Shown here: piece after piece, positions 1 to 64,000 of the stretch | Layout of the letters: the number at the start of each line of letters is the position of its first letter | Position numbering within the stretch: position 1 is the stretch's first letter | DNA from: a virus | Strand: one strand, 5' to 3' | DNA length: 64,000 nucleotides | Virus record (IMG/VR): IMGVR_UViG_3300030099_008032 | Coordinates: 1 to 64,000 of that record | Position numbers and translations under genes: made by a program | The notes under the pieces: model-generated | The model's input: only the letters and a program-made list of their open reading frames with translations | What the model was told of the DNA's origin: nothing | Databases searched by the model: none

Positions 1-2
1 CT

Positions 3-3000
3 TTGGGGTTCTTGGATAATTTTTATGGAATAAATATTCCATCTAATGGCTCCGGAGCAAATACGGAAACAAAAAGACCGACCTTGGTAGCGAATTCTTT
101 GCTTGACGCGAACGACATAGATAAAAACACAGAACGTTTTTACTCCAGTGGTTACTTCTATAATGATATGCCACTCGCCACCAGCATGAAAACAAGTGCA
201 TATGTCGAAGCTCAAAAGAATATTAACCCTCCCTTCATGGCCTTCGCACAGGATAGGCTAATTCATTCGTCGATAGAGGGTAATCCTCAAGAGATATTTA
301 AAAATTTATATGGAGACTTTGGAGAAAATGAGGAGCTTTTCGAAGAAGCAAAAGGCCTAATGGACGCCGGTATTCTTAGTAACAAATCATACATTGAGGA
401 GACCTACTTGGAAACAGTGTTTAATTTTACAGACCTTGGTTCTTTAATTTGTGGTCTTCGAAGTTCTTATAACATTGCAGAAACTTTTGATAGGTCAATA
501 TATAGCTTCGAGGCCTCCGAAGAGCTTAAAAGGACGTTTGAAGGTTCTCTAAAAAATGTTTTAACATCTCTTGGGTATGAGTATGAACAGAGTAATACAA
601 GCCACTTTGAAATAGATAATTTCAAGGACGAGAAACTAACACAATACGGTAGAACCTTTTTCAAAATAAAGTCAGAAGATGAGAATGAAATAGGTGACAT
701 CCGCATCGCGCGCCCCATGGGCATAGACCCTAATTCAAACATTAATCTAACACAAAGGGTTATTGTCAAGACCCCGTGGTCCACCTGCGAAAGTCCAGAA
801 AATTTTGTGTCCCGCGACGGGGACCTTGTCCAGACCGACCACAATGACAACGAACACAGATATACAATAGATTCAGTGCCGGAATATTGGAATGATTTCA
901 AAACAGGTGTTTGGTCGCAGACTGACATAAATCAAGATAATCGCACAGTGACATTCGGCCGCCGAAAAGATGCAGTAGGCATCGGCCGAGTCGAAGGAAA
1001 ATTTGCCCTATTGGAAAACCCGGGCGGTACCCGCCCGGAGCTTTCGAAAAGAGAGGCTTTTGTTACAAGTAGAAACGTGTTTGAAGTATCTAAAAATCTT
1101 TTTGAAAAGCCAACACTTTCTTTTGACAGAGATAGTGGAAAACACTCTCTCGAACTGAGCAGCAAGTCGAACAGACTAGCACCAAATTTATATAAAATAC
1201 CATTCAGGGTCCTTTTAACTCAGATTTTTAGAGAAGATGAGACTACGCCCTCAGAAGTTTATTGTAAAGTAGTGCCACCGTTGTATTTTGAGCCTGACCG
1301 CACAAATCAAGAATTGAGTAACATTCACAGCAAAGCTAGAAATAGCAATATAGGACAATTAAATAGAGCAGTGAAGAAGATAGCAGAGGAATATGTCCGC
1401 CTTGCAAGAAGTGTGTCGTCATCTTTAATAGAAGAGGGAATACAAGAAATACCAGAAGAACAGCTCGCAGCGCTTGAAGAAGCACTCAGACGTGACCCTC
1501 ACGGCGACCCTGAAGGTCTACACTTTCAAAATAATATAGTCCTACCAGTTGACACAATAAGAAGCAGCCCCGGACTCTCCCATTTTCCAGATTTTACTAC
1601 TGATTTTGGCAACGGCTCAGATGCTCGCGGTGATAGCTACAGGAGCCAAACAGACCAAAATCTTTTGACAAATAATGTTGATGATATTTTAAAACAAAAC
1701 AAGTCTCATTTAGACCCTGGAAACTCTCGATTTGGCGGAAATAATGGCTCAAAACCACAATTTTGTTCAATCGAAAGAATATACTCAGAAGTGTTTAAAA
1801 TAGAGACAGATTCAGAAAGTTTTAATTCAAGAATCGAGCTTGATGCTCTTTTCGCCAACCGCGGGGCCCTTGTCAAGCGGGAGAGCAGTGAAATAAAATC
1901 TTCTATAATGTCCGCGGCCGATGACAAACATAATGACAAGAGAAGTTATCTTGAATCTAAAAATTATTTCTATACCAACACAAGGTGGGACTCAACCGGT
2001 CCAAGAATAGAGCTTACATCAGACACCGCTTTTCATCGAATGATTTTTAGCATGCACAATGTTTTAAACGAGTACATGAATTTTCGAGCTGCCGGTAAGT
2101 CTAGCTTTTGGGGTCTTCTTACTGAATATAGAGAAAAATTTTATACAGCTATTCCCCGGGCCTTCGACCGCGAAGCAGGACCCGGCGGCGACGACGACCG
2201 CCTTAAAACAACCGGGACGCTACGACAACACAGAGACGCCATGGCCACCAGCGCGAGAAGAAACACTCCACATGCATTATTGTTTTCTAGGATTAGCACA
2301 AAATACTTGGAAGAATACTCTAAAAAATTTGTTTTGAATGAGATAGGGGACCTTAATAAACCTCACATTTTTGATGAAGATATTATAGACTTTCAAGGAA
2401 AAATACATGAGGCTTTCAGAAAGGACTCTGGAGGCGCCTGGGAACCGCCAGAACATATGTTTTTTCATAAGCTGAAATCTGTATCTTCTGTTCTTGCAGG
2501 TCCTGACCCGGCCGATGAAGAATATAAACATGGAGCACTAAATGCAAATTTGTTGTCTTTTGGGGACAACACGCTTAAAAATATCCCAGCCGGCGCTTTC
2601 GAAGGGATGAAAGTAAGAAGAGTCTTGGGAGGGCTAACCTCTCGCAAAAAAGTGGAGCTCCCCGTATTGCCTGGTATTTCTGGGGTGTCAATCGATGTAG
2701 ATATACCAAGTGGGAACACTCCGGAGGTGTTTTCCGTAAACGAACCCGGGGTAGTTATGCAGATTCCAAATATGCAAGATATTATAGAATTAAGGTCACA
2801 ATTTTACAGGCCTTATAAAATTGAAGACAACTTAAGGGACAATATATTGACAAACCAGTTTTGCTCTTTCAAAAATCTTCTCCCAAAGAACACAAGACAG
2901 GCAAGTAATGGGTACTATTTTGACGGCACTGGATACAATTTTGTAAACTACAATCAAATATCAGACTGTCACATTGATAGAAGGTATTCTTCTATGTACC

Positions 3001-6000
3001 ACTGTTCAGGGAAAATTTCTCTAGTTGACTTATCTGTATTTATAAAAGCTTCAATAAAAAATGTAATGATACGCAGTGTCACCCCCGAGCAAAGGGAAGA
3101 TGTGATAGACACCGTTTTCCGAGAAGATATTGACCCGTATGACTATTTTAAATTTGAGCCATTTTTTAGAAATGCTGAAAATATTAAAATAATTAAGCAG
3201 CTATATAACGGTGCTGGATTAGATACAAATGATAGAACCAGAATAAATAGGTTTGAATTTGATGATGAAATGTTTTCTATTAATAGATTTATGGAGTTTC
3301 AAGGTAGAACTCAAAGAGGAATATCTTCAACACTAACAAACGACCTAGTAGACAACCTAGAGAGCGTTATATCTTCAATGACTTATATGCTTGGAATGCA
3401 AATGTCTTACAAGACTTTTAACGAAATGAATTCTAGAAAAGGACAAACAAAAGTAAAGACTTTAGCGCAGTTAATGCTCCTTCAGAGGATTGTAAAGAAG
3501 TTGAAAAATGATAGATATGCACCAGCAAACACTTTGGCTATACTTTCAATGATAAGTGACCCAATTGCTTTTGATGACGCCATGAGTGAGTCGTTCAGTA
3601 GAAAAATTTCAAACACTTACAGAGAGTCAATAAAGGATTGGGCATTGGCATGCTTGCACTTCTTAATAATTCATATGGCCAGAACCAATTTCGGGTATGG
3701 AAGCCACCAAGCGCAATGGAAAGATGCATACGATTTTGTAGGTTATGCAGACTTCTCCACCAATTTCGAAAACGGTATGATACCTTATATAGTGTTTTTG
3801 CAATCGATTGGAGTTCTTGCTAATTCCAATGACGAACAGGGATACCGTTTTCACCACCATCGCAACGACACCGATGATGATGGATTTTTAATGAGGCTAA
3901 ATATTGCAGACCCCGATGACCCTGATGAAAAAGTTGCTGCATTTTGGACTCAAAGTAGAAAGCGTTCTCCCAAGATGGTTTCTTACATACTTGGAAATCA
4001 GTTTAGAGATTCTATTGTCCAAAACATAGACAGCCTTTCAACAGACAGCATGGAAAAAATAATTAATTTTGCAAATGTTTTCAGATACCAATATTTAATG
4101 TTTTCGATTAATACGCAAACGGAGGGTCACTGGGTGCACGCGAACGACCGCGGCAAGCAAAGCTCCGTCCAAGCTATGCCAGTGTTACCACCTGGAAATT
4201 ACGGTTCTTTGAGTAGAGGCGTGTTTCCAAATAACAACTCTTTAATACTTCAAGTGCTGAGAGAACATATCATACGCACAGATGTTTATCGGAGAAATCA
4301 GAAAGTGCCATATGTTGGAACAGAAGAAGACATAGCAATAGAAAATTCAGCATTCTACGAGCAAGCATTTAACAAATATATGGATGGATTTCTTTCGGTC
4401 TCCGATGATGAGCGTTTGAATGAAATTGCGGGCGATGCTGTCTCAAGAATTGAAAGGAAAAAAAGAAGACACTCTCGTAATTATCTCACTTCCGGTCAAC
4501 TTGAGACAATTAAATTAGGTCAAATTGAAAATTTTGTGTCTAATTTAGATTTAAACTTGTTTTTTAATTTATTTTTAAGCTCAACTTCAAATGAAAACTA
4601 TAATTCAAAAATTGAAAAAGGTCGAATAATAGACAGTCAAAATAATAATATAAAACCAGGCCCGCAGTATTCAAATGCAGCTCAATCTTTTGCTTCTATT
4701 TTTGGCTTCGCTGCAGACTCGAATTCGCCAATGGTCGAAATTCAAGCAGAGTCAGCTGATTTTCTTGATAATAGTCCACTTTTGCAAAAGTATATGATTG
4801 AGAAATACAACATGGGATACTTAGCGGACTCAGATAATATTCATGCCCGTAATATAACTCCATCTGAGGTTTACCAAGATATAGTTAAAAAGTGCTTGTT
4901 TGGTTCAAAGTCAGCATTGGGACACCTGACAGAAAAAGCACTAGACTCAGCAGCTTTCGCATCTGGACAACCGTCGTATTTAGACCAGATGGCACTTGGT
5001 GTGGTGGAGATAGATAGAAGATATCGACAAAGCTTCCGGGCGTTTTCAGGGATAAGCCAAGATGTTCTAGACGCTAGCATGCTTGATGAGGCATTTATTG
5101 ACGGTGTTCTCGTAAAGGGTTTGATAAAGAGTTCAACAATAAAACAGGGATGTCGACTAATAGCTAATGTTTTCGAGGGCAGATGGGATGGAGACCCAGA
5201 CTCCATCAGTGATGGAATCCAGCTTAACCTTACAGATAACGAAGGCAAAAACGTCCTAAGAGGTTACAAAACAATACAAAATATATCAGAAGAGTATAGA
5301 ACTTTCTATATGATAAATAAAAAATCAGGAAACAACACATTTTCAGTGCCTATGTCAAAATACGAATATGTGACCAGTCCTGAAGGCGAAGCTTACTTTG
5401 ATGAGTGCTATGATTTGCCAGAATATCTTGAATTATATGAAGAACGGCGCCCACAACTTGTAGAGCACCTACTAGAAGACGCCAGCACTAAGCTTGTTTT
5501 TAATTATGCATTGCCAGTTAAAAGATATCAGTCTGTTGCTACAATATTTGGTACCGACGCGTTGGCTTCTTATAGTGATATGCCATCAGTTATGGAATCT
5601 CCAAAGGCTACTTTGTCGTCAATAATAAACATAGCATCGATGAATAGAAAACAAAGAAATGAATTATTCAAAGATGTAAGCAAATCAGAATATTTTAAAA
5701 CAATGTTAGATGACGCGAACACAAACCCGGACGGTATGAGCTGCTTCAGCAACCCTTTTGATGAAAATCTATTTAGTGATTGGTGGGATATGTTTAAGGA
5801 GTTAATCGTACTGTTCCCGGCGATATTGTTTAGGGGGATTGCAAACGCTATCGACCCGGCGTACAAAGAAATGAAAGTGCACTGGTCGGCATGCCAAATA
5901 AAAGAATTAACTTTCGATGGGATGCGTCCGTGGGACAGTACTGCAGATATGAATTATGAAGATATGTCCGCTGGACTGTGGCTACCAGGGGATTTGTCAG

Positions 6001-6464
6001 AGCAAGAAAGAAACAGCGGCCACGGTAGAGGCCTTTACTCTCCTATAATCCCACAAGCTGGTATTGATATCGTTGACAGTTTTGGAACAATAATAGACTC
6101 TGGTTTTACAGACGGCTATGACAAACTTGGCAACACTTTAGCAAAAACTGTTGGATATGCCTATAAAGGCCCGATATCTTTAGTTGACGGATTGTTCGAA
6201 TTTAACATTCCATGTGCCGGGATTGGCCCAGATGGCTCTTGGGGAGATAAGAGTTTTAATACAGGTCGCTATGGCCACCCTGTATCGCCTTTTACCATCT
6301 TAGCGCTCTCAACACGACAGCTACCAGGAGACAAGAGAATAAGAAGAAATTCAGGCGCCTGCAGTGATGTGATACCGATACCGGCATTCCCACCACCAGA
6401 AGAGGCATGCCCAGTGGAGGATGTACCTCCACCGTTTGGCAGATTTAACGATTCCGAAGACTAA
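3..6464 (+). CDS. Very large virion/baseplate-region protein, 5' truncated
   Basis: The reading frame is open from the window's first bases to a TAA at 6462-6464 (2153 codons). The first possible start is a TTG at base 3 with no visible ribosome site, so the gene most likely begins upstream and this is its C-terminal part. I do not recognise a family. The sequence is mixed alpha/beta with no signal peptide or membrane segment. It ends in a proline-rich acidic tail, with PPP runs in the last 30 residues. It lies directly before gp25 and gp6 homologues, separated by a gap holding a candidate late promoter. That context suggests a baseplate or tail-periphery structural component. It could also be a large tail-fibre or hub protein. 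The structural role is inferred from position only. Confidence 0.6.
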   Translation: MGFLDNFYGINIPSNGSGANTETKRPTLVANSLLDANDIDKNTERFYSSGYFYNDMPLATSMKTSAYVEAQKNINPPFMAFAQDRLIHSSIEGNPQEIFKNLYGDFGENEELFEEAKGLMDAGILSNKSYIEETYLETVFNFTDLGSLICGLRSSYNIAETFDRSIYSFEASEELKRTFEGSLKNVLTSLGYEYEQSNTSHFEIDNFKDEKLTQYGRTFFKIKSEDENEIGDIRIARPMGIDPNSNINLTQRVIVKTPWSTCESPENFVSRDGDLVQTDHNDNEHRYTIDSVPEYWNDFKTGVWSQTDINQDNRTVTFGRRKDAVGIGRVEGKFALLENPGGTRPELSKREAFVTSRNVFEVSKNLFEKPTLSFDRDSGKHSLELSSKSNRLAPNLYKIPFRVLLTQIFREDETTPSEVYCKVVPPLYFEPDRTNQELSNIHSKARNSNIGQLNRAVKKIAEEYVRLARSVSSSLIEEGIQEIPEEQLAALEEALRRDPHGDPEGLHFQNNIVLPVDTIRSSPGLSHFPDFTTDFGNGSDARGDSYRSQTDQNLLTNNVDDILKQNKSHLDPGNSRFGGNNGSKPQFCSIERIYSEVFKIETDSESFNSRIELDALFANRGALVKRESSEIKSSIMSAADDKHNDKRSYLESKNYFYTNTRWDSTGPRIELTSDTAFHRMIFSMHNVLNEYMNFRAAGKSSFWGLLTEYREKFYTAIPRAFDREAGPGGDDDRLKTTGTLRQHRDAMATSARRNTPHALLFSRISTKYLEEYSKKFVLNEIGDLNKPHIFDEDIIDFQGKIHEAFRKDSGGAWEPPEHMFFHKLKSVSSVLAGPDPADEEYKHGALNANLLSFGDNTLKNIPAGAFEGMKVRRVLGGLTSRKKVELPVLPGISGVSIDVDIPSGNTPEVFSVNEPGVVMQIPNMQDIIELRSQFYRPYKIEDNLRDNILTNQFCSFKNLLPKNTRQASNGYYFDGTGYNFVNYNQISDCHIDRRYSSMYHCSGKISLVDLSVFIKASIKNVMIRSVTPEQREDVIDTVFREDIDPYDYFKFEPFFRNAENIKIIKQLYNGAGLDTNDRTRINRFEFDDEMFSINRFMEFQGRTQRGISSTLTNDLVDNLESVISSMTYMLGMQMSYKTFNEMNSRKGQTKVKTLAQLMLLQRIVKKLKNDRYAPANTLAILSMISDPIAFDDAMSESFSRKISNTYRESIKDWALACLHFLIIHMARTNFGYGSHQAQWKDAYDFVGYADFSTNFENGMIPYIVFLQSIGVLANSNDEQGYRFHHHRNDTDDDGFLMRLNIADPDDPDEKVAAFWTQSRKRSPKMVSYILGNQFRDSIVQNIDSLSTDSMEKIINFANVFRYQYLMFSINTQTEGHWVHANDRGKQSSVQAMPVLPPGNYGSLSRGVFPNNNSLILQVLREHIIRTDVYRRNQKVPYVGTEEDIAIENSAFYEQAFNKYMDGFLSVSDDERLNEIAGDAVSRIERKKRRHSRNYLTSGQLETIKLGQIENFVSNLDLNLFFNLFLSSTSNENYNSKIEKGRIIDSQNNNIKPGPQYSNAAQSFASIFGFAADSNSPMVEIQAESADFLDNSPLLQKYMIEKYNMGYLADSDNIHARNITPSEVYQDIVKKCLFGSKSALGHLTEKALDSAAFASGQPSYLDQMALGVVEIDRRYRQSFRAFSGISQDVLDASMLDEAFIDGVLVKGLIKSSTIKQGCRLIANVFEGRWDGDPDSISDGIQLNLTDNEGKNVLRGYKTIQNISEEYRTFYMINKKSGNNTFSVPMSKYEYVTSPEGEAYFDECYDLPEYLELYEERRPQLVEHLLEDASTKLVFNYALPVKRYQSVATIFGTDALASYSDMPSVMESPKATLSSIINIASMNRKQRNELFKDVSKSEYFKTMLDDANTNPDGMSCFSNPFDENLFSDWWDMFKELIVLFPAILFRGIANAIDPAYKEMKVHWSACQIKELTFDGMRPWDSTADMNYEDMSAGLWLPGDLSEQERNSGHGRGLYSPIIPQAGIDIVDSFGTIIDSGFTDGYDKLGNTLAKTVGYAYKGPISLVDGLFEFNIPCAGIGPDGSWGDKSFNTGRYGHPVSPFTILALSTRQLPGDKRIRRNSGACSDVIPIPAFPPPEEACPVEDVPPPFGRFNDSED

Positions 6465-6476
6465 AATCTTTAGGAC

Positions 6477-6490
6477 ACTATTTACTAAAG
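6477..6490 (+). promoter_or_regulatory. Candidate late promoter (copy 1 of motif)
   Basis: The 14-mer ACTATTTACTAAAG lies in the gap between the 2153-residue gene and the gp25 homologue, 24 bases before its ATG at 6514. An identical 14-mer lies before the tail sheath gene at 61738. Five further variants occupy other cluster boundaries. The repeated position suggests a phage late promoter; the assignment is inference. Confidence 0.5.
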
Positions 6491-6513
6491 AAACTTAAGA
6501 GGTACTAATAAGT

Positions 6514-7014
6514 ATGACTGATTATGTCGGACCAGTTGGGCAAAGAATCGCACAACCAAATTGGCCCTTGTCTTTCGACGAGAACACGGGCCCTTACGCG
6601 CCAATCACAAATATAATTAAGTCAATAAGACAAGATTTTATAAACTTGTTAAGAACAAACCCAGGAGAATGGCCGAATGTTCCAGACCTGGGCGTCGGTC
6701 TAGAGAGACTTTTGTTCGAAAACTCACAACAGATAGACGTGGGAGACTTAAAGCAAAAAATACAAACTCAACTAAACAAGTATTTATCGTCTTTAAGAAT
6801 AATTGATATCTCTTACGAGAGAATCCCGGATAACATAGATTTAAATTATGCTAAATTTACAGTGTTTTATTATATTGAAGACTTGGGCGAGGACCAGACC
6901 TTAGTTGAATACGTTACAGACGCAGGCGGAAACTTTATTTTAGGTCGACAATCGGAACAATATGCAAGGCTGGCAACCTTTGCTCACGACCGCGGCCTGA
7001 GAGAGCAGCCATAG
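6514..7014 (+). CDS. 25: Baseplate wedge protein, gp25/GPW family
   Basis: At 166 residues this matches the usual size of T4 gp25-like (GPW/gp25, lysozyme-like fold) baseplate wedge proteins. Diagnostic segments are visible: 'GPYAPITNIIKSIRQDFINLL' early in the protein, a 'RTNPGEWPNVPDLGVGL' block near residue 50, and a short C-terminal beta region. In T4, gp25 joins gp6 and gp53 to form the wedge core that contacts the inner baseplate and triggers sheath contraction. Here it is followed 16 bases later by the gp6/baseplate-J homologue, the expected partner. The ATG follows a GAGG-type ribosome site (aagagg). A candidate late promoter lies just upstream. The family call is firm; the T4 role is extrapolated. 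Confidence 0.9.
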   Translation: MTDYVGPVGQRIAQPNWPLSFDENTGPYAPITNIIKSIRQDFINLLRTNPGEWPNVPDLGVGLERLLFENSQQIDVGDLKQKIQTQLNKYLSSLRIIDISYERIPDNIDLNYAKFTVFYYIEDLGEDQTLVEYVTDAGGNFILGRQSEQYARLATFAHDRGLREQP

Positions 7015-7030
7015 TTACAGGAAACTATAA

Positions 7031-8851
7031 ATGAAAGATACAAAAGTAAGCAACAAAATAAAAGAAATAGATTATACAAAAACTAGTTTTTCCGAAATAA
7101 AAAATGAACTTGTTGGGTACATGAAGAGGCACTATCCCGATTCTTACAGGGACTTCAATAGAAGCTCCTTTGGTTCCTTGATGCTTGACCTTGTTTCGTA
7201 TGTAGGTGACCAGCTGCACTATTATTCCGACCACAATGCTAATGAGGCAATACCAGCATTTACCAAAGACCCCGCCACCCTTATAAGCCATATCAACTCT
7301 TTAGGAGGGGACCCACTAATAAATCCAGTTGCTGTTGGGTTTGTGGAGGTGCAAGTCTTGCGGCCTGCCATGGCCATCGGCCCCAGGGTAGATTCTAAGT
7401 ATGAAGTAGAGCTTCGTGCGGGCTCTAAGTATATGTCAAATGGTGGAACAGTTTACACACAAATAAAAGATATAACTTTAAGTGAGGCGAACTCAACCGT
7501 CATGGGTTATAATACGATTTTAGATGGTCGCAAAATAGAATTTTTTATTTTAAAAGCAAAAGTGCCTGTAATCTCGGGAGAAGAAAGAACCTACACTGTC
7601 GATGTCGGAAACTTTCAAAGATTCTTAAAAATAGATGTACCTGATGATACTTTAACAGAAATTTTAAAAATAGAGGATAGCAACGGAAATGAATACTTTC
7701 AAGTTGACCACCTAACACAAGATGTTATATATAAGCCGATACAAGACCCAATAAAAAGAGATTCCAATGTTTCTTCTATTTTGAAACCAACCCCGGTACC
7801 GAGAAGGTTTGTTGTGGAAAAATCACCATCAATAACAACGGTTGTATTCGGCCATGGCTCAGAAGAGGACCTAAACACAGCATCGGCTCTCGACCCAAGC
7901 AAGGTCGCGCTGCAGCTTTCTGCAAAAAGTTACATATCCTCACAGAAAATTGACCCAAATAGATTACTCACAAATAATAAGTTGGGAGTTTCACCACAAA
8001 ATACCACCTTAACGATTACCTACAGAAGCAATACTTTGTTGAACACGAACGCAGCAGTAGGAACCATAACACAAGTTTTGGAGCCCATTTTATTTTTTAA
8101 GAATGAAGAAGATTTAAATGAAGAAATTGTCAATTTTATAAGAGACAACGTACAGGTATTCAACGAAGAACCAATTAATGGAAACATCAGTATACCAACC
8201 ACAGAAGAGTTAAAGAGAAGGTATCTAGGGGTATACGGAGCCCAAAATCGCGCGGTTACCAAGCAGGACTATGTTTCTGCCGTATATTCAATGCCGCCTA
8301 TTTTTGGCTCTGTCAAGCGCGCCGCTGTTATCAGGGACACTAACGATTTAAAGAGAAATATAAATCTCTATTTAATATCGGAATCTGCAGCTGGAAAACT
8401 TGAAGCTCCGTCGGAACTGTTAAGAGAGAACACAAAAACATGGGTCGACTCAATAAGAATGATATCGGACAGCGTAGACATTTTTTCAGCAAAGATAATA
8501 AACTTCTCTATAGAATTCAATGTAAATTTGAAGACAAATGTGAATCAACAAACAACGCTGACGTTGATAAAAAACAAAATATTTGAAGAAATGTCAACTA
8601 TTTTACCCGAAATAGGAGAACCGTTTTATATATCAAGTGTTATGAATATAATACAGAATATTCCAGAAGTTAGGAGCGTCCCTATAAGGGGCGGGGTAAA
8701 AATAAGAGCTCTATCTGGAGTGAATCATACAGATTTTAGATTTGATGTGAAAAGCAACACATCGCCTGACGAAAGCTTTATATATATACCAGAGGATGCT
8801 ATTTGGGAGATTAAATTCATTGATGATATTAAAGGGACGGTTTCACAATAA
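7031..8851 (+). CDS. 6: Baseplate wedge protein, gp6/baseplate J-like
   Basis: This 606-residue protein resembles T4-like gp6 (baseplate J family). The N-terminus carries the typical 'DYT..SF.eik.eL..Ymk..yPdsyrDFn..SfG.lmlDlvsYvGDqLhyYsDh' pattern, residues about 14-68. The C-terminal half carries the J-like segments around 'TTEELKRRYLGVYGAQNRAVTKQDYV' (near residue 385) and a terminal beta domain. gp6 forms the iris-like dimer ring at the baseplate core and binds gp25, encoded immediately upstream. Its stop overlaps the next start as TAATG, indicating translational coupling. Length is close to T4 gp6 (about 660 residues). Confidence 0.87.
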   Translation: MKDTKVSNKIKEIDYTKTSFSEIKNELVGYMKRHYPDSYRDFNRSSFGSLMLDLVSYVGDQLHYYSDHNANEAIPAFTKDPATLISHINSLGGDPLINPVAVGFVEVQVLRPAMAIGPRVDSKYEVELRAGSKYMSNGGTVYTQIKDITLSEANSTVMGYNTILDGRKIEFFILKAKVPVISGEERTYTVDVGNFQRFLKIDVPDDTLTEILKIEDSNGNEYFQVDHLTQDVIYKPIQDPIKRDSNVSSILKPTPVPRRFVVEKSPSITTVVFGHGSEEDLNTASALDPSKVALQLSAKSYISSQKIDPNRLLTNNKLGVSPQNTTLTITYRSNTLLNTNAAVGTITQVLEPILFFKNEEDLNEEIVNFIRDNVQVFNEEPINGNISIPTTEELKRRYLGVYGAQNRAVTKQDYVSAVYSMPPIFGSVKRAAVIRDTNDLKRNINLYLISESAAGKLEAPSELLRENTKTWVDSIRMISDSVDIFSAKIINFSIEFNVNLKTNVNQQTTLTLIKNKIFEEMSTILPEIGEPFYISSVMNIIQNIPEVRSVPIRGGVKIRALSGVNHTDFRFDVKSNTSPDESFIYIPEDAIWEIKFIDDIKGTVSQ

Positions 8852-10698
8852 TGAGCATAAAAAGATATAACTCCAATAAAGATAATACGATAGCTAATGC
8901 CTTGAGAGAAAATTTGTCTGCGCGCTCGAAACAGGCTAATATGGGAGCCAGTGATATATTAGAGTTATTCTCTATATTTGGACAAGCAAGTAGCAGTTCT
9001 TTGGAAAAAGCAAGAATTATCTTAGAGTTTCCAGTTAGTGATATAAATTTGGATAGGCAGTCCGGTATTATACCCGACTCTGGCTCTATTGATTACGTTC
9101 TAAAAATGTGCAACACCCCACATGGTCAAACCACACCAGAAAACTTTACAGTAGTTGTACACCCAGTTGTTCAGCCCTGGAGCGAGGGCGACGGCCTTGA
9201 TATGGAAAGCTATTTAGATTTAGAAGCAAGCAACTGGGCCTCTGCTTCCGAAGGCGTGGCCTGGCATTCTGCCGGCTCAGACTTTGTGACCAGCTCTTAT
9301 GTTAGACAGGTTGACGTCCCATTGGTATATACTCAAGACTTAAAGAAGGGGACAGAAAATATTTCAATAAAAATAACACCCTGGGTTGAAGAGTGGCTTA
9401 AGCATGAAAATGGTGCATCGCTACCGGGTTCGGGTAGCATCTCCCTTTCGCAAAAGCCAGAAAAAGATGATGTCATTAAAATCTATTCTCACGAGGGACA
9501 AGAAGGCATCTTCAAATTTATTACCGGGTCTTCGCACATAGTTGGAAACATTGCATACATAAATACGGGAAGCAGTGCCGCAGAGGCCATAAGTGACCTT
9601 GAGGGCCATATAGACATATTATTTAATAATAAAATAATATCTAACTTAAACGACCCTGCAGACCAACATCTTGCACTAACCCAATCACAAGCAGGATTCC
9701 ATGGAAATACGCTGATTAGTTCTAGTATTCCGTCTTCTAGGTCAACTATAGTTAATTTTTCTGGGGGTGTTGGGTTGCCAAATTACGGGGTCGTACTAAA
9801 ACTTAGAGACGATTTTGAAGACGGCTCTAAAAAAAGGTCTTATTATACTAAGAAGTTTTATTCAAAAAGTTCCCATGAGTTTTTTTTAAAACCAAAAATT
9901 GAAGCTCAATGGGATTCCTCAAGAAAAGACGACAGAAATTATGTGATAAAGTCTAGCAGTCTTGCACCCTCATCAGAAAACCTTAATAATGTTTTTCACT
10001 ATAACCGCTTTGGCGCAAGTATGGTGGACATTCCGAATACAGGCTCTAACTTAATCGTTAGATTTCTGACATCATCTTCCGGAGGAGATAGCGTGGGAGT
10101 AGTTACTTCAACCGGGGTAGAGCAAAACCACATAACAGCCAGCCGCGATAGCCTAGGCACCTACAAAGCTATTTTTGCATACTCAGGTTCAGAATCGCAA
10201 CTATATGATGTTTGGTATAGGTCTGTTAATGCACCAGGTCAAAACATAGTTGAGACTGGGCTTTTTACCGGTTCAGGATTCAGTGTTTATGAGGACAAAC
10301 TAGACAACTACCATGTCGTACCATCTTACGTTGTTAATGTAACTAACTTGAAGAAATCTTATCTTCAAGAAGAAAAAACAACACTAAGAGTATACACTAG
10401 GGATAAAAACTGGCAGCCAAACATATACACAAAAGCAAACAACGAAGCGCCAGTAAATAATATTAAAAATCTCTTCTACAAAGTAGTAAGATTGTCAGAT
10501 AGGTACGAGGTGATACCTTACTCTACAGGAAGTAATAGGCAGTACTCTTTGACTTCATATGACAGTCAGGGTTCTTATTTCGATTTAGATATGAAGCTTT
10601 TAGAGAAAAACGATGCTTATGAAATATCTTTTCTTTTCAAAGACGGGCCTAATTACCTGGAGTTGCCTGAGAAGTTTAAATTTAGAGTGGACCCATGA
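8851..10698 (+). CDS. Baseplate-associated structural protein with DNRLRE-like beta domain
   Basis: A 615-residue protein starting at the TAATG overlap with gp6. Residues about 45-190 show features of DNRLRE-type beta domains: 'ARIILEFPVSDI', a 'QPWSEGDG' stretch, 'ASNWASASEGVAWHSAGSDF', then 'ISIKITPWVEEWL'. These domains are usually extracellular adhesin or carbohydrate-binding modules, so a surface-exposed baseplate or fibre-attachment role is plausible. The remainder is beta-rich and ends in a short Ig-like stretch. Its gene ends with ATGA overlapping the start of the giant downstream protein, so the two are likely made together. Family membership is a pattern-based judgement and should be treated as tentative. 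Confidence 0.55.
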   Translation: MSIKRYNSNKDNTIANALRENLSARSKQANMGASDILELFSIFGQASSSSLEKARIILEFPVSDINLDRQSGIIPDSGSIDYVLKMCNTPHGQTTPENFTVVVHPVVQPWSEGDGLDMESYLDLEASNWASASEGVAWHSAGSDFVTSSYVRQVDVPLVYTQDLKKGTENISIKITPWVEEWLKHENGASLPGSGSISLSQKPEKDDVIKIYSHEGQEGIFKFITGSSHIVGNIAYINTGSSAAEAISDLEGHIDILFNNKIISNLNDPADQHLALTQSQAGFHGNTLISSSIPSSRSTIVNFSGGVGLPNYGVVLKLRDDFEDGSKKRSYYTKKFYSKSSHEFFLKPKIEAQWDSSRKDDRNYVIKSSSLAPSSENLNNVFHYNRFGASMVDIPNTGSNLIVRFLTSSSGGDSVGVVTSTGVEQNHITASRDSLGTYKAIFAYSGSESQLYDVWYRSVNAPGQNIVETGLFTGSGFSVYEDKLDNYHVVPSYVVNVTNLKKSYLQEEKTTLRVYTRDKNWQPNIYTKANNEAPVNNIKNLFYKVVRLSDRYEVIPYSTGSNRQYSLTSYDSQGSYFDLDMKLLEKNDAYEISFLFKDGPNYLELPEKFKFRVDP

Positions 10699-13600
10699 AC
10701 AACAAAGAAAAAAATTTACAGGACCTAAAAAGAAAAGAAAAGACCTTCCTTCAGCATTCAAATGTTAGGCAATCTGCAGAATCTTCAAAAAGATACAATA
10801 GTGTTCTAGAGTCTCCAGAGTATGCACTAGCTTACAAGAAAATAAATGAAAGAATTTTTCCAAACTTTAATATAAGAAATCCCTCTACTTTCGCAAAGTA
10901 CGGAAATGCAAAAAAATACTATGAAAATTCATACAAAAATATACACAATTCTTATCCTTATGATGGCTCCGGTCTCGAAAAAATAAACTGGTCACTTAGC
11001 GCCTCCGCCGTTGACCTAGCGATACTGCAACATGAATACCCACTTGAAACTGGGCATGTAACATTTTGTTCTTCCGGATGGGGCACAGTATCAGCAACTG
11101 ACGGAAGATATTCACTGCCCAGCAACCCCGAGTATATAAAATTTTCTGGGGGGCCGTATGCCAACACTGTTATTGATTCGAATACAAATCGTGAAAGTAG
11201 TCTGAAAATAGACCCATCATCCGGCAATACACTAGAATTTTGGATGAAAAAGTCCAACTTTGAGTCAACACTTACCCAGAATGAAGTTATTTTTGATTCT
11301 TACACTATTGATTTTCCTGAGGGCAACAATTCTCATGGAAGATTTTTGTTAGAGTTAGCTCCGAACGAGGGCTCATCCGGGAAATCGCCATTTTTCTTTA
11401 CATACCTATCAGGAAATGTCGGCCTAGACAGAGTTAGGATAGGAGAAGGACTGAATAACAGTGCAGTGGCTGATGGAAAGTTTCATCATTATGCAATTTC
11501 CGTAGACTATAGAGAAAATTCAATATATGTTGATTTTTATGTAGATGGGTTTTTTAACAGTAAAAATGTAGTATCTTCGGTTCCATCGTTCGGCCCTGTT
11601 GAGGGGTACTTCGAGGGCGCCCTGGGGGCACTTGCGACCCCAAAAGATTCATTAGGTGGCTTAGGGTATGGCAAGCTATCAGCATCTTTAGACGAAGTAA
11701 GGTTCTGGAAAACAAAAAGAAACGCGGAAGAAATAGGAAACTATTATGATTTTCCTGTTCATGGTGCTACGGATGAGGAAAACATAAGCAGTAATCTGGG
11801 AATTTACTATAAATTCAACGAAGGAACAGTAGGGAACACAAACACAGATAAGATTATTCTTGATTATTCAGGAAGGCTTAATAATGGCACATTTGTGGGA
11901 TACGCAGCCACCGCGCGCTCTGCAGACTCTGCAATAACCTTGTCAGACGCAACTCAACAAAAAGAGCCGGGAGACCCAATCATAAACCCCCTGAATCCAA
12001 AAGTGAAATCTACTCTTAACGAGCTAGTAGATTTGGCATTTTCTTATGATTTAAACAATAGCAACTCTATAATGAATAGCTTACCAACTTGGACGAGAGA
12101 AAAGACAAGCAATTCAGTATCCAATGATAGCGACTTTGAAATATTGATGCAAGTTGTAGCAGAAAGATTTGACAGTATTTGGATGATTATTGACCAGTTG
12201 CCTTCAATTGGGTTTACTCAATATAGGGACTTTGTTTATGGAAAGGCATCTATAGACCACAGAAGAAACTTTTCCTGCTTAGTTGGTTGTGAGAAAGACT
12301 TTGTTCATGCAAGCCATGGCTTAAACTCTTTTGATAATTTTTCGGTTCAGAATTTAATGGGCAGGGGCTTTTCTGTTGACGAAATGCCGTTAGTAAACAA
12401 ATCATCTTTGAACGAGTACTTCAACAACTTAAGACTGGACCAGTATGACCAATCTTCAAATCAGTTTAGTAACCTTCTTTATTCAAAAATAGATGCAATA
12501 AAAGACAAGATTTTAAATTCAGTTTATGTTAACTTGTCCAACATTTACAAAACAAAGGGCACTTTTCAGTCTTTTCGTAACCTAATGAGGTGCTTTGGTG
12601 TAGATGAGAGGCTTTTAATTCCAAACATATATGGACAAAACGTCGAAAAAGATATATCCGCAAGCAAGGGTAAGAACTACGAATCACTAGAGATAAAATC
12701 TTTTTCTTTTTCGAACAAAAACAGGGCAGCAACATTAGTGCCGAAATCAAACTCATCGGAAGAGAAAAAGTTTATAGAGGGCCAATCCACACCAGTGGAG
12801 TATACAATAGAAACAAAAGCTATATTACCAAAACTAACAGACATCACGCTTACTCAAACAACATCTTCTATTTTTGGAATTAGGGATGTTCAGTCCCCAT
12901 CTGGCTTGGCTTCGTCGGTAAATACGGCTGGCGTGACAGTCGAATCAGTAAAGTCGTCTGGCACAAACAAGGGTGCCTACTTTATGCTAAAATCTAAAGC
13001 GGGCTTATTTGCTGATATAAAGACAGAGTATTTTAAAGATGTTTTCAACAACACACCATGGTATCTGGCTGTTAAATTTTGCGAAGACGAAGACCTATCT
13101 TTCCAAAAAGCAAACACTTCGACAGTAAAAAAATATAAAGTAGAGTTTTCCGGATACAGGTACGATACAGATGTTCTACTTCAATCATTTAACCACAGTG
13201 CCTCTATTAGTCAAGCTAATTACAACACTTTTTCTGCGAAACATAAAGGCGTTTACTGCGGCGCGGAAAGGGCCAACTTAACTGGAGATGTAGTGCAAAA
13301 TGCAGAATCACGAATGCTGTATTTGAATTTTTGGACCTCAAAGATATCAGAGGATGATTCAAAAATTCATGCTCAAAATATAAAAAGTGTAGGTCTGAGT
13401 AATCCTATGGACTACAACTTACCAAAAGAAGACCGGCAGACTCAACTAGATACCCTGGCCTTTAGTTGGCAATTTGACAACCCAACAAGAAGCTCTACAA
13501 CCTATTCTATACAGGACGCATCTGGAGGGTCACTAGACAAAATATCAGAATACGGTAACATCAACGGTGCAAAGTATCCAGCAGAAACAATTGGTGTTGT

Positions 13601-16600
13601 TGATGTTGGTTCTTTTTCTGACACAGAGCACATAACAACAGTGACAGAGTACCAAATTGATAACTTAAAATCGGAATCTATGGTAGAACTCAAAGAAAGA
13701 GAGGTAGACAGATTTTTATTATCGTCCCGCCCGGTTACTTATTTGTTTACTTATGAGAAAAGCATGTATCAGGTGATTTCCAAAGAGATGCTTAATATGA
13801 TTGGCGGTGTTATTGCTTACAACAAACTAATAGGAGAGCCAATTAACAAGTATCGCCCTGAATACAAAAATCTTGAAAAATTAAGAGATAAATTTTTTGC
13901 CAACGTTGAAAATGACATTAGTCTGGAAAGGTTTGTAAGGTATTTCAAGTGGATTGACTCTTCACTAGGTAGCATGCTAGAAAGCTTGCAGCCTGCAACT
14001 TCGCAAATGGACATGACTCTTAAGGATATTGTGGAGAGTCACTCTCTAGAAAGAAACAAATACAAGCATCAACTACCTCAGTTTGATTACAAGGACCCAG
14101 ACTTAGAAGGGCAAATATTAGCCATAAACGAGCTTTTATATGACTGGGAGCACGGCCATGCACCGGTGGGAGGTTCTTTTGCTGAAGGTGCAAGAGCCTC
14201 AGCAACAATCACTACCACCGGTAACCCGTCAAATAATGAAGAATTTACCCTGACTGATGGTGACTTACTTTCTGTTACTTATATATTCAAAACAGCAGTA
14301 TCCACAGTAGATGGAAGCAAAGACTCTGGTAAGGTTATAATTGGAATCAAAAACGCCACTGGGCATGCCGCATCTGTGGGAGACAGGATGCGCGCAGCCC
14401 TCATTGCGTCGGACCTTAATGCGACAGTAGAAGAGGTCTCAGCCGGTGTTATGAAGCTAACACAAAATACAAAAGGCTCAAACGGTAACACTGAAATAGA
14501 TATGTCATCGGTCACGACCGTTACCGCAACTAACTTTTCTGGTGGGATTACCCCGGCCGATGAGTCAGATAACTGCTTGTGGTGGCGAGATAGAGCGGAA
14601 AGAACAGAAGCTCTATCTATTACTGGTGCACCAAACTCACTAAGAGAAGAGATTAGAACTAAGACGAATAATATATCAGTCAGCGGCTCAACATACGTGC
14701 TAAGAAAGCTTATTCGTCCGTATATCTTTACATCAGATAGGCAAAGAGTCTACAATCTTGGCTCAAATAGGAACTCAAATAAAAATAAGCAGTTGTATAA
14801 AGTAGTAAACACTGGAAAAAATATAGAAATTGAAAAGACAGACATATTTGAGTTCAAGCAATGTGGAGATATAATAGACCCTCATAGCGAAAAGATATAT
14901 ACAGCAAAAACAAACACCACAGGCACTAAAGGGTACTTGGATGCCGACGCAGACATGATATTTCCTTTTACTCTTTATAGTTCTTCAGTGGGTAGCGACT
15001 TTAGCAACTTTAAAGAAAAGATGATTATTACCAATAATCATGACGACCATACCGAGTCACTTCAGAGTGCTTGGGCGTTTTCGCACAATGGCATGCCACA
15101 TAGAAGGGTGAAGGTTGGAACACCTCCGGGAGACGACCGCCCGGAAGCATACAACATAGATGCCACAGCAAGCAAGTTTATTATTAGTCAAGCTTCCGGG
15201 CCCCGTTCGATAGCCTCGATTGGCCCTACGCCTAGTTCTGCCTATCATATCGGGAACATAAAAACAAACAGAGAATCTATCCCTATAGTTTTAGGAAACT
15301 ATGATAAAGTTTATGAAATTGTCCAAACCCATGGAAGGCACTTAAACAACAGATACTTGACTAAGAGTGGAAGCTTTGATATCACGCCAATAACTCCCTC
15401 AAGGGTGTATGGTTCTACAGACTATACGCCTGTGGAAAGATTTAGAAGTGAGCACGTTTTCGTTAATAGGTTTTCAGCGCTCGGCGCCCCTGAAAACTCG
15501 GGAATGTATACAAGAGATTTAGAAACAGAAGAGTATTCTATATATAACACAATAAATTACAGAAATCAGCTTGTACGCGGCATAAGCAACCTGCTTTCGG
15601 CTGAGTATTCTGAAAAGTTTGGATACAGAACTTTACCAGTTGCACTAGCAGCAACTGGAACCATAACCACAACAGGAAACCCTGGCAATAATGAGGAATT
15701 CACTCTTACGGATGCAGACGGTCTGTCAGTTATTTATATATTCAAAACAGGTGTCGCAACAGTTGATGGGAGCAAGGATTCAGGAAAGGTAATAATCGGC
15801 CTCAACGGCGCCAGCGGCCACGCTCCATCAGTCGGTGACCGCATCCGAGCAGCTATTAGCGCATCGGACCTCAATGTAACAGTGGAAGAGGTTTCGGGTG
15901 GTGTTATGAAGCTAACACAAAATACGAAAGGCTCAAGCGGAAACACTGAAATAGATATGTCATCGGTGGCCACCACGACGTCAACCAACTTTTCATCAGG
16001 TCGAGACTTGACAATGGCCAGCACCCATATGACGAATCGTAACTATTTTCACTACACTGCGTCAGGTGGAGAGTTATCAAGACCTGATAATTTCTTTGTG
16101 CAACACCCTATTCCTCAAAATGATTTTTCATATTCTTGGATTACAGCCTCCGCAGAGGATGACAAGCATTCGTTTGTTAACAGGAATGACGGATTTGGGC
16201 ACGAACACAATTTTCATACGTCCAGCAAGCCAGGAATAACATTTTTGTCTTCATCGCAAAGAGTCGAAAACCTAGACTTCGCAAGAACAAACTTTAATAT
16301 AATAGACAATGTTTTGACGGGTTCGAATTTTATATCCAGCTCTCTAAATACCTATAACTTAAATGACATTCTTTTAAACAGAAATGGCCCATATGGGTGG
16401 CCAACCTGGAAGCAACTAAGAAATTCTTGGAACCCTCTAGTAATAAAGCACATGAGGAATAATATATATTCTAGAACTTTTTATGGCATTGAAGATGAGG
16501 ACTTTGAAGGTCAACAGCCCTTTAGTGCTCAGTCAAAGACTCCATCAATGAATGCTATGATGAATATGCCAAACTTTGCTCGCGAATTCCATAATTCTGA

Positions 16601-19600
16601 TGACCCTTACGTTGCATCGACAGAGGTTAACAAGAGAGAGGATTTGATTTCAAGGTCAGGGCCGGCCCAAAGAAGAGTATCAGTCAACTACAAAGAGAAT
16701 CCATTGACTGATAGATTTAGGGCAGCCTCAATTACGATACACAATGCACTAAGACCAAACCCAGACTTTGAACAAAGAATCGTCGCACAGGCCCAATTGC
16801 TAGAATTCGGCCTAAATGTAGACCCAAATGACCCGAACTCATTTCCAATTATGGATACTGCTCCGATAGCAATACAACAAATCAGAAATTCTAGATGGTG
16901 GTCTGACGCACTTTATTATGAAAGTTTAGACGAGTCTGATGAGAACGTCGACTTATCTTACTCGATTAGCCCCCTAGAGCGCCAACGAACGAGAATAAGT
17001 GACCCTGAAAGTTATTTGCAAAATGTTACCATTAGAAAAACATTCCAAAATGATATCAGTATGTTTTCAAATATGCAAATACAAATAGACCAGAACTTAA
17101 AAGATAGAATTGAAAATAGCAACTTCTTTGATTTTATTTCACAACTTGAAGTAGAAAACCAGATAAAAGACAACAAGCTCATTGAGGTAAACTATATCGA
17201 AAAGATATACCCAAGAGAAATTAACACTTTTACAAAAAATGTAAGAACAAGAGAATATTTTGATTATTTTCCATGGAAAAGTGCCAGGACAAATAGAAAC
17301 ATAGTCCTTACTGGTAGCGTATCCTATAGTTCGGACTTCGCTGCACTCAGACTTGCGTCTTTGAAAGCATTTCCTAGGATTACGGTCGAATCGGGAGACA
17401 AGAAAAAGACAACATATTTGGAAAGGTATGATGCTGTTGATGTTTCTCATATTGGCTCTAAGACTGGTCCTGTCGTCGAAGACAGAATCAGCGGGTCAGC
17501 ATGGCCCTTAGACTCCAGAAAAGACTTCTCGCAACAGCCTACAAACATAGCATCTGGCTTTGTAAACACGGGTCCAGGCTTTATCAAGTCAAGGGACCAG
17601 GCAACGAGGCATGAAGGAATTCTACAGAATGACTTTAGTACATGGCCCCTGGGATATAATGGCCTATATGGCACTCCGCCATTTTCTCTGGTTTACAACA
17701 GGAGAATACCGCAAGAGCACTCCTCTAAAGTTTTGCTTTCTGGTGAAGCAATGTGGGAGGCCGCAACGTCAAGCCACAGTCCTTTTCATTATGATAACTA
17801 TGTGGATTATGCGCATCACGATATTCGACTCGTGGGCCAAGACCACTCAATAGTGCCAGAATTTAGAATCAGCGAATTCGTAGAAGATATTTTGCTTGGT
17901 GAGAGGGATTACCCAAACATAGGAAATGATTATCTATCTTTAACTGGTGCCATATATCATAATTCTTCAGGAGATTTAAATGTAGGGGGTCAATTTTTTA
18001 AAACATATTCTAACAGCGACTTTTTAAAATACTTCAAAGACTATGATGAAGAAATAGCAGACTTGCCGTTCTCACATACAAGAATTAATTTCCGGTGTGT
18101 CGCAGCGATGAAGTTTATACCATATGATGGTCTGTATCCAGCAGAAAGAACAGTAAAGCTTGCGACGATGTTTTCTGAAAATTATTTACCACAAAGAACT
18201 CTTTTGGGTGCGGAATTCCGAGAAAATGCTCTTGCTGACGTCGACGTCAGCAAGACTTACCTATCGTTAAGGGCTAACTCTTGTAAGTACCAGGCTAGTA
18301 AGCCATTCTTTGGCCCTGGCGTACTCTACAACTCGATTAAAGCAGGAGTGGCAGTAGATTACCCAGTTTTCCAGGCATCCTTTGCAAATGTGTCAAATTT
18401 ACCCGCAGCCGCACCACTTCGAGATTATTCAGCACTTAATTTAAATTCAGGAGTAGCTTTTACTGGCTCTATCCTCAACAGTACTAAAGACTGCGGAATT
18501 CCTAGAATAAAAAGTACGGTTACAAAAAGAATTGAATTTGAAGATATATTAAGTCCAGCCAGATTGCACGGAGAGTTGATTTATGACAACGAGCCTCACC
18601 CAAGCGCCAGTTTAATATATGGCAATAAGCACTGGGAGAAGATTATAGAAAGACCAACGTCTTTTGGAAGATTTAATTTAGACCAACTAGTTCGAACGCT
18701 GGGTATAGTCCACCGTAACCCCGAAGAAGATTTCGCAATGCAAATGGCACCATATACAATGGCTATGCAAAATTTTGCATCAGAGACAGTAAACTTTTTT
18801 GTTGATAATGGCAAATTAACAACTATGGTGTCAAAACCTGTTAATAGGTTTTTCAAACAAGGCACAAATCATAAAATGCGAGTGTATTTAACAAACGTAG
18901 AGACAATGATGTATGACAGACACTCTGCTTTTGGTCCACCGGTTCATGACGGGTCAACTTCTAAAACAAACGTTCAAAATACATCAGCAGGCACTGCCGA
19001 ATCAACAACGATAACATTCAACAATCCGGCTACCTTCAGCTTAAATACTATAACAAGCGAAGACAATCTGCCAAGGATAACGATTGTCGACGGTTTAGAC
19101 AATAGTGCAGAGGTCTTTTTGTTTGAAAATGGAACTTCAGCCGGCACAAACACTACAAATCGTATATTCATTGATACTAGTAGTGCTTCTGCCGCCGACG
19201 TTGCAGCCTCTATGAGGACTTTCTTGTTGGCTTCTAGCTTGGACGTTACAGCAACCGTTAACGGTTCGGGGGCTATAACAATCGCCCTTGCATCCCCGGG
19301 TAAGTCTATATCAAATTCAGTAGCTCTGAGAAATGGTAATTTAGGCTCAGCCGGAACAATCACAGTTTCAAATTTCGGTGCGGTAGATATTACTAACAAC
19401 TCATCATTTGGGTTTAGCGGCGACGTAGCCGGAACACAGTTCTCGACATCTGTTAAATTCAGCACTAGTTTAGTAAACGCCAAATCGGGCCTCAGTGCGC
19501 TATGCCCAGCAAGTGCAGCTGCCTATCCAAGTTTGAAAGTAGTAGACGAAGCAAGTAATCAGAAGACTATTAGGTTTTATAATTCTGCCGCTGGAGGCCC

Positions 19601-22016
19601 GTGTACTCACGGTGAACCAACTGTGTCAAATGTAATTTATATAGATTTAGATGGAATCAGTGGAAGCTCAAGTATCGCAAATGAAGTGATTACTGCCTTA
19701 ACCGGACAGGGGCTCGGCATGACCTTCGCTGCAGGGTCAAACCCTGGAGAGGTTGTTTTTACTTTGTCCGGGGTGGGTACCCCATCAAATGCGGAACTCA
19801 TCGCTGCAAATGGAGCTTTGAATGATGGTTCAAACAATAGAGTTATAGCTGATTCTTCAATTACTGCGTTCTCTGGCACGCCAGTGGGGACTGGAACAGA
19901 ACAAATACAATTTAGAGCAGCATCGGTGTACTTTAGTGAACTGGAAAAAATAAATATCGCGGCTAATTTGCCAAAAATAGTTATAACTGACCATGCTGGC
20001 ACCTCAAGAACATATAAATTCCGCGCATCGACAAGAAGCTATGCAGCCGAGACTGGTACAACTTTCTTTGCCGTAACATCTTCATGGACGGCCCCCCAAG
20101 TGGCGTCAAACTTTGCAAGCACCGTAAATACGGATATATCAGGCGGAAACATAAATTTAGCAACTACAGGCGTATCTACTGACACGGTGACATTGACCCT
20201 AAATGTAGCCGGCGCCTCGACTTCGGACGCAATAGTGGTTTCTGACGGTACCGTTCCAGGTACAATCGTCACTGGCGGAAGTGTAATCGCAGAATCAAAC
20301 CCAGGCTTCAGTGTTGGTAACGACCCAGATTCTTCTGATTTTGCAAATGACTCAACAGTAGATACTGATGAGTGTACTCACGGATATATGCCATATGTTC
20401 CGCCTTTCTTAGATGCAGGCGCAGAACCATATGTTGAAGTAACTTTTACACCAAGTAGAAGCGCTAATTATACAGCAAAAGAAATTATAGAAGAATGTGC
20501 CTTTTCTTATAGTAACTTTAAAGAGCAGCCAAGTAATCCTGGACAAAATACAAATTACATTAATTCAATGTCCTTATCAGCGTCATTAAATCTTGGAATG
20601 GCAGTGACTTTGAGAACGGACAATGAGTCTTATGATTACGTTAAGAACCCGAACACTAATTTGTTTGAAAAGCAAAACATTGTTCCGTTTGCCGGAGACC
20701 CCAATAATAAGCTGTCTAGGTGGGTGATACAATCCAAATGGGAGACACCAGTTCTTGACTTTTTAAACGTAACATCTTCGGCTTTAGACCTGGACACCAA
20801 CTCTGTAAGAGAAGTCAGCGGCTCTCCGTGGAAAGAGAGGTATTGGGATGTTTATTATAAGAAAAACTTTGAAAGACAGAACCAAACTAGTGGAAACTTT
20901 CTTACTTCATCGACTGGAATGTGGCACCAAAAAGGAGAGGTGGTTAACACAGCCGCGCTCCAAGAAAAACAAAAAGGTTACTTTTTAAGAATAGAGGACG
21001 TAGAAACAGGAGATTCCTCAGGCCTCGCAACAATAATGGGATTCAATGAGCCTGTAGATGAAGAAGAAAGAGAGCAGAAGTCTCTAAATCTGCCAATTGC
21101 TCCGGAAACGCGTAATAGAATAGGCCCAGTCGAGGACAAAAAGCTAGTAAAAGAAGCAGTAGTGGCAATACCTTATGTTTTTATGAAAGAGAAAGACGAC
21201 CCTGTTCAATTTGTTAATTTTAGACCAGGGTTCTATAGAATGGCCTTAGAATCTAGAGAAAGAAAAATTACAGACTTGAATAATCTGCTTTTGTCTAACC
21301 AGGTTTCCACAAGAGAGGAGGTCGCAGCACAAAGAAGGTTGTATCAAATTTTGGAGTCTAGCCCAATGAGTGACTCACCAGTAAATGCAATAGAGTATCA
21401 ACTTAATATGATGGACGAATTTGTCCTACCGCCTCAGCTGGATTTTAGAGTAACAGGTGAAAGTCCATATATGATGTACTTTTTTCAGTTCCATGCAGAG
21501 TTTGATATTGACGATGTTTCAAATGTCTGGCAAAACTTATCACCTGTTTCTGCCGGCTCGACGGCTTCACCAAGATATACAAGCAGCTCAAAGTCATTTA
21601 ACAACAGAGACAACACAACACTGTTTGATGTTTCATACGTCAGTCACTATCTAGACACAGTAGAGCTCAATGGTCTTGAGTTGTCCCCAGTAAGTGATTA
21701 TAGGAGTCTTTTTTCTCCAGATAGTGGCGCCAAGCATGAAACTCGTTGGCTGATTTTTAAAGTTAAACAAAGAGCGGAGCACAATTTTGAAAAAATAAGA
21801 CTGAAATCAATTGACAGCCGCATTCACAACATAGAGGGTGGGATACAATATATAAAATCTTCAAAAGACTCCAAAATAAACCAAGAACAGTTGAAAAATG
21901 TTCCAGGCTTGCAGGATGGCCACCTTCACTTTAACTGGCCATATGATTACTTTTCCTTTGTAGAGCTAATTAAATTAGAGACCAAGATTGATACATTCAA
22001 CAATAGGCAAAAGTAG
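10695..22016 (+). CDS. Giant 3773-residue tail/baseplate protein with LamG and repeated beta modules
   Basis: This is the largest gene in the window, 11.3 kb, starting at an ATGA overlap. Residues about 165-390 form a LamG/concanavalin-like jelly-roll: 'NTLEFWMKKS', 'HHYAISVDY', 'VDFYVDGFF', 'SASLDEVRFWKTKR', 'YYKFNEG', 'DYSGRLNNG'. Residues about 1169-1284 and 1652-1769 are two near-identical copies of a module with the signature 'NNEEFTLTD...YIFKT...VDGSKDSGKVIIG...VMKLTQNTKG'. Three more divergent copies follow between about 2765 and 3200. LamG folds commonly bind glycans, which suggests cell-surface recognition at the baseplate or a side fibre. It is not an obvious tape measure: it lacks long helical repeats and sits in the baseplate block. 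The C-terminal 550 residues are unrecognised. The exact role is inferred. Confidence 0.65.
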   Translation: MNNKEKNLQDLKRKEKTFLQHSNVRQSAESSKRYNSVLESPEYALAYKKINERIFPNFNIRNPSTFAKYGNAKKYYENSYKNIHNSYPYDGSGLEKINWSLSASAVDLAILQHEYPLETGHVTFCSSGWGTVSATDGRYSLPSNPEYIKFSGGPYANTVIDSNTNRESSLKIDPSSGNTLEFWMKKSNFESTLTQNEVIFDSYTIDFPEGNNSHGRFLLELAPNEGSSGKSPFFFTYLSGNVGLDRVRIGEGLNNSAVADGKFHHYAISVDYRENSIYVDFYVDGFFNSKNVVSSVPSFGPVEGYFEGALGALATPKDSLGGLGYGKLSASLDEVRFWKTKRNAEEIGNYYDFPVHGATDEENISSNLGIYYKFNEGTVGNTNTDKIILDYSGRLNNGTFVGYAATARSADSAITLSDATQQKEPGDPIINPLNPKVKSTLNELVDLAFSYDLNNSNSIMNSLPTWTREKTSNSVSNDSDFEILMQVVAERFDSIWMIIDQLPSIGFTQYRDFVYGKASIDHRRNFSCLVGCEKDFVHASHGLNSFDNFSVQNLMGRGFSVDEMPLVNKSSLNEYFNNLRLDQYDQSSNQFSNLLYSKIDAIKDKILNSVYVNLSNIYKTKGTFQSFRNLMRCFGVDERLLIPNIYGQNVEKDISASKGKNYESLEIKSFSFSNKNRAATLVPKSNSSEEKKFIEGQSTPVEYTIETKAILPKLTDITLTQTTSSIFGIRDVQSPSGLASSVNTAGVTVESVKSSGTNKGAYFMLKSKAGLFADIKTEYFKDVFNNTPWYLAVKFCEDEDLSFQKANTSTVKKYKVEFSGYRYDTDVLLQSFNHSASISQANYNTFSAKHKGVYCGAERANLTGDVVQNAESRMLYLNFWTSKISEDDSKIHAQNIKSVGLSNPMDYNLPKEDRQTQLDTLAFSWQFDNPTRSSTTYSIQDASGGSLDKISEYGNINGAKYPAETIGVVDVGSFSDTEHITTVTEYQIDNLKSESMVELKEREVDRFLLSSRPVTYLFTYEKSMYQVISKEMLNMIGGVIAYNKLIGEPINKYRPEYKNLEKLRDKFFANVENDISLERFVRYFKWIDSSLGSMLESLQPATSQMDMTLKDIVESHSLERNKYKHQLPQFDYKDPDLEGQILAINELLYDWEHGHAPVGGSFAEGARASATITTTGNPSNNEEFTLTDGDLLSVTYIFKTAVSTVDGSKDSGKVIIGIKNATGHAASVGDRMRAALIASDLNATVEEVSAGVMKLTQNTKGSNGNTEIDMSSVTTVTATNFSGGITPADESDNCLWWRDRAERTEALSITGAPNSLREEIRTKTNNISVSGSTYVLRKLIRPYIFTSDRQRVYNLGSNRNSNKNKQLYKVVNTGKNIEIEKTDIFEFKQCGDIIDPHSEKIYTAKTNTTGTKGYLDADADMIFPFTLYSSSVGSDFSNFKEKMIITNNHDDHTESLQSAWAFSHNGMPHRRVKVGTPPGDDRPEAYNIDATASKFIISQASGPRSIASIGPTPSSAYHIGNIKTNRESIPIVLGNYDKVYEIVQTHGRHLNNRYLTKSGSFDITPITPSRVYGSTDYTPVERFRSEHVFVNRFSALGAPENSGMYTRDLETEEYSIYNTINYRNQLVRGISNLLSAEYSEKFGYRTLPVALAATGTITTTGNPGNNEEFTLTDADGLSVIYIFKTGVATVDGSKDSGKVIIGLNGASGHAPSVGDRIRAAISASDLNVTVEEVSGGVMKLTQNTKGSSGNTEIDMSSVATTTSTNFSSGRDLTMASTHMTNRNYFHYTASGGELSRPDNFFVQHPIPQNDFSYSWITASAEDDKHSFVNRNDGFGHEHNFHTSSKPGITFLSSSQRVENLDFARTNFNIIDNVLTGSNFISSSLNTYNLNDILLNRNGPYGWPTWKQLRNSWNPLVIKHMRNNIYSRTFYGIEDEDFEGQQPFSAQSKTPSMNAMMNMPNFAREFHNSDDPYVASTEVNKREDLISRSGPAQRRVSVNYKENPLTDRFRAASITIHNALRPNPDFEQRIVAQAQLLEFGLNVDPNDPNSFPIMDTAPIAIQQIRNSRWWSDALYYESLDESDENVDLSYSISPLERQRTRISDPESYLQNVTIRKTFQNDISMFSNMQIQIDQNLKDRIENSNFFDFISQLEVENQIKDNKLIEVNYIEKIYPREINTFTKNVRTREYFDYFPWKSARTNRNIVLTGSVSYSSDFAALRLASLKAFPRITVESGDKKKTTYLERYDAVDVSHIGSKTGPVVEDRISGSAWPLDSRKDFSQQPTNIASGFVNTGPGFIKSRDQATRHEGILQNDFSTWPLGYNGLYGTPPFSLVYNRRIPQEHSSKVLLSGEAMWEAATSSHSPFHYDNYVDYAHHDIRLVGQDHSIVPEFRISEFVEDILLGERDYPNIGNDYLSLTGAIYHNSSGDLNVGGQFFKTYSNSDFLKYFKDYDEEIADLPFSHTRINFRCVAAMKFIPYDGLYPAERTVKLATMFSENYLPQRTLLGAEFRENALADVDVSKTYLSLRANSCKYQASKPFFGPGVLYNSIKAGVAVDYPVFQASFANVSNLPAAAPLRDYSALNLNSGVAFTGSILNSTKDCGIPRIKSTVTKRIEFEDILSPARLHGELIYDNEPHPSASLIYGNKHWEKIIERPTSFGRFNLDQLVRTLGIVHRNPEEDFAMQMAPYTMAMQNFASETVNFFVDNGKLTTMVSKPVNRFFKQGTNHKMRVYLTNVETMMYDRHSAFGPPVHDGSTSKTNVQNTSAGTAESTTITFNNPATFSLNTITSEDNLPRITIVDGLDNSAEVFLFENGTSAGTNTTNRIFIDTSSASAADVAASMRTFLLASSLDVTATVNGSGAITIALASPGKSISNSVALRNGNLGSAGTITVSNFGAVDITNNSSFGFSGDVAGTQFSTSVKFSTSLVNAKSGLSALCPASAAAYPSLKVVDEASNQKTIRFYNSAAGGPCTHGEPTVSNVIYIDLDGISGSSSIANEVITALTGQGLGMTFAAGSNPGEVVFTLSGVGTPSNAELIAANGALNDGSNNRVIADSSITAFSGTPVGTGTEQIQFRAASVYFSELEKINIAANLPKIVITDHAGTSRTYKFRASTRSYAAETGTTFFAVTSSWTAPQVASNFASTVNTDISGGNINLATTGVSTDTVTLTLNVAGASTSDAIVVSDGTVPGTIVTGGSVIAESNPGFSVGNDPDSSDFANDSTVDTDECTHGYMPYVPPFLDAGAEPYVEVTFTPSRSANYTAKEIIEECAFSYSNFKEQPSNPGQNTNYINSMSLSASLNLGMAVTLRTDNESYDYVKNPNTNLFEKQNIVPFAGDPNNKLSRWVIQSKWETPVLDFLNVTSSALDLDTNSVREVSGSPWKERYWDVYYKKNFERQNQTSGNFLTSSTGMWHQKGEVVNTAALQEKQKGYFLRIEDVETGDSSGLATIMGFNEPVDEEEREQKSLNLPIAPETRNRIGPVEDKKLVKEAVVAIPYVFMKEKDDPVQFVNFRPGFYRMALESRERKITDLNNLLLSNQVSTREEVAAQRRLYQILESSPMSDSPVNAIEYQLNMMDEFVLPPQLDFRVTGESPYMMYFFQFHAEFDIDDVSNVWQNLSPVSAGSTASPRYTSSSKSFNNRDNTTLFDVSYVSHYLDTVELNGLELSPVSDYRSLFSPDSGAKHETRWLIFKVKQRAEHNFEKIRLKSIDSRIHNIEGGIQYIKSSKDSKINQEQLKNVPGLQDGHLHFNWPYDYFSFVELIKLETKIDTFNNRQK
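14201..14548 (+). repeat. Intragenic module copy A
   Basis: First of two closely matching copies inside the giant gene. The DNA remains nearly identical over the stretch coding 'GVMKLTQNTKGS.GNTEIDMSSV' (14446-14515 versus 15901-15970), so the duplication is recent compared with the divergent copies near 19-20.3 kb. Confidence 0.75.
15649..16000 (+). repeat. Intragenic module copy B
   Basis: Second copy of the module at 14201-14548. It shares the same order of protein motifs (TITTTGNP.NNEEFTLTD, YIFKT, VDGSKDSGKVIIG, SVGDR.RAA, TQNTKGS.GNTEIDMSSV) with scattered synonymous and a few amino-acid changes. Confidence 0.75.
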
Positions 22017-22025
22017 GAGGTTTTT

Positions 22026-22868
22026 GTGAGTTTTTTTGACAAACAACAAGAAGTGATTGATATAAAACTAACACAATTTGGAAAAAACCTCCTAAGCAGG
22101 GGAAAATTCAAGCCAGTTTTTTATCAATTTTTTGACGATGGGGTCCTGTATAACTCTGATTTTTGTGGAAATCCAGAAGAGCAAAATCGTTCAGAGGATA
22201 GAATTTTCGAGGCGCCACAGAGAAAAACACAACACCTAGCTTCATCCGTAGATGGAGGCTTCAATGATTTTGAATATGAATCACCGGTTACAGACCCAGA
22301 AAAGGAACTAGCAGTGGTATCGCCAGAGACACATACAACTAACAAGATATTGAGATATCCACTTAGGAATTCAAGTATAGATTCCCAAAACGCGCCTCAG
22401 TTTTATCTTGTTGCAACAGAAAACAAAATAGAATCCTCCAAAGACAAATATATAACTGAAGTTGGCTCTTTTGATGTGCCTCAAATAAATTTTTCTTCTT
22501 CTTATAATATTTCTAGAAACATTCATGACGCTATACCTGTGAATGAGGTTGCAAGTTCGGTAAGAGATTTTAGACGATATTTTGATTTGACATCTAGTAA
22601 AATAGTGTTTTTAAATAATAGCTTTATAGAAGTGTCCGGGGGAGATGTGTCGATAGAACTAGAGGAGTTAAACACTCTAAATGTGTTAGAAAATTTTGAA
22701 ATAGAAGTATTCGAGATACATGAAGTTGAAAATAGAGACACCAAAGAGTCTCTAACTAGGCTTTCCGAGACCAAAGTAAAAGAGCTTTTTGATATAAGCG
22801 TAGATAAAGAAGTTTCAAGCACAAGAATAACTGACCAAAGAAATAGTATATTTGACGGAGACCGCTAA
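22026..22868 (+). CDS. Virion structural protein, 'LTQFGK' N-terminal domain family
   Basis: A 280-residue protein starting at GTG with a strong ribosome site (taggagg, six bases upstream). The N-terminal 45 residues, 'FFDKQQEVIDIKLTQFGKNL' followed by 'RGKFKPVFYQFFDDGVLYN', match a domain seen in structural proteins of many large environmental myophages. A related N-terminus occurs at 29555 in this window. The remainder is acidic and predicted mixed alpha/beta, with no enzyme motif. It lies ten bases behind the giant protein and four bases before the next gene, so all three are probably co-translated parts of one tail substructure. A structural role is likely but the specific part is unknown. 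Confidence 0.6.
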   Translation: MSFFDKQQEVIDIKLTQFGKNLLSRGKFKPVFYQFFDDGVLYNSDFCGNPEEQNRSEDRIFEAPQRKTQHLASSVDGGFNDFEYESPVTDPEKELAVVSPETHTTNKILRYPLRNSSIDSQNAPQFYLVATENKIESSKDKYITEVGSFDVPQINFSSSYNISRNIHDAIPVNEVASSVRDFRRYFDLTSSKIVFLNNSFIEVSGGDVSIELEELNTLNVLENFEIEVFEIHEVENRDTKESLTRLSETKVKELFDISVDKEVSSTRITDQRNSIFDGDR

Positions 22869-22871
22869 AAG

Positions 22872-25800
22872 ATGCCACAAAACTTTGACTTCGAAGTGCC
22901 GTTCCCAGACTATAGTGTGGAGAGGATTGTTTTTGAAGAAAAAAAAGTAACCTTACTTTGTTCAATGATGAGACCTCGAAACCAGAATAATTCAAGTTGG
23001 TTTTTATCGAGCAGGTTTCATCAATATATAAAGGTGTTTTTTGTAGTAAGCGAAAAGTTATCAGAAGAGCAGCTGATTAAATATAACTATCCGCAGTTCA
23101 GGGTTTCGGAGTGGTCATCAGCCTTAGAGGTGCCCCTTGAATCCTGGGAAGCTTGTACAGAAATTAACGAAGGTAGCAACGGCCGCCCAGCAATATTTGG
23201 AAGAACGATAACTAGCTTAGAAGAACTGGTACAACAAAAGCAGTTGCTTCAACAAAATTTATACGCATCTATTAACGATGATGCAGTAACACAAGAGAAT
23301 ATCGTAGGTTCAATATCTAGTGACCACTATTTTGAAGTTGAGGTAGATTTCCCTTCTATAGAAAAATTAGACTTGGACGCTTACAGTAGCTCTTCTCTTG
23401 ACGTTTTTTCTTTTATGCATATAGATGTTGAAAGAATGAAAGAAGATTTCAACTTAGGTGTAAATGCTGGTGAGATTATTGGCATCGGCGGCCGCTTTAA
23501 GTACGACAAATGCTTGAGAAAAGTAGACGAAGATATGCCCAGCGAAAGACTAGAGGTCATCGAAAACGTAAATGCACTTTTCAGGGAAAACGGCAGTGCA
23601 TATAGCGGCATGGCGCACTACCATAGAGACGAAGACGGCGAACGCGGCCCTGGTGGCTATGTTGGTTGGATGTCCGGACCCGGTCCCGGCCTCGGCTTTC
23701 CAGGGGTGGTAGAGGAGATGGAGAATAGAGAGAGGCTCACGGCGCGCCCAGTTAAGAATACAAAAGTTGTCTATAACCTTGTACATAACCCGCTAGATTA
23801 CACAGGTCAGTCGCTTTTGGGTAACAGAAATTTACAAAACACATACGACGGGTATGAGATTGGCCAATCTTTTGGCTTAGGTCTCTTGGCCCCCGTTAAT
23901 ACTCCTCATGTTTCCTTGGGAGAAGAGTTGATAGCCCACGTCCGCGCACAAATAGGCCAAATTGGCATGGTTGGAGATATAGGAACTTCAATATATAGAG
24001 AAAAATTAGAGAATGCCGCAATAGGCTCAATAAGAAATAGTAAATTTAGCGTGATGGATACTTCTGTCGACCCCGACCTTTTATCTTCCTTGATAACAGA
24101 ACCGTTTACCGACAGGACACATTACCTGTCTATAATGACGATTAATTGTGATGATGTGCTAATGCACAATTCTAGATTCGGTCACATATTCCGCAATATT
24201 ATGGAAAATACACTACCTGAAATATCCAACCCAATCCTTGACGACATGATTGCGCTTTGTGAAATTTCCGATTTTACAGTAAAAAGAAGAAGAGTAACAA
24301 GAATGCCATTATCTAATAATTTTTCGTCAACGGGTAAAAGGGAAGAATACGACTCTGATGAGCCTAGAAAGTTAATGATTTACTGCCCCGGCGATTCAGA
24401 GCCCGATAATGTACGAGCTGGCTTCTCAATAGCAACCAGAGAGAATCAAAGGTGCTCAATAAGTCAGTCGCAATCTCCAGATAGGCTCAAAAGGGTGTAC
24501 CAATTTAAAGATTATGACCTCTGGGAGAACATAGACTATGGAACTTACGAATACATAGTAAGCATCAACTTCAAAGACGGCGTAAGGGAATATCTTGTCA
24601 GTCTGTATCAGGAATATTCTCGTTTTCTTGCAGAATATTTAGACTTTGTAAAGGAGGCGTCAATACCATATTTGGACTACAGGAACTCAGACTACTACCA
24701 GGGTCATCAATTTGAAGACTTATTTGCTGAGCGCGTTGCCCAAAGGCAGTTTAGGAGTTCTGGAAATTATATAATTGGCCAAGATAGATTTACAAGAGAA
24801 TTTGCACAAGCAAAAAACAGGGGGGACCTTCCTCCTCAATCGGTCGAAAATATTGTTAATGTATACCTGAGAACACTGATTATACTTGGGATAACACCTT
24901 TTAGCCTTAGTCTTCTCGACCCAAACGCGGCCGTACAACAAGAAGACATGAGAACACTTTTGCTCGAAAAGCTCAAAGTAAATAAAGCCACCTTAAAAAC
25001 TTATGAATTTTTCTATGAACTCTTCTCTTACACATTAAAAGTTTTAGAGAAAGTCACATTTTTAAGAAAATACAGCAGATACTCACAGCTGAACTTTGAC
25101 AGCTCTTCAAAGTCTTTAAAATCAACCATTGACGTTCCTTCAAACCAAGTATCGCTAGAAGCTCCGTGCAATGCTTCGGTTAATACTATTCCTAAAAATG
25201 CAATTTTAGTGGAACCAGCAATTCCAATAGTAGGAGATGTTGTTGAGATACCAGGGGCTTTTTCTCCCAACGCAGGTCTGGGTGCAGTATTTTCAATAAG
25301 AAATTTTCGCGGTGGCTTAAATTCAGATAATCCCAATTTTCGGGCAATAAGCGGCAACCGTATAGAAATTGTTTCCCCTGTTGAGGTTTTTGATGGTTCG
25401 GTTTCTAGGGCGGATGCAGAAGCAAGAATTTTCGCAGCAATAGAAGCATCAACAGTGGGCTCTATTGATATTCCTGGTAGAGAGCTTATGAGAGACCCTT
25501 TAAAGCTTTTCAATAACACCATGGCATCCCAGGGGGGCATCACCTTTGAATCTATGGCAACAAAGATTATGGTTATAAGGGAAGACGAGACGACAAGCGA
25601 GAAAAACAACCACATGAACGTAGACATGCAGAAAACTCTTTTAACAGAAATATTGAACTCTGAATCCGGTGAAGATTTTGAAAAGAGGATTGATGATGTG
25701 TATAAGGATTATTACTACACAAAGGAGGGTCTGGGGACCTTGTTTGATACAGTAAAGAGTGTTATGACGATTGCAAAAGTTTCACAAAAAATAAGCACAA

Positions 25801-26186
25801 AGTCTACGTTTAAGGATATAGTCATGTCCGGAGATACCGAGTCAGACTACAGGCACAATCAGCGCGACCGACGGAATTCCGCAAGAACATCAATTATGGA
25901 TATTGGTTTTGTTTTAAGTAAGTATGTTATAGGCTCTGGCCTTCAAATCTCTGGGGCAGATTCAAATATTGGTATATATATTCCAGAATCCAAATTACCA
26001 GCCGGATTACATTTAGTTAATAAAATAGTAGTTTCCTCTGGTTCACTGAACGGTGCAGTAGCTCAAAGCAATTCCCCTACTCGACGGGCTTCAACAAGCG
26101 CAACCACCCCTACAGGCACAGGTGCACAAACATCTGGACGTACCACTAGTTCAAATTATGGAGGAGGAGGAGGTTCTAGTTACTAA
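22872..26186 (+). CDS. Large virion structural protein, unrecognised (1104 aa)
   Basis: I do not recognise a family. The protein is 1104 residues with no signal peptide or membrane segment. It starts four bases after the previous stop. Residues 560-720 look helical and aromatic-rich (repeated Tyr/Phe in '.LVSLYQEYSRFLAEYLDFVKEA'). The C-terminus is Ser/Thr-rich and ends in a Gly-run 'YGGGGGSSY', which looks like a flexible linker end. Its place between the 280- and 1089-residue structural genes suggests a baseplate or tail component. No catalytic signature is visible. Confidence 0.5.
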   Translation: MPQNFDFEVPFPDYSVERIVFEEKKVTLLCSMMRPRNQNNSSWFLSSRFHQYIKVFFVVSEKLSEEQLIKYNYPQFRVSEWSSALEVPLESWEACTEINEGSNGRPAIFGRTITSLEELVQQKQLLQQNLYASINDDAVTQENIVGSISSDHYFEVEVDFPSIEKLDLDAYSSSSLDVFSFMHIDVERMKEDFNLGVNAGEIIGIGGRFKYDKCLRKVDEDMPSERLEVIENVNALFRENGSAYSGMAHYHRDEDGERGPGGYVGWMSGPGPGLGFPGVVEEMENRERLTARPVKNTKVVYNLVHNPLDYTGQSLLGNRNLQNTYDGYEIGQSFGLGLLAPVNTPHVSLGEELIAHVRAQIGQIGMVGDIGTSIYREKLENAAIGSIRNSKFSVMDTSVDPDLLSSLITEPFTDRTHYLSIMTINCDDVLMHNSRFGHIFRNIMENTLPEISNPILDDMIALCEISDFTVKRRRVTRMPLSNNFSSTGKREEYDSDEPRKLMIYCPGDSEPDNVRAGFSIATRENQRCSISQSQSPDRLKRVYQFKDYDLWENIDYGTYEYIVSINFKDGVREYLVSLYQEYSRFLAEYLDFVKEASIPYLDYRNSDYYQGHQFEDLFAERVAQRQFRSSGNYIIGQDRFTREFAQAKNRGDLPPQSVENIVNVYLRTLIILGITPFSLSLLDPNAAVQQEDMRTLLLEKLKVNKATLKTYEFFYELFSYTLKVLEKVTFLRKYSRYSQLNFDSSSKSLKSTIDVPSNQVSLEAPCNASVNTIPKNAILVEPAIPIVGDVVEIPGAFSPNAGLGAVFSIRNFRGGLNSDNPNFRAISGNRIEIVSPVEVFDGSVSRADAEARIFAAIEASTVGSIDIPGRELMRDPLKLFNNTMASQGGITFESMATKIMVIREDETTSEKNNHMNVDMQKTLLTEILNSESGEDFEKRIDDVYKDYYYTKEGLGTLFDTVKSVMTIAKVSQKISTKSTFKDIVMSGDTESDYRHNQRDRRNSARTSIMDIGFVLSKYVIGSGLQISGADSNIGIYIPESKLPAGLHLVNKIVVSSGSLNGAVAQSNSPTRRASTSATTPTGTGAQTSGRTTSSNYGGGGGSSY

Positions 26187-26213
26187 TAAGTAATTTTATC
26201 TAGATTTAAAACT

Positions 26214-29200
26214 ATGGCACACGACAACGACAACGACCCAAGAGAAAACCCTTGTACAGATGAGTTACTCGATGACCCAACAGGAACTGACCCGCCCGGG
26301 AATCTCCCACCTCCTGGTGGGGGCTTTGAGGCTGAGCCGCCTCAGCCGCCGCGACCGCCCGCGGGCGAGCAACCATTTCCAAGCCCAGCGCGAAATGAAG
26401 ATTTTTCTAACCCTGGCGCCCCTGACCCTGCCGCACCAGACAGGATGGAGGACAACGCTGCTATCAACGAGATTGGTTTCTCTTCTGCAACTAGAGAGGT
26501 TTCAACTTTTAATGGTCGAAACTTTGTACCTTTGGCTTCTTTGTATAATAGCTTGCTTGGAAGCACATCATACAATTTTAATCACACAGCAGTTAAATCT
26601 GCGGCCGCCACTGTTGGTACTACTCCCCAAGCCAATCCCGGAGATAATTTTAGAGAATCAATGTTAAGCTTTTTTACTGACGGCGGCGACGTCGATGAAA
26701 TTGCAAAAGAGATTGAGAGAATAGACCTGCAATTTGAAGAAGGAATTTTCCAAGACCGATTTCCAGGCCCTGGTGCATTCATGCTTCGACATAAAAGAGA
26801 GACATTCTTTTATTCTCCGTTCGGTCGCGACCCAAGTCATGTGAATTTTCAAAATAGTAACGTTTTTGGATTCAACATACCATTTGAGGCACTAGACCGA
26901 ATGGTCCGACCTAGGAGCGACCCAGCCAACCTAGTAATAGAGGGAGAATCTCGTAGTGCCTTGTTTGAACAATATATTTTTAAGTTTAGAGAAGACACTT
27001 ATTTAAATGCAACATCGCCAAATCGAGAAGCAGAAACTTATGTAGATACAATGCCTGCAGGAATAAAAAAAGAAGAATTTTACGATATTTTTTGCCTTGG
27101 GAGCCGCTCCTCTGCGTGGCGAACTATTAGCGAAGACCTAAGCCAAGAGGCCAAAGATTTCTACAGACCTGGGCTTTTTAGGTTTCCTTTGAACGATGAA
27201 AAACATATTTTTTCTGATTTTTGCTTCGATGCTCCCGCCTCTTTTTATGAAAAGGAAGTAAATAATATTTTAATTTCTCCTTCGCACATGGCGGATGTAG
27301 AGGCAGAAGTAAAAAATCCATCTTTCTATTCAGAGTCCGAGCTTCTTATATCTGAGTCTGAAATTCCTAATATATATAAGTTTTATGATGCAAAGCAGAC
27401 TATTAAAAATTTAACGGAGAGAACAGAAGATGGTACAATAAGAGACATAGACGGCCTCACGGAACAGCAAGAGTCCTCACTGTCTGCAGCCCGCCGAGTT
27501 ATTCAATCGTACACAGACATAAACGAGAGAGATAATGTATACCAGACGCCAGAAGTGCTGAAGTTTACTCACAGAAAAGTCGAAAAGCTTAAAGAAATAA
27601 ATGATTTAATTTTTAAAAAAAGAACTTTAAAAAGAAAAGATACATCACTTGCCCAATTTTTAGATGAAGATATAGATATTACACCTGAAAATTACGTCAG
27701 AATCAAAATTAGCTCCTCCGAGATTGGAATAGTTAATAATTTTTTGAAAAAAAATAACTTGGATTTAGCAATACTAGAATATATATCATCCCCGGCCGGC
27801 CCAGACGGAAAAAGGAGAATCACAAGTCTTTTAGACGACAAATTTATTACAAATGATTTAAATCCAACTTCAGAGGGGACGGTTGATATAACAAACAATG
27901 ATGTTGTTGTCAACAATATTAAACTTGATTTTCATCCAAAGTTTTCAACGCAAGGTCTCGGGCCGATTGTAGGAAAAATACAAAATGACCAAATAAATAT
28001 CGAAGAGTATCCCTTGAAGTACGATAACTGGGATAACAAACAGCTGCTGTCTCTTGACACCTTAATACAAAAAAATGTATTTATGGACCAGTTAAATTCC
28101 TATATTGCAGAAACAGGAATCCAAAGAAATTTTCATGACATGATGTCAGGAAAAAAAGCATACTCAGAGGTAATAGGGTATAAGGTTTTAAAATATAAAG
28201 CACTCTCAGAAGAAGAATTTAGCAATCGGCAGAGCATTTTAGATAGTGACAGGGCAAATCGTAGCCCTTTTGCTCCACGAGAATTAGCTTCCCCGCGCGA
28301 GCTAGTGCAGACATTTTATTTTATGGACTCCGACGGAGTTGAAGAATTTGAGTATATAGATTCTCAAGTTGTGCCCGGTAGAGAGTATGAATACGAAATA
28401 TATACAATAAATTTTGTTATTGCAACAGACTACAGATATATACGAAGCCAAACATATTTTAACTGGCAACGCCCCACGGGACTGGAAGGCACCCCCCTAG
28501 TGTCAGAAGAGGGTTTGCGTAGAATTTATCCGGGTATTGATGATGTGCGCCACAGCGCCATCACCTTAGGCATAATTTCAGATAAAAACCTCTGCTTGAT
28601 TCCTGCGCCGTTTTTTAAGAAAACTATCCGTCCGGAAGATGCACGCCCAATGGCCCCACAGGTTACTTTTTTGCCATATCAAGGTGTCGAAGATAAGTTT
28701 GCAATATTGTTTGATACAAACTATGGAGAAGTAAGAGAAAACAGAATATGGTTTAGAACAGGCGTTCAAAACTATAAAATAAACTTTAAAACAGATACAC
28801 TGCCATCGCACTTCTTGTGTGTAAGGATAGAGGAAGAGCCTAGCCGGTGGCAGGATTTTTATACCTCTAGAACCAGAAGAGACTTTGTTGTGCCTTCATA
28901 TGGCAAGACTGGCTTTCTTATGCAAGACATAGAGCCAAACAAAACTTATTATTATGTTTTTCGTGCCCTTGATAATTATGACCCGTCCGAAGATGGAGAA
29001 TTGCCAAAAGATTTGTCGAGTCTACCAGATGTCAAGGCCATAAGCTCTAATCCAACATCTATATATAAGGTAAGGATTGTTAGTTATGATGCTGGAATTT
29101 TCATGGAACTAGATGTACATGAGATGAATCCTAGCTCAAGCAAGTTTGTTAAAAAGTTTGAAAACATACTTAAGATATCACCAGCAATGAGGCAAAAAGT

Positions 29201-29483
29201 TATAAACTTCACCCGGGTGCTAAACATTGAAGCATCTGAAGATGAAAGTACAATGAACAGACTAAGAAAGGAGCTGCAGCTAATTAATCCTGGAGACAAT
29301 TTTGAGTTCCAAAAATCAGCACCTCAACTGGGCTTATTGTCCCTTGGGCCATCGCAGCCTACGCGTTCAGTTTGGGGGAGAAAATTTAAATTTAGAATAA
29401 CGTCAAAAAAGACAGGAAAGAAGATAGATTTGAATATCGGGTTTAAGCAAAGCAAGGACCCTTCACCCGAACCGCTTTCTTGA
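26214..29483 (+). CDS. Large virion structural protein with proline-rich head and FN3-like C-terminus (1089 aa)
   Basis: The first 70 residues are Pro/Asp-rich and probably disordered. The middle is helical. The C-terminal third contains segments resembling fibronectin type III/Ig strands: 'REYEYEIYTINFV' near residue 725 and 'MQDIEPNKTYYYVFRALD' near 910, each followed by a short beta region. FN3-like domains are common on phage tail and baseplate surfaces. The ATG at 26214 has no evident ribosome site, unlike its neighbours, so its translation may depend on coupling or be weak. A second frame is open inside the 5' end but is judged a shadow. The virion role is inferred from context. Confidence 0.5.
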   Translation: MAHDNDNDPRENPCTDELLDDPTGTDPPGNLPPPGGGFEAEPPQPPRPPAGEQPFPSPARNEDFSNPGAPDPAAPDRMEDNAAINEIGFSSATREVSTFNGRNFVPLASLYNSLLGSTSYNFNHTAVKSAAATVGTTPQANPGDNFRESMLSFFTDGGDVDEIAKEIERIDLQFEEGIFQDRFPGPGAFMLRHKRETFFYSPFGRDPSHVNFQNSNVFGFNIPFEALDRMVRPRSDPANLVIEGESRSALFEQYIFKFREDTYLNATSPNREAETYVDTMPAGIKKEEFYDIFCLGSRSSAWRTISEDLSQEAKDFYRPGLFRFPLNDEKHIFSDFCFDAPASFYEKEVNNILISPSHMADVEAEVKNPSFYSESELLISESEIPNIYKFYDAKQTIKNLTERTEDGTIRDIDGLTEQQESSLSAARRVIQSYTDINERDNVYQTPEVLKFTHRKVEKLKEINDLIFKKRTLKRKDTSLAQFLDEDIDITPENYVRIKISSSEIGIVNNFLKKNNLDLAILEYISSPAGPDGKRRITSLLDDKFITNDLNPTSEGTVDITNNDVVVNNIKLDFHPKFSTQGLGPIVGKIQNDQINIEEYPLKYDNWDNKQLLSLDTLIQKNVFMDQLNSYIAETGIQRNFHDMMSGKKAYSEVIGYKVLKYKALSEEEFSNRQSILDSDRANRSPFAPRELASPRELVQTFYFMDSDGVEEFEYIDSQVVPGREYEYEIYTINFVIATDYRYIRSQTYFNWQRPTGLEGTPLVSEEGLRRIYPGIDDVRHSAITLGIISDKNLCLIPAPFFKKTIRPEDARPMAPQVTFLPYQGVEDKFAILFDTNYGEVRENRIWFRTGVQNYKINFKTDTLPSHFLCVRIEEEPSRWQDFYTSRTRRDFVVPSYGKTGFLMQDIEPNKTYYYVFRALDNYDPSEDGELPKDLSSLPDVKAISSNPTSIYKVRIVSYDAGIFMELDVHEMNPSSSKFVKKFENILKISPAMRQKVINFTRVLNIEASEDESTMNRLRKELQLINPGDNFEFQKSAPQLGLLSLGPSQPTRSVWGRKFKFRITSKKTGKKIDLNIGFKQSKDPSPEPLS

Positions 29484-29512
29484 ATATTAAAAGCATTATT
29501 TTAATTTGAATA

Positions 29513-29526
29513 ACTATTTATTAATG
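29513..29526 (+). promoter_or_regulatory. Candidate late promoter (copy 2 of motif)
   Basis: ACTATTTATTAATG lies in a 71-base gap, 28 bases before the ATG at 29555. It begins a cluster of five structural and J-domain genes. It shares the ACTATTTA(C/T)TA core with six other cluster-boundary copies. An AT-only inverted repeat (ATTAAAA/TTTTAAT, near 29485-29504) lies just upstream but has no T-run, so it is not called as a terminator. Confidence 0.5.
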
Positions 29527-29554
29527 AATTTTAGCTTATAAAGAGGAGTTATGT

Positions 29555-30631
29555 ATGGCTTTTTTAGATAATTCGGGAGATATAATACTAGATGCGGTCT
29601 TGACCGATGCAGGCCGCCAAAGAATGGCAAGGGGTAATTTTAAGATTACAAAGTTTGCCCTGGGGGATGAAGAGATAAATTATGGTCTATACAATTCAAA
29701 TCACCCAAGTGGCTCAGCTTTTTATGATTTAACAATCATGCAAACGCCTGTTTTGGAGGCTTTTACTGATAACGCCTCTATGATGAAAAGCCGACTAGTC
29801 ACAATGATTAGGAATAATATACTTTTCTTGCCAACACTTAAGCTTAATAACGATTCCGATAATAAAACAGCATTGCACTCAGATAAGGTTTATTACCTTT
29901 TGGCAGATGTCAAAACCCAAGAAGATATAAATGACGCAAACCTTGCTGAGCACCGCAATTTCTTGTCAGGATTCCTCAGAGGCCATGGGGTGAAGAACAT
30001 AAATTCAGACCCAACTAATCACATAGCAATAGACCAAGGAATTGACAGTACAGATGGCGGAATAACCTATAAAACGATTATGCCTGAAGACCTAGTAGAA
30101 ACAGCATATATAATAAGAGCAGACCACAGACTTCTTAGAATAAATGTCCCAGACGCAACATTAAATACTGCAAATACCGCCTTGGTGAATCAATTTGTTG
30201 ACGATGATGGGATTGCTACCTATTACGTTTCACTAGGGGATAGGAATGGCGCCGTCGAGCAAAATCCGACACCTGACTTTAGTTCACCATTCAAGGATGA
30301 GCGTCACCGCGGCAACGTTGCAATTGGAAACGCCTCGCTTTTTAATGACGACGTCGCCGGAAACGACAAGGCTGCAATAAATGAAGCTTTCGCGGGCCCC
30401 CTTGGAAGTATTCTAAGAATATATCCTAGAACGTCAGTGCATGTACAAAATAGTGAAACTTTGTTCGATGAAATTGGGCAAGTTGGCACAGGTAATCTTC
30501 AAATCACGAGCCAAGACCACGATAAGCTAACGAGTTGGAAATATATTGATACGGTGATTAACGTGGTTGGAGTTACAACAGGTTACTCTATAGACATACC
30601 AATTAGAATAGTTAGAAAAGTAGTAAGTTAA
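29555..30631 (+). CDS. Virion structural protein, 'LTDAGRQRMARG' N-terminal domain family
   Basis: A 358-residue protein with a good ribosome site (aaagaggag). A second in-line ATG at 29551 is out of frame. The N-terminus has 'FLDNSGDIILDAVLTDAGRQ' followed by 'RMARGNFKITKFALGDEEINY', a domain found at the start of many myophage structural proteins. It is similar in pattern to the N-terminus of the 280-residue protein at 22026. The middle and C-terminal parts are beta-rich (terminal 'VGVTTGYSIDIPIRIVRKVV'). It heads a run of structural genes and follows a candidate late promoter. Probably a tail-surface or baseplate component; the exact role is unknown. Confidence 0.6.
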   Translation: MAFLDNSGDIILDAVLTDAGRQRMARGNFKITKFALGDEEINYGLYNSNHPSGSAFYDLTIMQTPVLEAFTDNASMMKSRLVTMIRNNILFLPTLKLNNDSDNKTALHSDKVYYLLADVKTQEDINDANLAEHRNFLSGFLRGHGVKNINSDPTNHIAIDQGIDSTDGGITYKTIMPEDLVETAYIIRADHRLLRINVPDATLNTANTALVNQFVDDDGIATYYVSLGDRNGAVEQNPTPDFSSPFKDERHRGNVAIGNASLFNDDVAGNDKAAINEAFAGPLGSILRIYPRTSVHVQNSETLFDEIGQVGTGNLQITSQDHDKLTSWKYIDTVINVVGVTTGYSIDIPIRIVRKVVS

Positions 30632-30647
30632 ATATTAGGAGCATATA

Positions 30648-31811
30648 ATGGCCAATACATTTTTTAAAAGTTTTGCAGAGAATGACAGAACTAGCACAAG
30701 AACCCTTTTGCACGAGAATATACCAATCACTGGGACTATAGTTTCAGGCACTTATACGAATGCAGACAAGACAGCACAGAAAAATATAAAATCTTTTTCT
30801 CATGGAATGTTTAAGTCGGTGTATGACTACCCGTATGCTAGTTCTTCTGCTAATCATATATTTGACGTTTCATATGGCATCTTGACTTCTGCCTCCTTTA
30901 TACATTATGGGGGAACTAAGCTAGGCCATGCAACCAACAAAGACGGAAATGCGGCACTTGATTTATTTGACTACGACATAAGAAATATAGTAACAGGCTC
31001 AGAATTTGGGCAAATGTTAGATAAAAAGAGCAACCTCTATTCTCAGATGGCACAAATTTTAATGGGCTTTAATACGGACGGTGACGTTCGTCTTTTTGAT
31101 TTGGACGGAAACTTATCGGCCGGCCGCAAAATAGGGTCCGCATTTTTTATCAACCTTTCAAGGTTAATAGTTAAGGACGAAATTAAAAAGGGGACCTTTT
31201 CTCTAACTATGGGTTCGGCTAACTCTTATGATGCACCCTTTGCGTCAACATTCACCCTTGCTGATTTGGAGGCTGGAAATAAATATTTCACTAATTCTCC
31301 CGCCGGCGAATTTGGGATATTATATACTGGCTCGTCCGCGGACGGAACAACGTTTGGGGACTCACGAGGCTTAATATTTTACCAAGCCGGCGTGGCTGTG
31401 ATACCTGCTGCGTCAAACGTGGCCGGAGGGGATATGGTCAACGCTGTTTGGCAATCAAACGGACAAACAAAAGTCCAAACACTGGTAACCGCTTCTATGG
31501 ATACAGTCGCAGATAGCTTTCTGCACAGACTTGATAAGGTTCAATTTAATAATACAACAGAGTTAAACTCAACAATATACTTTTGCAGAGCAAACCACAA
31601 TGAATTTAATTACAGCTCTAACCCAACATACCTTAGTCAGAGCAAAATAGTAGTAAAGGGAGACAATGTCTTGGCACCACCGCGCTCTTATGTCACGACT
31701 GTTGGACTTTATTCTGCTGACAATGAGCTTCTCGCGGTTGCTAAGCTGTCAGAGCCCTTAAGAAAAGACCCAACAAACGAACTAACATTACGAGTTAGAT
31801 TGGACTACTAA
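30648..31811 (+). CDS. Virion structural protein, paralogue A of a tandem pair
   Basis: A 387-residue protein with ribosome site taggagc before the ATG. The C-terminal 85 residues resemble the C-terminus of the next protein in order and spacing: an 'NYSSNPTYL' segment, 'LAPPRSYVTTVGLYS.DNELLAVAKLSEPL.K', then a terminal 'LRVRLDY'. The shared C-terminus suggests the two proteins assemble together or occupy equivalent positions. The N-terminal parts differ. No enzymatic motif, signal peptide or membrane segment is seen. Proteins with the N-terminus 'FFKSFAENDR' occur in large environmental myophages as structural components; that recall is from memory, not a search. Confidence 0.55.
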   Translation: MANTFFKSFAENDRTSTRTLLHENIPITGTIVSGTYTNADKTAQKNIKSFSHGMFKSVYDYPYASSSANHIFDVSYGILTSASFIHYGGTKLGHATNKDGNAALDLFDYDIRNIVTGSEFGQMLDKKSNLYSQMAQILMGFNTDGDVRLFDLDGNLSAGRKIGSAFFINLSRLIVKDEIKKGTFSLTMGSANSYDAPFASTFTLADLEAGNKYFTNSPAGEFGILYTGSSADGTTFGDSRGLIFYQAGVAVIPAASNVAGGDMVNAVWQSNGQTKVQTLVTASMDTVADSFLHRLDKVQFNNTTELNSTIYFCRANHNEFNYSSNPTYLSQSKIVVKGDNVLAPPRSYVTTVGLYSADNELLAVAKLSEPLRKDPTNELTLRVRLDY

Positions 31812-31812
31812 A

Positions 31813-33018
31813 ATGTCTCTCAAAAGGTTTGGACCAAATGACCTGATTTACAGTTCTCTGGTTACTAAGCCACAATACAGTTTCATAGTTCACAGCGGCT
31901 CTCACTACAGAGATAATGAAATATTATCGGATGGAAACTTTTCTAATAAGATAAAGCACATTGAAGATGGTCACATTAGCTTACATGAACTTAATGTAGA
32001 TAGGCCGGCCAACTCTATGATTTACGGCTTCATAGAAAAAAATACAACCAGATACTCATTTAGAACTGTAAGTGTCCAAGAATTTGATGATAATACAGAG
32101 ATTCAATATGGAAACAGGATAACTCAAAGTTACCCAGTCAAAGCCGGCCTAAGTAGAATATTTATAGATTCTGGTCAAGAGTTTGATGTTCAGAATTTTG
32201 AAAATATTGGTTCGGCTACATTCGCAGCCCCAAATAAAAAATATATTCGAGCACTTAGGTCACTAGTCGAAACTAGCGAGACCTTTGGCCAAGTAAAAGA
32301 ATATGGAGCCCTTGGTACAAGCAAGGTAAATCTAGTTTGTATTCCAGGAATATTTTATGGCTCAAAAGTTGAAAAAGGCTCAGTGGAACTAAATTACTAC
32401 ATCACTGGAGCTCTCGCTGGAACATTAAGGGACACAGCTAAAGACGGACTACTGGTTCAAACTCACGGCAATAATAAGGGCTCAACAGCCGGCTACGTTC
32501 TCTATAACCAGGGTATAATAATGTTGTCCGGCTCTTGGAATCTTTCAGTTGGCGGATATGTAGACAATTTTTTTTCAGATTCTGCCACTGAGTTCCCTAC
32601 CTGGCTCAGTTTTGGAACCGGAATTCCCACCGTGGGAACCCCAGTGACAACAGGCTCTGTCGCATCCTCAGCTTATGAAATAAAGTTCAAAGGCTACAAT
32701 AAGATACCAACCTTGACAATGATGGCTCATTCTGAGAAAAATGAAGAAAACTTCTCTACTAATCCAACATTTTTAGAATCATCGAGTGTCAAATCTCAAA
32801 GCTCAGAAAGAATGTACCTTGCGCCTCGCAGAAGAATTAAAAATATAAATAAATCAGACTTTGCAAATCACAGCGCGTCATTTGAAAGCAATACTTTTAT
32901 AACTAAAGTTGGCATATATGATGAAGACCAAAACTTAATAGCTGTTGCCTCTTTGGCAAACCCAATCAAAAAGAGAAGAGAAAGAGATTATATGATAAAG
33001 ATGCGAATGGATTTTTAG
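31813..33018 (+). CDS. Virion structural protein, paralogue B of a tandem pair
   Basis: A 401-residue protein starting one base after the previous stop, with no separate ribosome site, so translation is likely coupled. The C-terminus has 'NFSTNPTFL', '.YLAPRRRI', 'FITKVGIYDEDQNLIAVASLANPI.K' and a terminal 'IKMRMDF', matching the end of the preceding protein. The N-terminal 250 residues are distinct and beta-rich. The pair looks like a duplication followed by divergence of the N-terminal part. A virion role is inferred from location. Confidence 0.55.
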   Translation: MSLKRFGPNDLIYSSLVTKPQYSFIVHSGSHYRDNEILSDGNFSNKIKHIEDGHISLHELNVDRPANSMIYGFIEKNTTRYSFRTVSVQEFDDNTEIQYGNRITQSYPVKAGLSRIFIDSGQEFDVQNFENIGSATFAAPNKKYIRALRSLVETSETFGQVKEYGALGTSKVNLVCIPGIFYGSKVEKGSVELNYYITGALAGTLRDTAKDGLLVQTHGNNKGSTAGYVLYNQGIIMLSGSWNLSVGGYVDNFFSDSATEFPTWLSFGTGIPTVGTPVTTGSVASSAYEIKFKGYNKIPTLTMMAHSEKNEENFSTNPTFLESSSVKSQSSERMYLAPRRRIKNINKSDFANHSASFESNTFITKVGIYDEDQNLIAVASLANPIKKRRERDYMIKMRMDF

Positions 33019-33019
33019 C

Positions 33020-33697
33020 ATGGATGCAAAGGACAGATTCTTTTCAGTTCTGATGAGGACGAAGTATCTAAAAAGTACTTTAGAAATCACAAGACAAATA
33101 GCTATGCAGGCTCATGATATATTTGCTAGGTATTTAAATGAAAGACTCAGCACTGAATACCCCCAAGAAGAGAGTAAGCAAGAAAGTCCAAGACCAGCCC
33201 AACCTAATCAAGACTTTGCAGATGACACCAGCGAATCAGAACACAACCACAATCAGGCTGACAGTCCAATAGAGCAAGGCTATTCGTACTCAGAAGAAGA
33301 CGTACAAAGTAAAGTGGAGAGTGAAGAAAAAGAAGAAAACATAAAAAAAGTTTTTCGAAAAATAGTTTTTGAAGTGCACCCCGATAGGCTCGGAGGTACC
33401 TCTAATTTCGAGAAGTCTGCGAAAAAAGTGCTTTTTGAAAAAGCAAGAGAATCTTTTGAAAAAGATGATTATTATGGTATAATAGAAATTGCAGAACAGT
33501 TAAATATAGATTTTCCGCCGCCAACAAGTAAGCAAATTGAGGCCATGAAACTAATGAACCTAGAAATGGAAAGAGAAATCTACACCTTAAAGAACTCTGT
33601 AGTTTGGCAGTGGCATCACGCAGATACTGACGACGTAAGAAAAGAAATAATGGACAACTACATTGAGTACACCAGAGAAAACAATCTTAGGACTTGA
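33020..33697 (+). CDS. J-domain (DnaJ-like) co-chaperone
   Basis: A 225-residue protein. Residues 108-160 form a J-domain-like helical hairpin: 'KKVFRKIVFEVHPDR' with the invariant HPD at 120-122, then 'KKVLFEKARESFEKDDYYGI'. The HPD tripeptide is what J-domains use to stimulate Hsp70 (DnaK) ATPase. Residues 45-105 are acidic, Pro/Gln-rich and probably disordered. The C-terminal 60 residues are helical with a 'WQWHHAD' segment. No Gly/Phe region or zinc-finger is present, so this is a minimal type III J-protein. It starts immediately after the structural genes and overlaps the RuvC-like gene by 35 bases. It probably recruits host DnaK for virion or replication-protein folding; the client is unknown. 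Confidence 0.75.
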   Translation: MDAKDRFFSVLMRTKYLKSTLEITRQIAMQAHDIFARYLNERLSTEYPQEESKQESPRPAQPNQDFADDTSESEHNHNQADSPIEQGYSYSEEDVQSKVESEEKEENIKKVFRKIVFEVHPDRLGGTSNFEKSAKKVLFEKARESFEKDDYYGIIEIAEQLNIDFPPPTSKQIEAMKLMNLEMEREIYTLKNSVVWQWHHADTDDVRKEIMDNYIEYTRENNLRT

Positions 33698-34214
33698 CAT
33701 ATCAACCTCTATAACCGGGATTGCAGTTATCCACGCCGGAGAAATAAGAGAAAGTTTTTTCTGGGACACTAGAAATAAAAATAAGTTTCCATCTCTTTAT
33801 GATAAGGCGGCCTTTCTAAAAGAAAATTTAATTAAACTTAGAAAACAGTATGAAATATCAGATATTTACATAGAGCAGTCGCTCCATTCTTTTCGTTCTG
33901 GGTTTTCTTCTGCACAAACACTATCGACATTATCTCGTTTTAATGGTATAGTGTCATGGTTATGTTACGAAATATTTGGTACTCAGCCCAAGATGATTGC
34001 GGCCACATCAGCGAGAAAGCAAGCTGGTGTTGGTATCAAACGAGGCGATAATGCTAAAGAAAAAGTTTTACAGTTTGTTGTTGACAATTACCCCGATATC
34101 GAGATAATATATACGAAGCATGGAAATCCAAAACCAGGAGTGTTGGATATGTGCGATAGTATTATTATAGCTTTGGCAGGTGACAAAATTGCAAGAGAAG
34201 AGGGAAATACTTAA
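33663..34214 (+). CDS. RuvC-like Holliday junction resolvase
   Basis: A 183-residue RNase H-fold nuclease. The acidic catalytic residues are visible: Asp12 in 'ILGLDIS', Glu71 in 'IYIEQS', and Asp162/Asp165 in 'LDMCDSIIIALAG'. It should resolve branched recombination intermediates before packaging, replacing T4 endonuclease VII (gp49). The start is a TTG at 33663. An in-frame stop lies 13 bases upstream and no ATG or GTG precedes the essential first beta strand, so this start is effectively forced. The gene overlaps the J-domain gene by 35 bases and is overlapped by the primase gene, also by 35 bases, suggesting translational coupling. Confidence 0.85.
   Translation: MSTPEKTILGLDISTSITGIAVIHAGEIRESFFWDTRNKNKFPSLYDKAAFLKENLIKLRKQYEISDIYIEQSLHSFRSGFSSAQTLSTLSRFNGIVSWLCYEIFGTQPKMIAATSARKQAGVGIKRGDNAKEKVLQFVVDNYPDIEIIYTKHGNPKPGVLDMCDSIIIALAGDKIAREEGNT
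34081..34108 (+). promoter_or_regulatory. Weak candidate sigma70 promoter upstream of primase
   Basis: TTGACA (34081-34086), a 16-base spacer and GATAAT (34103-34108) lie inside the RuvC-like coding region, about 70 bases before the primase start. The -35 is consensus and the -10 matches five of six. Because it is inside a gene it may be chance; it fits an early-expressed primase. Confidence 0.3.
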
Positions 34215-35106
34215 AAAAGCCTTTGGAAGACCATGGTTTAGTGGAGGCGAGATGCTTTTCCATTGCCCTAAGTGCGACCACGACAAAAAGAAAATGTCAG
34301 TCAATATTGACAAGAATGCTTTTAAATGTTGGATTTGCGGCTACTCAGGCAACAAAATTTCCTACCTTATTGCTAAACACGCTTCAGAGTATTACGCAGA
34401 GTGGTCCAGTATCGCAGAAGAAGTTGACTTATCGAAGTATGAATTTATTTTCGACGAGCCAGACGAACTGCCAGACCAAATAATTAATTTTCCACAAGAA
34501 TTTAAATCACTTACAGGTCCAAAGACAGGAGATAAGAGAAAAGCACTAGAGTATCTATATTCCAGAGATATCACAGATTTAGACATTCTTCGATGGAAGA
34601 TAGGCTTTTGTGATTTTGGCGAATACCAAGGCAGGGTAATAATTCCATCGTTCAATACAAAAGGTCAGCTCAATTACTTTGTAGCGCGCTCTTATACTGA
34701 AGATTGGATGAAGTATAAAAACCCTAGAGCAAGTAAAGACTTGGTATTCAATGACTTAAATATTGATTGGGATGATGATATAGTAATTGTAGAAGGAGCG
34801 TTCGATGCAATACGACACAAAAACTGCATTCCCATTCTTGGGTCTAGCTTGCGAGAGAATCACAAACTATTCCAAAAGATATGTCGGAGCAAACGTGAGG
34901 TATTCCTTGCTCTTGACGAGGATGCGAAAAGCAAAGAGTTTTCTATAGCAAAGAAGTTTCATGAATATGGAGTTGCTTGCAAGAGTATTCCAGTGAACCC
35001 ATATCCAGACCTTGCAGAGATGCCACGAGATGAGTTTTTGACCAGAAAACAAAATGCTGACTTTATAACAGATTTAGACTATTTAGAATATAAACTTGAT
35101 TTTTAG
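34180..35106 (+). CDS. 61: DNA primase, gp61/DnaG-type with zinc finger and Toprim
   Basis: A 308-residue primase. An N-terminal zinc ribbon is formed by Cys29/Cys32 ('HCPKC') and Cys50/Cys53 ('KCWICGYSG'). A Toprim core includes the catalytic Glu in 'IVIVEGAFDAIRH' (near 203) and the Asp pair in 'FLALDEDAKSKEF' (near 243). It makes RNA primers for lagging-strand synthesis, acting with a replicative helicase (gp41-like) not encoded in this window. The start is the GTG at 34180. An ATG at 34252 has a good GGAGG site but would remove the conserved 'FGRPWFSGGE' lead-in to the zinc ribbon, so the longer form is preferred. It overlaps the RuvC-like gene by 35 bases. Confidence 0.85.
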   Translation: MTKLQEKREILKKAFGRPWFSGGEMLFHCPKCDHDKKKMSVNIDKNAFKCWICGYSGNKISYLIAKHASEYYAEWSSIAEEVDLSKYEFIFDEPDELPDQIINFPQEFKSLTGPKTGDKRKALEYLYSRDITDLDILRWKIGFCDFGEYQGRVIIPSFNTKGQLNYFVARSYTEDWMKYKNPRASKDLVFNDLNIDWDDDIVIVEGAFDAIRHKNCIPILGSSLRENHKLFQKICRSKREVFLALDEDAKSKEFSIAKKFHEYGVACKSIPVNPYPDLAEMPRDEFLTRKQNADFITDLDYLEYKLDF

Positions 35107-35123
35107 CTTATGAGGGATATTGA

Positions 35124-35819
35124 GTGAGCACTACTAAAAAGAAACAAATAAAAGAAGAGAAGAAGTGGTACCAGAAAACCAAACAAGACCTTAAGAAGAC
35201 CTACCGCTCCGCCCGAGGGCGCCCGGGCTCTGCTGGAGACAGGGAACTGGACCATGCGAAGAAGCTAGCAATAAAAAAAGCCTCGACAGCAATTCAAAAT
35301 ATCATTGACAAGCGCGCTGAAGCCTCCCTCGTGGCTGCCGCGGCCGAAGTGGACAAAGATATACAAAACTCCACACCAGACTTAAACCTCGAAGAGCTTG
35401 CCTTCGCGGCCTTGGAGAAGGAATATTTTAAGGTATACAACAGCGTTATGAAAACCATAGAATTGCAGAGCCCCGGGGCCCTTACAGTTGGAAACCCTGG
35501 GTACATCTCGACAGAAGAAATATTTAATATAGTCGATAACCAGTTTGCAAAAGAATACGCCGGCGCCACGTTGGTTAAGACTGACAACGGTTTTCAGTGG
35601 GTTTTTGATAATACCAGTACGACACCTGTAAACGTATATGATTATGAAGTCCCAGTGTATGACACGATGGGTAATGACTTAACTGGTCGAGGAAAAGACA
35701 AAATGGTCAACCCCTATATGGAAAGTGTTAAACACAACAATCAGCTTATTTTAGAAAACCATAGAAAAAACAGAAAAGTACACCCAGCTGCTAAAAACAA
35801 CTGGTGGTATGACGCTTAA
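35124..35819 (+). CDS. Conserved-looking hypothetical protein, basic N-terminus (231 aa)
   Basis: Not recognised. The start is a GTG at 35124 preceded by gaggg. The first 60 residues are very basic ('KKKQIKEEKKWYQKTKQDLKKTYRSARGR'), suggesting nucleic-acid or acidic-partner binding. Residues 60-110 are helical. The C-terminal half includes 'FQWVFDNTSTTPVNVYDYEVPVYD' and ends in 'NNWWYDA'. It lies between the primase and a 56-residue gene in the replication/recombination island, so it may be a DNA-metabolism accessory or a minor virion protein. No motif decides between these. Confidence 0.5.
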   Translation: MSTTKKKQIKEEKKWYQKTKQDLKKTYRSARGRPGSAGDRELDHAKKLAIKKASTAIQNIIDKRAEASLVAAAAEVDKDIQNSTPDLNLEELAFAALEKEYFKVYNSVMKTIELQSPGALTVGNPGYISTEEIFNIVDNQFAKEYAGATLVKTDNGFQWVFDNTSTTPVNVYDYEVPVYDTMGNDLTGRGKDKMVNPYMESVKHNNQLILENHRKNRKVHPAAKNNWWYDA

Positions 35820-35833
35820 TAAGGGATAACATT

Positions 35834-36004
35834 ATGCAAATCACCAAAAGAAGACTAAAAGAAATCATCAAAGAAGAGATGGACCACCTTGCAGAAACCG
35901 GGGACCTGGAAGCGCTCACCGAATCAGAAAAAATGGCGTTTGAAATCATTCTAGAAAAACTCTCACCAGAACAATTAAAAGAATTGGGACTAAAAAGAAT
36001 TTAG
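35834..36004 (+). CDS. Small helical protein (56 aa)
   Basis: A short gene with ATG at 35834 (ribosome site aaggga) and TAG at 36002-36004. The product begins 'MQITKRRLKEIIKEEMDHL', a charged amphipathic helix, followed by a second helix ending 'PEQLKELGLKRI'. Similar 'K..L..IIKEE' N-terminal helices occur in many small myophage proteins, and a comparable one starts the 137-residue protein at 47204 here. Function is unknown. The coding call rests on the ribosome site, the compact spacing with neighbours and the sensible helical composition. Confidence 0.55.
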   Translation: MQITKRRLKEIIKEEMDHLAETGDLEALTESEKMAFEIILEKLSPEQLKELGLKRI

Positions 36005-36033
36005 TTGACACTCTTAGCAATCCCTGATATACT
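36005..36033 (+). promoter_or_regulatory. Near-consensus sigma70 promoter for the SbcD-SbcC fusion
   Basis: TTGACA (36005-36010), a 17-base spacer, then TATACT (36028-36033) preceded by TG one base upstream (extended -10). It begins immediately after the TAG of the 56-residue gene and lies 29 bases before the ATG at 36063, which has a GGAGGA ribosome site. It is the strongest host-type promoter I see in the window and indicates early transcription by unmodified host RNA polymerase. Confidence 0.75.
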
Positions 36034-36062
36034 ACATCCAGAACATAATTATCGGAGGATAA

Positions 36063-39000
36063 ATGAGATTTGCTCATATTGCGGATACCCATATCCGGAA
36101 TCTAAAATATCACTTTGAATATAGAGAAATATTCAAGCAATTATATAAATCATTAAAAGAAGAAAAAGTAGATTACATTATTCATTGCGGAGATATCGCA
36201 CATACCAAAACACAAATATCGCCAGAGTTTGTGGATATGTGTCGTGAGTTTTTTGAAAACTTAGCAGCTATTGCACCAACATATATTATATTGGGAAACC
36301 ATGACGGCAATTTAAGAAACGACAGCAGACAAGATGCTCTGTCTCCAATAGTTAAAGCTATTAATAATTCAAACTTATCATTGATTAAAAATGCAGGAGA
36401 AGTTAAGCTTAACAGTGACTTCTGTTTAAATGTGCTATCAGTATTCGATGAGGATAACTGGACCAAGCCAACAGACAAAAGCCTTGTTAATATTGCGCTT
36501 TATCATGGAGCAATAAACAAATCTAAGACGGATAGTAATTGGACTCTGGGCGGAGACCACAGTATAGAAATTTTTGAAGAGTTTGACTTTGCCTTCCTTG
36601 GAGATATTCACAAAACACAAAAATTAGACAAAGATGGTCGAATTTGGTATGCTGGTTCAACTGTTCAGCAAAACTTTGGTGAATCTCTAGATAAGGGTTA
36701 TTTACTTTGGGATATAGAAAGTAAAAACGAGTTCACTAACAAGCTTATTACTTTTAATAATCCAAAGCCTTTTGTAACGCTAGAACTAACCAAAGCAGGG
36801 AATTTACCAAGAAAGAAACCACCGGCAGGTGCCAGACTTCGTATTGTTTCCGACGAGAATGTGACCCTTGACAAAGTAAGAAAAGCAGTTGATATTGTTA
36901 AATACAAATATAAGCCAGAGTCAGTAACTTATCTTAACAGAGCCGCCGGCAAACAGATAACAGTTCAAGCGCCTAAGGGTTTAAAAAAACAAGACCTTCG
37001 TGACCTCAAAACACAAGAGATTCTAATGCAAGAGTATTTAAAAGAATACGATGTCACCGATGAAGTTATGGCCAAGGTCTATGATTTGAACAAAAAGTAC
37101 AATGTTCAAATTGAAGAAGGAGAAGATGTACTTAGAAATGTACACTGGTCCCTGCAAAGCTTAGAGTGGGATAATTTATTTAACTACGGAGAGGGAAATA
37201 ATATTGATTTCACCAAACTAGAGGGGATTGTAGGTATTTTCGGCAAAAACTATTCAGGTAAGTCTTCTATTGTAGATACTTTGTTGTATTCTCTTTATAA
37301 TTCAACTAGTAAATCTATTAGAAAAAATTTAAATATTATAAATCAGAACCGTGATAATTGCACAGCCACCGCAACCATAAAGATTGATGATAATGAATAT
37401 GTTGTAGAGAGGGTCTCTAAGAAATATACCAAGCGCCTTAAGGGGGCCGAGACTCTAGAGGCGAGCACTGACCTTGAGTTTTACAGAAAAGACCTCACAG
37501 GAAATGTAGAGGGCCTCAATGGAACCTCCCGACAAGATACAGACAAGAACGTAAGAAAGTATTTTGGCACATTAAGTGATTTTCTTATGACTTCTATGGC
37601 TAGTCAGCTTGATTCACTATCGTTTATTAACGAGGGCTCCACAAAGCGTAAAGAATTCTTGGCTAAATTTCTTGACCTACAAATCTTTGATAAGAAGTTT
37701 AAAATGGCAAAAGAAGATTCTGCTATGACTAAGGTAGCCCTAAGAAGACTAGAGGGTACCGACTTTGAGACACAAATATCTGAACTCAAAAGAGATATCA
37801 TAAAAAGCGAGCTTAGTATTGAATCTAACAAGGCATCATGTTCAGATATCAGGGCTGTTATATTAGACGCTAACAAAGAATTGTTGGCAGTAGAAGCAAA
37901 GATTGAGTCGGTACCAGCTGAAATTATAGACCCTGTAATGACCTCACGCGCTATCAAAACAAAAGAAAAAACAATTCTTGGTATTACTTCTAAAAAAACA
38001 AAATCTATAGAAGAGCTTAGGCTTAGTGAAGAGAGGTATGAAAAGATTGCAAGCTTTGTAGGAAAGTTTGATATTGCATCATATACGCAAAAGAAAGAGC
38101 TTATTACTCAGAATAAGAAAAAGATAGAAGAACTTATTCATAGTATTAAGCTACAAAGCGAAGAGAGGGATAGAAACCTGAAAAAACAAAACCTACTGAA
38201 AGAGGTACCTTGCGGCTCTCAATTTCCTTCTTGCAGATTTATTAAAGACGCACACCAAGCAGGAGACTTAATTCAGATTTGTGAGTCTAGAATTGCTACA
38301 CTATCTAGAGATGTGAACAAAACAGGAGAAGCTTTAAATCAGAATGACCCAGAAACAATTGAAAGCCATATAGAGAAATATAATCTACTTCTAGAGAAAA
38401 GAAACGTTTTAGCTACAAGTATCGCTAACAACAAGTTGTTTATTGAAAAAGCAGAAAGTTCTTTATTTAAAGAACAAGTTGAGTTACAGGAGCTTCAAAG
38501 CAAGAGCTTTGAGTACGAGCAAAACAAAGATGCAATTGAAAACTTAAAAGACCTAATTAAGTCTCGAGATGAAAAAAAAATATTTATTCAAGAGTGTGAA
38601 TTGAAATTACAAGATTGTGAAAATAAAATTATGACTTTACATAAGAGACACGGTTCGTTAGAGCAAAAATTGAGGCACCTAGAGCAGGGCTTTGAAGAAT
38701 ATGAAACCCTTAAAGATGATTTTGCGGCTTATCACCTGCTTATGACCTGTTGCCACCCTAATGGTGTTTCATATGAGATTATTAAAGAGAGGCTGCCTTT
38801 TATTAATCAAGAAATTGCCAAGATACTTACAAATATTGTTGACTTTGAGGTTTTTATTACTAATTCTGATGACAAGCTTGATATTCTTATTAAACACCCT
38901 AGACATGATGCAAGACCACTAGAGATGGGTTCCGGCGCAGAAAAGACTATTGCAGCAATGGCAATTAGGCTAGCCTTTCTTACAGTTTCAAGTTTACCAA

Positions 39001-39200
39001 AGTCCGACCTATTTATATTAGATGAACCCGGCACCGCCCTTGATGAAGAAAATATGGAGGGCTTTGTTAGGATTTTAGATATGATAAAGGGATATTTTAA
39101 GACAGTTATTCTTATTTCACATCTAGACAATTTAAAAGATTGTGTTGATATGCAAATTAATATCGAGAGAAAAGATGGATTTGCATACGTTAATGTATAG
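36063..39200 (+). CDS. Single-chain SbcD-SbcC (Mre11-Rad50, gp47-gp46) recombination nuclease
   Basis: A 1045-residue fusion. Residues 1-340 are a calcineurin-like phosphoesterase with metal ligands in 'HIADTHIR' (Asp8, His10), 'HCGDIAH' (Asp44), 'LGNHD' (79-81), 'ALYHGAI' and 'LGDIHK'. Residues 360-1045 are a Rad50/SMC-type ATPase: Walker A 'GKNYSGKSS' (near 392), signature 'MGSGAEKTIAAMAIRLAF' (near 955), Walker B 'LFILDEP' (near 982), and a terminal H-loop 'LISHLDN'. The two long coiled-coil arms meet near residue 716, where a 'CGSQFPSC' loop replaces the usual CxxC zinc hook. T4 encodes the halves as separate gp47 and gp46. The enzyme resects DNA ends for recombination-dependent replication. 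The upstream promoter suggests early expression. Confidence 0.9.
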   Translation: MRFAHIADTHIRNLKYHFEYREIFKQLYKSLKEEKVDYIIHCGDIAHTKTQISPEFVDMCREFFENLAAIAPTYIILGNHDGNLRNDSRQDALSPIVKAINNSNLSLIKNAGEVKLNSDFCLNVLSVFDEDNWTKPTDKSLVNIALYHGAINKSKTDSNWTLGGDHSIEIFEEFDFAFLGDIHKTQKLDKDGRIWYAGSTVQQNFGESLDKGYLLWDIESKNEFTNKLITFNNPKPFVTLELTKAGNLPRKKPPAGARLRIVSDENVTLDKVRKAVDIVKYKYKPESVTYLNRAAGKQITVQAPKGLKKQDLRDLKTQEILMQEYLKEYDVTDEVMAKVYDLNKKYNVQIEEGEDVLRNVHWSLQSLEWDNLFNYGEGNNIDFTKLEGIVGIFGKNYSGKSSIVDTLLYSLYNSTSKSIRKNLNIINQNRDNCTATATIKIDDNEYVVERVSKKYTKRLKGAETLEASTDLEFYRKDLTGNVEGLNGTSRQDTDKNVRKYFGTLSDFLMTSMASQLDSLSFINEGSTKRKEFLAKFLDLQIFDKKFKMAKEDSAMTKVALRRLEGTDFETQISELKRDIIKSELSIESNKASCSDIRAVILDANKELLAVEAKIESVPAEIIDPVMTSRAIKTKEKTILGITSKKTKSIEELRLSEERYEKIASFVGKFDIASYTQKKELITQNKKKIEELIHSIKLQSEERDRNLKKQNLLKEVPCGSQFPSCRFIKDAHQAGDLIQICESRIATLSRDVNKTGEALNQNDPETIESHIEKYNLLLEKRNVLATSIANNKLFIEKAESSLFKEQVELQELQSKSFEYEQNKDAIENLKDLIKSRDEKKIFIQECELKLQDCENKIMTLHKRHGSLEQKLRHLEQGFEEYETLKDDFAAYHLLMTCCHPNGVSYEIIKERLPFINQEIAKILTNIVDFEVFITNSDDKLDILIKHPRHDARPLEMGSGAEKTIAAMAIRLAFLTVSSLPKSDLFILDEPGTALDEENMEGFVRILDMIKGYFKTVILISHLDNLKDCVDMQINIERKDGFAYVNV

Positions 39201-39209
39201 GAGGATAAA

Positions 39210-39416
39210 ATGGTGGCAGAGGTAAAAGCATTCGCGGACAAGTATACAGAAAAATTTATATCTAGAAAATTTCTTGCTTGGATTACAGGAACAGGACTTT
39301 GCATGTATGGTACAGTAACAAGCAGTGACTGGGTTGCAGTTACATTGGCTTATATTGGCTCGCAAGCACTAGTTGACCTTGCTGTTAAGTGGAAGCATGG
39401 ACCAAGTGAACAATGA
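39210..39416 (+). CDS. Holin-like small membrane protein
   Basis: A 68-residue protein with a strong ribosome site (ggagga). After a charged N-terminal stretch, two hydrophobic segments are visible, about residues 22-38 ('FLAWITGTGLCMYGTV') and 41-59 ('WVAVTLAYIGSQALVDLA'), followed by a short basic/hydrophilic tail. Size, two membrane segments and charged tail fit class II-like holins. The next two genes encode membrane-linked coiled-coil proteins, so the trio looks like a lysis cassette, although no endolysin is in the window. It could instead be an unrelated membrane protein. Confidence 0.5.
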   Translation: MVAEVKAFADKYTEKFISRKFLAWITGTGLCMYGTVTSSDWVAVTLAYIGSQALVDLAVKWKHGPSEQ

Positions 39417-39817
39417 GTTGGATTTTAATTAAAACTTCTTTAAAGAAGTGTTACATTTGGTTAAAAGAATATTGGCAAGTGCCTTTTATTGTTTTTTGGA
39501 CGGTTTTAGTTTATGTGGTGACCAGAAGGAATACAGATGCTTTAGTTGAAGTTATTCACTCAAGGAAAGAATCGTATAAAAAGCAAATAGAAACTTTAAA
39601 GAAGAGCCACGCTGATGAGCTATTAAAGAGAGACAAACTTTTAGTGACCTATCAAGATACAATCATTGAGCTTGAAAATAAATATTTGCAACAGGAAAAG
39701 CAACTTTCTGAAATGCAGAAAGAAGAAGTCAAGCAAATTGTTATAAAATCTAAAGGAAACCCCAATGAAATTAAAAAAAGAATACAAAAAGAATTCGGCT
39801 TTCAGTTTGTTGAATAA
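39413..39817 (+). CDS. Membrane-anchored coiled-coil protein, inner-membrane spanin-like
   Basis: A 134-residue protein beginning at an ATGA overlap with the holin-like gene. One transmembrane segment, about residues 22-38 ('VPFIVFWTVLVYVVT'), is followed by a long charged coiled coil (about 45-115: 'RKESYKKQIETLKKSHADEL...'). A single N-terminal membrane anchor with a helical domain is the usual layout of i-spanins (Rz). Its 3' end overlaps the next gene by 53 bases in another frame, as in embedded Rz/Rz1 pairs. The lysis role is inferred from topology and neighbours, not sequence homology. Confidence 0.5.
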   Translation: MSWILIKTSLKKCYIWLKEYWQVPFIVFWTVLVYVVTRRNTDALVEVIHSRKESYKKQIETLKKSHADELLKRDKLLVTYQDTIIELENKYLQQEKQLSEMQKEEVKQIVIKSKGNPNEIKKRIQKEFGFQFVE

Positions 39818-40289
39818 AATTATAGCACTAAGTCTGGCTTTTATGATGGTGTTACCAGCATCTGCTTTAGCTGACCCTGTAATTGGAGAAACAGTACTGC
39901 CCCCAGCCTCATTTACGCACGTACAAGATTATGATACGCTAGTTAAGATTGGACTCGACGGCGCCGGCGGCGCATGGTGTTATGACGACCATGCAAACGC
40001 GCTGCTAATAACGGCCGCCGGCCAAGCACAGGCTCGTTGCGAATTAAAACTTAAATATGAAGTGGAAAAAGAAAAAGCAAAATGTCAATTTGAAATTGAA
40101 AAGTTAAATATAAGGGTGCAGTCTTTAATTAAGCAACACCAAGAAATAAACCTTATAAAAGATAATGAAATAGAACAACTAACCGCTGCAGCTATGAAGC
40201 GGCCAAGCGACTATTCTGTGTGGTGGGCTACCGGCGGTATTTTGGTTGGCGCCTTGTCAACGTTAGCAATTGTTTTTGCGGTAAAATGA
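39765..40289 (+). CDS. Exported coiled-coil protein with C-terminal membrane anchor
   Basis: A 174-residue protein. A basic N-region and hydrophobic core form a signal peptide with a likely cleavage site 'ASALA|DP' after residue 36. Residues about 85-140 form a charged helix. A C-terminal segment (153-173, 'WWATGGILVGALSTLAIVFAV') looks transmembrane. No lipobox cysteine follows the signal core, so it is not a classic o-spanin or u-spanin lipoprotein. It overlaps the preceding TM/coiled-coil gene by 53 bases, a spanin-like arrangement. A role linking the inner membrane and periplasm during lysis is plausible but unproven. Confidence 0.5.
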   Translation: MKLKKEYKKNSAFSLLNKIIALSLAFMMVLPASALADPVIGETVLPPASFTHVQDYDTLVKIGLDGAGGAWCYDDHANALLITAAGQAQARCELKLKYEVEKEKAKCQFEIEKLNIRVQSLIKQHQEINLIKDNEIEQLTAAAMKRPSDYSVWWATGGILVGALSTLAIVFAVK

Positions 40290-40290
40290 C

Positions 40291-40656
40291 ATGGATTACA
40301 ACGAAGTAGCTAAAATAGAAAAAGCTATAAAAGACAAGTATGGTAAGCAAGCGATTCAAAACCCAAAAAGCAACTGGGATGAACACAAGGAGCAAAAATA
40401 TCTTAACGATTTAAAGGACTTCTATAATAAAAATAGAAAAAATTCTAAAAAACCTCAAGAAGCAGAAGGTTTTGAAATCATAGATAAAAAAACAAGTAAA
40501 AGAGTAAAAAGAACATGTCCAGTTTGTTCAACCTTTTCCATAAAAATTCAGGATGACCTATACATGAATAAATTTGATTGTTGTTATAGATGTTATATAG
40601 AATATGTCGAAGACCGCGAAGAAAGATGGAAAATGGGGTGGAGACCGAACAACTGA
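40291..40656 (+). CDS. Hypothetical protein with C-terminal four-Cys zinc-binding motif (121 aa)
   Basis: A 121-residue protein starting one base after the previous stop. The N-terminal half is highly charged and helical, with a 'SNWDEHKEQKYLNDLKDFY' segment. Residues about 75-102 carry two cysteine pairs, 'CPVC' and 'CYRC', expected to bind one zinc ion. Small zinc proteins at this position, just before the terminase block, could be nucleic-acid-binding accessory factors. I do not recognise a family. It closes the lysis-like cluster; the next gene has its own candidate late promoter. Confidence 0.5.
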   Translation: MDYNEVAKIEKAIKDKYGKQAIQNPKSNWDEHKEQKYLNDLKDFYNKNRKNSKKPQEAEGFEIIDKKTSKRVKRTCPVCSTFSIKIQDDLYMNKFDCCYRCYIEYVEDREERWKMGWRPNN

Positions 40657-40669
40657 CTATTTATATTAT
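40656..40669 (+). promoter_or_regulatory. Candidate late promoter (copy 3 of motif)
   Basis: ACTATTTATATTAT immediately follows the stop of the 121-residue gene and lies 29 bases before the ATG at 40699, which has a gaggt ribosome site. It would drive the packaging and head-assembly cluster, including the terminase and portal genes. Confidence 0.45.
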
Positions 40670-40698
40670 AAGCTATCTGTATTGAGGTAAAAAAATTT

Positions 40699-41214
40699 AT
40701 GGCTACAACTTTAGAAATTATAAACGGAATATCACAGGTCTTGGCAAATTCATACGATGGGGCTCTGGATGAAGCAGGGGAGCCTGTTAAGATTGGTCTC
40801 AGGAGAGAAGAGGGTAACCCACTCATAGACTCCAGAATCATGGATGGCTTCGGCGCTCACATTTCCGGAAATAGGCTTCACATTAAATATCATGTAGAAA
40901 TCCCTCTAAAAGAGGTGCACTCTAACGGTTTCGAGGGAGAGATGGAGTCAATGGTTGAAAAGGTCAAGTCATTCATCCAGAAGGAATATAACAAGATTGC
41001 AAAAGACTCGCTTTCGCTTTCTGACCCAAGCGAAGTCGATGTTCTTGTGGAATATATATCCCGCATTCGCTGCAGCGTAAAGGTTCACAAGTGTTATAAG
41101 ATTGGAGGAGTACCCACCGAGCCGGAAAAGGAGATAGACCCAGCTTACGAAAAAATGGTAGCTCTCAGCGGTTTAGGTGGCGCTCGACCACGGAATGAAA
41201 AAATAAGCAGCTAG
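40699..41214 (+). CDS. Conserved hypothetical preceding terminase (171 aa)
   Basis: A 171-residue soluble protein located one base before the terminase large-subunit gene. Visible features include 'ISQVLANSYDGALDE.GEPVKIGLRREEGNPLIDSRIMDGFGAHI' in the first 55 residues, a beta stretch, then a helix rich in Glu/Lys. It sits where T4 encodes the terminase small subunit gp16, but I see no helix-turn-helix or ring-forming coiled coil typical of small terminases, so I do not assign that role. It may be a packaging or head-completion accessory. Confidence 0.5.
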   Translation: MATTLEIINGISQVLANSYDGALDEAGEPVKIGLRREEGNPLIDSRIMDGFGAHISGNRLHIKYHVEIPLKEVHSNGFEGEMESMVEKVKSFIQKEYNKIAKDSLSLSDPSEVDVLVEYISRIRCSVKVHKCYKIGGVPTEPEKEIDPAYEKMVALSGLGGARPRNEKISS

Positions 41215-41215
41215 C

Positions 41216-42802
41216 ATGTCTTTCTCTCTTTCCAAGAAAGAAGTGATGAGAGAAATAGTCAAGTGCGGCAAAACTCCGGATTATTTTATAAATACATACG
41301 CTAAAATAACCCATCCGCAAAAGGGCTTGATTCCTTTTCACTTATATGATTTCCAAAAAAAACTATTGGAAGACTTTCAGGATTATAGATTCAACGTTAT
41401 ATTGAAAGCCCGGCAGCTTGGAATATCTACAATTTCCGCGGCGTATGTTGCTTGGCTAATGATGTTCCACAGAGAAAAAAATGTATTAGTTATAGCGACA
41501 AAGTTTAATACGGCAGCAAATTTAGTAAAAAAAGTAAAAGCAATAATAAAGAACCTTCCAGACTGGCTCAGAATATCGAATGTAGACATAGACAATAGGA
41601 CAAGCTTCGTATTATCAAACGGCTCTCAGATAAAAGCGTCGTCAACCTCTGGTGACGCTGGCCGCTCCGAGGCTTTGTCTTTACTGGTGATAGACGAAGC
41701 TGCCCACGTTGAGGGCCTTGAGGAGCTCTGGATGGGCCTTTATCCAACTCTATCAACAGGCGGCCGCTGCATCGCACTCTCAACGCCAAACGGCGTCGGA
41801 AATTGGTTTCATAAGATATATAGCGAATCTGACTCCGGGGAAAATGATTTTCACCCTACTGTGCTCCCATGGAGTGTGCACCCAGATAGAGATAAAGCCT
41901 GGTTTGAGAAAGAGACTAGAAACATGTCTCGCAGGGAGATTGCTCAAGAGTTAGAGTGCAATTTCAACATGTCCGGTGAGACGGTCTTTTCTCCTGAAGA
42001 CTTAGAAAAATATGGTAACCTTTGTGTCGACCCCGAATATAGGACTGGTTTTGATAGAAATCTTTGGATTTGGGAAAAGAGGAAAGACGAAAAGAGTTAC
42101 TTTATATCGGCTGATGTTGCTCGTGGGGATGGCAAGGATTATTCCACAGCGATAGTTTTTTGCACAGAAACTATGACCGCAGTAGCAGAGTACAAAGGCA
42201 AGTGCACTCCAGATATATTCTCTAGGGTCTTATATGACCTAGGAGTTGAATACGGAAACGCGCTTTTAGTGGTTGAAAACAACACAGTTGGCTTTGCTGT
42301 GTTAGAAAAATTGAGAGAATCAGAGTATCCCAATCTTTACTATTCTATAAAGAGTACACATGAGTTTGTCGAAGAGTACCAAGCAGAAAACATGAACAAC
42401 GCTGTTGCGGGCTTCTCAATGACTTCTAAGACACGTCCGCTAATAGTCGCAAAGATGGAAGAATTTATAAGAAATGGCCTAATTACATTGTATTCAGCCA
42501 GAATGTTGTCGGAAATGAGGACATTTATTTGGAACAATGGGCGCCCAGAGGCTATGAGGTCGTATAACGATGATTTAATAATGGCTTGTGCAGTTGGTTG
42601 CTGGATTAGAGACACTGCTCTATCGGCTAATAAGAGACAATTAGAGTATAACAAAGCGTTCATTGGTGGTATAATGAGAAGCACCAACGAACTCGACACC
42701 AGAATAAAAGGAATGATAGGCACAAAGAACATGAAAATGTCAGAAACCCTAAAAAATCATCAAAAAGTAAGCACGCAGTTCCCATGGTTATTGAAGGGGT
42801 AA
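41216..42802 (+). CDS. 17: Terminase large subunit, gp17-like
   Basis: A 528-residue two-domain packaging motor. The ATPase domain has the deviant Walker A 'LKARQLGIST' (about 62-71), Walker B 'LLVIDEAAH' (about 156-164) and the coupling motif 'CIALSTPNG' (near 185). The C-terminal RNase H-fold nuclease has the acidic residues in 'YFISADVARGDGKDYS' (near 300), 'LLVVENN' (near 354) and 'SYNDDLIMACAV' (near 451). It cuts concatemeric DNA and pumps it into the prohead through the portal encoded next. Length is typical for T4-like large terminases. Recognition is strong. Confidence 0.93.
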   Translation: MSFSLSKKEVMREIVKCGKTPDYFINTYAKITHPQKGLIPFHLYDFQKKLLEDFQDYRFNVILKARQLGISTISAAYVAWLMMFHREKNVLVIATKFNTAANLVKKVKAIIKNLPDWLRISNVDIDNRTSFVLSNGSQIKASSTSGDAGRSEALSLLVIDEAAHVEGLEELWMGLYPTLSTGGRCIALSTPNGVGNWFHKIYSESDSGENDFHPTVLPWSVHPDRDKAWFEKETRNMSRREIAQELECNFNMSGETVFSPEDLEKYGNLCVDPEYRTGFDRNLWIWEKRKDEKSYFISADVARGDGKDYSTAIVFCTETMTAVAEYKGKCTPDIFSRVLYDLGVEYGNALLVVENNTVGFAVLEKLRESEYPNLYYSIKSTHEFVEEYQAENMNNAVAGFSMTSKTRPLIVAKMEEFIRNGLITLYSARMLSEMRTFIWNNGRPEAMRSYNDDLIMACAVGCWIRDTALSANKRQLEYNKAFIGGIMRSTNELDTRIKGMIGTKNMKMSETLKNHQKVSTQFPWLLKG

Positions 42803-42805
42803 TAA

Positions 42806-44824
42806 ATGTCAAACAATAAAAATAAAAATAATCCAAGAAACACTCAAAGTGTCCTCTTTAGGCGCCTAACCAGACTCCTGTCCGGACCATTAGTCAACTA
42901 CAGGACACAGACAAGTCACAGGCTGAGAAGAATGGATTTGGACAGGTATGCCACAAAGTTCACTTCAGCTTCTGGGGCGGACTTCAAGAAAACAGCGTAT
43001 AACCCATATGACAATCTCCAGGCCCAAGCGATGGCAGCGCAAGCTAGAACGGAAAGGTATGTCGATTTTGACCAAATGGAGTACACACCAGAAATAGCCT
43101 CTGCTCTAGATATATTTGCAGACGAGATGACAACTTATAGTGCCTTGAATAAAGTTCTAGGTATAAATTGTGATAATGAAGAGATAAAGCTAATTTTAGA
43201 ATCGTTATATTATGATATACTAAACATAGAATATAATTTGTTTTCTTGGTGCCGGTCGATGTGTAAATACGGGGACTTTTTCCTGTACTTGGACATTGAT
43301 GAAAATTTAGGAATAACCTCAGCAATTGGGCTACCCACCTCAGAATTGGAAAGAATGGAGGGCGAAGATAAGACAAACCCCAACTATGTCCAATTTCAGT
43401 GGAATTCAGCAGGCTTAACATTAGAGAATTGGCAGATAGCACACTTTAGAGTTCTCGGTAACGATAAATATAACCCTTACGGAACATCAGTGCTGGAACC
43501 AGCCAGAAGAATCTGGCGCCAGCTGACTCTTTTAGAGGATGCAATGATGGCTTACAGGATTGTTCGTTCTCCTGAGCGCCGCGCTTTCTATATTGATGTT
43601 GGTAATATACCTCCACAAGACGTAGAGCAGTATATGCAAAAAGCTATGACACAAATGAAGAGAAATCAAGTGGTCGACCCAGATACTGGCAGGGTAGATT
43701 TAAGGTATAACCCACTCTCAGTAGAGGAGGACTATTTTATACCCGTTCGTGGAGGTACGAGCGGAACTAAAATAGAGTCTATTGCAGGGGGAAAGTACAC
43801 CGGAGATATAGATGATGTTAAGTATCTTAGAGATAAACTCTTTTCTGCATTAAAAATTCCAGCTTCTTATTTAAGCTCCGATGCAGAAAAAGCCCAAGAA
43901 GATAAATCAACTTTGGCGCAAAAAGATATTAGATTTGCCAGAACAGTGCAGAGGCTTCAAAGGTCAATAATTTCTGAGTTGGAAAAGATAGGCGTAATTC
44001 ACCTTTATACTCTGGGGTATAGAAGTGAAGACTTGGTCAGCTTCAAGGTTAAGTTAAATAATCCATCAAAGATATCAGAGATGCAAGAATTGGAACACTG
44101 GAAAACCAAGTTTGATATAGCCTCTTCAGCGACAGAAGGGTTCTTCTCGAAACAATGGCTAGCGAAAAGATTGTTTGGTATGAGTGATGATGAATTCCTG
44201 AGAAACAGAAGGGAGATGTTCTATGATAGGCGCTTCGAAGCCGCTTTAGAGACTGCAGCAGAAGCAGAACAGGCTGCAGCGACAGCCCCCGGAGGAGAGT
44301 TCGCAGCTGATATGGGCGAACCAGGAGGCACAGGCACGGCTGGAATGGAACCAGAACTAGGCGCCCCAACGACCGAGACCCCAGGGGCCCCACCTGAAGC
44401 AGCGCCGGCTGCAGCCCCAGACGCTGGCGGCGCCGCCCCTGATGGTGGCCTTTTGGCAGCTCCTCCAGCAAAGAGAGACGACAAAGGACGCCAAGTAAAA
44501 AAGGAAAAAGGCAAGGTTAAAACTACGACAGAGAAGTCTCACGGCTGGTACGAGCCTAGGTTAAACTCCCCGGGTGGAGACAGAAGAGGCACTTCCGGCC
44601 CGAGAAAGAAGAATATGAATAGAGCAGCTACACCAGAAACCGGAACATCAAGGAAAGTATACCCAGGATATAGCGAATTAACGGGCTTGGCCAAGGGAAC
44701 TAGTATTTACGAATCAAAGAAAACTAATTACTCTGAAGAGGAAGAAAAAAGACTCTTTGAACAAGAAGAGGAGCTAAAGAAACTGTTTGAAAATTTAGAC
44801 TTTACATCGAGGAAAAATAAATAA
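42806..44824 (+). CDS. 20: Portal vertex protein, gp20-like, with long C-terminal extension
   Basis: A 672-residue protein. Residues about 30-480 match the T4-like portal pattern ('RRMDLDRYATKFT', 'ERYVDFDQMEYTPEIASALD', 'YNPYGTSVLEPARRIWRQL', 'SPERRAFYIDVGN', 'DIDDVKYLRDKLF', 'FARTVQRLQRSI'). The dodecameric portal nucleates head assembly and is the docking site of the terminase. After residue 490 comes an Ala/Pro/Gly-rich low-complexity stretch, then a basic segment and an acidic helical end ('EEEEKRLFEQEEELKKLFENL'). T4 gp20 is about 524 residues, so the tail is an addition. The ribosome site is aagggg. The stop overlaps the next start (TAATG). Confidence 0.9.
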   Translation: MSNNKNKNNPRNTQSVLFRRLTRLLSGPLVNYRTQTSHRLRRMDLDRYATKFTSASGADFKKTAYNPYDNLQAQAMAAQARTERYVDFDQMEYTPEIASALDIFADEMTTYSALNKVLGINCDNEEIKLILESLYYDILNIEYNLFSWCRSMCKYGDFFLYLDIDENLGITSAIGLPTSELERMEGEDKTNPNYVQFQWNSAGLTLENWQIAHFRVLGNDKYNPYGTSVLEPARRIWRQLTLLEDAMMAYRIVRSPERRAFYIDVGNIPPQDVEQYMQKAMTQMKRNQVVDPDTGRVDLRYNPLSVEEDYFIPVRGGTSGTKIESIAGGKYTGDIDDVKYLRDKLFSALKIPASYLSSDAEKAQEDKSTLAQKDIRFARTVQRLQRSIISELEKIGVIHLYTLGYRSEDLVSFKVKLNNPSKISEMQELEHWKTKFDIASSATEGFFSKQWLAKRLFGMSDDEFLRNRREMFYDRRFEAALETAAEAEQAAATAPGGEFAADMGEPGGTGTAGMEPELGAPTTETPGAPPEAAPAAAPDAGGAAPDGGLLAAPPAKRDDKGRQVKKEKGKVKTTTEKSHGWYEPRLNSPGGDRRGTSGPRKKNMNRAATPETGTSRKVYPGYSELTGLAKGTSIYESKKTNYSEEEEKRLFEQEEELKKLFENLDFTSRKNK

Positions 44825-45660
44825 TGAGGCTAAAGCACAATAAAAAAAGAAATACTGCATTTGTTTATGAGGCCCTGGTTAGAGAGCTAGCCAAATCAAT
44901 TATCAAAAACAATAAAAACAAACAAAATAAAATTGTTAAGATTATGAAGGAACACTTCTCCCCCAACAAAGAACTTAAAAAAGAGTTAGGTTTATACAAG
45001 ACGATATATGAAACAAAAGATTTAGAGAAGAACACCGCGGAAAAGCTCTTGAGAGAGGCAAAAGCAGAATATTCCTCGCTCAATAAGTCTACAATTTTTC
45101 GAGAGCAGTCTGCCCTCATCAACAAGATAAACAAAACGCTGTCAAAAGACCTTTTTAAAAATTTCGTTCCAAATTACAAAAATATTGCAACAGTATATTC
45201 TATATTTCAGGAGGCATTGCCGGTAAAAGATAGGGTCCTCCTAGAAGAAAATATAATAGAGCAGATGTCATCATCAGCAGAAATTCCAACTGACGACAAA
45301 GAACCTATTGATAATATTGTCTACAATACGTTTGTAAACAAGTTTAATGAAGAGTATGCGAGTAGTTTAAACGAAAGTCAAAAAACGCTATTTAAAAAAT
45401 ATATTTCATCATTTTCGGACAACGGATTGGAGATGAAGTACTATATAAACGAAGAGATAAGTAACCTAAAAACAAAGTTAGATTCCTCAAAAAATTTAGA
45501 CTATATAGTAGAAGATAATGATTTAAAAGTAAAAATAGATGAGGTATACTCCTTGTTGGATTCCTATAAAGATAAAGAGGTGGATACTGACTTGCTAGAA
45601 ATCATACTTAAAACTCAACTTTTAGTAGACGAGATTGAAAAAGATGACGATATCAGTTGA
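44824..45660 (+). CDS. Probable prohead core-region protein (278 aa)
   Basis: A 278-residue, highly charged, almost entirely helical protein starting at the TAATG overlap with the portal gene. It begins 'MRLKHNKKRNTAFVYEALVREL', an N-terminus I associate with conserved proteins between portal and protease genes in T4-like environmental phages. Lys-rich coiled-coil segments follow, and the C-terminus is acidic. In T4 this interval encodes small prohead core proteins (gp67, gp68). By position and composition this is a candidate internal core or scaffold component; homology is not established here. Confidence 0.5.
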   Translation: MRLKHNKKRNTAFVYEALVRELAKSIIKNNKNKQNKIVKIMKEHFSPNKELKKELGLYKTIYETKDLEKNTAEKLLREAKAEYSSLNKSTIFREQSALINKINKTLSKDLFKNFVPNYKNIATVYSIFQEALPVKDRVLLEENIIEQMSSSAEIPTDDKEPIDNIVYNTFVNKFNEEYASSLNESQKTLFKKYISSFSDNGLEMKYYINEEISNLKTKLDSSKNLDYIVEDNDLKVKIDEVYSLLDSYKDKEVDTDLLEIILKTQLLVDEIEKDDDIS

Positions 45661-46192
45661 TATACAGATGGACCCCAGGGTCCGCCTTAAGGCAAGAAGG
45701 ACACTAGATGGAAAAATAATGATTTTCGACCATGAAGATATAGACATTATTTTATCACCCAGCGATAAAAAGTGCATTTCTTTCCCCAAGGACCAACTTA
45801 CTGACAAGGTGTACGAAGCTCAGGACCGAATGTTTAACTTTCTCAGCCGCGCCGGCGTTATTGATAAGGCTACCATCAGGGGGGGGAACATCCACGGTTC
45901 TTTGGAGGCTAGTATCCTAGAGAGCTCCATAAAAGGTATAGACGAGACACAGGCTTTTATATATTCTCTAGATAGATATCTAAATGATGAAAAGCCTTAC
46001 TTCACCAGTAGTAAGAAACTTCAAGATGACTACTTGGACAGCCTGCTCAAGCCGGATGCAGAAGACTCAACAGAGTTAGGAGATGTACCACATTCCGATA
46101 AGAAGGGTTCACATGGCTTTACTAGGGGCCCATACGGATTCATGTACAATTACTCTCTTGTACGAGAACACAACGCAAAAGAGAAAGAATGA
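45644..46192 (+). CDS. Hypothetical head-cluster protein (182 aa)
   Basis: The ATG at 45644 is preferred over an in-frame TTG three codons earlier. The gene overlaps the preceding one by 17 bases. The product (182 residues) starts with a beta-rich stretch ('TISVDIQMDPRVRLKARRTLDGKIMIFDH'), continues with helices, and ends with a Gly/Tyr-rich segment 'HGFTRGPYGFMYNY'. I do not recognise it. It sits between the probable core protein and a small membrane protein in the head-assembly cluster. Its stop overlaps the next start (ATGA). Confidence 0.5.
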   Translation: MTISVDIQMDPRVRLKARRTLDGKIMIFDHEDIDIILSPSDKKCISFPKDQLTDKVYEAQDRMFNFLSRAGVIDKATIRGGNIHGSLEASILESSIKGIDETQAFIYSLDRYLNDEKPYFTSSKKLQDDYLDSLLKPDAEDSTELGDVPHSDKKGSHGFTRGPYGFMYNYSLVREHNAKEKE

Positions 46193-46485
46193 ATTTAATC
46201 TATTTTTCTCTTTGTTGTGCCGGTCTCACACAAATATTGGTTTATGGTAAAATCTTTGATAAAATACGCCCGACCAAGGGCTGGTTTGGTCAGCTCTTTT
46301 CTTGTCCCATGTGCACCGGTTTCTGGTCGGGACTATTTTTGTGGGCAGCAAACAAACACACAGAACTATTTACTTTTGATTACTCTTTGACAACAGGGTT
46401 ATTCTTGGGTTGCCTGGGGTCTCTTGTAAGTTATATTTTTTCTGTATCTTTTACAGATGATGGAATAAGAATTGATAATAATTGA
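46189..46485 (+). CDS. Small membrane protein, DUF1360-like
   Basis: A 98-residue protein with two or three hydrophobic segments (about 4-20, 40-55 and 68-88) and the motif 'LFSCPMCTGFWSGL' near residue 37. This matches the DUF1360 pattern, in which a Cys pair precedes an aromatic membrane helix. The function of that family is unknown to me. Starting at an ATGA overlap, it is co-translated with head-assembly genes. T4-like proheads assemble on the inner membrane, so a membrane protein here could help anchor or time assembly; that is speculation. Confidence 0.6.
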   Translation: MNLIYFSLCCAGLTQILVYGKIFDKIRPTKGWFGQLFSCPMCTGFWSGLFLWAANKHTELFTFDYSLTTGLFLGCLGSLVSYIFSVSFTDDGIRIDNN

Positions 46486-46494
46486 GGAGTTTTT

Positions 46495-46560
46495 ATGAAG
46501 CCTTTCGCTACTATAAGATGGATGATACGCCCAGTTGCTAACTGCTGCAAGGGGTCGTAA
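46495..46560 (+). CDS. Tiny open frame 1 upstream of prohead protease (21 aa)
   Basis: ATG at 46495 follows a strong ribosome site (gaggag, 46483-46488). The 21-residue product, 'MKPFATIRWMIRPVANCCKGS', ends at TAA 46558-46560, directly abutting the next ATG. Its 'IRWMIR' start resembles the beginning of some phage acetyltransferases, so it could be a gene remnant. The good ribosome site and exact stop/start join suggest it is translated. Confidence 0.35.
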   Translation: MKPFATIRWMIRPVANCCKGS

Positions 46561-46602
46561 ATGACGCGGGTAGCCCCCGCTAAATTGGAAAATTTATTAT
46601 GA
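46561..46602 (+). CDS. Tiny open frame 2, coupled to prohead protease (13 aa)
   Basis: ATG at 46561 is preceded by AGGGG six bases upstream and begins right after the stop of the 21-residue frame. The 13-residue frame (MTRVAPAKLENLL) ends in a TGA that overlaps the protease ATG as ATGA. The protease has no good ribosome site of its own, so this leader may deliver ribosomes to it. A GC-rich hairpin (GCGGG/CCCGC, about 46566-46580) lies inside the frame and could modulate this. Confidence 0.4.
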   Translation: MTRVAPAKLENLL

Positions 46603-47207
46603 AGTTAATAAGAGAATATTACGAATTATGTGACGGTGGAATTTGCCAAGACTTACTGACAGAGTCAGAAAAGAAGTTTGTTGCTGAAGGCGGCTGTATT
46701 TTGTCTGGGCTGATGCAGGAGGCAGAAGTCAAGAACGGCAACGGTCGAACTTATCCGCTATCAGTTTTGCAGAGAGAAGTTGCGCTTTATGAGAAGCTCG
46801 TTAGAGAGGGGCGCGCCCTTGGTGAGTTGGACCATCCTGAGTCTTCTGTAATCAATTTGGTAAATGCCTCTCATATTGTTACCGCAATATGGATGGACGG
46901 CCCAAAGTGTTATGGTAAGATAAAGGTCCTGCCCACCCCGTCCGGAAAGATACTGCGGTCGCTAGTAGAAAGTGGAGTATCTCTTGGCATATCTTCCAGA
47001 GGCCTGGGGTCCCTGGAAGAGAGAAATGGAATATCAGAAGTTCAGGACGACTTTCAGTTAATATGTTTTGATATGGTGTCAGACCCATCTACACCCGGAG
47101 CGTTTATGGGACTCACAGAATCTAAAGACCGCCCAAATATATTTACCAAAAATGACAAAGTCAACAGAGCGCTTGATAATATATTGTATAAGTTCGGCAA
47201 GAAATGA
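46599..47207 (+). CDS. 21: Prohead core maturation protease, gp21-like
   Basis: A 202-residue assemblin-type serine protease (T4 gp21/S77 family). The catalytic His lies in 'ALGELDHPESS' (near residue 78) and the Ser in 'SLGISSRGLGSL' (near 132); the 'NGRTYP' segment before them is also typical. It degrades the scaffold core and trims capsid proteins inside the prohead before DNA packaging. It is flanked by candidate core proteins and followed by scaffold and capsid genes, as expected. Its ATG lacks a clear ribosome site and overlaps the stop of a 13-codon frame, so synthesis may be set by coupling. Its own stop overlaps the next start (ATGA). Confidence 0.9.
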   Translation: MKLIREYYELCDGGICQDLLTESEKKFVAEGGCILSGLMQEAEVKNGNGRTYPLSVLQREVALYEKLVREGRALGELDHPESSVINLVNASHIVTAIWMDGPKCYGKIKVLPTPSGKILRSLVESGVSLGISSRGLGSLEERNGISEVQDDFQLICFDMVSDPSTPGAFMGLTESKDRPNIFTKNDKVNRALDNILYKFGKK

Positions 47208-47617
47208 AAAAATCAGAATTAAAAGCACTCATTAAGCAGTGTGTTAAAGAAGCATTATTCGAAGAAGGCGTCCTCTCGGAGATTATTGCAGAGGTAGCTT
47301 TTGGGCTAACGAAGGCCCAAACCATAATGCTTGAGCAAAAATCTAAAAAAGAACCGGAAGACTTTACAAAGCAAATTGCTGCAGAAAGAGAAGAAAACAG
47401 CAGAAAGTCTTTGGCAGAAGCAAAAAAGAAAATATTAAACGCTATCGGAAAAGAAAGCATGTCAGGCGTTTTCGAAGGTACCGAGCCTTTAAAGAGTGCT
47501 CCATCACCGTCGGCATCTCCCCATAGCCCTTTGGCCAATAGGGACCCTAGTGATTCAGGAGTAGACATATCTGGTCTCTTTAGTCTCGCGGGTAAGAAAT
47601 GGAATGCACTAAAATGA
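47204..47617 (+). CDS. Small helical head-cluster protein, possible core component (137 aa)
   Basis: A 137-residue protein beginning with 'MKKSELKALIKQCVKEALFEEGVL', an amphipathic helix similar in pattern to the start of the 56-residue protein at 35834. The rest is helical and charged, then a Ser/Pro-rich disordered stretch ('APSPSASPHSPLANRDPSDSG') leads to a short terminal helix. It is co-translated with the protease through ATGA. Composition and position suit a prohead core protein cleaved by gp21, but no homology is proven. Confidence 0.5.
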   Translation: MKKSELKALIKQCVKEALFEEGVLSEIIAEVAFGLTKAQTIMLEQKSKKEPEDFTKQIAAEREENSRKSLAEAKKKILNAIGKESMSGVFEGTEPLKSAPSPSASPHSPLANRDPSDSGVDISGLFSLAGKKWNALK

Positions 47618-47641
47618 AAACAGAAAAAAGGATACTTTAAA

Positions 47642-47881
47642 ATGGGAAAGAGAACTCCAGTACACGCAGAAGTGTATATAAGAGACCAGCAGCAGTTTGA
47701 GAGAATGCTTAAAAAGTTTACTAAAAAAGTAAAAAAATGTGGTATTCTTGATGAAGTCAAAGAAAGAAGATACTATACAAAACCTTCAGTTAAAAGAAGA
47801 AACAAAAAATTAGAAAAGAAGAGACTAATTAAAAAAGCTGTGGAAAAAGAAAAAAATAAACTTTCCAACGAATATAAGTAG
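47642..47881 (+). CDS. rpsU: Phage-encoded ribosomal protein bS21
   Basis: A 79-residue basic protein matching bacterial bS21 throughout: 'EVYIRDQQQFERMLKKFTKKVKKCGILDEVKERRYY' then 'KPSVKRRNKKLEKKRLIKKA'. Conserved points include Phe-x3-Leu-x2-Phe, the 'K.GIL.EV..RRYY.KPS..RR.K' block and the Lys/Arg-rich C-terminus. bS21 sits on the 30S subunit near the anti-Shine-Dalgarno sequence and is needed for initiation in many bacteria. Phage copies are known and are thought to replace or compete with the host protein. Unusually it lies inside the head-assembly operon, between a core-like gene and two decoration-like genes, so it is probably made late together with virion proteins. Confidence 0.9.
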   Translation: MGKRTPVHAEVYIRDQQQFERMLKKFTKKVKKCGILDEVKERRYYTKPSVKRRNKKLEKKRLIKKAVEKEKNKLSNEYK

Positions 47882-47893
47882 AGGTATTATATA

Positions 47894-48361
47894 ATGGCAG
47901 GCAAAGGATTTAGTCACACACCAAACGCAGGAGAGTTCAGAACTGCGTCAAGCTGGGGTCGAACTCGTAGACCAAAAAATTTAAATGGTGCTAGTTCCAC
48001 TGCCCAGGCCCAGATAGGAAAGGTCGCCGGCGCTAAGACCGCGGCCCCTACAGTTGTCGGCGATGGACACGTAACTGAAAATCAAAGGTATTTGCACCTC
48101 GCTCTCATAGCCGATGCAACTGTGGCGACTAGGCAAATTACAGTCTGGGCGTGGAGCCATGCGTTTGAAACCTGGGCAATTCTTAGACCTGTCGGCACAC
48201 CGGCCACCAACGCAGTTATCGGAGCAACCGCATCACAAGCAAACTATTCAGTGTTTGAGATAAGTGGAGTTGACAAAGTTTACTTTCAGGACACTGGAGC
48301 TGGTGGAGCTGGGGCCATTCAAGTCGGCGACGAATTTTACGCTGCATGTTCCACATTTTAA
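47894..48361 (+). CDS. Candidate head decoration protein, short paralogue (155 aa)
   Basis: A 155-residue beta-rich protein. It shares its N-terminal block ('SSWGRTRRPKN') and its C-terminal 95 residues ('TENQRYLHL', '.ITVWAWSH..E.WA.L', terminal 'GDEFYAACSTF') with the 382-residue product of the next gene. Its location between bS21 and the scaffold/capsid genes suggests a capsid-surface or vertex protein. No catalytic motif is seen. Confidence 0.55.
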   Translation: MAGKGFSHTPNAGEFRTASSWGRTRRPKNLNGASSTAQAQIGKVAGAKTAAPTVVGDGHVTENQRYLHLALIADATVATRQITVWAWSHAFETWAILRPVGTPATNAVIGATASQANYSVFEISGVDKVYFQDTGAGGAGAIQVGDEFYAACSTF

Positions 48362-48371
48362 GGTTTAAGTA

Positions 48372-49520
48372 ATGTCAAGCTTTCATACCTACAGCAGCTG
48401 GGGCAAAACAAGAGGCACTAAGAATATATTATCGGAAGCCTCGATAACTCCACCCACAAACTTTCCAGCAACCAAAGTGATGGCATTTGATGGCACTGAT
48501 GACTTTGTTCGTGTGTCGGATGACGATGTTTTTACATTTACAGATGGCACCCAAAATGTCGGAAGTGATAAGCCTTTCTCCATACAAGCTTGGGTAATGA
48601 TAGACGAGCCTGACCTTAATCTTGATGGCGCAAGGCAGGGTGTTTTTGTTTCTAAATTTCGTGGAAACACTAATGTAGAATATTTTTTTGGCCAATTGGA
48701 TGGCAGAGTGCTTTGGAACCTGTACGATAATAATGCCCCAAACAATACTGATGACCCAGGCCAAGGGCACCCAGCAAAGTCATCAAATCGTATTAAAGCT
48801 ACAAGTGGCGTTATAGCGCATGATGTTTGGAACCACGTAGTTGTTACCTATGATGGGTCAAAACATGAGAATGGCCTAAACATTTATGTCAATGCAGTGC
48901 TCAACGTCACCGCACGGGAAGACACGAATGACAACTATAACGGAATGGTTAACACTAATTTGGATGTAGTTATAGGGTCTACCGATGATGGCAGCGCAGA
49001 TTTTGAAAAGAAGATGACAAACGTTGCAATGTTCAACAAAGAACTATCAGTAACAGAGGTATCCGAGCTTTATAACAATGGTCGAGTTTTAAATCTTACA
49101 ACTTTTAGTGATTATAATAGTGTTATCGCCTGGTGGAAACTTGGAGATGGAGACACTTTACCAACCGCTATAGACTCTAAAGGCGGCAGAAATGGCACAG
49201 TAACAAACGCAACATTGGTAGACGAACCCGGAGCTGCAAGGCCTGGCATATTTGCGACAGATGGATTCTCTACTGAAAATCAAAGATACTTAAACTTAAG
49301 AATATCCGAAGCAGGTGACAACGCACAGCCGGCAGTAACAGTGTGGCTTAAATCTTATGGTATGGGCTATGACAGGTGGGCAAAGCTAGACACTTTTAGC
49401 GGAGTGCAAAACTCTGTTGTTACTCATGTAATAGATATTAACGGCGCCGATAGGGCCCTTCTAATTTGGGACGGTAATGGCAATGATGTTAAAATTTCTG
49501 CTGGATGTTCAACTTTTTGA
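48372..49520 (+). CDS. Candidate head decoration protein with inserted LamG domain (382 aa)
   Basis: A paralogue of the preceding protein with a LamG/concanavalin-like jelly-roll inserted. Residues 1-30 ('YSSWGKTRGTKN') and about 290-382 ('STENQRYLNL', 'VTVWLKSY', terminal 'ISAGCSTF') align with the 155-residue protein. Residues about 35-285 form the LamG domain: 'MAFDGTDDFVRV', 'PFSIQAWVMI', 'WNHVVVTYDG', 'LNIYVNAVL', 'MTNVAMFNKELS..EV.ELYNNG', 'WWKLGDG'. LamG folds usually bind glycans, so if the shared part binds the capsid this would display a sugar-binding domain on the head, like Ig-containing Hoc in T4. The location is inferred. Confidence 0.6.
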   Translation: MSSFHTYSSWGKTRGTKNILSEASITPPTNFPATKVMAFDGTDDFVRVSDDDVFTFTDGTQNVGSDKPFSIQAWVMIDEPDLNLDGARQGVFVSKFRGNTNVEYFFGQLDGRVLWNLYDNNAPNNTDDPGQGHPAKSSNRIKATSGVIAHDVWNHVVVTYDGSKHENGLNIYVNAVLNVTAREDTNDNYNGMVNTNLDVVIGSTDDGSADFEKKMTNVAMFNKELSVTEVSELYNNGRVLNLTTFSDYNSVIAWWKLGDGDTLPTAIDSKGGRNGTVTNATLVDEPGAARPGIFATDGFSTENQRYLNLRISEAGDNAQPAVTVWLKSYGMGYDRWAKLDTFSGVQNSVVTHVIDINGADRALLIWDGNGNDVKISAGCSTF

Positions 49521-49556
49521 CCATTCAAAAAAATCTTTCTCTTAAAAAAACGAAAT

Positions 49557-49570
49557 ACTATTTATTTAGA
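49557..49570 (+). promoter_or_regulatory. Candidate late promoter (copy 4 of motif)
   Basis: ACTATTTATTTAGA lies in a 102-base gap, 52 bases before the scaffold start at 49623. It would serve the scaffold-capsid pair, the most highly expressed late genes. No ORF or terminator is seen in the rest of the gap. Confidence 0.5.
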
Positions 49571-49622
49571 GAAACTTTTGTTATCGGTGTATTAGTGTAA
49601 TATTTTCGGGAGTTAAAACACA

Positions 49623-50831
49623 ATGTCAAGTTTATTAGAAAGAGCCATTATTGATGCCACAGCGCTTAAGGAAGCTGCCCTTAAGACCGCAGAAAATACA
49701 ATAATTGAGAAATATTCCAACGAAGTTAAAGATGCGATGGATAGGCTCTTGGAGCAAGAGGGCGACCCTTTCGCAGCCACAGACGCGTCGCTTTCCGACC
49801 CAAACCCAATGGGAATGGGCAATATGGAGCTAGATACCGACACCGACATGGGCATGGAAGATGCTGGAATGGACCCCGGCTTAGAAGATGACCTCGATAC
49901 AGATACACCAGAAGAGGAAGAAGATAACTTTTTTGACCAAATTCCAACAGGTTTTGACCCGGACCTCACTGACCCAGAAGATGAAATCATCAACATAAAG
50001 TTAGATTCTCTAAGAGCCGAGCTTCCAGATGAAGAAGAGGTTGGTGTTTTCGGCGGAGATGACGAACTTGAGGATGACGAAATTGGAATTGACGTTCAAG
50101 ACGATGATGAAGAGTTAGACTTTGAAAATGAGTTTGGCGATGACGATGATGGGCTTGAGATAGAAGATGACGATGTTGAGGTAAATGCAGACGAACTAGA
50201 GGGCATGATATCAGAAATCATAAACAACCTAGACCTTGACGACGATACTGATTCCGAGCTTGAAGAAGCCGTCAGGGTTGACTTCGAGCCTCAAAAAAGC
50301 GGATGGGCAGGAACCCCTGAGTCTATCATGCGCGAATACGAATCTATGTTACTTGCGAGAGAGCAAGATAGCGAAGTAAAAGAAGAAAACGAAGAGCTGC
50401 GCAAAACAGTAGCAGCCTTACAGAAAGAAAACAAAACTTTAGGAACTGTTGCCACAAAATTAAAGGCACAGATAGAAAAATACTCTACAACACTTGAAAC
50501 TTTGCAAGAAAAGTTGGAAACCACGAATGTTTCTAACGCGAAGTTGTTGTACATTAACAGAGCTTTAGAAAATGCCTCCCTGAATGAGCGACAAAAAGAG
50601 AAAATTGTCGAAGCCATTTCAAAAGCCGAAACAATACAAGAAGCAAAGATAGTTTTTGATACACTCGAAGATACAATCACTTCTTCCCCTGCAGAGAAGA
50701 GGTCTGGTGGTTTAAACGAGGCCGTTTCAAGACGTTCAACGTTGCTTGTAAATGCTCGAAGCGAGCAAAGGCAAAAGGTTGCTAATCCTGTGTATGATAG
50801 ATTACAGAAATTAGCAGGGATAAAAACATAA
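49623..50831 (+). CDS. 22: Prohead scaffold (core) protein, gp22-like
   Basis: A 402-residue strongly acidic protein directly before the capsid gene. Residues 1-45 are helical ('LLERAIIDATALKEAALKTAENTIIEKYSNEVKDAM'). About 50-200 form an extreme Asp/Glu-rich tract. About 250-350 form a coiled coil ('EENEELRKTVAALQKENKTLGTVATKL'). The end is 'NPVYDRLQKLAGI'. Acidic, coiled-coil, capsid-adjacent proteins of this kind act as the internal scaffold on which the gp23 shell assembles, and are then digested by gp21. T4 gp22 is shorter (about 269 residues). The call rests on composition and position. Confidence 0.75.
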   Translation: MSSLLERAIIDATALKEAALKTAENTIIEKYSNEVKDAMDRLLEQEGDPFAATDASLSDPNPMGMGNMELDTDTDMGMEDAGMDPGLEDDLDTDTPEEEEDNFFDQIPTGFDPDLTDPEDEIINIKLDSLRAELPDEEEVGVFGGDDELEDDEIGIDVQDDDEELDFENEFGDDDDGLEIEDDDVEVNADELEGMISEIINNLDLDDDTDSELEEAVRVDFEPQKSGWAGTPESIMREYESMLLAREQDSEVKEENEELRKTVAALQKENKTLGTVATKLKAQIEKYSTTLETLQEKLETTNVSNAKLLYINRALENASLNERQKEKIVEAISKAETIQEAKIVFDTLEDTITSSPAEKRSGGLNEAVSRRSTLLVNARSEQRQKVANPVYDRLQKLAGIKT

Positions 50832-50857
50832 AATAACATTTTTGGAGGTAATATATA

Positions 50858-52693
50858 ATGTCTGTTTTACAGAGACTTACAGAAGGTGTTGTTCAGCGTA
50901 ACGTTCAGAAGGAAGGTGAAGCTCTACTTAACAAGTGGGAGCAGACCGGTCTTCTTGAAGGTCTTAACGAGGGACAGCAGAAGCAGGGAATGGCCGTCCT
51001 GCTTGAAAACCAGGCTAAGGAGCTTCTCCGTGAGGCTTCATCTATGGCAGCTGGCGATGTCGAAGGCTTCGCAGCAGTTGCTTTCCCAATCGTTCGTCGT
51101 GTATTCGGTGGATTGATTGCAAACGATTTAATCTCGGTTCAGCCGATGAGCTTGCCATCTGGCCTCATCTTCTTCCTTGATTTTACGCATGAATCAGCTC
51201 GTGGCGGAGCCGCGGCTGGCGAGTCGGTATACGGCGGAAACGTTGTTGCACGCGGCTTGACTGGCGGTGTGGACCTTTCTGGTCCTGCAGGACGCCTAGG
51301 GGCAGACGGCCCAGGTGGACATTACGATATGGGCCATCGCGCCGCTCAGGCAACGGCATCGGTTTTTCTCGCAATAGACTCATTCGCCCCGGCCGACGCA
51401 ACGACTGCCTTGGGCTTGGTCACTGACGTGTCAGCTTCTCTTGTTTCTGGATTAACAGAAGTTCAAAAGAAAGCTATTAGATACGATGCTGATATTCTAG
51501 CCGATGGCGGTGTTGTTACAATTTTGGCACACACCGGGACTGTTGCTACTTTAAATGCGAAAATTGGTTCACCAATTGATGAAGAAGCTCTCGCTGCTTT
51601 CGGAACTGATTACTCGCCAGCTGCCGACCGCGCCTCTACTATCGTCCGTCGTCTCACTCGTGTTGAGGGAGATAAGGTAATTGTAGTTCTTCACGATAAA
51701 GATGGCACTGCAGGCCTTGCCAACCAAGGCTTCACATCAGGTTCTATCGGCGGCGGCGGCGCGGGTATTGATGAGGCCATGGCATTTAAGTTTCCAATCA
51801 AGGACGACTTGCAGCCAGGTAATGGTCTTGGGTCTGTTATTGGTCAGGATGTTTGGGGCCTTGAAGAGCCACAGCCTGGTACCGGAAATGCTGGTAACAG
51901 CGTAGGCAAGAACACGATTCCAGAAATCGACATCAAGGTTGACAGCATCGCTGTTACCGCTCAGACAAAGAAGTTGAAGGCAAAGTGGTCCCCAGAATTG
52001 GGTCAGGACCTCAATGCTTATCACAACTTGGACGCTGAGGTTGAGTTGACTGGTATTCTTTCTGAGCAAATTGCTTTGGAAATTGACCGTGAGCTTCTTG
52101 GTGAGCTTGTTCAGGGTGCAACCGCCGGTACTCGTTACTGGAGCCGTGCACCAGGTCTTTTTGTTGACAGCAATGGTGCCGAACTCGGCGCCCAATCTGC
52201 AGCACCTGACTTCACTGGTACGGTTAGTGAGTGGTATGAGACACTCATTGAAACCATCAATGACGTTAGCGCTCAGATTCACAGAAAGACACTTCGCGGT
52301 GGTGCAAACTTTGTTGTTTGTTCACCAGAAGTTGCTAACATCCTTGAGTTCACCAGTGGTTTCCGCGCAAGCGTAACTGCTGACCAGGACCGTGGCACCA
52401 TCGGTGCTGTTAAGGCTGGTAGCTTGAGCAAGAAGTTCGACGTTTACGTTGACCCATACTTCTTGCGAAACGTAATCCTCGTTGGCCGTAAGGGTAGCTC
52501 GTTCCTCGAAAGTGGCTTCGTGTATGCTCCTTATGTACCATTGCAGGTAACACCAACCATCTTTGGTACGGAAGACTTCGTGCCACGTAAGGGTGTCATG
52601 ACCCGTTACGCTAAGAAGATGGTGCGACCTGATATGTATGGCCTTGTTGTTGTACGTGGTCTCCTTGGTGAAGAAGGCAAGACTGCCGTTTAA
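50858..52693 (+). CDS. 23: Major capsid protein, gp23-like (HK97 fold)
   Basis: A 611-residue protein with clear T4-like gp23 signatures: 'LLENQAKELLREAS', then 'AFPIVRRVFGGLIANDLISVQPMSLPSGLIFFLD' (about 85-118) and, in the C-terminal half, 'GANFVVCSPEVANILEF', 'KKFDVYVDPYF', 'ILVGRKG' and 'GFVYAPYVPL'. It forms the capsid shell and is expected to be trimmed by gp21 at the N-terminus. The ribosome site is an excellent ttggaggt. Codon use shifts to Arg CGT, AAG and C-ending codons compared with neighbours, consistent with very high expression. Length exceeds T4 gp23 (521), suggesting insertions in the surface-exposed region about 120-230. An intrinsic terminator follows. Confidence 0.95.
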   Translation: MSVLQRLTEGVVQRNVQKEGEALLNKWEQTGLLEGLNEGQQKQGMAVLLENQAKELLREASSMAAGDVEGFAAVAFPIVRRVFGGLIANDLISVQPMSLPSGLIFFLDFTHESARGGAAAGESVYGGNVVARGLTGGVDLSGPAGRLGADGPGGHYDMGHRAAQATASVFLAIDSFAPADATTALGLVTDVSASLVSGLTEVQKKAIRYDADILADGGVVTILAHTGTVATLNAKIGSPIDEEALAAFGTDYSPAADRASTIVRRLTRVEGDKVIVVLHDKDGTAGLANQGFTSGSIGGGGAGIDEAMAFKFPIKDDLQPGNGLGSVIGQDVWGLEEPQPGTGNAGNSVGKNTIPEIDIKVDSIAVTAQTKKLKAKWSPELGQDLNAYHNLDAEVELTGILSEQIALEIDRELLGELVQGATAGTRYWSRAPGLFVDSNGAELGAQSAAPDFTGTVSEWYETLIETINDVSAQIHRKTLRGGANFVVCSPEVANILEFTSGFRASVTADQDRGTIGAVKAGSLSKKFDVYVDPYFLRNVILVGRKGSSFLESGFVYAPYVPLQVTPTIFGTEDFVPRKGVMTRYAKKMVRPDMYGLVVVRGLLGEEGKTAV

Positions 52694-52725
52694 TATTTAA
52701 TTCTTAAGCAATTAAATGAACTTAA

Positions 52726-52764
52726 CCCCCGGACATTGATTTGCCCGGGGGTTTTGTTTTTTTT
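52726..52764 (+). terminator. Intrinsic terminator after major capsid gene
   Basis: CCCCCGG (52726-52732) pairs with CCGGGGG (52745-52751) around a 12-base loop, followed by TTTTGTTTTTTTT. The strong stem and long T-run make this a confident rho-independent terminator. Confidence 0.9.
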
Positions 52765-52766
52765 GG

Positions 52767-52781
52767 CACTAATTATTAGTG
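52767..52781. promoter_or_regulatory. Perfect 15-base palindrome after the capsid terminator
   Basis: CACTAAT-T-ATTAGTG is a perfect inverted repeat three bases after the terminator T-run and 65 bases before the next start. The gap has no copy of the ACTATTTA motif. It could be an operator, an RNA stability hairpin or chance. Confidence 0.3.
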
Positions 52782-52846
52782 ATGTAATGAACTACCCAGT
52801 TTCATGACATGATTATAAATGGTAAAACCAATGGAGGGTTATAAAT

Positions 52847-53281
52847 ATGGGTACTAAAAGAGTAGGTCTCGCGAGAGTCGAGGCACTAATAGAGAATTTG
52901 AAGAGGGACTTAAACCTCACAGGGTCGTCCCTTAGTGGGTTGACCTCGCTTGCTGCAGCTGTACAAACCGTCGCCGCAGCCGGGGCCAATCAGGGCAACG
53001 CAGCTGCTATCGCTGCAACCGCCCCAATAGTTTTGGTCACCGGAGCTGATGATACCAAAGGCGCCCGTCTGCCGGCTTTGGCTGACGTTGCTACAGGTGC
53101 AATTTTTATTATTGGAAACGGCGTGAAAAACAAGGCCTTAAAGCTTTATCCTGCAACTGACGATGAATTCGCTGGCCATGGCGATAACGCCGGCCTCGTG
53201 GGCGGCAACGGCGCAGGGTTTATTGTTGCAAAAATCGACGCGGCCAAGTGGTTAGTTATTGAGTCATCTGTCGTCGCCTAA
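52847..53281 (+). CDS. Small post-capsid protein, candidate head decoration/fibre (144 aa)
   Basis: A 144-residue Ala/Gly-rich protein with ribosome site ggaggg. The N-terminus is a helix ('GLARVEALIENLKRDLNL'). The rest is beta-rich: 'VLVTGADDTKGARLPALADVATGAIFIIGNGVKNKALKLYPATDDEF', then 'AGFIVAKIDAAKWLVIES'. Such helix plus small beta-domain proteins encoded next to phage capsid genes are usually capsid-surface decorations or head fibres. It is flanked by two terminators and so forms its own unit. Decoration is inferred, not shown. Confidence 0.6.
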   Translation: MGTKRVGLARVEALIENLKRDLNLTGSSLSGLTSLAAAVQTVAAAGANQGNAAAIAATAPIVLVTGADDTKGARLPALADVATGAIFIIGNGVKNKALKLYPATDDEFAGHGDNAGLVGGNGAGFIVAKIDAAKWLVIESSVVA

Positions 53282-53298
53282 GGTTTAACAAGCCTTCC

Positions 53299-53333
53299 AA
53301 AACCCCCTTCCACTCTTGGTCGGGGGTTTTTTT
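53299..53333 (+). terminator. Intrinsic terminator after post-capsid gene
   Basis: AAAACCCCC (53299-53307) pairs with GGGGGTTTT (53322-53330) around a 14-base loop and continues into a T-run. Confidence 0.85.
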
Positions 53334-53341
53334 ATTTAAAA

Positions 53342-53355
53342 CCTATTTATTTATG
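53342..53355 (+). promoter_or_regulatory. Candidate late promoter (copy 5 of motif)
   Basis: CCTATTTATTTATG lies nine bases after the T-run of a terminator and 26 bases before the ATG at 53382. A terminator immediately followed by this motif is strong positional support for its being a promoter. Confidence 0.5.
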
Positions 53356-53381
53356 CTACCATTGAAAACAAAGGAGATATC

Positions 53382-53741
53382 ATGGGTAAGAAATCAAGAA
53401 AACTAAGAAGTCCAAAGTATAGAGTGAAAGCTGCAGCACTTAGAGGCACTGTCGCAAAACTAAGTGGACGCGGGGTGATTGAAATAGACCTAACGACCGG
53501 AGAAGAAATAACCGAAGAAGAAACAGTTGTAGTTGTTACTAACAAAGGACCAGAAACAAAAACTACAAAAAAAGAAACAGTCCCAGCTGTAGAGCCACAG
53601 CTTCAAACAATTCAGATTGAAGAACCAAAAGTCAATGCGTTAAAGCAGGTTAAGGCACCAGCAAGAAAAACCACCACTAAAACAAAGAAGACAGCCACGC
53701 GTCGTAAGCGAACAACTAAAAAAACGACTTCCGCCGATTAG
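53382..53741 (+). CDS. Small basic protein with Lys/Thr-rich tail (119 aa)
   Basis: A 119-residue protein with ribosome site aaggaga. Residues 1-50 form a small beta region ('KLRSPKYRVKAAALRGTVAKLSGRGVIEIDLTTGEEI'). Residues 85-119 are almost entirely Lys, Arg and Thr ('KTTTKTKKTATRRKRTTKKTT'), resembling a histone-like DNA-binding tail. It could bind packaged DNA or act inside the head, but I recognise no family. It follows its own terminator/late-promoter junction and precedes the neck genes. Confidence 0.5.
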   Translation: MGKKSRKLRSPKYRVKAAALRGTVAKLSGRGVIEIDLTTGEEITEEETVVVVTNKGPETKTTKKETVPAVEPQLQTIQIEEPKVNALKQVKAPARKTTTKTKKTATRRKRTTKKTTSAD

Positions 53742-53755
53742 TTCCCTCAAATACT

Positions 53756-53772
53756 AGTTATAATGAATAACT
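53756..53772 (+). promoter_or_regulatory. Inverted repeat containing a TATAAT sequence before the neck gene
   Basis: AGTTAT-AATGA-ATAACT is a six-base-pair inverted repeat in the 52-base gap before the ATG at 53794. It contains TATAAT (53759-53764) but no recognisable -35 at 16-18 bases. It may be a weak promoter, an operator or chance. Confidence 0.25.
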
Positions 53773-53793
53773 GTATATAGCGAGGGACACTAA

Positions 53794-55068
53794 ATGTCTT
53801 TACCTACATTGACTCCAGCAAGCGCTTTATCTGCGGTTGTTTTACCATCAACAGGTGACAACACAAAAGTTAATGCTGCGGTACCTTACAAAATATATTC
53901 GGATACATCTGGCCCCTTATACTCATCGGAGTTTGTAACTGGTGCCGTCGACCAAGTTTCGCACGTTTATAAAAAGCTCGGTGGCGATGTCTTGGACATC
54001 GAACTAACAGAAGGCAATGTTTATGCTGCTTACGAGGAAGCTGTATTAGAATATTGTTATCTGATAAATATACATCAAGCAACAAACATCCTGTCAAATA
54101 CCTTAGGAAACACAACTGGAAGTTTCGACTCAAAGGGCAACATAATGTCAGGGCATTTATCATCTTCTTTGTCGGGTTCTCACGTCGCTTTAAAGTATCC
54201 AAAATTTGACTACGCCATAGGAAGAAAAATATCAGAGGGAATCAGTGAAGATGTCGGCTTGAAAAATTCTGTTCAGTTTTCCGCAAGTTTCGACGTCCAA
54301 ACTGGACAGCAGGACTACAACTTACAGGAAATAATATCAGGCTCTTCGTTAAGTGAGGACTCAGACTTTTTCAATAAGATAAAAAACAAAAAGATTTTAG
54401 TCAAGAAAGTGTATTACAAGACGCCACATGCAATGTGGAGGTTTTTTGGATACTATGGCGGACTGAACGTTGTGGGAAACCTTCACAACTATGGTCAGTT
54501 CTCTGATGATTCAACTTTTCAATTAGTACCTGCATGGCATAACAAGGCCCAAGCAATGGCGTTCGAGGATGCGATATACACTAGAATGTCTCACTTTTCT
54601 TACGAACTAAGAGACAATAAACTTAGAATATATCCGATTCCTTACACACACGGCCCTAGAAAGATGTTTGTAGATTTTTCAATCCCTGGTGATGCTTGGG
54701 ATAGCGATGACCCAAAAGTGGATGGCGTCAATAATATGAACACGCTTCCAATAGGAAACATTCCTTTCGTGAACATTAACGCAATTGGCAAGCAATGGAT
54801 TCGAAGGTTTGCGCTTGCTTTATGCAAAGAGATACTAGGCCAGGTACGCTCAAAGTTTGGAACAGTGCCAATCCCTGGGGAAAGTGTAACACTAAACGGC
54901 TCAGCTTTGATAACAGAAGGAAAAGATGAGCAAGACAAGCTTAGAACGGAATTAAAAGAAACTTTAGCGGAACTAACTTATGTGAAACTATCAGAGCAGG
55001 ATTCATCAAAAATCGAAAATTCAGAAAAGGTGTTGACAAAGATTCCAAACTATATTTTTGTGGGGTGA
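53794..55068 (+). CDS. 13: Neck/head-completion protein, gp13-like
   Basis: A 424-residue protein with ribosome site gcgaggg. The N-terminal region 'VDQVSHVYKKLGGDVLDIELTEGNVYAAYEEAVLEYCYLI' (near residues 50-90) resembles the start of T4-like gp13 neck proteins, where a similar 'LG.P..nIEL...qiYd...dALE' pattern occurs. Later segments include 'DNKLRIYPIPY' and 'IRRFALALCKEILGQVRSKFGTVPIPG', also typical. gp13 caps the filled head and, with gp14, forms the collar on which the tail docks. It is followed by gp14- and gp15-like genes in T4 order, which supports the call. It is longer than T4 gp13 (309). Confidence 0.7.
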   Translation: MSLPTLTPASALSAVVLPSTGDNTKVNAAVPYKIYSDTSGPLYSSEFVTGAVDQVSHVYKKLGGDVLDIELTEGNVYAAYEEAVLEYCYLINIHQATNILSNTLGNTTGSFDSKGNIMSGHLSSSLSGSHVALKYPKFDYAIGRKISEGISEDVGLKNSVQFSASFDVQTGQQDYNLQEIISGSSLSEDSDFFNKIKNKKILVKKVYYKTPHAMWRFFGYYGGLNVVGNLHNYGQFSDDSTFQLVPAWHNKAQAMAFEDAIYTRMSHFSYELRDNKLRIYPIPYTHGPRKMFVDFSIPGDAWDSDDPKVDGVNNMNTLPIGNIPFVNINAIGKQWIRRFALALCKEILGQVRSKFGTVPIPGESVTLNGSALITEGKDEQDKLRTELKETLAELTYVKLSEQDSSKIENSEKVLTKIPNYIFVG

Positions 55069-55073
55069 TATAA

Positions 55074-55565
55074 ATGTCAGAAGATAACAAGTGGTCACAA
55101 CCGGATTCACCTCCCCCTCCTCTTTTTACAGGAAAGAGGGAGAAAGACTTTGTAAAGCAGATTAATGACGAGCTTATAGAAAGAGTTATTGGCCAAACAA
55201 TCGTATATTACCCTATAAGCTTAGAGCACACAAGTTTTCACGATTTATATGGAGAGGCGATAGAAAAGAGCTTTTTAAGTCCAATAAGGGTGCACGCAAT
55301 GGTAAAGTGGGAATCCCAACCAACCACAACAACACCTCTGGGGGTTGATAGGATAGAGAAGATATCGGTTGGATTTCACAAGAGAAGATTATCAGAAGAC
55401 CAAGACCTGTTTGTTAGAGAGGGAGATTTTGTTCAGTATGGTGAAAATATGTATGAAATTTTAACACTACAAGAGCCAAAGTGGCTTTTTGGCCAGGTTG
55501 AGTCAAGCTTTGAGATAGCGGCTTCTTGTGTTAGAGCTAGAGAGGGACTTTTTAATGTCAGATAA
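55074..55565 (+). CDS. 14: Neck protein, gp14-like
   Basis: A 163-residue protein between the gp13- and gp15-like genes. The segment 'INDELIERVIGQTIVYYPISLEHTSFHDLYGEAIEKSF' (about 25-65) matches the pattern of T4-like gp14, and the rest is a compact beta domain with 'VREGDFVQYGENMYEILTLQEPKWLFGQ', typical of head-tail joining proteins. It is shorter than T4 gp14 (256). It should form the neck ring below gp13. Its 3' end overlaps the next gene by 11 bases. Confidence 0.7.
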   Translation: MSEDNKWSQPDSPPPPLFTGKREKDFVKQINDELIERVIGQTIVYYPISLEHTSFHDLYGEAIEKSFLSPIRVHAMVKWESQPTTTTPLGVDRIEKISVGFHKRRLSEDQDLFVREGDFVQYGENMYEILTLQEPKWLFGQVESSFEIAASCVRAREGLFNVR

Positions 55566-56787
55566 CGATGGTGAGTACAAGATTCATTTTGAGATTTCCA
55601 CTGTGGAAACAATCGACCGTTCTGTCTATAACTATATAAAGTCTTTATCGCTTTCGACAACAACAAACCAGGGATTTAAGCCGGTTCCTATAATATGGGG
55701 AACAGCCGAACGCTCTTACCAGACTAAAAACAGCAAAGAAGTTAGAGACAGGCAGGGAATGCTCATATTACCCTTGATATCTATAAGAAGGACAGGATTC
55801 AAGAAAGAGCTCCGGAGCCCTGGTATATTTCAAGGCAACGTTCCCGAAGCTTCAGATTCTCAAGGCGGTTCTTTGCATGTTCGCAGAACTCTTTTCCACC
55901 AAAAAACATTAAAATTTGCAAACGCTGACGCAAAGAAGAGCACAGGCCAAAAGAATTTCCCAACGACGCGGCCAAGCCCAAAGGTTGTATATCGAACGAT
56001 AACGGTGCCCATGCCAGTTAATGTTGAGGTTATGTATGAGATAACACTTAGAACTGAATATCAGCAACAAATGAATGAGCTAATGGTACCGTTTGTCACT
56101 AGCCCCGGGACAATAAACTATGTGCCTCTAACAGAGGGTGACCACCGGTACGAAGGCTTCATACAGGCAGATTATTCATCAAATAGCAATCTTGATAATT
56201 TTTCAGAAGAAGAAAGAAAGTTCGAAACTAAAATAAGCATAAAAGTAATTGGCTATGTGGTATCCGAAGGCCCAAACAGAGAAAAACCTTATTATGCAGT
56301 AAGAGAAAATATCGTAGAGGTCAAGCTCCCCAGAGAAAGAATCTCTTTAGCAGAGATACCAGACCACGAATACGGGAGCTATTATGGTCTTTCCGGCGTA
56401 ACAAGAGACCAGATAGAGGCTTTATTCGGAGACCCCAAATTGCTTAATAATGTCCCTGCTGCATCTTTCTTTTCTACGGATGGCGCAGGTGGCTCGGGGG
56501 TAAATTTATCTTCTAATGTTGTTACCACAGATAACTTCTCTACAGTTTTGGCCGATAACATGGTTATCCGAGAACTTTTGAAAAATGAAGGAGATGCAGA
56601 AGGTACGAGGTTCACAACCAGCGCAAATATTAAACCTAATACTGAACAAGTCATGCTCAACGGCTTGCCCGTGCCATTCGGAGCAGTATTCCCAGGCCAA
56701 TATACAGTAGAAAACTCAAATACTATAGTTTTTAACGATACTGTTTTAATTTCAGAGCATGTTATGATAACATATATTAAAGCCTAA
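55555..56787 (+). CDS. 15: Tail terminator/sheath-stabilising protein, gp15-like
   Basis: A 410-residue protein. The ATG at 55555, eight bases after gagaggga, is preferred over an upstream in-frame GTG at 55528. Residues about 40-210 resemble T4 gp15: 'VPIIWGTAERSY', 'LILPLISIRRTGF', 'PSPKVVYRTITVPMPVNVEVMYEITLRTEYQQQMNELMVPFV', the last mirroring gp15's 'NPSP...YELSIFTRYEDDM'. gp15 caps the tail tube and sheath and connects to the neck. The C-terminal 60 residues are an added small beta domain ('QVMLNGLPVPFGAVFPGQYTVENSNTIVFND.VLISEHVMITYI'). A similar domain ends the fibre protein at 61641. Gene order gp13-gp14-gp15 supports the call. Confidence 0.75.
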   Translation: MSDNDGEYKIHFEISTVETIDRSVYNYIKSLSLSTTTNQGFKPVPIIWGTAERSYQTKNSKEVRDRQGMLILPLISIRRTGFKKELRSPGIFQGNVPEASDSQGGSLHVRRTLFHQKTLKFANADAKKSTGQKNFPTTRPSPKVVYRTITVPMPVNVEVMYEITLRTEYQQQMNELMVPFVTSPGTINYVPLTEGDHRYEGFIQADYSSNSNLDNFSEEERKFETKISIKVIGYVVSEGPNREKPYYAVRENIVEVKLPRERISLAEIPDHEYGSYYGLSGVTRDQIEALFGDPKLLNNVPAASFFSTDGAGGSGVNLSSNVVTTDNFSTVLADNMVIRELLKNEGDAEGTRFTTSANIKPNTEQVMLNGLPVPFGAVFPGQYTVENSNTIVFNDTVLISEHVMITYIKA

Positions 56788-56804
56788 ACAGAAAAGGAGA
56801 AAAA

Positions 56805-57170
56805 ATGGCAAAACCTGAAAAAATTTTAGACGAAACTACGGAGTTACCTAGCGAAGCTCCACAAGAACAGAATGAAGAACCAAAAACAATTGACGTTGTT
56901 GAAGTAGAGTGGGAAAACCTCCAGCATATTTTTGAATTTAGACAAAAGTTGGTAAATATGGAAAACTATTTTGCGAATATGTGTCTACAGTTCGAAAAGA
57001 ACAAGACGAATATGATGACTCAGATTACATATGGTGAAAATGACCTATATTCCATGGCCGTTGAGCTTCAGAAGACCATGAACGTCAGTTCGGAAATATC
57101 TTATGAATTAAAATTACCCACCGAACCCGGAGAAAAGGGTTATTTCCTCAGAAAAGACAACGAAGCTTAG
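56805..57170 (+). CDS. Small acidic helical protein, paralogue A (121 aa)
   Basis: A 121-residue protein with ribosome site aaaagga. An acidic Pro/Glu-rich N-terminus (1-40) is followed by a long helix, then the end 'ISYELKLPTEPGEKGYFLRKDNEA'. The same layout and a related ending ('YSVELPSSPEDKVAFKKD') occur in the 136-residue protein at 57471. No known family is recognised. It lies between the tail terminator and the fibre gene. Such helical proteins may be tail chaperones or assembly factors; this is speculation from position. Confidence 0.5.
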   Translation: MAKPEKILDETTELPSEAPQEQNEEPKTIDVVEVEWENLQHIFEFRQKLVNMENYFANMCLQFEKNKTNMMTQITYGENDLYSMAVELQKTMNVSSEISYELKLPTEPGEKGYFLRKDNEA

Positions 57171-57188
57171 GACCTACCCCAATAACGC

Positions 57189-57202
57189 ACTATTTACTAG
57201 TA
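57189..57202 (+). promoter_or_regulatory. Candidate late promoter (copy 6 of motif)
   Basis: ACTATTTACTAGTA lies in a 50-base gap, 18 bases before the GTG at 57221 and 27 before the ATG at 57230. It is close to the ACTATTTACTAAAG form found before gp25 and the sheath gene. Confidence 0.45.
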
Positions 57203-57220
57203 AAAGCAAACTAGGAGATA

Positions 57221-57460
57221 GTGAAAAAAATGAGCGAACAGCCTCAGCATTTTGTAACCAGCGATATCGGAATCGCTGCATATCTGCAATTGCAGGGAAT
57301 AAAGCTTCTTTCCTGCCGCAGATTAGAAAATGGAAAATTTTATTTTCAATTTGACGACACAAAGCAAGATTGTAGAATTAAGTCCTTAGAGTTTCTAGAA
57401 TCTGATTTTTGCAAGTTTGATAACAATGTTAGAAACCTTAAAAAAGTTTTATTTTCATAG
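57221..57460 (+). CDS. Small DUF5659-like protein (79 aa)
   Basis: A 79-residue protein starting at GTG 57221, or ATG 57230 (76 residues). AGGAG at 57213-57217 is three bases from the GTG and twelve from the ATG, so the start is undecided. The sequence 'FVTSDIGIAAYLQLQGIKLLSCRRLENGKFYFQFDDT' fits the DUF5659 pattern, a short beta-alpha domain common in phages and of unknown function. It sits between two paralogous acidic helical proteins. Confidence 0.6.
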   Translation: MKKMSEQPQHFVTSDIGIAAYLQLQGIKLLSCRRLENGKFYFQFDDTKQDCRIKSLEFLESDFCKFDNNVRNLKKVLFS

Positions 57461-57470
57461 GAGTAGAATT

Positions 57471-57881
57471 ATGAGTATTTTAGACAAATTAAAAGACCTC
57501 GTTGCGTCGATGGAATCCATGGAGGATGAAGATGCACCAAAAGCTGAACCTGAACTTGAACTTGAGCCCGAGCCCGAGCCCGAACCAGAAAAAGAAGAGT
57601 CTATTGAGGAACCAGTAGACTACTTAGAATGTACAGAAGAGGAATCAGGAAAAGTTTTCGACTCAATATTAGAGGTTCGAAAATTAAAAAGCGCCCTAGT
57701 TGAGCTTTTGATTGATTTTGAGGAAAAGAAGCACAAGATTTTAAGCTTGATAAAAGATAAGAAGAAGGAGACTTTTTCCGAACTAAACGAGCTAAAAGAA
57801 AAGTATTCAATCCCCACAGAGGGATATTCAGTTGAGTTACCGTCCAGCCCAGAAGATAAAGTTGCTTTCAAGAAAGATTAA
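57471..57881 (+). CDS. Small acidic helical protein, paralogue B (136 aa)
   Basis: The ATG at 57471, after aggag, is preferred over an in-frame TTG 54 bases upstream. The 136-residue product has an acidic N-terminus with an 'ELELEPEPEPEPEKEE' tract, a helical middle ('VRKLKSALVELLIDFEEKKHKILSLIKDKKKETFSELNELKEKY') and an ending like that of the 121-residue protein at 56805. The acidic tract is encoded by a short tandem DNA repeat. Function unknown; probably the same role as its paralogue. Confidence 0.5.
   Translation: MSILDKLKDLVASMESMEDEDAPKAEPELELEPEPEPEPEKEESIEEPVDYLECTEEESGKVFDSILEVRKLKSALVELLIDFEEKKHKILSLIKDKKKETFSELNELKEKYSIPTEGYSVELPSSPEDKVAFKKD
57564..57581 (+). repeat. Tandem hexanucleotide GAGCCC x3
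   Basis: Three exact GAGCCC units, extended by degenerate GAACCT/GAACTT units, encode the Glu-Pro tract of the 136-residue protein. Six-base units change length without shifting frame. Confidence 0.8.
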
Positions 57882-57966
57882 TTTTGTTTTATCCGATATT
57901 CATTTTAATTTTATAATATAATATTAATATTCAACCTGTAAACTTTTAAAAACAGGAGGATTTTAA
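57882..57966. other. AT-rich gap before the fibre gene
   Basis: An 85-base, very AT-rich gap containing TATAAT (57912-57917) inside a TATAATATAATATTAATATT run. The -35 position reads TTATCC, so a sigma70 promoter is only weakly supported. No ACTATTTA motif, terminator or ORF is seen. The fibre ribosome site (aggagga) lies at its end. Confidence 0.3.
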
Positions 57967-60900
57967 ATGGCAAAAGCAACAGGCAGTATAGTTATAAACT
58001 CCAATCCTGCTAACAATACCTCAAGTATTGCAATTGATGACGGCCAGGGCAACGCGTTTAGTACCATTACTTTTATTACAAATGGTGCATCAGCGGGCCA
58101 CCCTGGAGATACTCCTAACGCAGCACCTCTGGTGTATAAGTTTGGAACAAGCACCTCAAATTCAAGGCCTTTGATGGTAGTGAATTTTGGTAATTCAAAT
58201 ACCACACATACATATAGTACATTTGATGACGATTGGGGCCTTGATGGCACTCGCCCGGCAAAAATGATAATATCAGATACGGTGGGTAATACTATAAGTA
58301 TCCAATTTTCTACTGCAACATCCGGGCAATCTGGTACCTCAATCTTTTCAGGCACCAATTCAAATGCTCGTAAAATCTCTACTGGGGTGTATGAGGTCGG
58401 CGCCGAGAATTGTGGAGGTTCCGCCCGTATAGGTGCAGTTATGTTTGGTGTTTTTAAGTGTGTTAAAGACGCGATTGATAATGATAGTTTTGATGTTTCG
58501 GTGGATATAATACACTACTCCAACGGCGGCTCAGGGTCGTCTCTCTCGGATGGCAACATAAGTTATCCATATTTGAAATTGATTTCTCCAAATAGTTCAG
58601 ATTTGGGTCCCGAACATGCGGGTATTTCTGTTGGCCTTGAGAGGGCTAGTGGCACTTGGTCAGCGTCTTCTGGTACTGATTTTATGTGCATGGGAACTAC
58701 TCATCAGACAACTTCGAGGCTCGTGCGCATCGATGGCCCTATCGAGGCTGCATACGCATCTCGAGCCGGCTCACATGATTCCCTTAGTTCATCCAACCTG
58801 ACAGCAACGGAGCTTGCAACCGCTCTAAGGCAGCGCATTAATTCGATGCCAATCGCCATAACAGCTGCAGGTTCCGGAACGACAGTTAGTTTAACGAATG
58901 ACGCCCACGGTACAGCGGGCAATACAACCATATCAACAAATGACTCCACTAATTTTTCTGTAACTAGTTTTACAGGCGGCTCCGCAGAAGGCGGAGGCGG
59001 CGGCGGTGGAGGAGGAGGTTCTAGCGTGGCTAATCGACTAACAATTTCAGCAGAGCAGGTAGCAAAAGGTGCAGGTCTAAAGGCAGATTCTTCAACCAAA
59101 CCGGCGCTCAAGCTTGATTATAACTCGTTGTCAGCTGCTTCTATTGGGCAGACTGACGTTCTTACTTTTGCGGCCGATAGTTCTAATTCGACCGTAACCA
59201 AAATTACATTTAGTGATTTTGAAGATACAATTTTTGGCGTCATTTCAGGTGACGCAACAATCGCTGCCGGTGGCGCCTTAACCATCGCTGCAGATGCAGT
59301 TGAAGGTTCAATGCTTAACGATAATGTTATCTCTGGCCAGACAGAGTTAGCACAAGGTAGTTTGGCAGCCGCCGACGAACTCATGATTAGTGACGGTGGC
59401 ACGCTCAAGAAGTTTGGTGTCGATAGTCTTGCAAAAGACATGTTGGCTCTTACTACTGAAGCTGCTATTGCTAATGGTGACTACATCATGTTCCTTGATG
59501 GTGGTGCATCCGGTGAGACCAAGAAGGAATCACTTGCAGACCTAGCAACTCTTTTCGCAGGTTCTGGTCTTTCTGCTACCAACTCTGTACTAGCAGTTGA
59601 CTTAAATGAGGTTTCCGCTGCCGACGTTGCGGTCGGGGCTGATAGTATCCTTTTTATTGATGCTAACGACAGCAATGCAACTAAGAAAGAAAGTATTGCG
59701 GACTTGATGACAGCTGCAGCCGGCGACGGCCTCGCGGCATCAAGTGGCGTCTTGTCTGTTGGGGTTGATGACAGCTCCATCGAGACAAATTCGGACGCTC
59801 TTCGCATTAAGGCCTCTGGTGTTACTAACGCAATGCTTGCTGGTTCAATTGTTGCTTCAAAGATGAACAATGCTATTTTTGAAGACCTTGAAACCCTCGG
59901 TGCAGCTTCAGCTGACGGTGAGTTTATCGTTGCAACAGGTGCTGGTGCCTTCGCTTACGAAAGTGGTAACACTGCCCGTACAAGTTTGGGTGTTGGCACT
60001 GGAGACAGTCCTCAGTTCACTGGCCTTACCTTGACTGGTGACCTTACAGTTGGAGGAACAACAACGACGGTTAACTCAACAGTTGTCTCTATTGCTGATT
60101 TGGCACTAGTTGTTGCTTCTGGCTCAACAAATTCTGCTATAGCCGCTGCAGACGGCGCAGGTATTTCTGTTGGCCTCGACGCAGGAAAGAGCCCATTGGC
60201 ATCCTTCCTTTACGATGGAGATTCCTCAAACCCGGCATGGGACTTGTCACACGACCTCAACCTAGCCTCTGGCATGGACTTTAGAATTAATGACACCTCT
60301 GTCTTGTCGGCGGACGGTGCAGTAAAGGTCCAGTCCGGAGTCGCAGGCGCCGGCCTAGCCCACTCAGCAGGCGTTCTTTCTGTTGACATGTCCGAGTTCA
60401 GCGCAGTTACTCCTGCTGCATCTGATTCATTCTTGACGCTTGATTCTGATGGTTCAACCGAACAGAGAACAACGACCGATGCTCTAGCAACCTTGTTTGC
60501 TGGTAACGGCCTTGCAGCTGCCTCGGCAGTGTTGTCAGTCGACTTGAATGAACTTACCGCCGCGGCAGTTGATGTGGCTAACGACTCGATAGCTATTGTA
60601 GATGCTAATGATAGCAATGCTTCCAAAAAGGAGAGTATTGCAGACTTGGCAACCGCTATGGCTGGCTCCGGCCTCTCTGCAACATCCGGTGTCTTCGCGG
60701 TTGATTTGAATGAGGTTTCAGCGGCTGCTGTTGATGTTGCTGCTGACAGCATCCTCATCATTGATGCCAATGACAGCAATGCAACCAAGAAGGAGAGTGT
60801 CGCTGACCTGGCTACTGCCATGGCCGGTGCAGGTATCGGCGTATCCAGTGGTGTATTATCACTTGATATCGACGAACTTTCTGCTCTTGGCGGAACAGGT

Positions 60901-61641
60901 GTTGCGCAGGGTGACCACTTCGTCTTCTCAGATGACGGAACAGAGAAGAAGATTACATTCTCTAACATGGAGGATGCAATCTTTGGTAACGTCAGTGGTG
61001 ATGCTACTATCGCTGCCGGCGGTGCTTTAACCATTGCTGCTGATGCAGTTGAGGGCTCAATGCTTAACGACAATGTTATTTCTGGTCAAACAGAATTAGC
61101 ACATGCTGACATCGCTGATGCAGATGAATTGATGATTAGTGACGGTGGTACACTTAAGAAGGTCGGCGTCGACAGTCTTCAGAATCACTACTACGGCAAT
61201 ATTTCTGGCGATGCAACTGTAGCTGACGGTGGTGCTTTAACTATTGCATCCACTGCAATTGAAGGCTCAATGCTTAATAACAATGTTATCTCAGGTCAGA
61301 CTGATATTGGTGCAGCCGTGGCTGATACTGATGAAATCATGATTTCGGATGGCGGTACACTAAGAAGAGCAGACATCAGCAGATTTAAGACTTATATCGC
61401 TGCAAACTTTGTAGAAGACGTCTTTAACTCTGGTGCTGTTGCTGTCTCCGGTGCTGTCGGTGACTTGACAGCAACACCTGCAGGTGGAGACTCAGCCCCG
61501 GACGCCATTTCTGTCTACATCAATGGTCTTTTGCAGACCCAAGATGTAGACTACTCTATTTCTGGTGCAACATTGTCTCTCAAGGGAGCAACCAGTTTGG
61601 GTGCCCAAGACGAGATGGTCGTTAAGTACATAAAGCTTTAA
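57967..61641 (+). CDS. Repeat-rich tail fibre protein (1224 aa)
   Basis: A 1224-residue protein with strong ribosome site caggagga. The first 320 residues contain beta modules related to those in the giant protein ('ELATALRQRINSMPIAITAAGSGTTVSLTNDAHGTAGNTTIST'). A poly-Gly linker (near residues 342-352) follows. From about 380 to 1140, repeated segments occur: 'GDATIAAGGALTIAADAVEGSMLN' (three copies), 'DELMISDGGTLKK' (several) and 'DANDSN.[TS]KKES[IV]ADL' (three). Such repeats are typical of long trimeric fibres. The last 50 residues form a small beta domain ending 'DEMVVKYIKL', like the end of the gp15-like protein. It probably binds the host receptor. Codons in the repeats have diverged synonymously. 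Confidence 0.75.
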   Translation: MAKATGSIVINSNPANNTSSIAIDDGQGNAFSTITFITNGASAGHPGDTPNAAPLVYKFGTSTSNSRPLMVVNFGNSNTTHTYSTFDDDWGLDGTRPAKMIISDTVGNTISIQFSTATSGQSGTSIFSGTNSNARKISTGVYEVGAENCGGSARIGAVMFGVFKCVKDAIDNDSFDVSVDIIHYSNGGSGSSLSDGNISYPYLKLISPNSSDLGPEHAGISVGLERASGTWSASSGTDFMCMGTTHQTTSRLVRIDGPIEAAYASRAGSHDSLSSSNLTATELATALRQRINSMPIAITAAGSGTTVSLTNDAHGTAGNTTISTNDSTNFSVTSFTGGSAEGGGGGGGGGGSSVANRLTISAEQVAKGAGLKADSSTKPALKLDYNSLSAASIGQTDVLTFAADSSNSTVTKITFSDFEDTIFGVISGDATIAAGGALTIAADAVEGSMLNDNVISGQTELAQGSLAAADELMISDGGTLKKFGVDSLAKDMLALTTEAAIANGDYIMFLDGGASGETKKESLADLATLFAGSGLSATNSVLAVDLNEVSAADVAVGADSILFIDANDSNATKKESIADLMTAAAGDGLAASSGVLSVGVDDSSIETNSDALRIKASGVTNAMLAGSIVASKMNNAIFEDLETLGAASADGEFIVATGAGAFAYESGNTARTSLGVGTGDSPQFTGLTLTGDLTVGGTTTTVNSTVVSIADLALVVASGSTNSAIAAADGAGISVGLDAGKSPLASFLYDGDSSNPAWDLSHDLNLASGMDFRINDTSVLSADGAVKVQSGVAGAGLAHSAGVLSVDMSEFSAVTPAASDSFLTLDSDGSTEQRTTTDALATLFAGNGLAAASAVLSVDLNELTAAAVDVANDSIAIVDANDSNASKKESIADLATAMAGSGLSATSGVFAVDLNEVSAAAVDVAADSILIIDANDSNATKKESVADLATAMAGAGIGVSSGVLSLDIDELSALGGTGVAQGDHFVFSDDGTEKKITFSNMEDAIFGNVSGDATIAAGGALTIAADAVEGSMLNDNVISGQTELAHADIADADELMISDGGTLKKVGVDSLQNHYYGNISGDATVADGGALTIASTAIEGSMLNNNVISGQTDIGAAVADTDEIMISDGGTLRRADISRFKTYIAANFVEDVFNSGAVAVSGAVGDLTATPAGGDSAPDAISVYINGLLQTQDVDYSISGATLSLKGATSLGAQDEMVVKYIKL
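59234..61311 (+). repeat. Dispersed coding repeats in the fibre gene
   Basis: Three copies of the 'GDAT.A.GGALTIA..A.EGSMLN.NVISGQT' unit start near 59234, 60984 and 61196. Three 'DANDSN' units start near 59656, 60598 and 60760. Protein similarity is high while third positions differ, so the repeats are old or under protein-level selection. Confidence 0.7.
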
Positions 61642-61675
61642 AGTTTTATTACTTTCCCGCCTTTGTGTCCCTCAA

Positions 61676-61710
61676 AACACCCCGGTTTCTGCCGGGGTGT
61701 TCTTTTTCTT
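61676..61710 (+). terminator. Intrinsic terminator after tail fibre gene
   Basis: AACACCCCGG (61676-61685) pairs with CCGGGGTGTT (61692-61701) around a six-base loop, followed by a T-rich run (ctttttctttctttt). A strong ten-base-pair stem. Confidence 0.9.
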
Positions 61711-61737
61711 TCTTTTATTCTTTTGAAAGATAGTAAA

Positions 61738-61751
61738 ACTATTTACTAAAG
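61738..61751 (+). promoter_or_regulatory. Candidate late promoter (copy 7 of motif)
   Basis: ACTATTTACTAAAG, identical to copy 1, lies about 30 bases after a strong terminator and 42 bases before the sheath ATG. Because the terminator should stop upstream transcription, the sheath gene needs its own promoter, and this is the obvious candidate. Confidence 0.6.
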
Positions 61752-61792
61752 TGATATCCCTATTTTAGTACCTTTTGAGGAGAATACTCGAT

Positions 61793-64000
61793 ATGTCTGT
61801 TAAAAAATTTAAATTTGTCTCCCCTGGAGTTTTCTTGAAGGAAATTGACAATAGTCAGTTGCCTCAAATCCCGGCCGGAATCGGCCCTGTCGTCATAGGT
61901 CGATTTAGAAAAGGGCCTGCGATGAAACCTGTCCAGGTAGGAAGCCTTGTTGATTTTGAGAATACTTTTGGTCGCACAATACCCGGGTCAGAAGGTGATG
62001 ACCCATGGAGAGAAGGTAACGGATTGCAAGCAACTTCTCCTGCACCATATGCAGCTTACTCTTATTTTAACGCACCGATGGACTCACAACCACCACTGAC
62101 AGTAGTTCGACTTTTGGGTGTTAGCGACCGCAATGCCCTTGATAGCGGCCTGGCCGGCTGGGACCTAGGAACTAATGGCAATACTTACGGGATATTTGTG
62201 ATTCCTTCCACCTCTAGCGCCACCACAGCAAAAGCTTTCCTCGCAGGTACGATTTATTCTCCAGATGAAAAATTCTCTGTTGGTGTGTACGGCAAAGACG
62301 GTAACAACCAAGTGGTAACAGCCGAAGCCTGCTTGGTCAGCGCATCGACCAATGCCAGCATCCCAGTAAAAATAGGTTCAGGACTCATGGGCGAAGTGCA
62401 AAACCCGCATTCTTTTGGGTTGAATATTTCTAACTCTTTGGGTCAACGAACCCAGTTAGTATCATTTATTGAACAAGATAAGAACCTGTATATTAGAAAC
62501 AAGCTGAATACGAATCCGGTACAAACAAACACTAGAATTAAAAGCCCACCATCAGGCTCTTTGGCCGAATCTTATTGGCTAGGAGAAACTTTTGATAATT
62601 CTTACGTCCAATCATTACGACAAGAGCAGGCCAGAGCAGGCAAGCAGACTACCACCACCCAGTTTGTTTTTGTGGCAAAACTCTCCGAGAATTTTGAAGA
62701 TTTTAAAAGCACTAAACATCAGTTGTCCCCAGCGAAGTCTGGATGGGTAATAGGCCAGCACACTGGAGACAGTAGTACTTATGACCCCTTAAAGGCCCAA
62801 AAGTTATTTAGAATTATTAGTTTACAAGACGGAGAGCAAGGAAACTCTCAATACGTCCAAATTGAAAATATTAAGATTAAGTTCCAGGGCGACCCTGACC
62901 CGTATGGGACTTTCTCGCTAGCGGTATATTATTTACCTGTAGGCGAAGGGCTCCCTCGTCTTCAAGAAAGGTGGGATAACTTAAATTTAAATCCAAAATC
63001 AAGCAGATATATTGCAAGAGTTATAGGAGACAGATATTTTGAGTGGGATTCTGCCGCAAAGGTCAACCGCTCTTACAATAGCTACAATAATACAAACCCT
63101 TATATCAGAGTGGACATGTCGACAGAAGTAGCGGAAGGTGACTTAGAAAACATTCGTGCAGTTCCGTTTGGTTTCTTAGGACCAGTGGTCCCTAAAGACC
63201 ACGCTGCAGCCTCCGGGTCGAATGGCGAGTATACAATGTCTACCTGGATTAACGGCAAAGTTGATTTATCTAATTACAGACCAGGCGCCGGTGAGCTGGC
63301 ACCAACGACTTTCACAGTCGAATGGCCAACCTTACCGCAGGTTATAACTGGTTCGCAAGTGCCTGGCGGCGCAGATACTTTTAATCCTTTCGGAGGCACA
63401 CCATATCCTATTGGCCGCGGCGACGTTGAGCTGAACGAAAATCCAGTCTTGAAAGGCTCCTGTGACTATTATAGAAGAATGCCAGAAAGTGATTTCCTGA
63501 CTCCTCAGGGTAATGGCATAGCAGATGCAAATACAAAACATTCATATGTTTTTAGTTTGGACCAAATAGTCGTTACGGGCTCATCAGCCGTACCAGCTGT
63601 AAACCTGGTCGAATGGCCCGACCGAACTGCAGTATACCACAGAGAAGATTCTCATCTTTCACCAGCTGCAACTGCTACTTTAACAATCAACACAAATCGT
63701 GCGTCAATGTCTAGTGACAGTCGTTTTGACATAACTGATGCTGCTGGAACTACAAAGTCGTTTATTTTTAAGACAGCTATAAACACTGTCGACGGCAGTA
63801 CGAACCCTGGTGACCGATTTATAGTTGGTGTTGCTGCAGAGCAAGCCGGTCTTAATAGTGCCGACGCAGCCGAGCGCCAGGCCGCGGCCAACGCCGTCGC
63901 TGCAAAAATAGCAACTGTAATTGGCACAAATCCAGTTCAAGCAGCTATCGGTATCACTGCAACGGCTGTAAATAACGTTGTTACTATTACGCAAAAAACA
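61793..64000 (+). CDS. 18: Tail sheath protein, gp18-like, 3' truncated
   Basis: The ATG at 61793 follows gaggaga. The frame stays open for 736 codons to the window end without a stop, so the gene is incomplete. The N-terminus 'FKFVSPGVFLKEIDNSQLPQIPAGIGPVVIGRFRKGPAMKPVQVGSLVDFENTFG' is the classic T4-like sheath start. 'NPKSSRYIARVIGDRYFEWD' and 'RAVPFGFLGP' are further sheath markers. Sheath subunits form the contractile outer tail tube. At 736 residues with the conserved C-terminal domain not yet reached, it already exceeds T4 gp18 (659). The extra length includes a beta module near residues 624-736 ('TDAAGTTKSFIFKTAINTVDGS', 'NVVTITQKT') related to modules in the giant protein and the fibre. 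Confidence 0.92.
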   Translation, partial: MSVKKFKFVSPGVFLKEIDNSQLPQIPAGIGPVVIGRFRKGPAMKPVQVGSLVDFENTFGRTIPGSEGDDPWREGNGLQATSPAPYAAYSYFNAPMDSQPPLTVVRLLGVSDRNALDSGLAGWDLGTNGNTYGIFVIPSTSSATTAKAFLAGTIYSPDEKFSVGVYGKDGNNQVVTAEACLVSASTNASIPVKIGSGLMGEVQNPHSFGLNISNSLGQRTQLVSFIEQDKNLYIRNKLNTNPVQTNTRIKSPPSGSLAESYWLGETFDNSYVQSLRQEQARAGKQTTTTQFVFVAKLSENFEDFKSTKHQLSPAKSGWVIGQHTGDSSTYDPLKAQKLFRIISLQDGEQGNSQYVQIENIKIKFQGDPDPYGTFSLAVYYLPVGEGLPRLQERWDNLNLNPKSSRYIARVIGDRYFEWDSAAKVNRSYNSYNNTNPYIRVDMSTEVAEGDLENIRAVPFGFLGPVVPKDHAAASGSNGEYTMSTWINGKVDLSNYRPGAGELAPTTFTVEWPTLPQVITGSQVPGGADTFNPFGGTPYPIGRGDVELNENPVLKGSCDYYRRMPESDFLTPQGNGIADANTKHSYVFSLDQIVVTGSSAVPAVNLVEWPDRTAVYHREDSHLSPAATATLTINTNRASMSSDSRFDITDAAGTTKSFIFKTAINTVDGSTNPGDRFIVGVAAEQAGLNSADAAERQAAANAVAAKIATVIGTNPVQAAIGITATAVNNVVTITQKT

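Follow-up and report, generated by a model that had tools for sequence, protein, structure and literature searches.

The recovered genome of an uncultured T4-like phage (183,062 unique bases, to which some kb more belong) contains not a single GATC, where 461.3 would be expected, and the same phage encodes a protein predicted to have a MutH/Sau3AI fold. We give an even chance to the explanation that, by having no GATC, the phage is immune to a GATC nuclease of its own that has no methylase partner, with host restriction perhaps acting as well. When a tetramer is lost completely, the usual interpretation is a scar left by a host defence. Here, judging by a structure model, the phage itself encodes a plausible cutter of GATC, and the homologues of this protein in cyanophages come with a Dam methylase.

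GATC in the window and the recovered genome

The window, i.e. the whole stretch of 64,000 bases analysed here (1..64000, no strand assigned), is the structural-gene part of this 183-kb recovered genome. The T4-type terminase, portal and gp23-type capsid that mark a T4-like tailed phage are all present on the plus strand: the terminase large subunit TerL (41216..42802; phrog_2, 5e-51), which served to find kin, the portal protein (42806..44824; phrog_213, 7e-79) and the major capsid protein of T4 gp23 type (50858..52693; phrog_138, 1.6e-70), together with a prohead protease (46599..47207, plus strand; PF03420, 4e-28).

At 40.7% GC the window would be expected to hold 153.7 copies of GATC under a second-order Markov model, or 229 from base composition. 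None was found, which bears out the original prediction of its absence from 64 kb (0 against 154). Comparison of all 256 tetramers with the Markov expectation, proposed at the same time, shows GATC alone to be lost; the next lowest, CACG, stands at an observed/expected ratio (O/E) of 0.68, and the other 15 palindromic tetramers lie at 0.93-1.22 of expectation. GATC is depleted against the Markov expectation as well as against other tetramers, as in restriction-site avoidance, and the tetramer table rules out a compositional cause.

The absence extends beyond the window. GATC is missing from positions 60001-68582 of the window's own record (G000), which run past the window end, from G021 (52,515 bases), a second copy of window positions 1-52507, and from the IMG/VR contig G022 (130,653 bases). 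The latter extends the record with an overlap of about 16 kb (52410..64000, no strand assigned, and on to record position 68582; 99.994% identical). An artefact, caused by odd base composition or by a library cut at GATC, is hardly conceivable: other tetramers are near expectation, long ORFs are intact, contigs are 99.96-100% identical where they overlap, and GATC is present in kin of the same collection.

Avoidance was also claimed to reach into codon choice, and this holds in all three frames. In mechanical ORFs of at least 100 aa, Asp before a C-starting codon is always GAC (197/197 in G000 and 249/249 in G022, which overlap by 16 kb); before other codons of G000, GAT (721) is used more than GAC (500). 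Ile after a G-ending codon is never ATC (0/231 and 0/362), and NGA followed by TCN occurs in neither contig. In the related phage G003, GAT is used in 278 of 534 Asp codons before C, ATC in 128 of 615 Ile codons after G, and NGA-TCN occurs 129 times. Because the loss is total, codon choice is affected in three frames and other palindromes are spared, it is most naturally explained by selection against an activity that cuts GATC. This much of the originally proposed enzyme pressure is supported; its attribution to a host enzyme, or to a mismatch-repair or methylation cost, is weighed below.

A MutH/Sau3AI-like protein of the phage

Outside the window, and beyond the view of the original prediction, the phage encodes a MutH/Sau3AI-like protein of 217 aa (G022:70855-71508, minus strand of G022). 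The gene was found on one contig only. Its ORF is intact and flanked by homologues of two genes that are adjacent in G003, where the site is empty. An AF2 model of the protein (pLDDT 85.8, pTM 0.82) was used; a single-sequence model (pLDDT 38.5) was discarded. All seven Foldseek matches with E<=0.001 were MutH or Sau3AI, the best being to the GATC endonucleases Sau3AI and MutH of E. coli, and VIA-align Z scores were 13.1-14.7 for MutH, 9.9-12.6 for Sau3AI and 6.0-6.4 for MvaI/BcnI. Alignment to E. coli MutH by hhalign gave E 3.8e-7 over 163 columns, and the NCBIfam MutH model NF003458 matched residues 22-215 with E 1.9e-7. The score of 30.4 bits lies below the cut-off of 243, and none of the curated sequence-model cut-offs (PF02976, NF003458, TIGR02248) is reached. 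The Pfam MutH model, PF02976, had no match in G022 or in any of four further carrier records; it does not see the phrog_15364-type nuclease family to which these proteins belong.

A MutH fusion is reported to need K48 and R184 (PMC10940147), and a DEK motif is described for MutH-type nucleases (PMC3848065). The columns of MutH K48, G49, E56, E77, K79, K116 and R184 hold an identical residue in 85 of 85 homologues, and that of K186 in 81 of 85. By alignment, the putative phage nuclease matches E77 and K79, two of the three catalytic residues of MutH, as well as the recognition residues K48 and R184. The invariant phage D64 is aligned with catalytic MutH D70 in hmmsearch and stands one column away in hhalign and in three MAFFT alignments. 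At the position of Tyr212, a residue that reports methylation status in MutH and is not superfamily-wide, the window phage has F203 in place of the Y shared by all 84 remaining homologues; to judge from the alignment, this Phe could weaken the enzyme. The phage protein shares its predicted fold with E. coli MutH and Sau3AI, along with most of the residues for catalysis and recognition, and we infer from this that it cuts or nicks unmethylated GATC. It differs from Sau3AI in its length (217 against 466 aa) and from MutH in falling far below the NCBIfam cut-offs and in the Phe for Tyr212.

Methylase partners

Concerning the cognate methyltransferase that accompanies the nuclease of a type II restriction-modification system, none was found in the recovered genome. 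Dam (PF02086) had no match in G000, G021 or G022, DpnII (PF04556) had none in the window phage, and methylase motif scans of this phage, weak evidence by nature, gave no convincing candidate. Three ORFs could still be methylases: an NPPF or NPPY string occurs in two, a giant gene and G022:74569-75273 (no Pfam match), and G022:12700-13284 resembles a methyltransferase of small-molecule type below threshold.

In cyanophages S-RIM8, S-IOM18, S-RS29, S-8S29 and S-CAM7, the homologues (phrog_15364) are 54-67% identical. They lie beside a Dam methylase gene in three of the five regions and are fused to it in one, Dam lying elsewhere in the last; all five whole records carry Dam, and both proteins scanned exceeded the TIGR00571 cut-off. 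The cyanophages with this Dam and MutH-like module keep GATC, though reduced, whereas in the window phage neither Dam nor GATC was found. Against the nuclease as sole cause, there are fragments of carriers that keep GATC although no Dam was detected in them. In a Dam search of the records of 43 of 80 carrier loci, 42 without G022, 25 of these 42 gave no match; the largest has 106.8 kb (G063), and its locus has 21 GATC of 58 expected.

Among named cyanophages, compared over 40-kb stretches from different genome parts, GATC O/E was 0.70-0.89 without the nuclease (n=4) and 0.11-0.67 with it (n=5). In a larger set the median was 0.45 in carriers against 0.80 in non-carriers; AGCT and GGCC were lower in carriers as well, and the link, clear among the named cyanophages, is therefore not GATC-specific in this comparison. 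No local depletion of GATC was seen around the nuclease at 12 carrier loci (0.44, 0.42 and 0.47 with distance).

GATC in related and distant phages

The nearest kin keep GATC (O/E 0.18-0.92), which places the total loss on the branch leading to the window phage alone. phrog_15364 had no match in four near-complete kin (G003, G004, G005 and G007). In conserved genes, the window phage keeps none of the GATC sites of G003 (0/131) or G004 (0/137), where six other tetramers are kept at 17-38% of positions; against five contigs of kin that stand closer in the tree the figure was 0/123, and for nine other palindromes 10-44%. For this tree, 151 of 152 rows of a ribonucleotide-reductase-like protein were used; transfer of its gene between phages is possible. 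The window phage is the lone zero within a supported set of 12 rows, nine of them normal (O/E 0.3 or more) and two low.

That a host, or alternating hosts, with a GATC-cutting type II enzyme drove the site loss, and that the phage nuclease is a later passenger, is a serious possibility, though we hold it somewhat short of probable. Depletion recurs where no such nuclease was found: G007 (185 kb) has 135 GATC of 573 expected (O/E 0.24), and the distant phage G094 (317 kb) has none of 943. Among all 151 rows of the tree, GATC is absent from the available stretch in 38 and low in 21, and the supported branches require six or more changes of the zero label. Staphylococcus phage K, with a genome >100 kb like that of the window phage, has likewise eliminated GATC, which is ascribed to Sau3A (PMC6532042), and all 46 phages of hosts with GATC restriction enzymes were reported below expected GATC (PMC6286503). 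In phage K the enzyme is the host's, and the account in PMC6532042, as far as it deals with this loss, mentions no phage GATC nuclease, whereas the window phage has a MutH/Sau3AI-like gene. The six TerL relatives among genome contigs all belong to MAGs whose labels differ (WOR-3, Flavobacteriaceae, Flavobacteriales, Pelagibacteraceae and, twice, 'bacterium'), which are not decisive and point to no host GATC enzyme. Moreover, host restriction alone leaves unexplained that the sole long GATC-free member among the close kin also has the nuclease, with no Dam found.

The distant phages G095 and G096 have 33 GATC of 720 and 11 of 373 expected. Neither phrog_15364 nor PF04556 matched in G094, G095 or G096; PF02976 did not either, which says little since it misses known carriers too. 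A weak MutH-like match in G095, without the motif, was put down to chance. These results do not support the idea that loss of GATC is generally caused by the nuclease. Among TerL kin of at least 10 kb, GATC is the lowest of the 16 palindromes in 10 of 39, their nuclease status being mostly unscored.

Host methyl-directed mismatch repair (Dam/MutHLS) might also select against GATC, by nicking or breaking phage DNA at under-methylated sites. Shine-Dalgarno-like sites precede about half of the genes, and the phage has a tmRNA with a predicted tag starting AND; both are presumably compatible with a proteobacterial host, as this explanation would require. Large enterobacterial phages usually lose only part of their GATC, and many kin keep GATC, both of which speak against it. 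Phage phiX174 shares the zero GATC of the window phage, and phage yield is reported to be lower in dam- mutH+ cells (PMC5014478); yet it has only 5.4 kb, and the relevant part of that report discusses avoidance via mismatch repair and names no phage nuclease. On balance we regard mismatch repair as improbable.

Possible self-immunity by erasure of GATC

Under the preferred explanation, self-immunity to an unpaired nuclease, the predicted enzyme would cut or nick unmethylated GATC, and the phage would turn it on host or competitor DNA. Without a methylase, its own genome would be safe only through having no GATC. Cutting at GATC probably drove the purge, be it by its own nuclease, by a host GATC enzyme, or by both in turn, and an already purged genome could keep the nuclease without a methylase. 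Against the nuclease as sole cause stand the depleted kin and the distant 317-kb GATC-free phage, which lack such a nuclease as far as searched. A stricter version, in which a lone GATC endonuclease has lost its methylase partner and immunity is gained only by erasing every GATC, strikes us as possible but doubtful. Methyl-sensing would perhaps be lost too, as suggested by Phe at the Tyr212 equivalent, and GATC-poor kin would then be stages or targets of an arms race.

Virus-encoded GATC nucleases are known from Marseilleviridae and chlorovirus PBCV-1, where a role against co-infecting DNA is proposed; marseillevirus, unlike the window phage, guards its own genome by GATC methylation (PMC7253447). 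Titles and abstract openings on phage-encoded MutH/GATC enzymes, cyanophage Dam, unpaired phage nucleases and GATC absence revealed no phage with an unpaired GATC nuclease, which is not proof of absence in print. Should the protein prove to cut GATC, a virus can protect itself by erasing the sequence instead of methylating it. Genome-wide erasure would then be an alternative antidote to a virus-encoded restriction weapon, and unpaired viral nucleases could be searched for via words absent from viral genomes. G094 demonstrates that erasure occurs at jumbo-phage scale, for which a cause is needed.

Other genes

The 231-aa ORF at 35124-35819 was rejected as a GATC enzyme; it had no Pfam match and none among phage records, and its PHROG and PADLOC matches were weak only. 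A DnaG-like primase is encoded at 34180..35106 (plus strand), with a zinc ribbon (PF01807, 5e-6) and a weak Toprim match (PF08275, 9e-6). Of two further proteins used as queries, that of 620 aa was rejected as a helicase due to its ribonucleotide-reductase match, and that of 1144 aa is DNA polymerase III alpha. A single ORF of 1045 aa (36063..39200, plus strand) joins an SbcD-like part (phrog_100, residues 1-339) and an SbcC-like part (phrog_77, residues 301-1044).

Absence of GATC from the window and the recovered genome

The original prediction of a complete absence of GATC is borne out by the count: the window holds none, against 154 expected from its own trinucleotides or 229 from base composition. 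Other tetranucleotides are not equally depleted, as all remaining ones reach at least 0.68 of expectation, and the 15 palindromes besides GATC lie at 0.93-1.22. In the window's IMG/VR record the avoidance reaches into codon choice in all three frames: Asp preceding C is indeed always written GAC (197/197), Ile following G is never ATC (0/231) and the codon pair NGA-TCN does not occur. The record comprises 68,582 bases, of which the window is bases 1-64000, and no GATC was counted from there to the record end.

The terminase, portal, prohead protease and gp23-type capsid encoded in the window identify a T4-like tailed phage. Capsid identity is below 50% even to the nearest named phages, among them Flavobacterium phages immuto, Rhodothermus phage RM378 and a Microcystis phage. 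Three further contigs belong to the window phage: G021 is identical to the window over 1-39993 and differs by one base across the next 12.5 kb; G022 (130,653 bases) matches record positions 52410-68582 at 99.994% in the overlap; and G034 matches G022 at 99.96% across 30.5 kb. The unique sequence of record and G022 amounts to 183,062 bases, where 461 GATC would be expected, or approximately 660 at the rate of the near-complete kin G003 or G004, and none occurs. The observation is exact and had been understated. Judging by synteny with G003, the unrecovered part of the genome would mainly be the remainder of one giant gene.

A predicted MutH/Sau3AI-like nuclease

A Pfam search covered twenty G022 ORFs, the majority of which have no counterpart in the kin used for comparison. 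A candidate nuclease of 217 aa (G022:70855-71508) gave a sub-threshold MvaI/BcnI match. The protein belongs to phrog_15364 (no function assigned; E 1.9e-89), and its gene is flanked by two small genes whose homologues adjoin each other in G003. With an AlphaFold2 model built from a 36-row alignment (pLDDT 85.8), the only Foldseek matches at E<=0.001 were five MutH and two Sau3AI chains; VIA-align Z scores were highest for MutH (13.1-14.7), followed by Sau3AI (12.6 and 9.9), with MvaI and BcnI at 6.0-6.4. Profile alignment with E. coli MutH gave E 3.8e-7. Residues were paired with MutH by profile alignment and three MAFFT alignments, and the phage counterparts of MutH K48, G49, E56, E77, K79, K116 and R184 are identical in 85/85 homologues (51 distinct sequences), while the invariant phage D64 falls on or beside the MutH D70 column, varying with method. 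MutH Tyr212 has been linked to methylation sensing (PMC3848065); this position is Tyr in 84 homologues and Phe in the window phage only. The Phe is suggestive only, because it is one of four departures of the window phage at 53 columns otherwise invariant in the homologues, more than in any other homologue.

A family-model search of the recovered genome found no D12 methylase in the contigs of the window phage, and motif scans, which are weaker than family models and were complemented by Pfam on some ORFs, revealed no convincing methylase. A MutH/Sau3AI-like enzyme lacking a methylase would be bearable only for a genome free of its site. In the simplest account, the phage would turn the predicted nuclease on host or rival DNA and would owe its own immunity to the erasure of GATC, with the nuclease as a possible driver of the purge.

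Carriers of the nuclease gene, with and without Dam

Nuclease homologues are present in 25 cyanophage records, and the nuclease regions of five were read. The gene follows a DNA adenine methylase (Dam) gene in S-IOM18, S-RIM8 and S-RS29, shares a single reading frame with Dam in S-8S29 and lies apart from Dam in S-CAM7. These five cyanophages retain GATC (O/E 0.11-0.67 per 40 kb). At least 80 IMG/VR loci bear the nuclease gene; Dam is present in 17 of the 43 of their records searched. All four searched records longer than 150 kb are among the 17; one of them is probably an S-RIM8 record and therefore not independent of the named cyanophages. No Dam was found among these 43 in G022 or in 25 other carrier fragments of up to 106.8 kb.

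Four cyanophages without the nuclease show GATC O/E of 0.70-0.89, so that GATC depletion tracks the nuclease in this small set, compared over stretches from different genome parts. CCGG is absent from three of the four, and GGCC stands at no more than 0.25 in three, a pattern close to that of carriers. CCGG O/E is 0.00 in 40-kb stretches of S-IOM18, S-RIM8, S-8S29, S-RS29, S-BM1, Syn19 and S-SSM7, and GGCC is 0 in that of S-CAM7 (stretches L399-L403, L614-L616). A larger comparison of 70 carrier with 62 reference contigs, each of at least 5 kb and not independent of one another, gave median GATC values of 0.45 and 0.80, respectively; AGCT and GGCC are likewise lower in carriers. The nuclease was found in none of 30 reference records searched, most of them fragments.

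GATC in related phages

Capsid and terminase scans (best 80 loci each) yielded 159 other loci, two of which, both short, lack GATC: L111 (6,184 bases) and L095, with none in its 1,960-base locus yet nine in the full 6,881-base record. The near-complete kin G003, G004 and G005 have GATC O/E of 0.89-0.93, and G007 has 0.24. Among the best 80 TerL matches listed, the 39 kin of at least 10 kb have a pooled O/E of 0.81, with GATC the lowest palindrome in 10. Queries with the DNA polymerase III alpha and ribonucleotide-reductase-like proteins of G003 (best 80 loci per scan) returned 11 zero-GATC loci out of 160, two being the window phage and nine a second, low-GC group; a scan starting from this group added 30 loci without GATC among the 67 new matches listed. 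These locus counts are qualified, because the whole records G095 and G096 do contain GATC: G095 has 0 in a 15-kb locus but 33 against 720 expected overall, and G096 has 11 against 373. G094 (IMGVR_UViG_3300032242_003291; L591-L606) has 0 against 943 expected in a 317,259-base contig. To the window phage, the T4-like G094 and G095 are no more than distant relatives, with identities of 27% and 47% for terminase, 46% and 51% for capsid (partial length) and 74% and 73% for reductase, respectively. G094 bears three candidate methylases, one of D12 type, one of N6_N4 type and one type IIG-like ORF; a GATC nuclease was not detected in it.

In a reductase tree comprising 151 rows, L526 having dropped out of the initial 152, the window phage is the lone zero-GATC row in its part, its nearest rows having observed/expected GATC of 10/18, 34/59, 57/85, 3/17 and 98/106. 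On this tree, built from a single gene able to move between genomes, the zero-GATC label must have changed six times or more to fit the supported branches. The window phage keeps none of the GATC positions of G003 (0/131), G004 (0/137) or five nearer kin contigs (0/123), other tetramers being kept at 10-44%.

Alternatively, a host enzyme may have purged GATC and the phage acquired its nuclease later; the existence of GATC-depleted kin without the nuclease speaks for outside pressure as at least a contributor. The GATC loss is restriction-site avoidance, a known kind, and GATC erasure has a published precedent in phage K (PMC6532042). Avoidance as an antidote against the phage's own unpaired predicted nuclease may be a new variant. 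A virus-encoded GATC weapon has a published precedent in the marseillevirus restriction-modification system, which protects its own genome by methylation (PMC7253447).

Further features of the phage

G022 carries six tRNA genes and a tmRNA (L390:16487-16797; Rfam RF00023, 128 bits) with the predicted tag ANDDVENFEDFALAA. A sugar-nucleotide-type cluster at G022:11164-19063 (L389) encodes NeuB, class III aminotransferase, cytidylyltransferase, formyltransferase and Polysacc_synt_2; most of its genes have no equivalent in the compared kin. In the window, one ORF (36063-39200) joins SbcD-like and SbcC-like parts, as in kin G004 and G007, G003 having two ORFs. The 231-aa ORF at 35124-35819 is unmatched in G003 or G004, whereas its neighbours match there, and has no match in Pfam or phage records. 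A long ORF at 57967-61641 contains internal DNA repeat segments 72-77% identical. A terminase 67% identical to that of the window lies in a 2.8-Mb MAG chromosome labelled candidate division WOR-3 (L607, CP070664.1).
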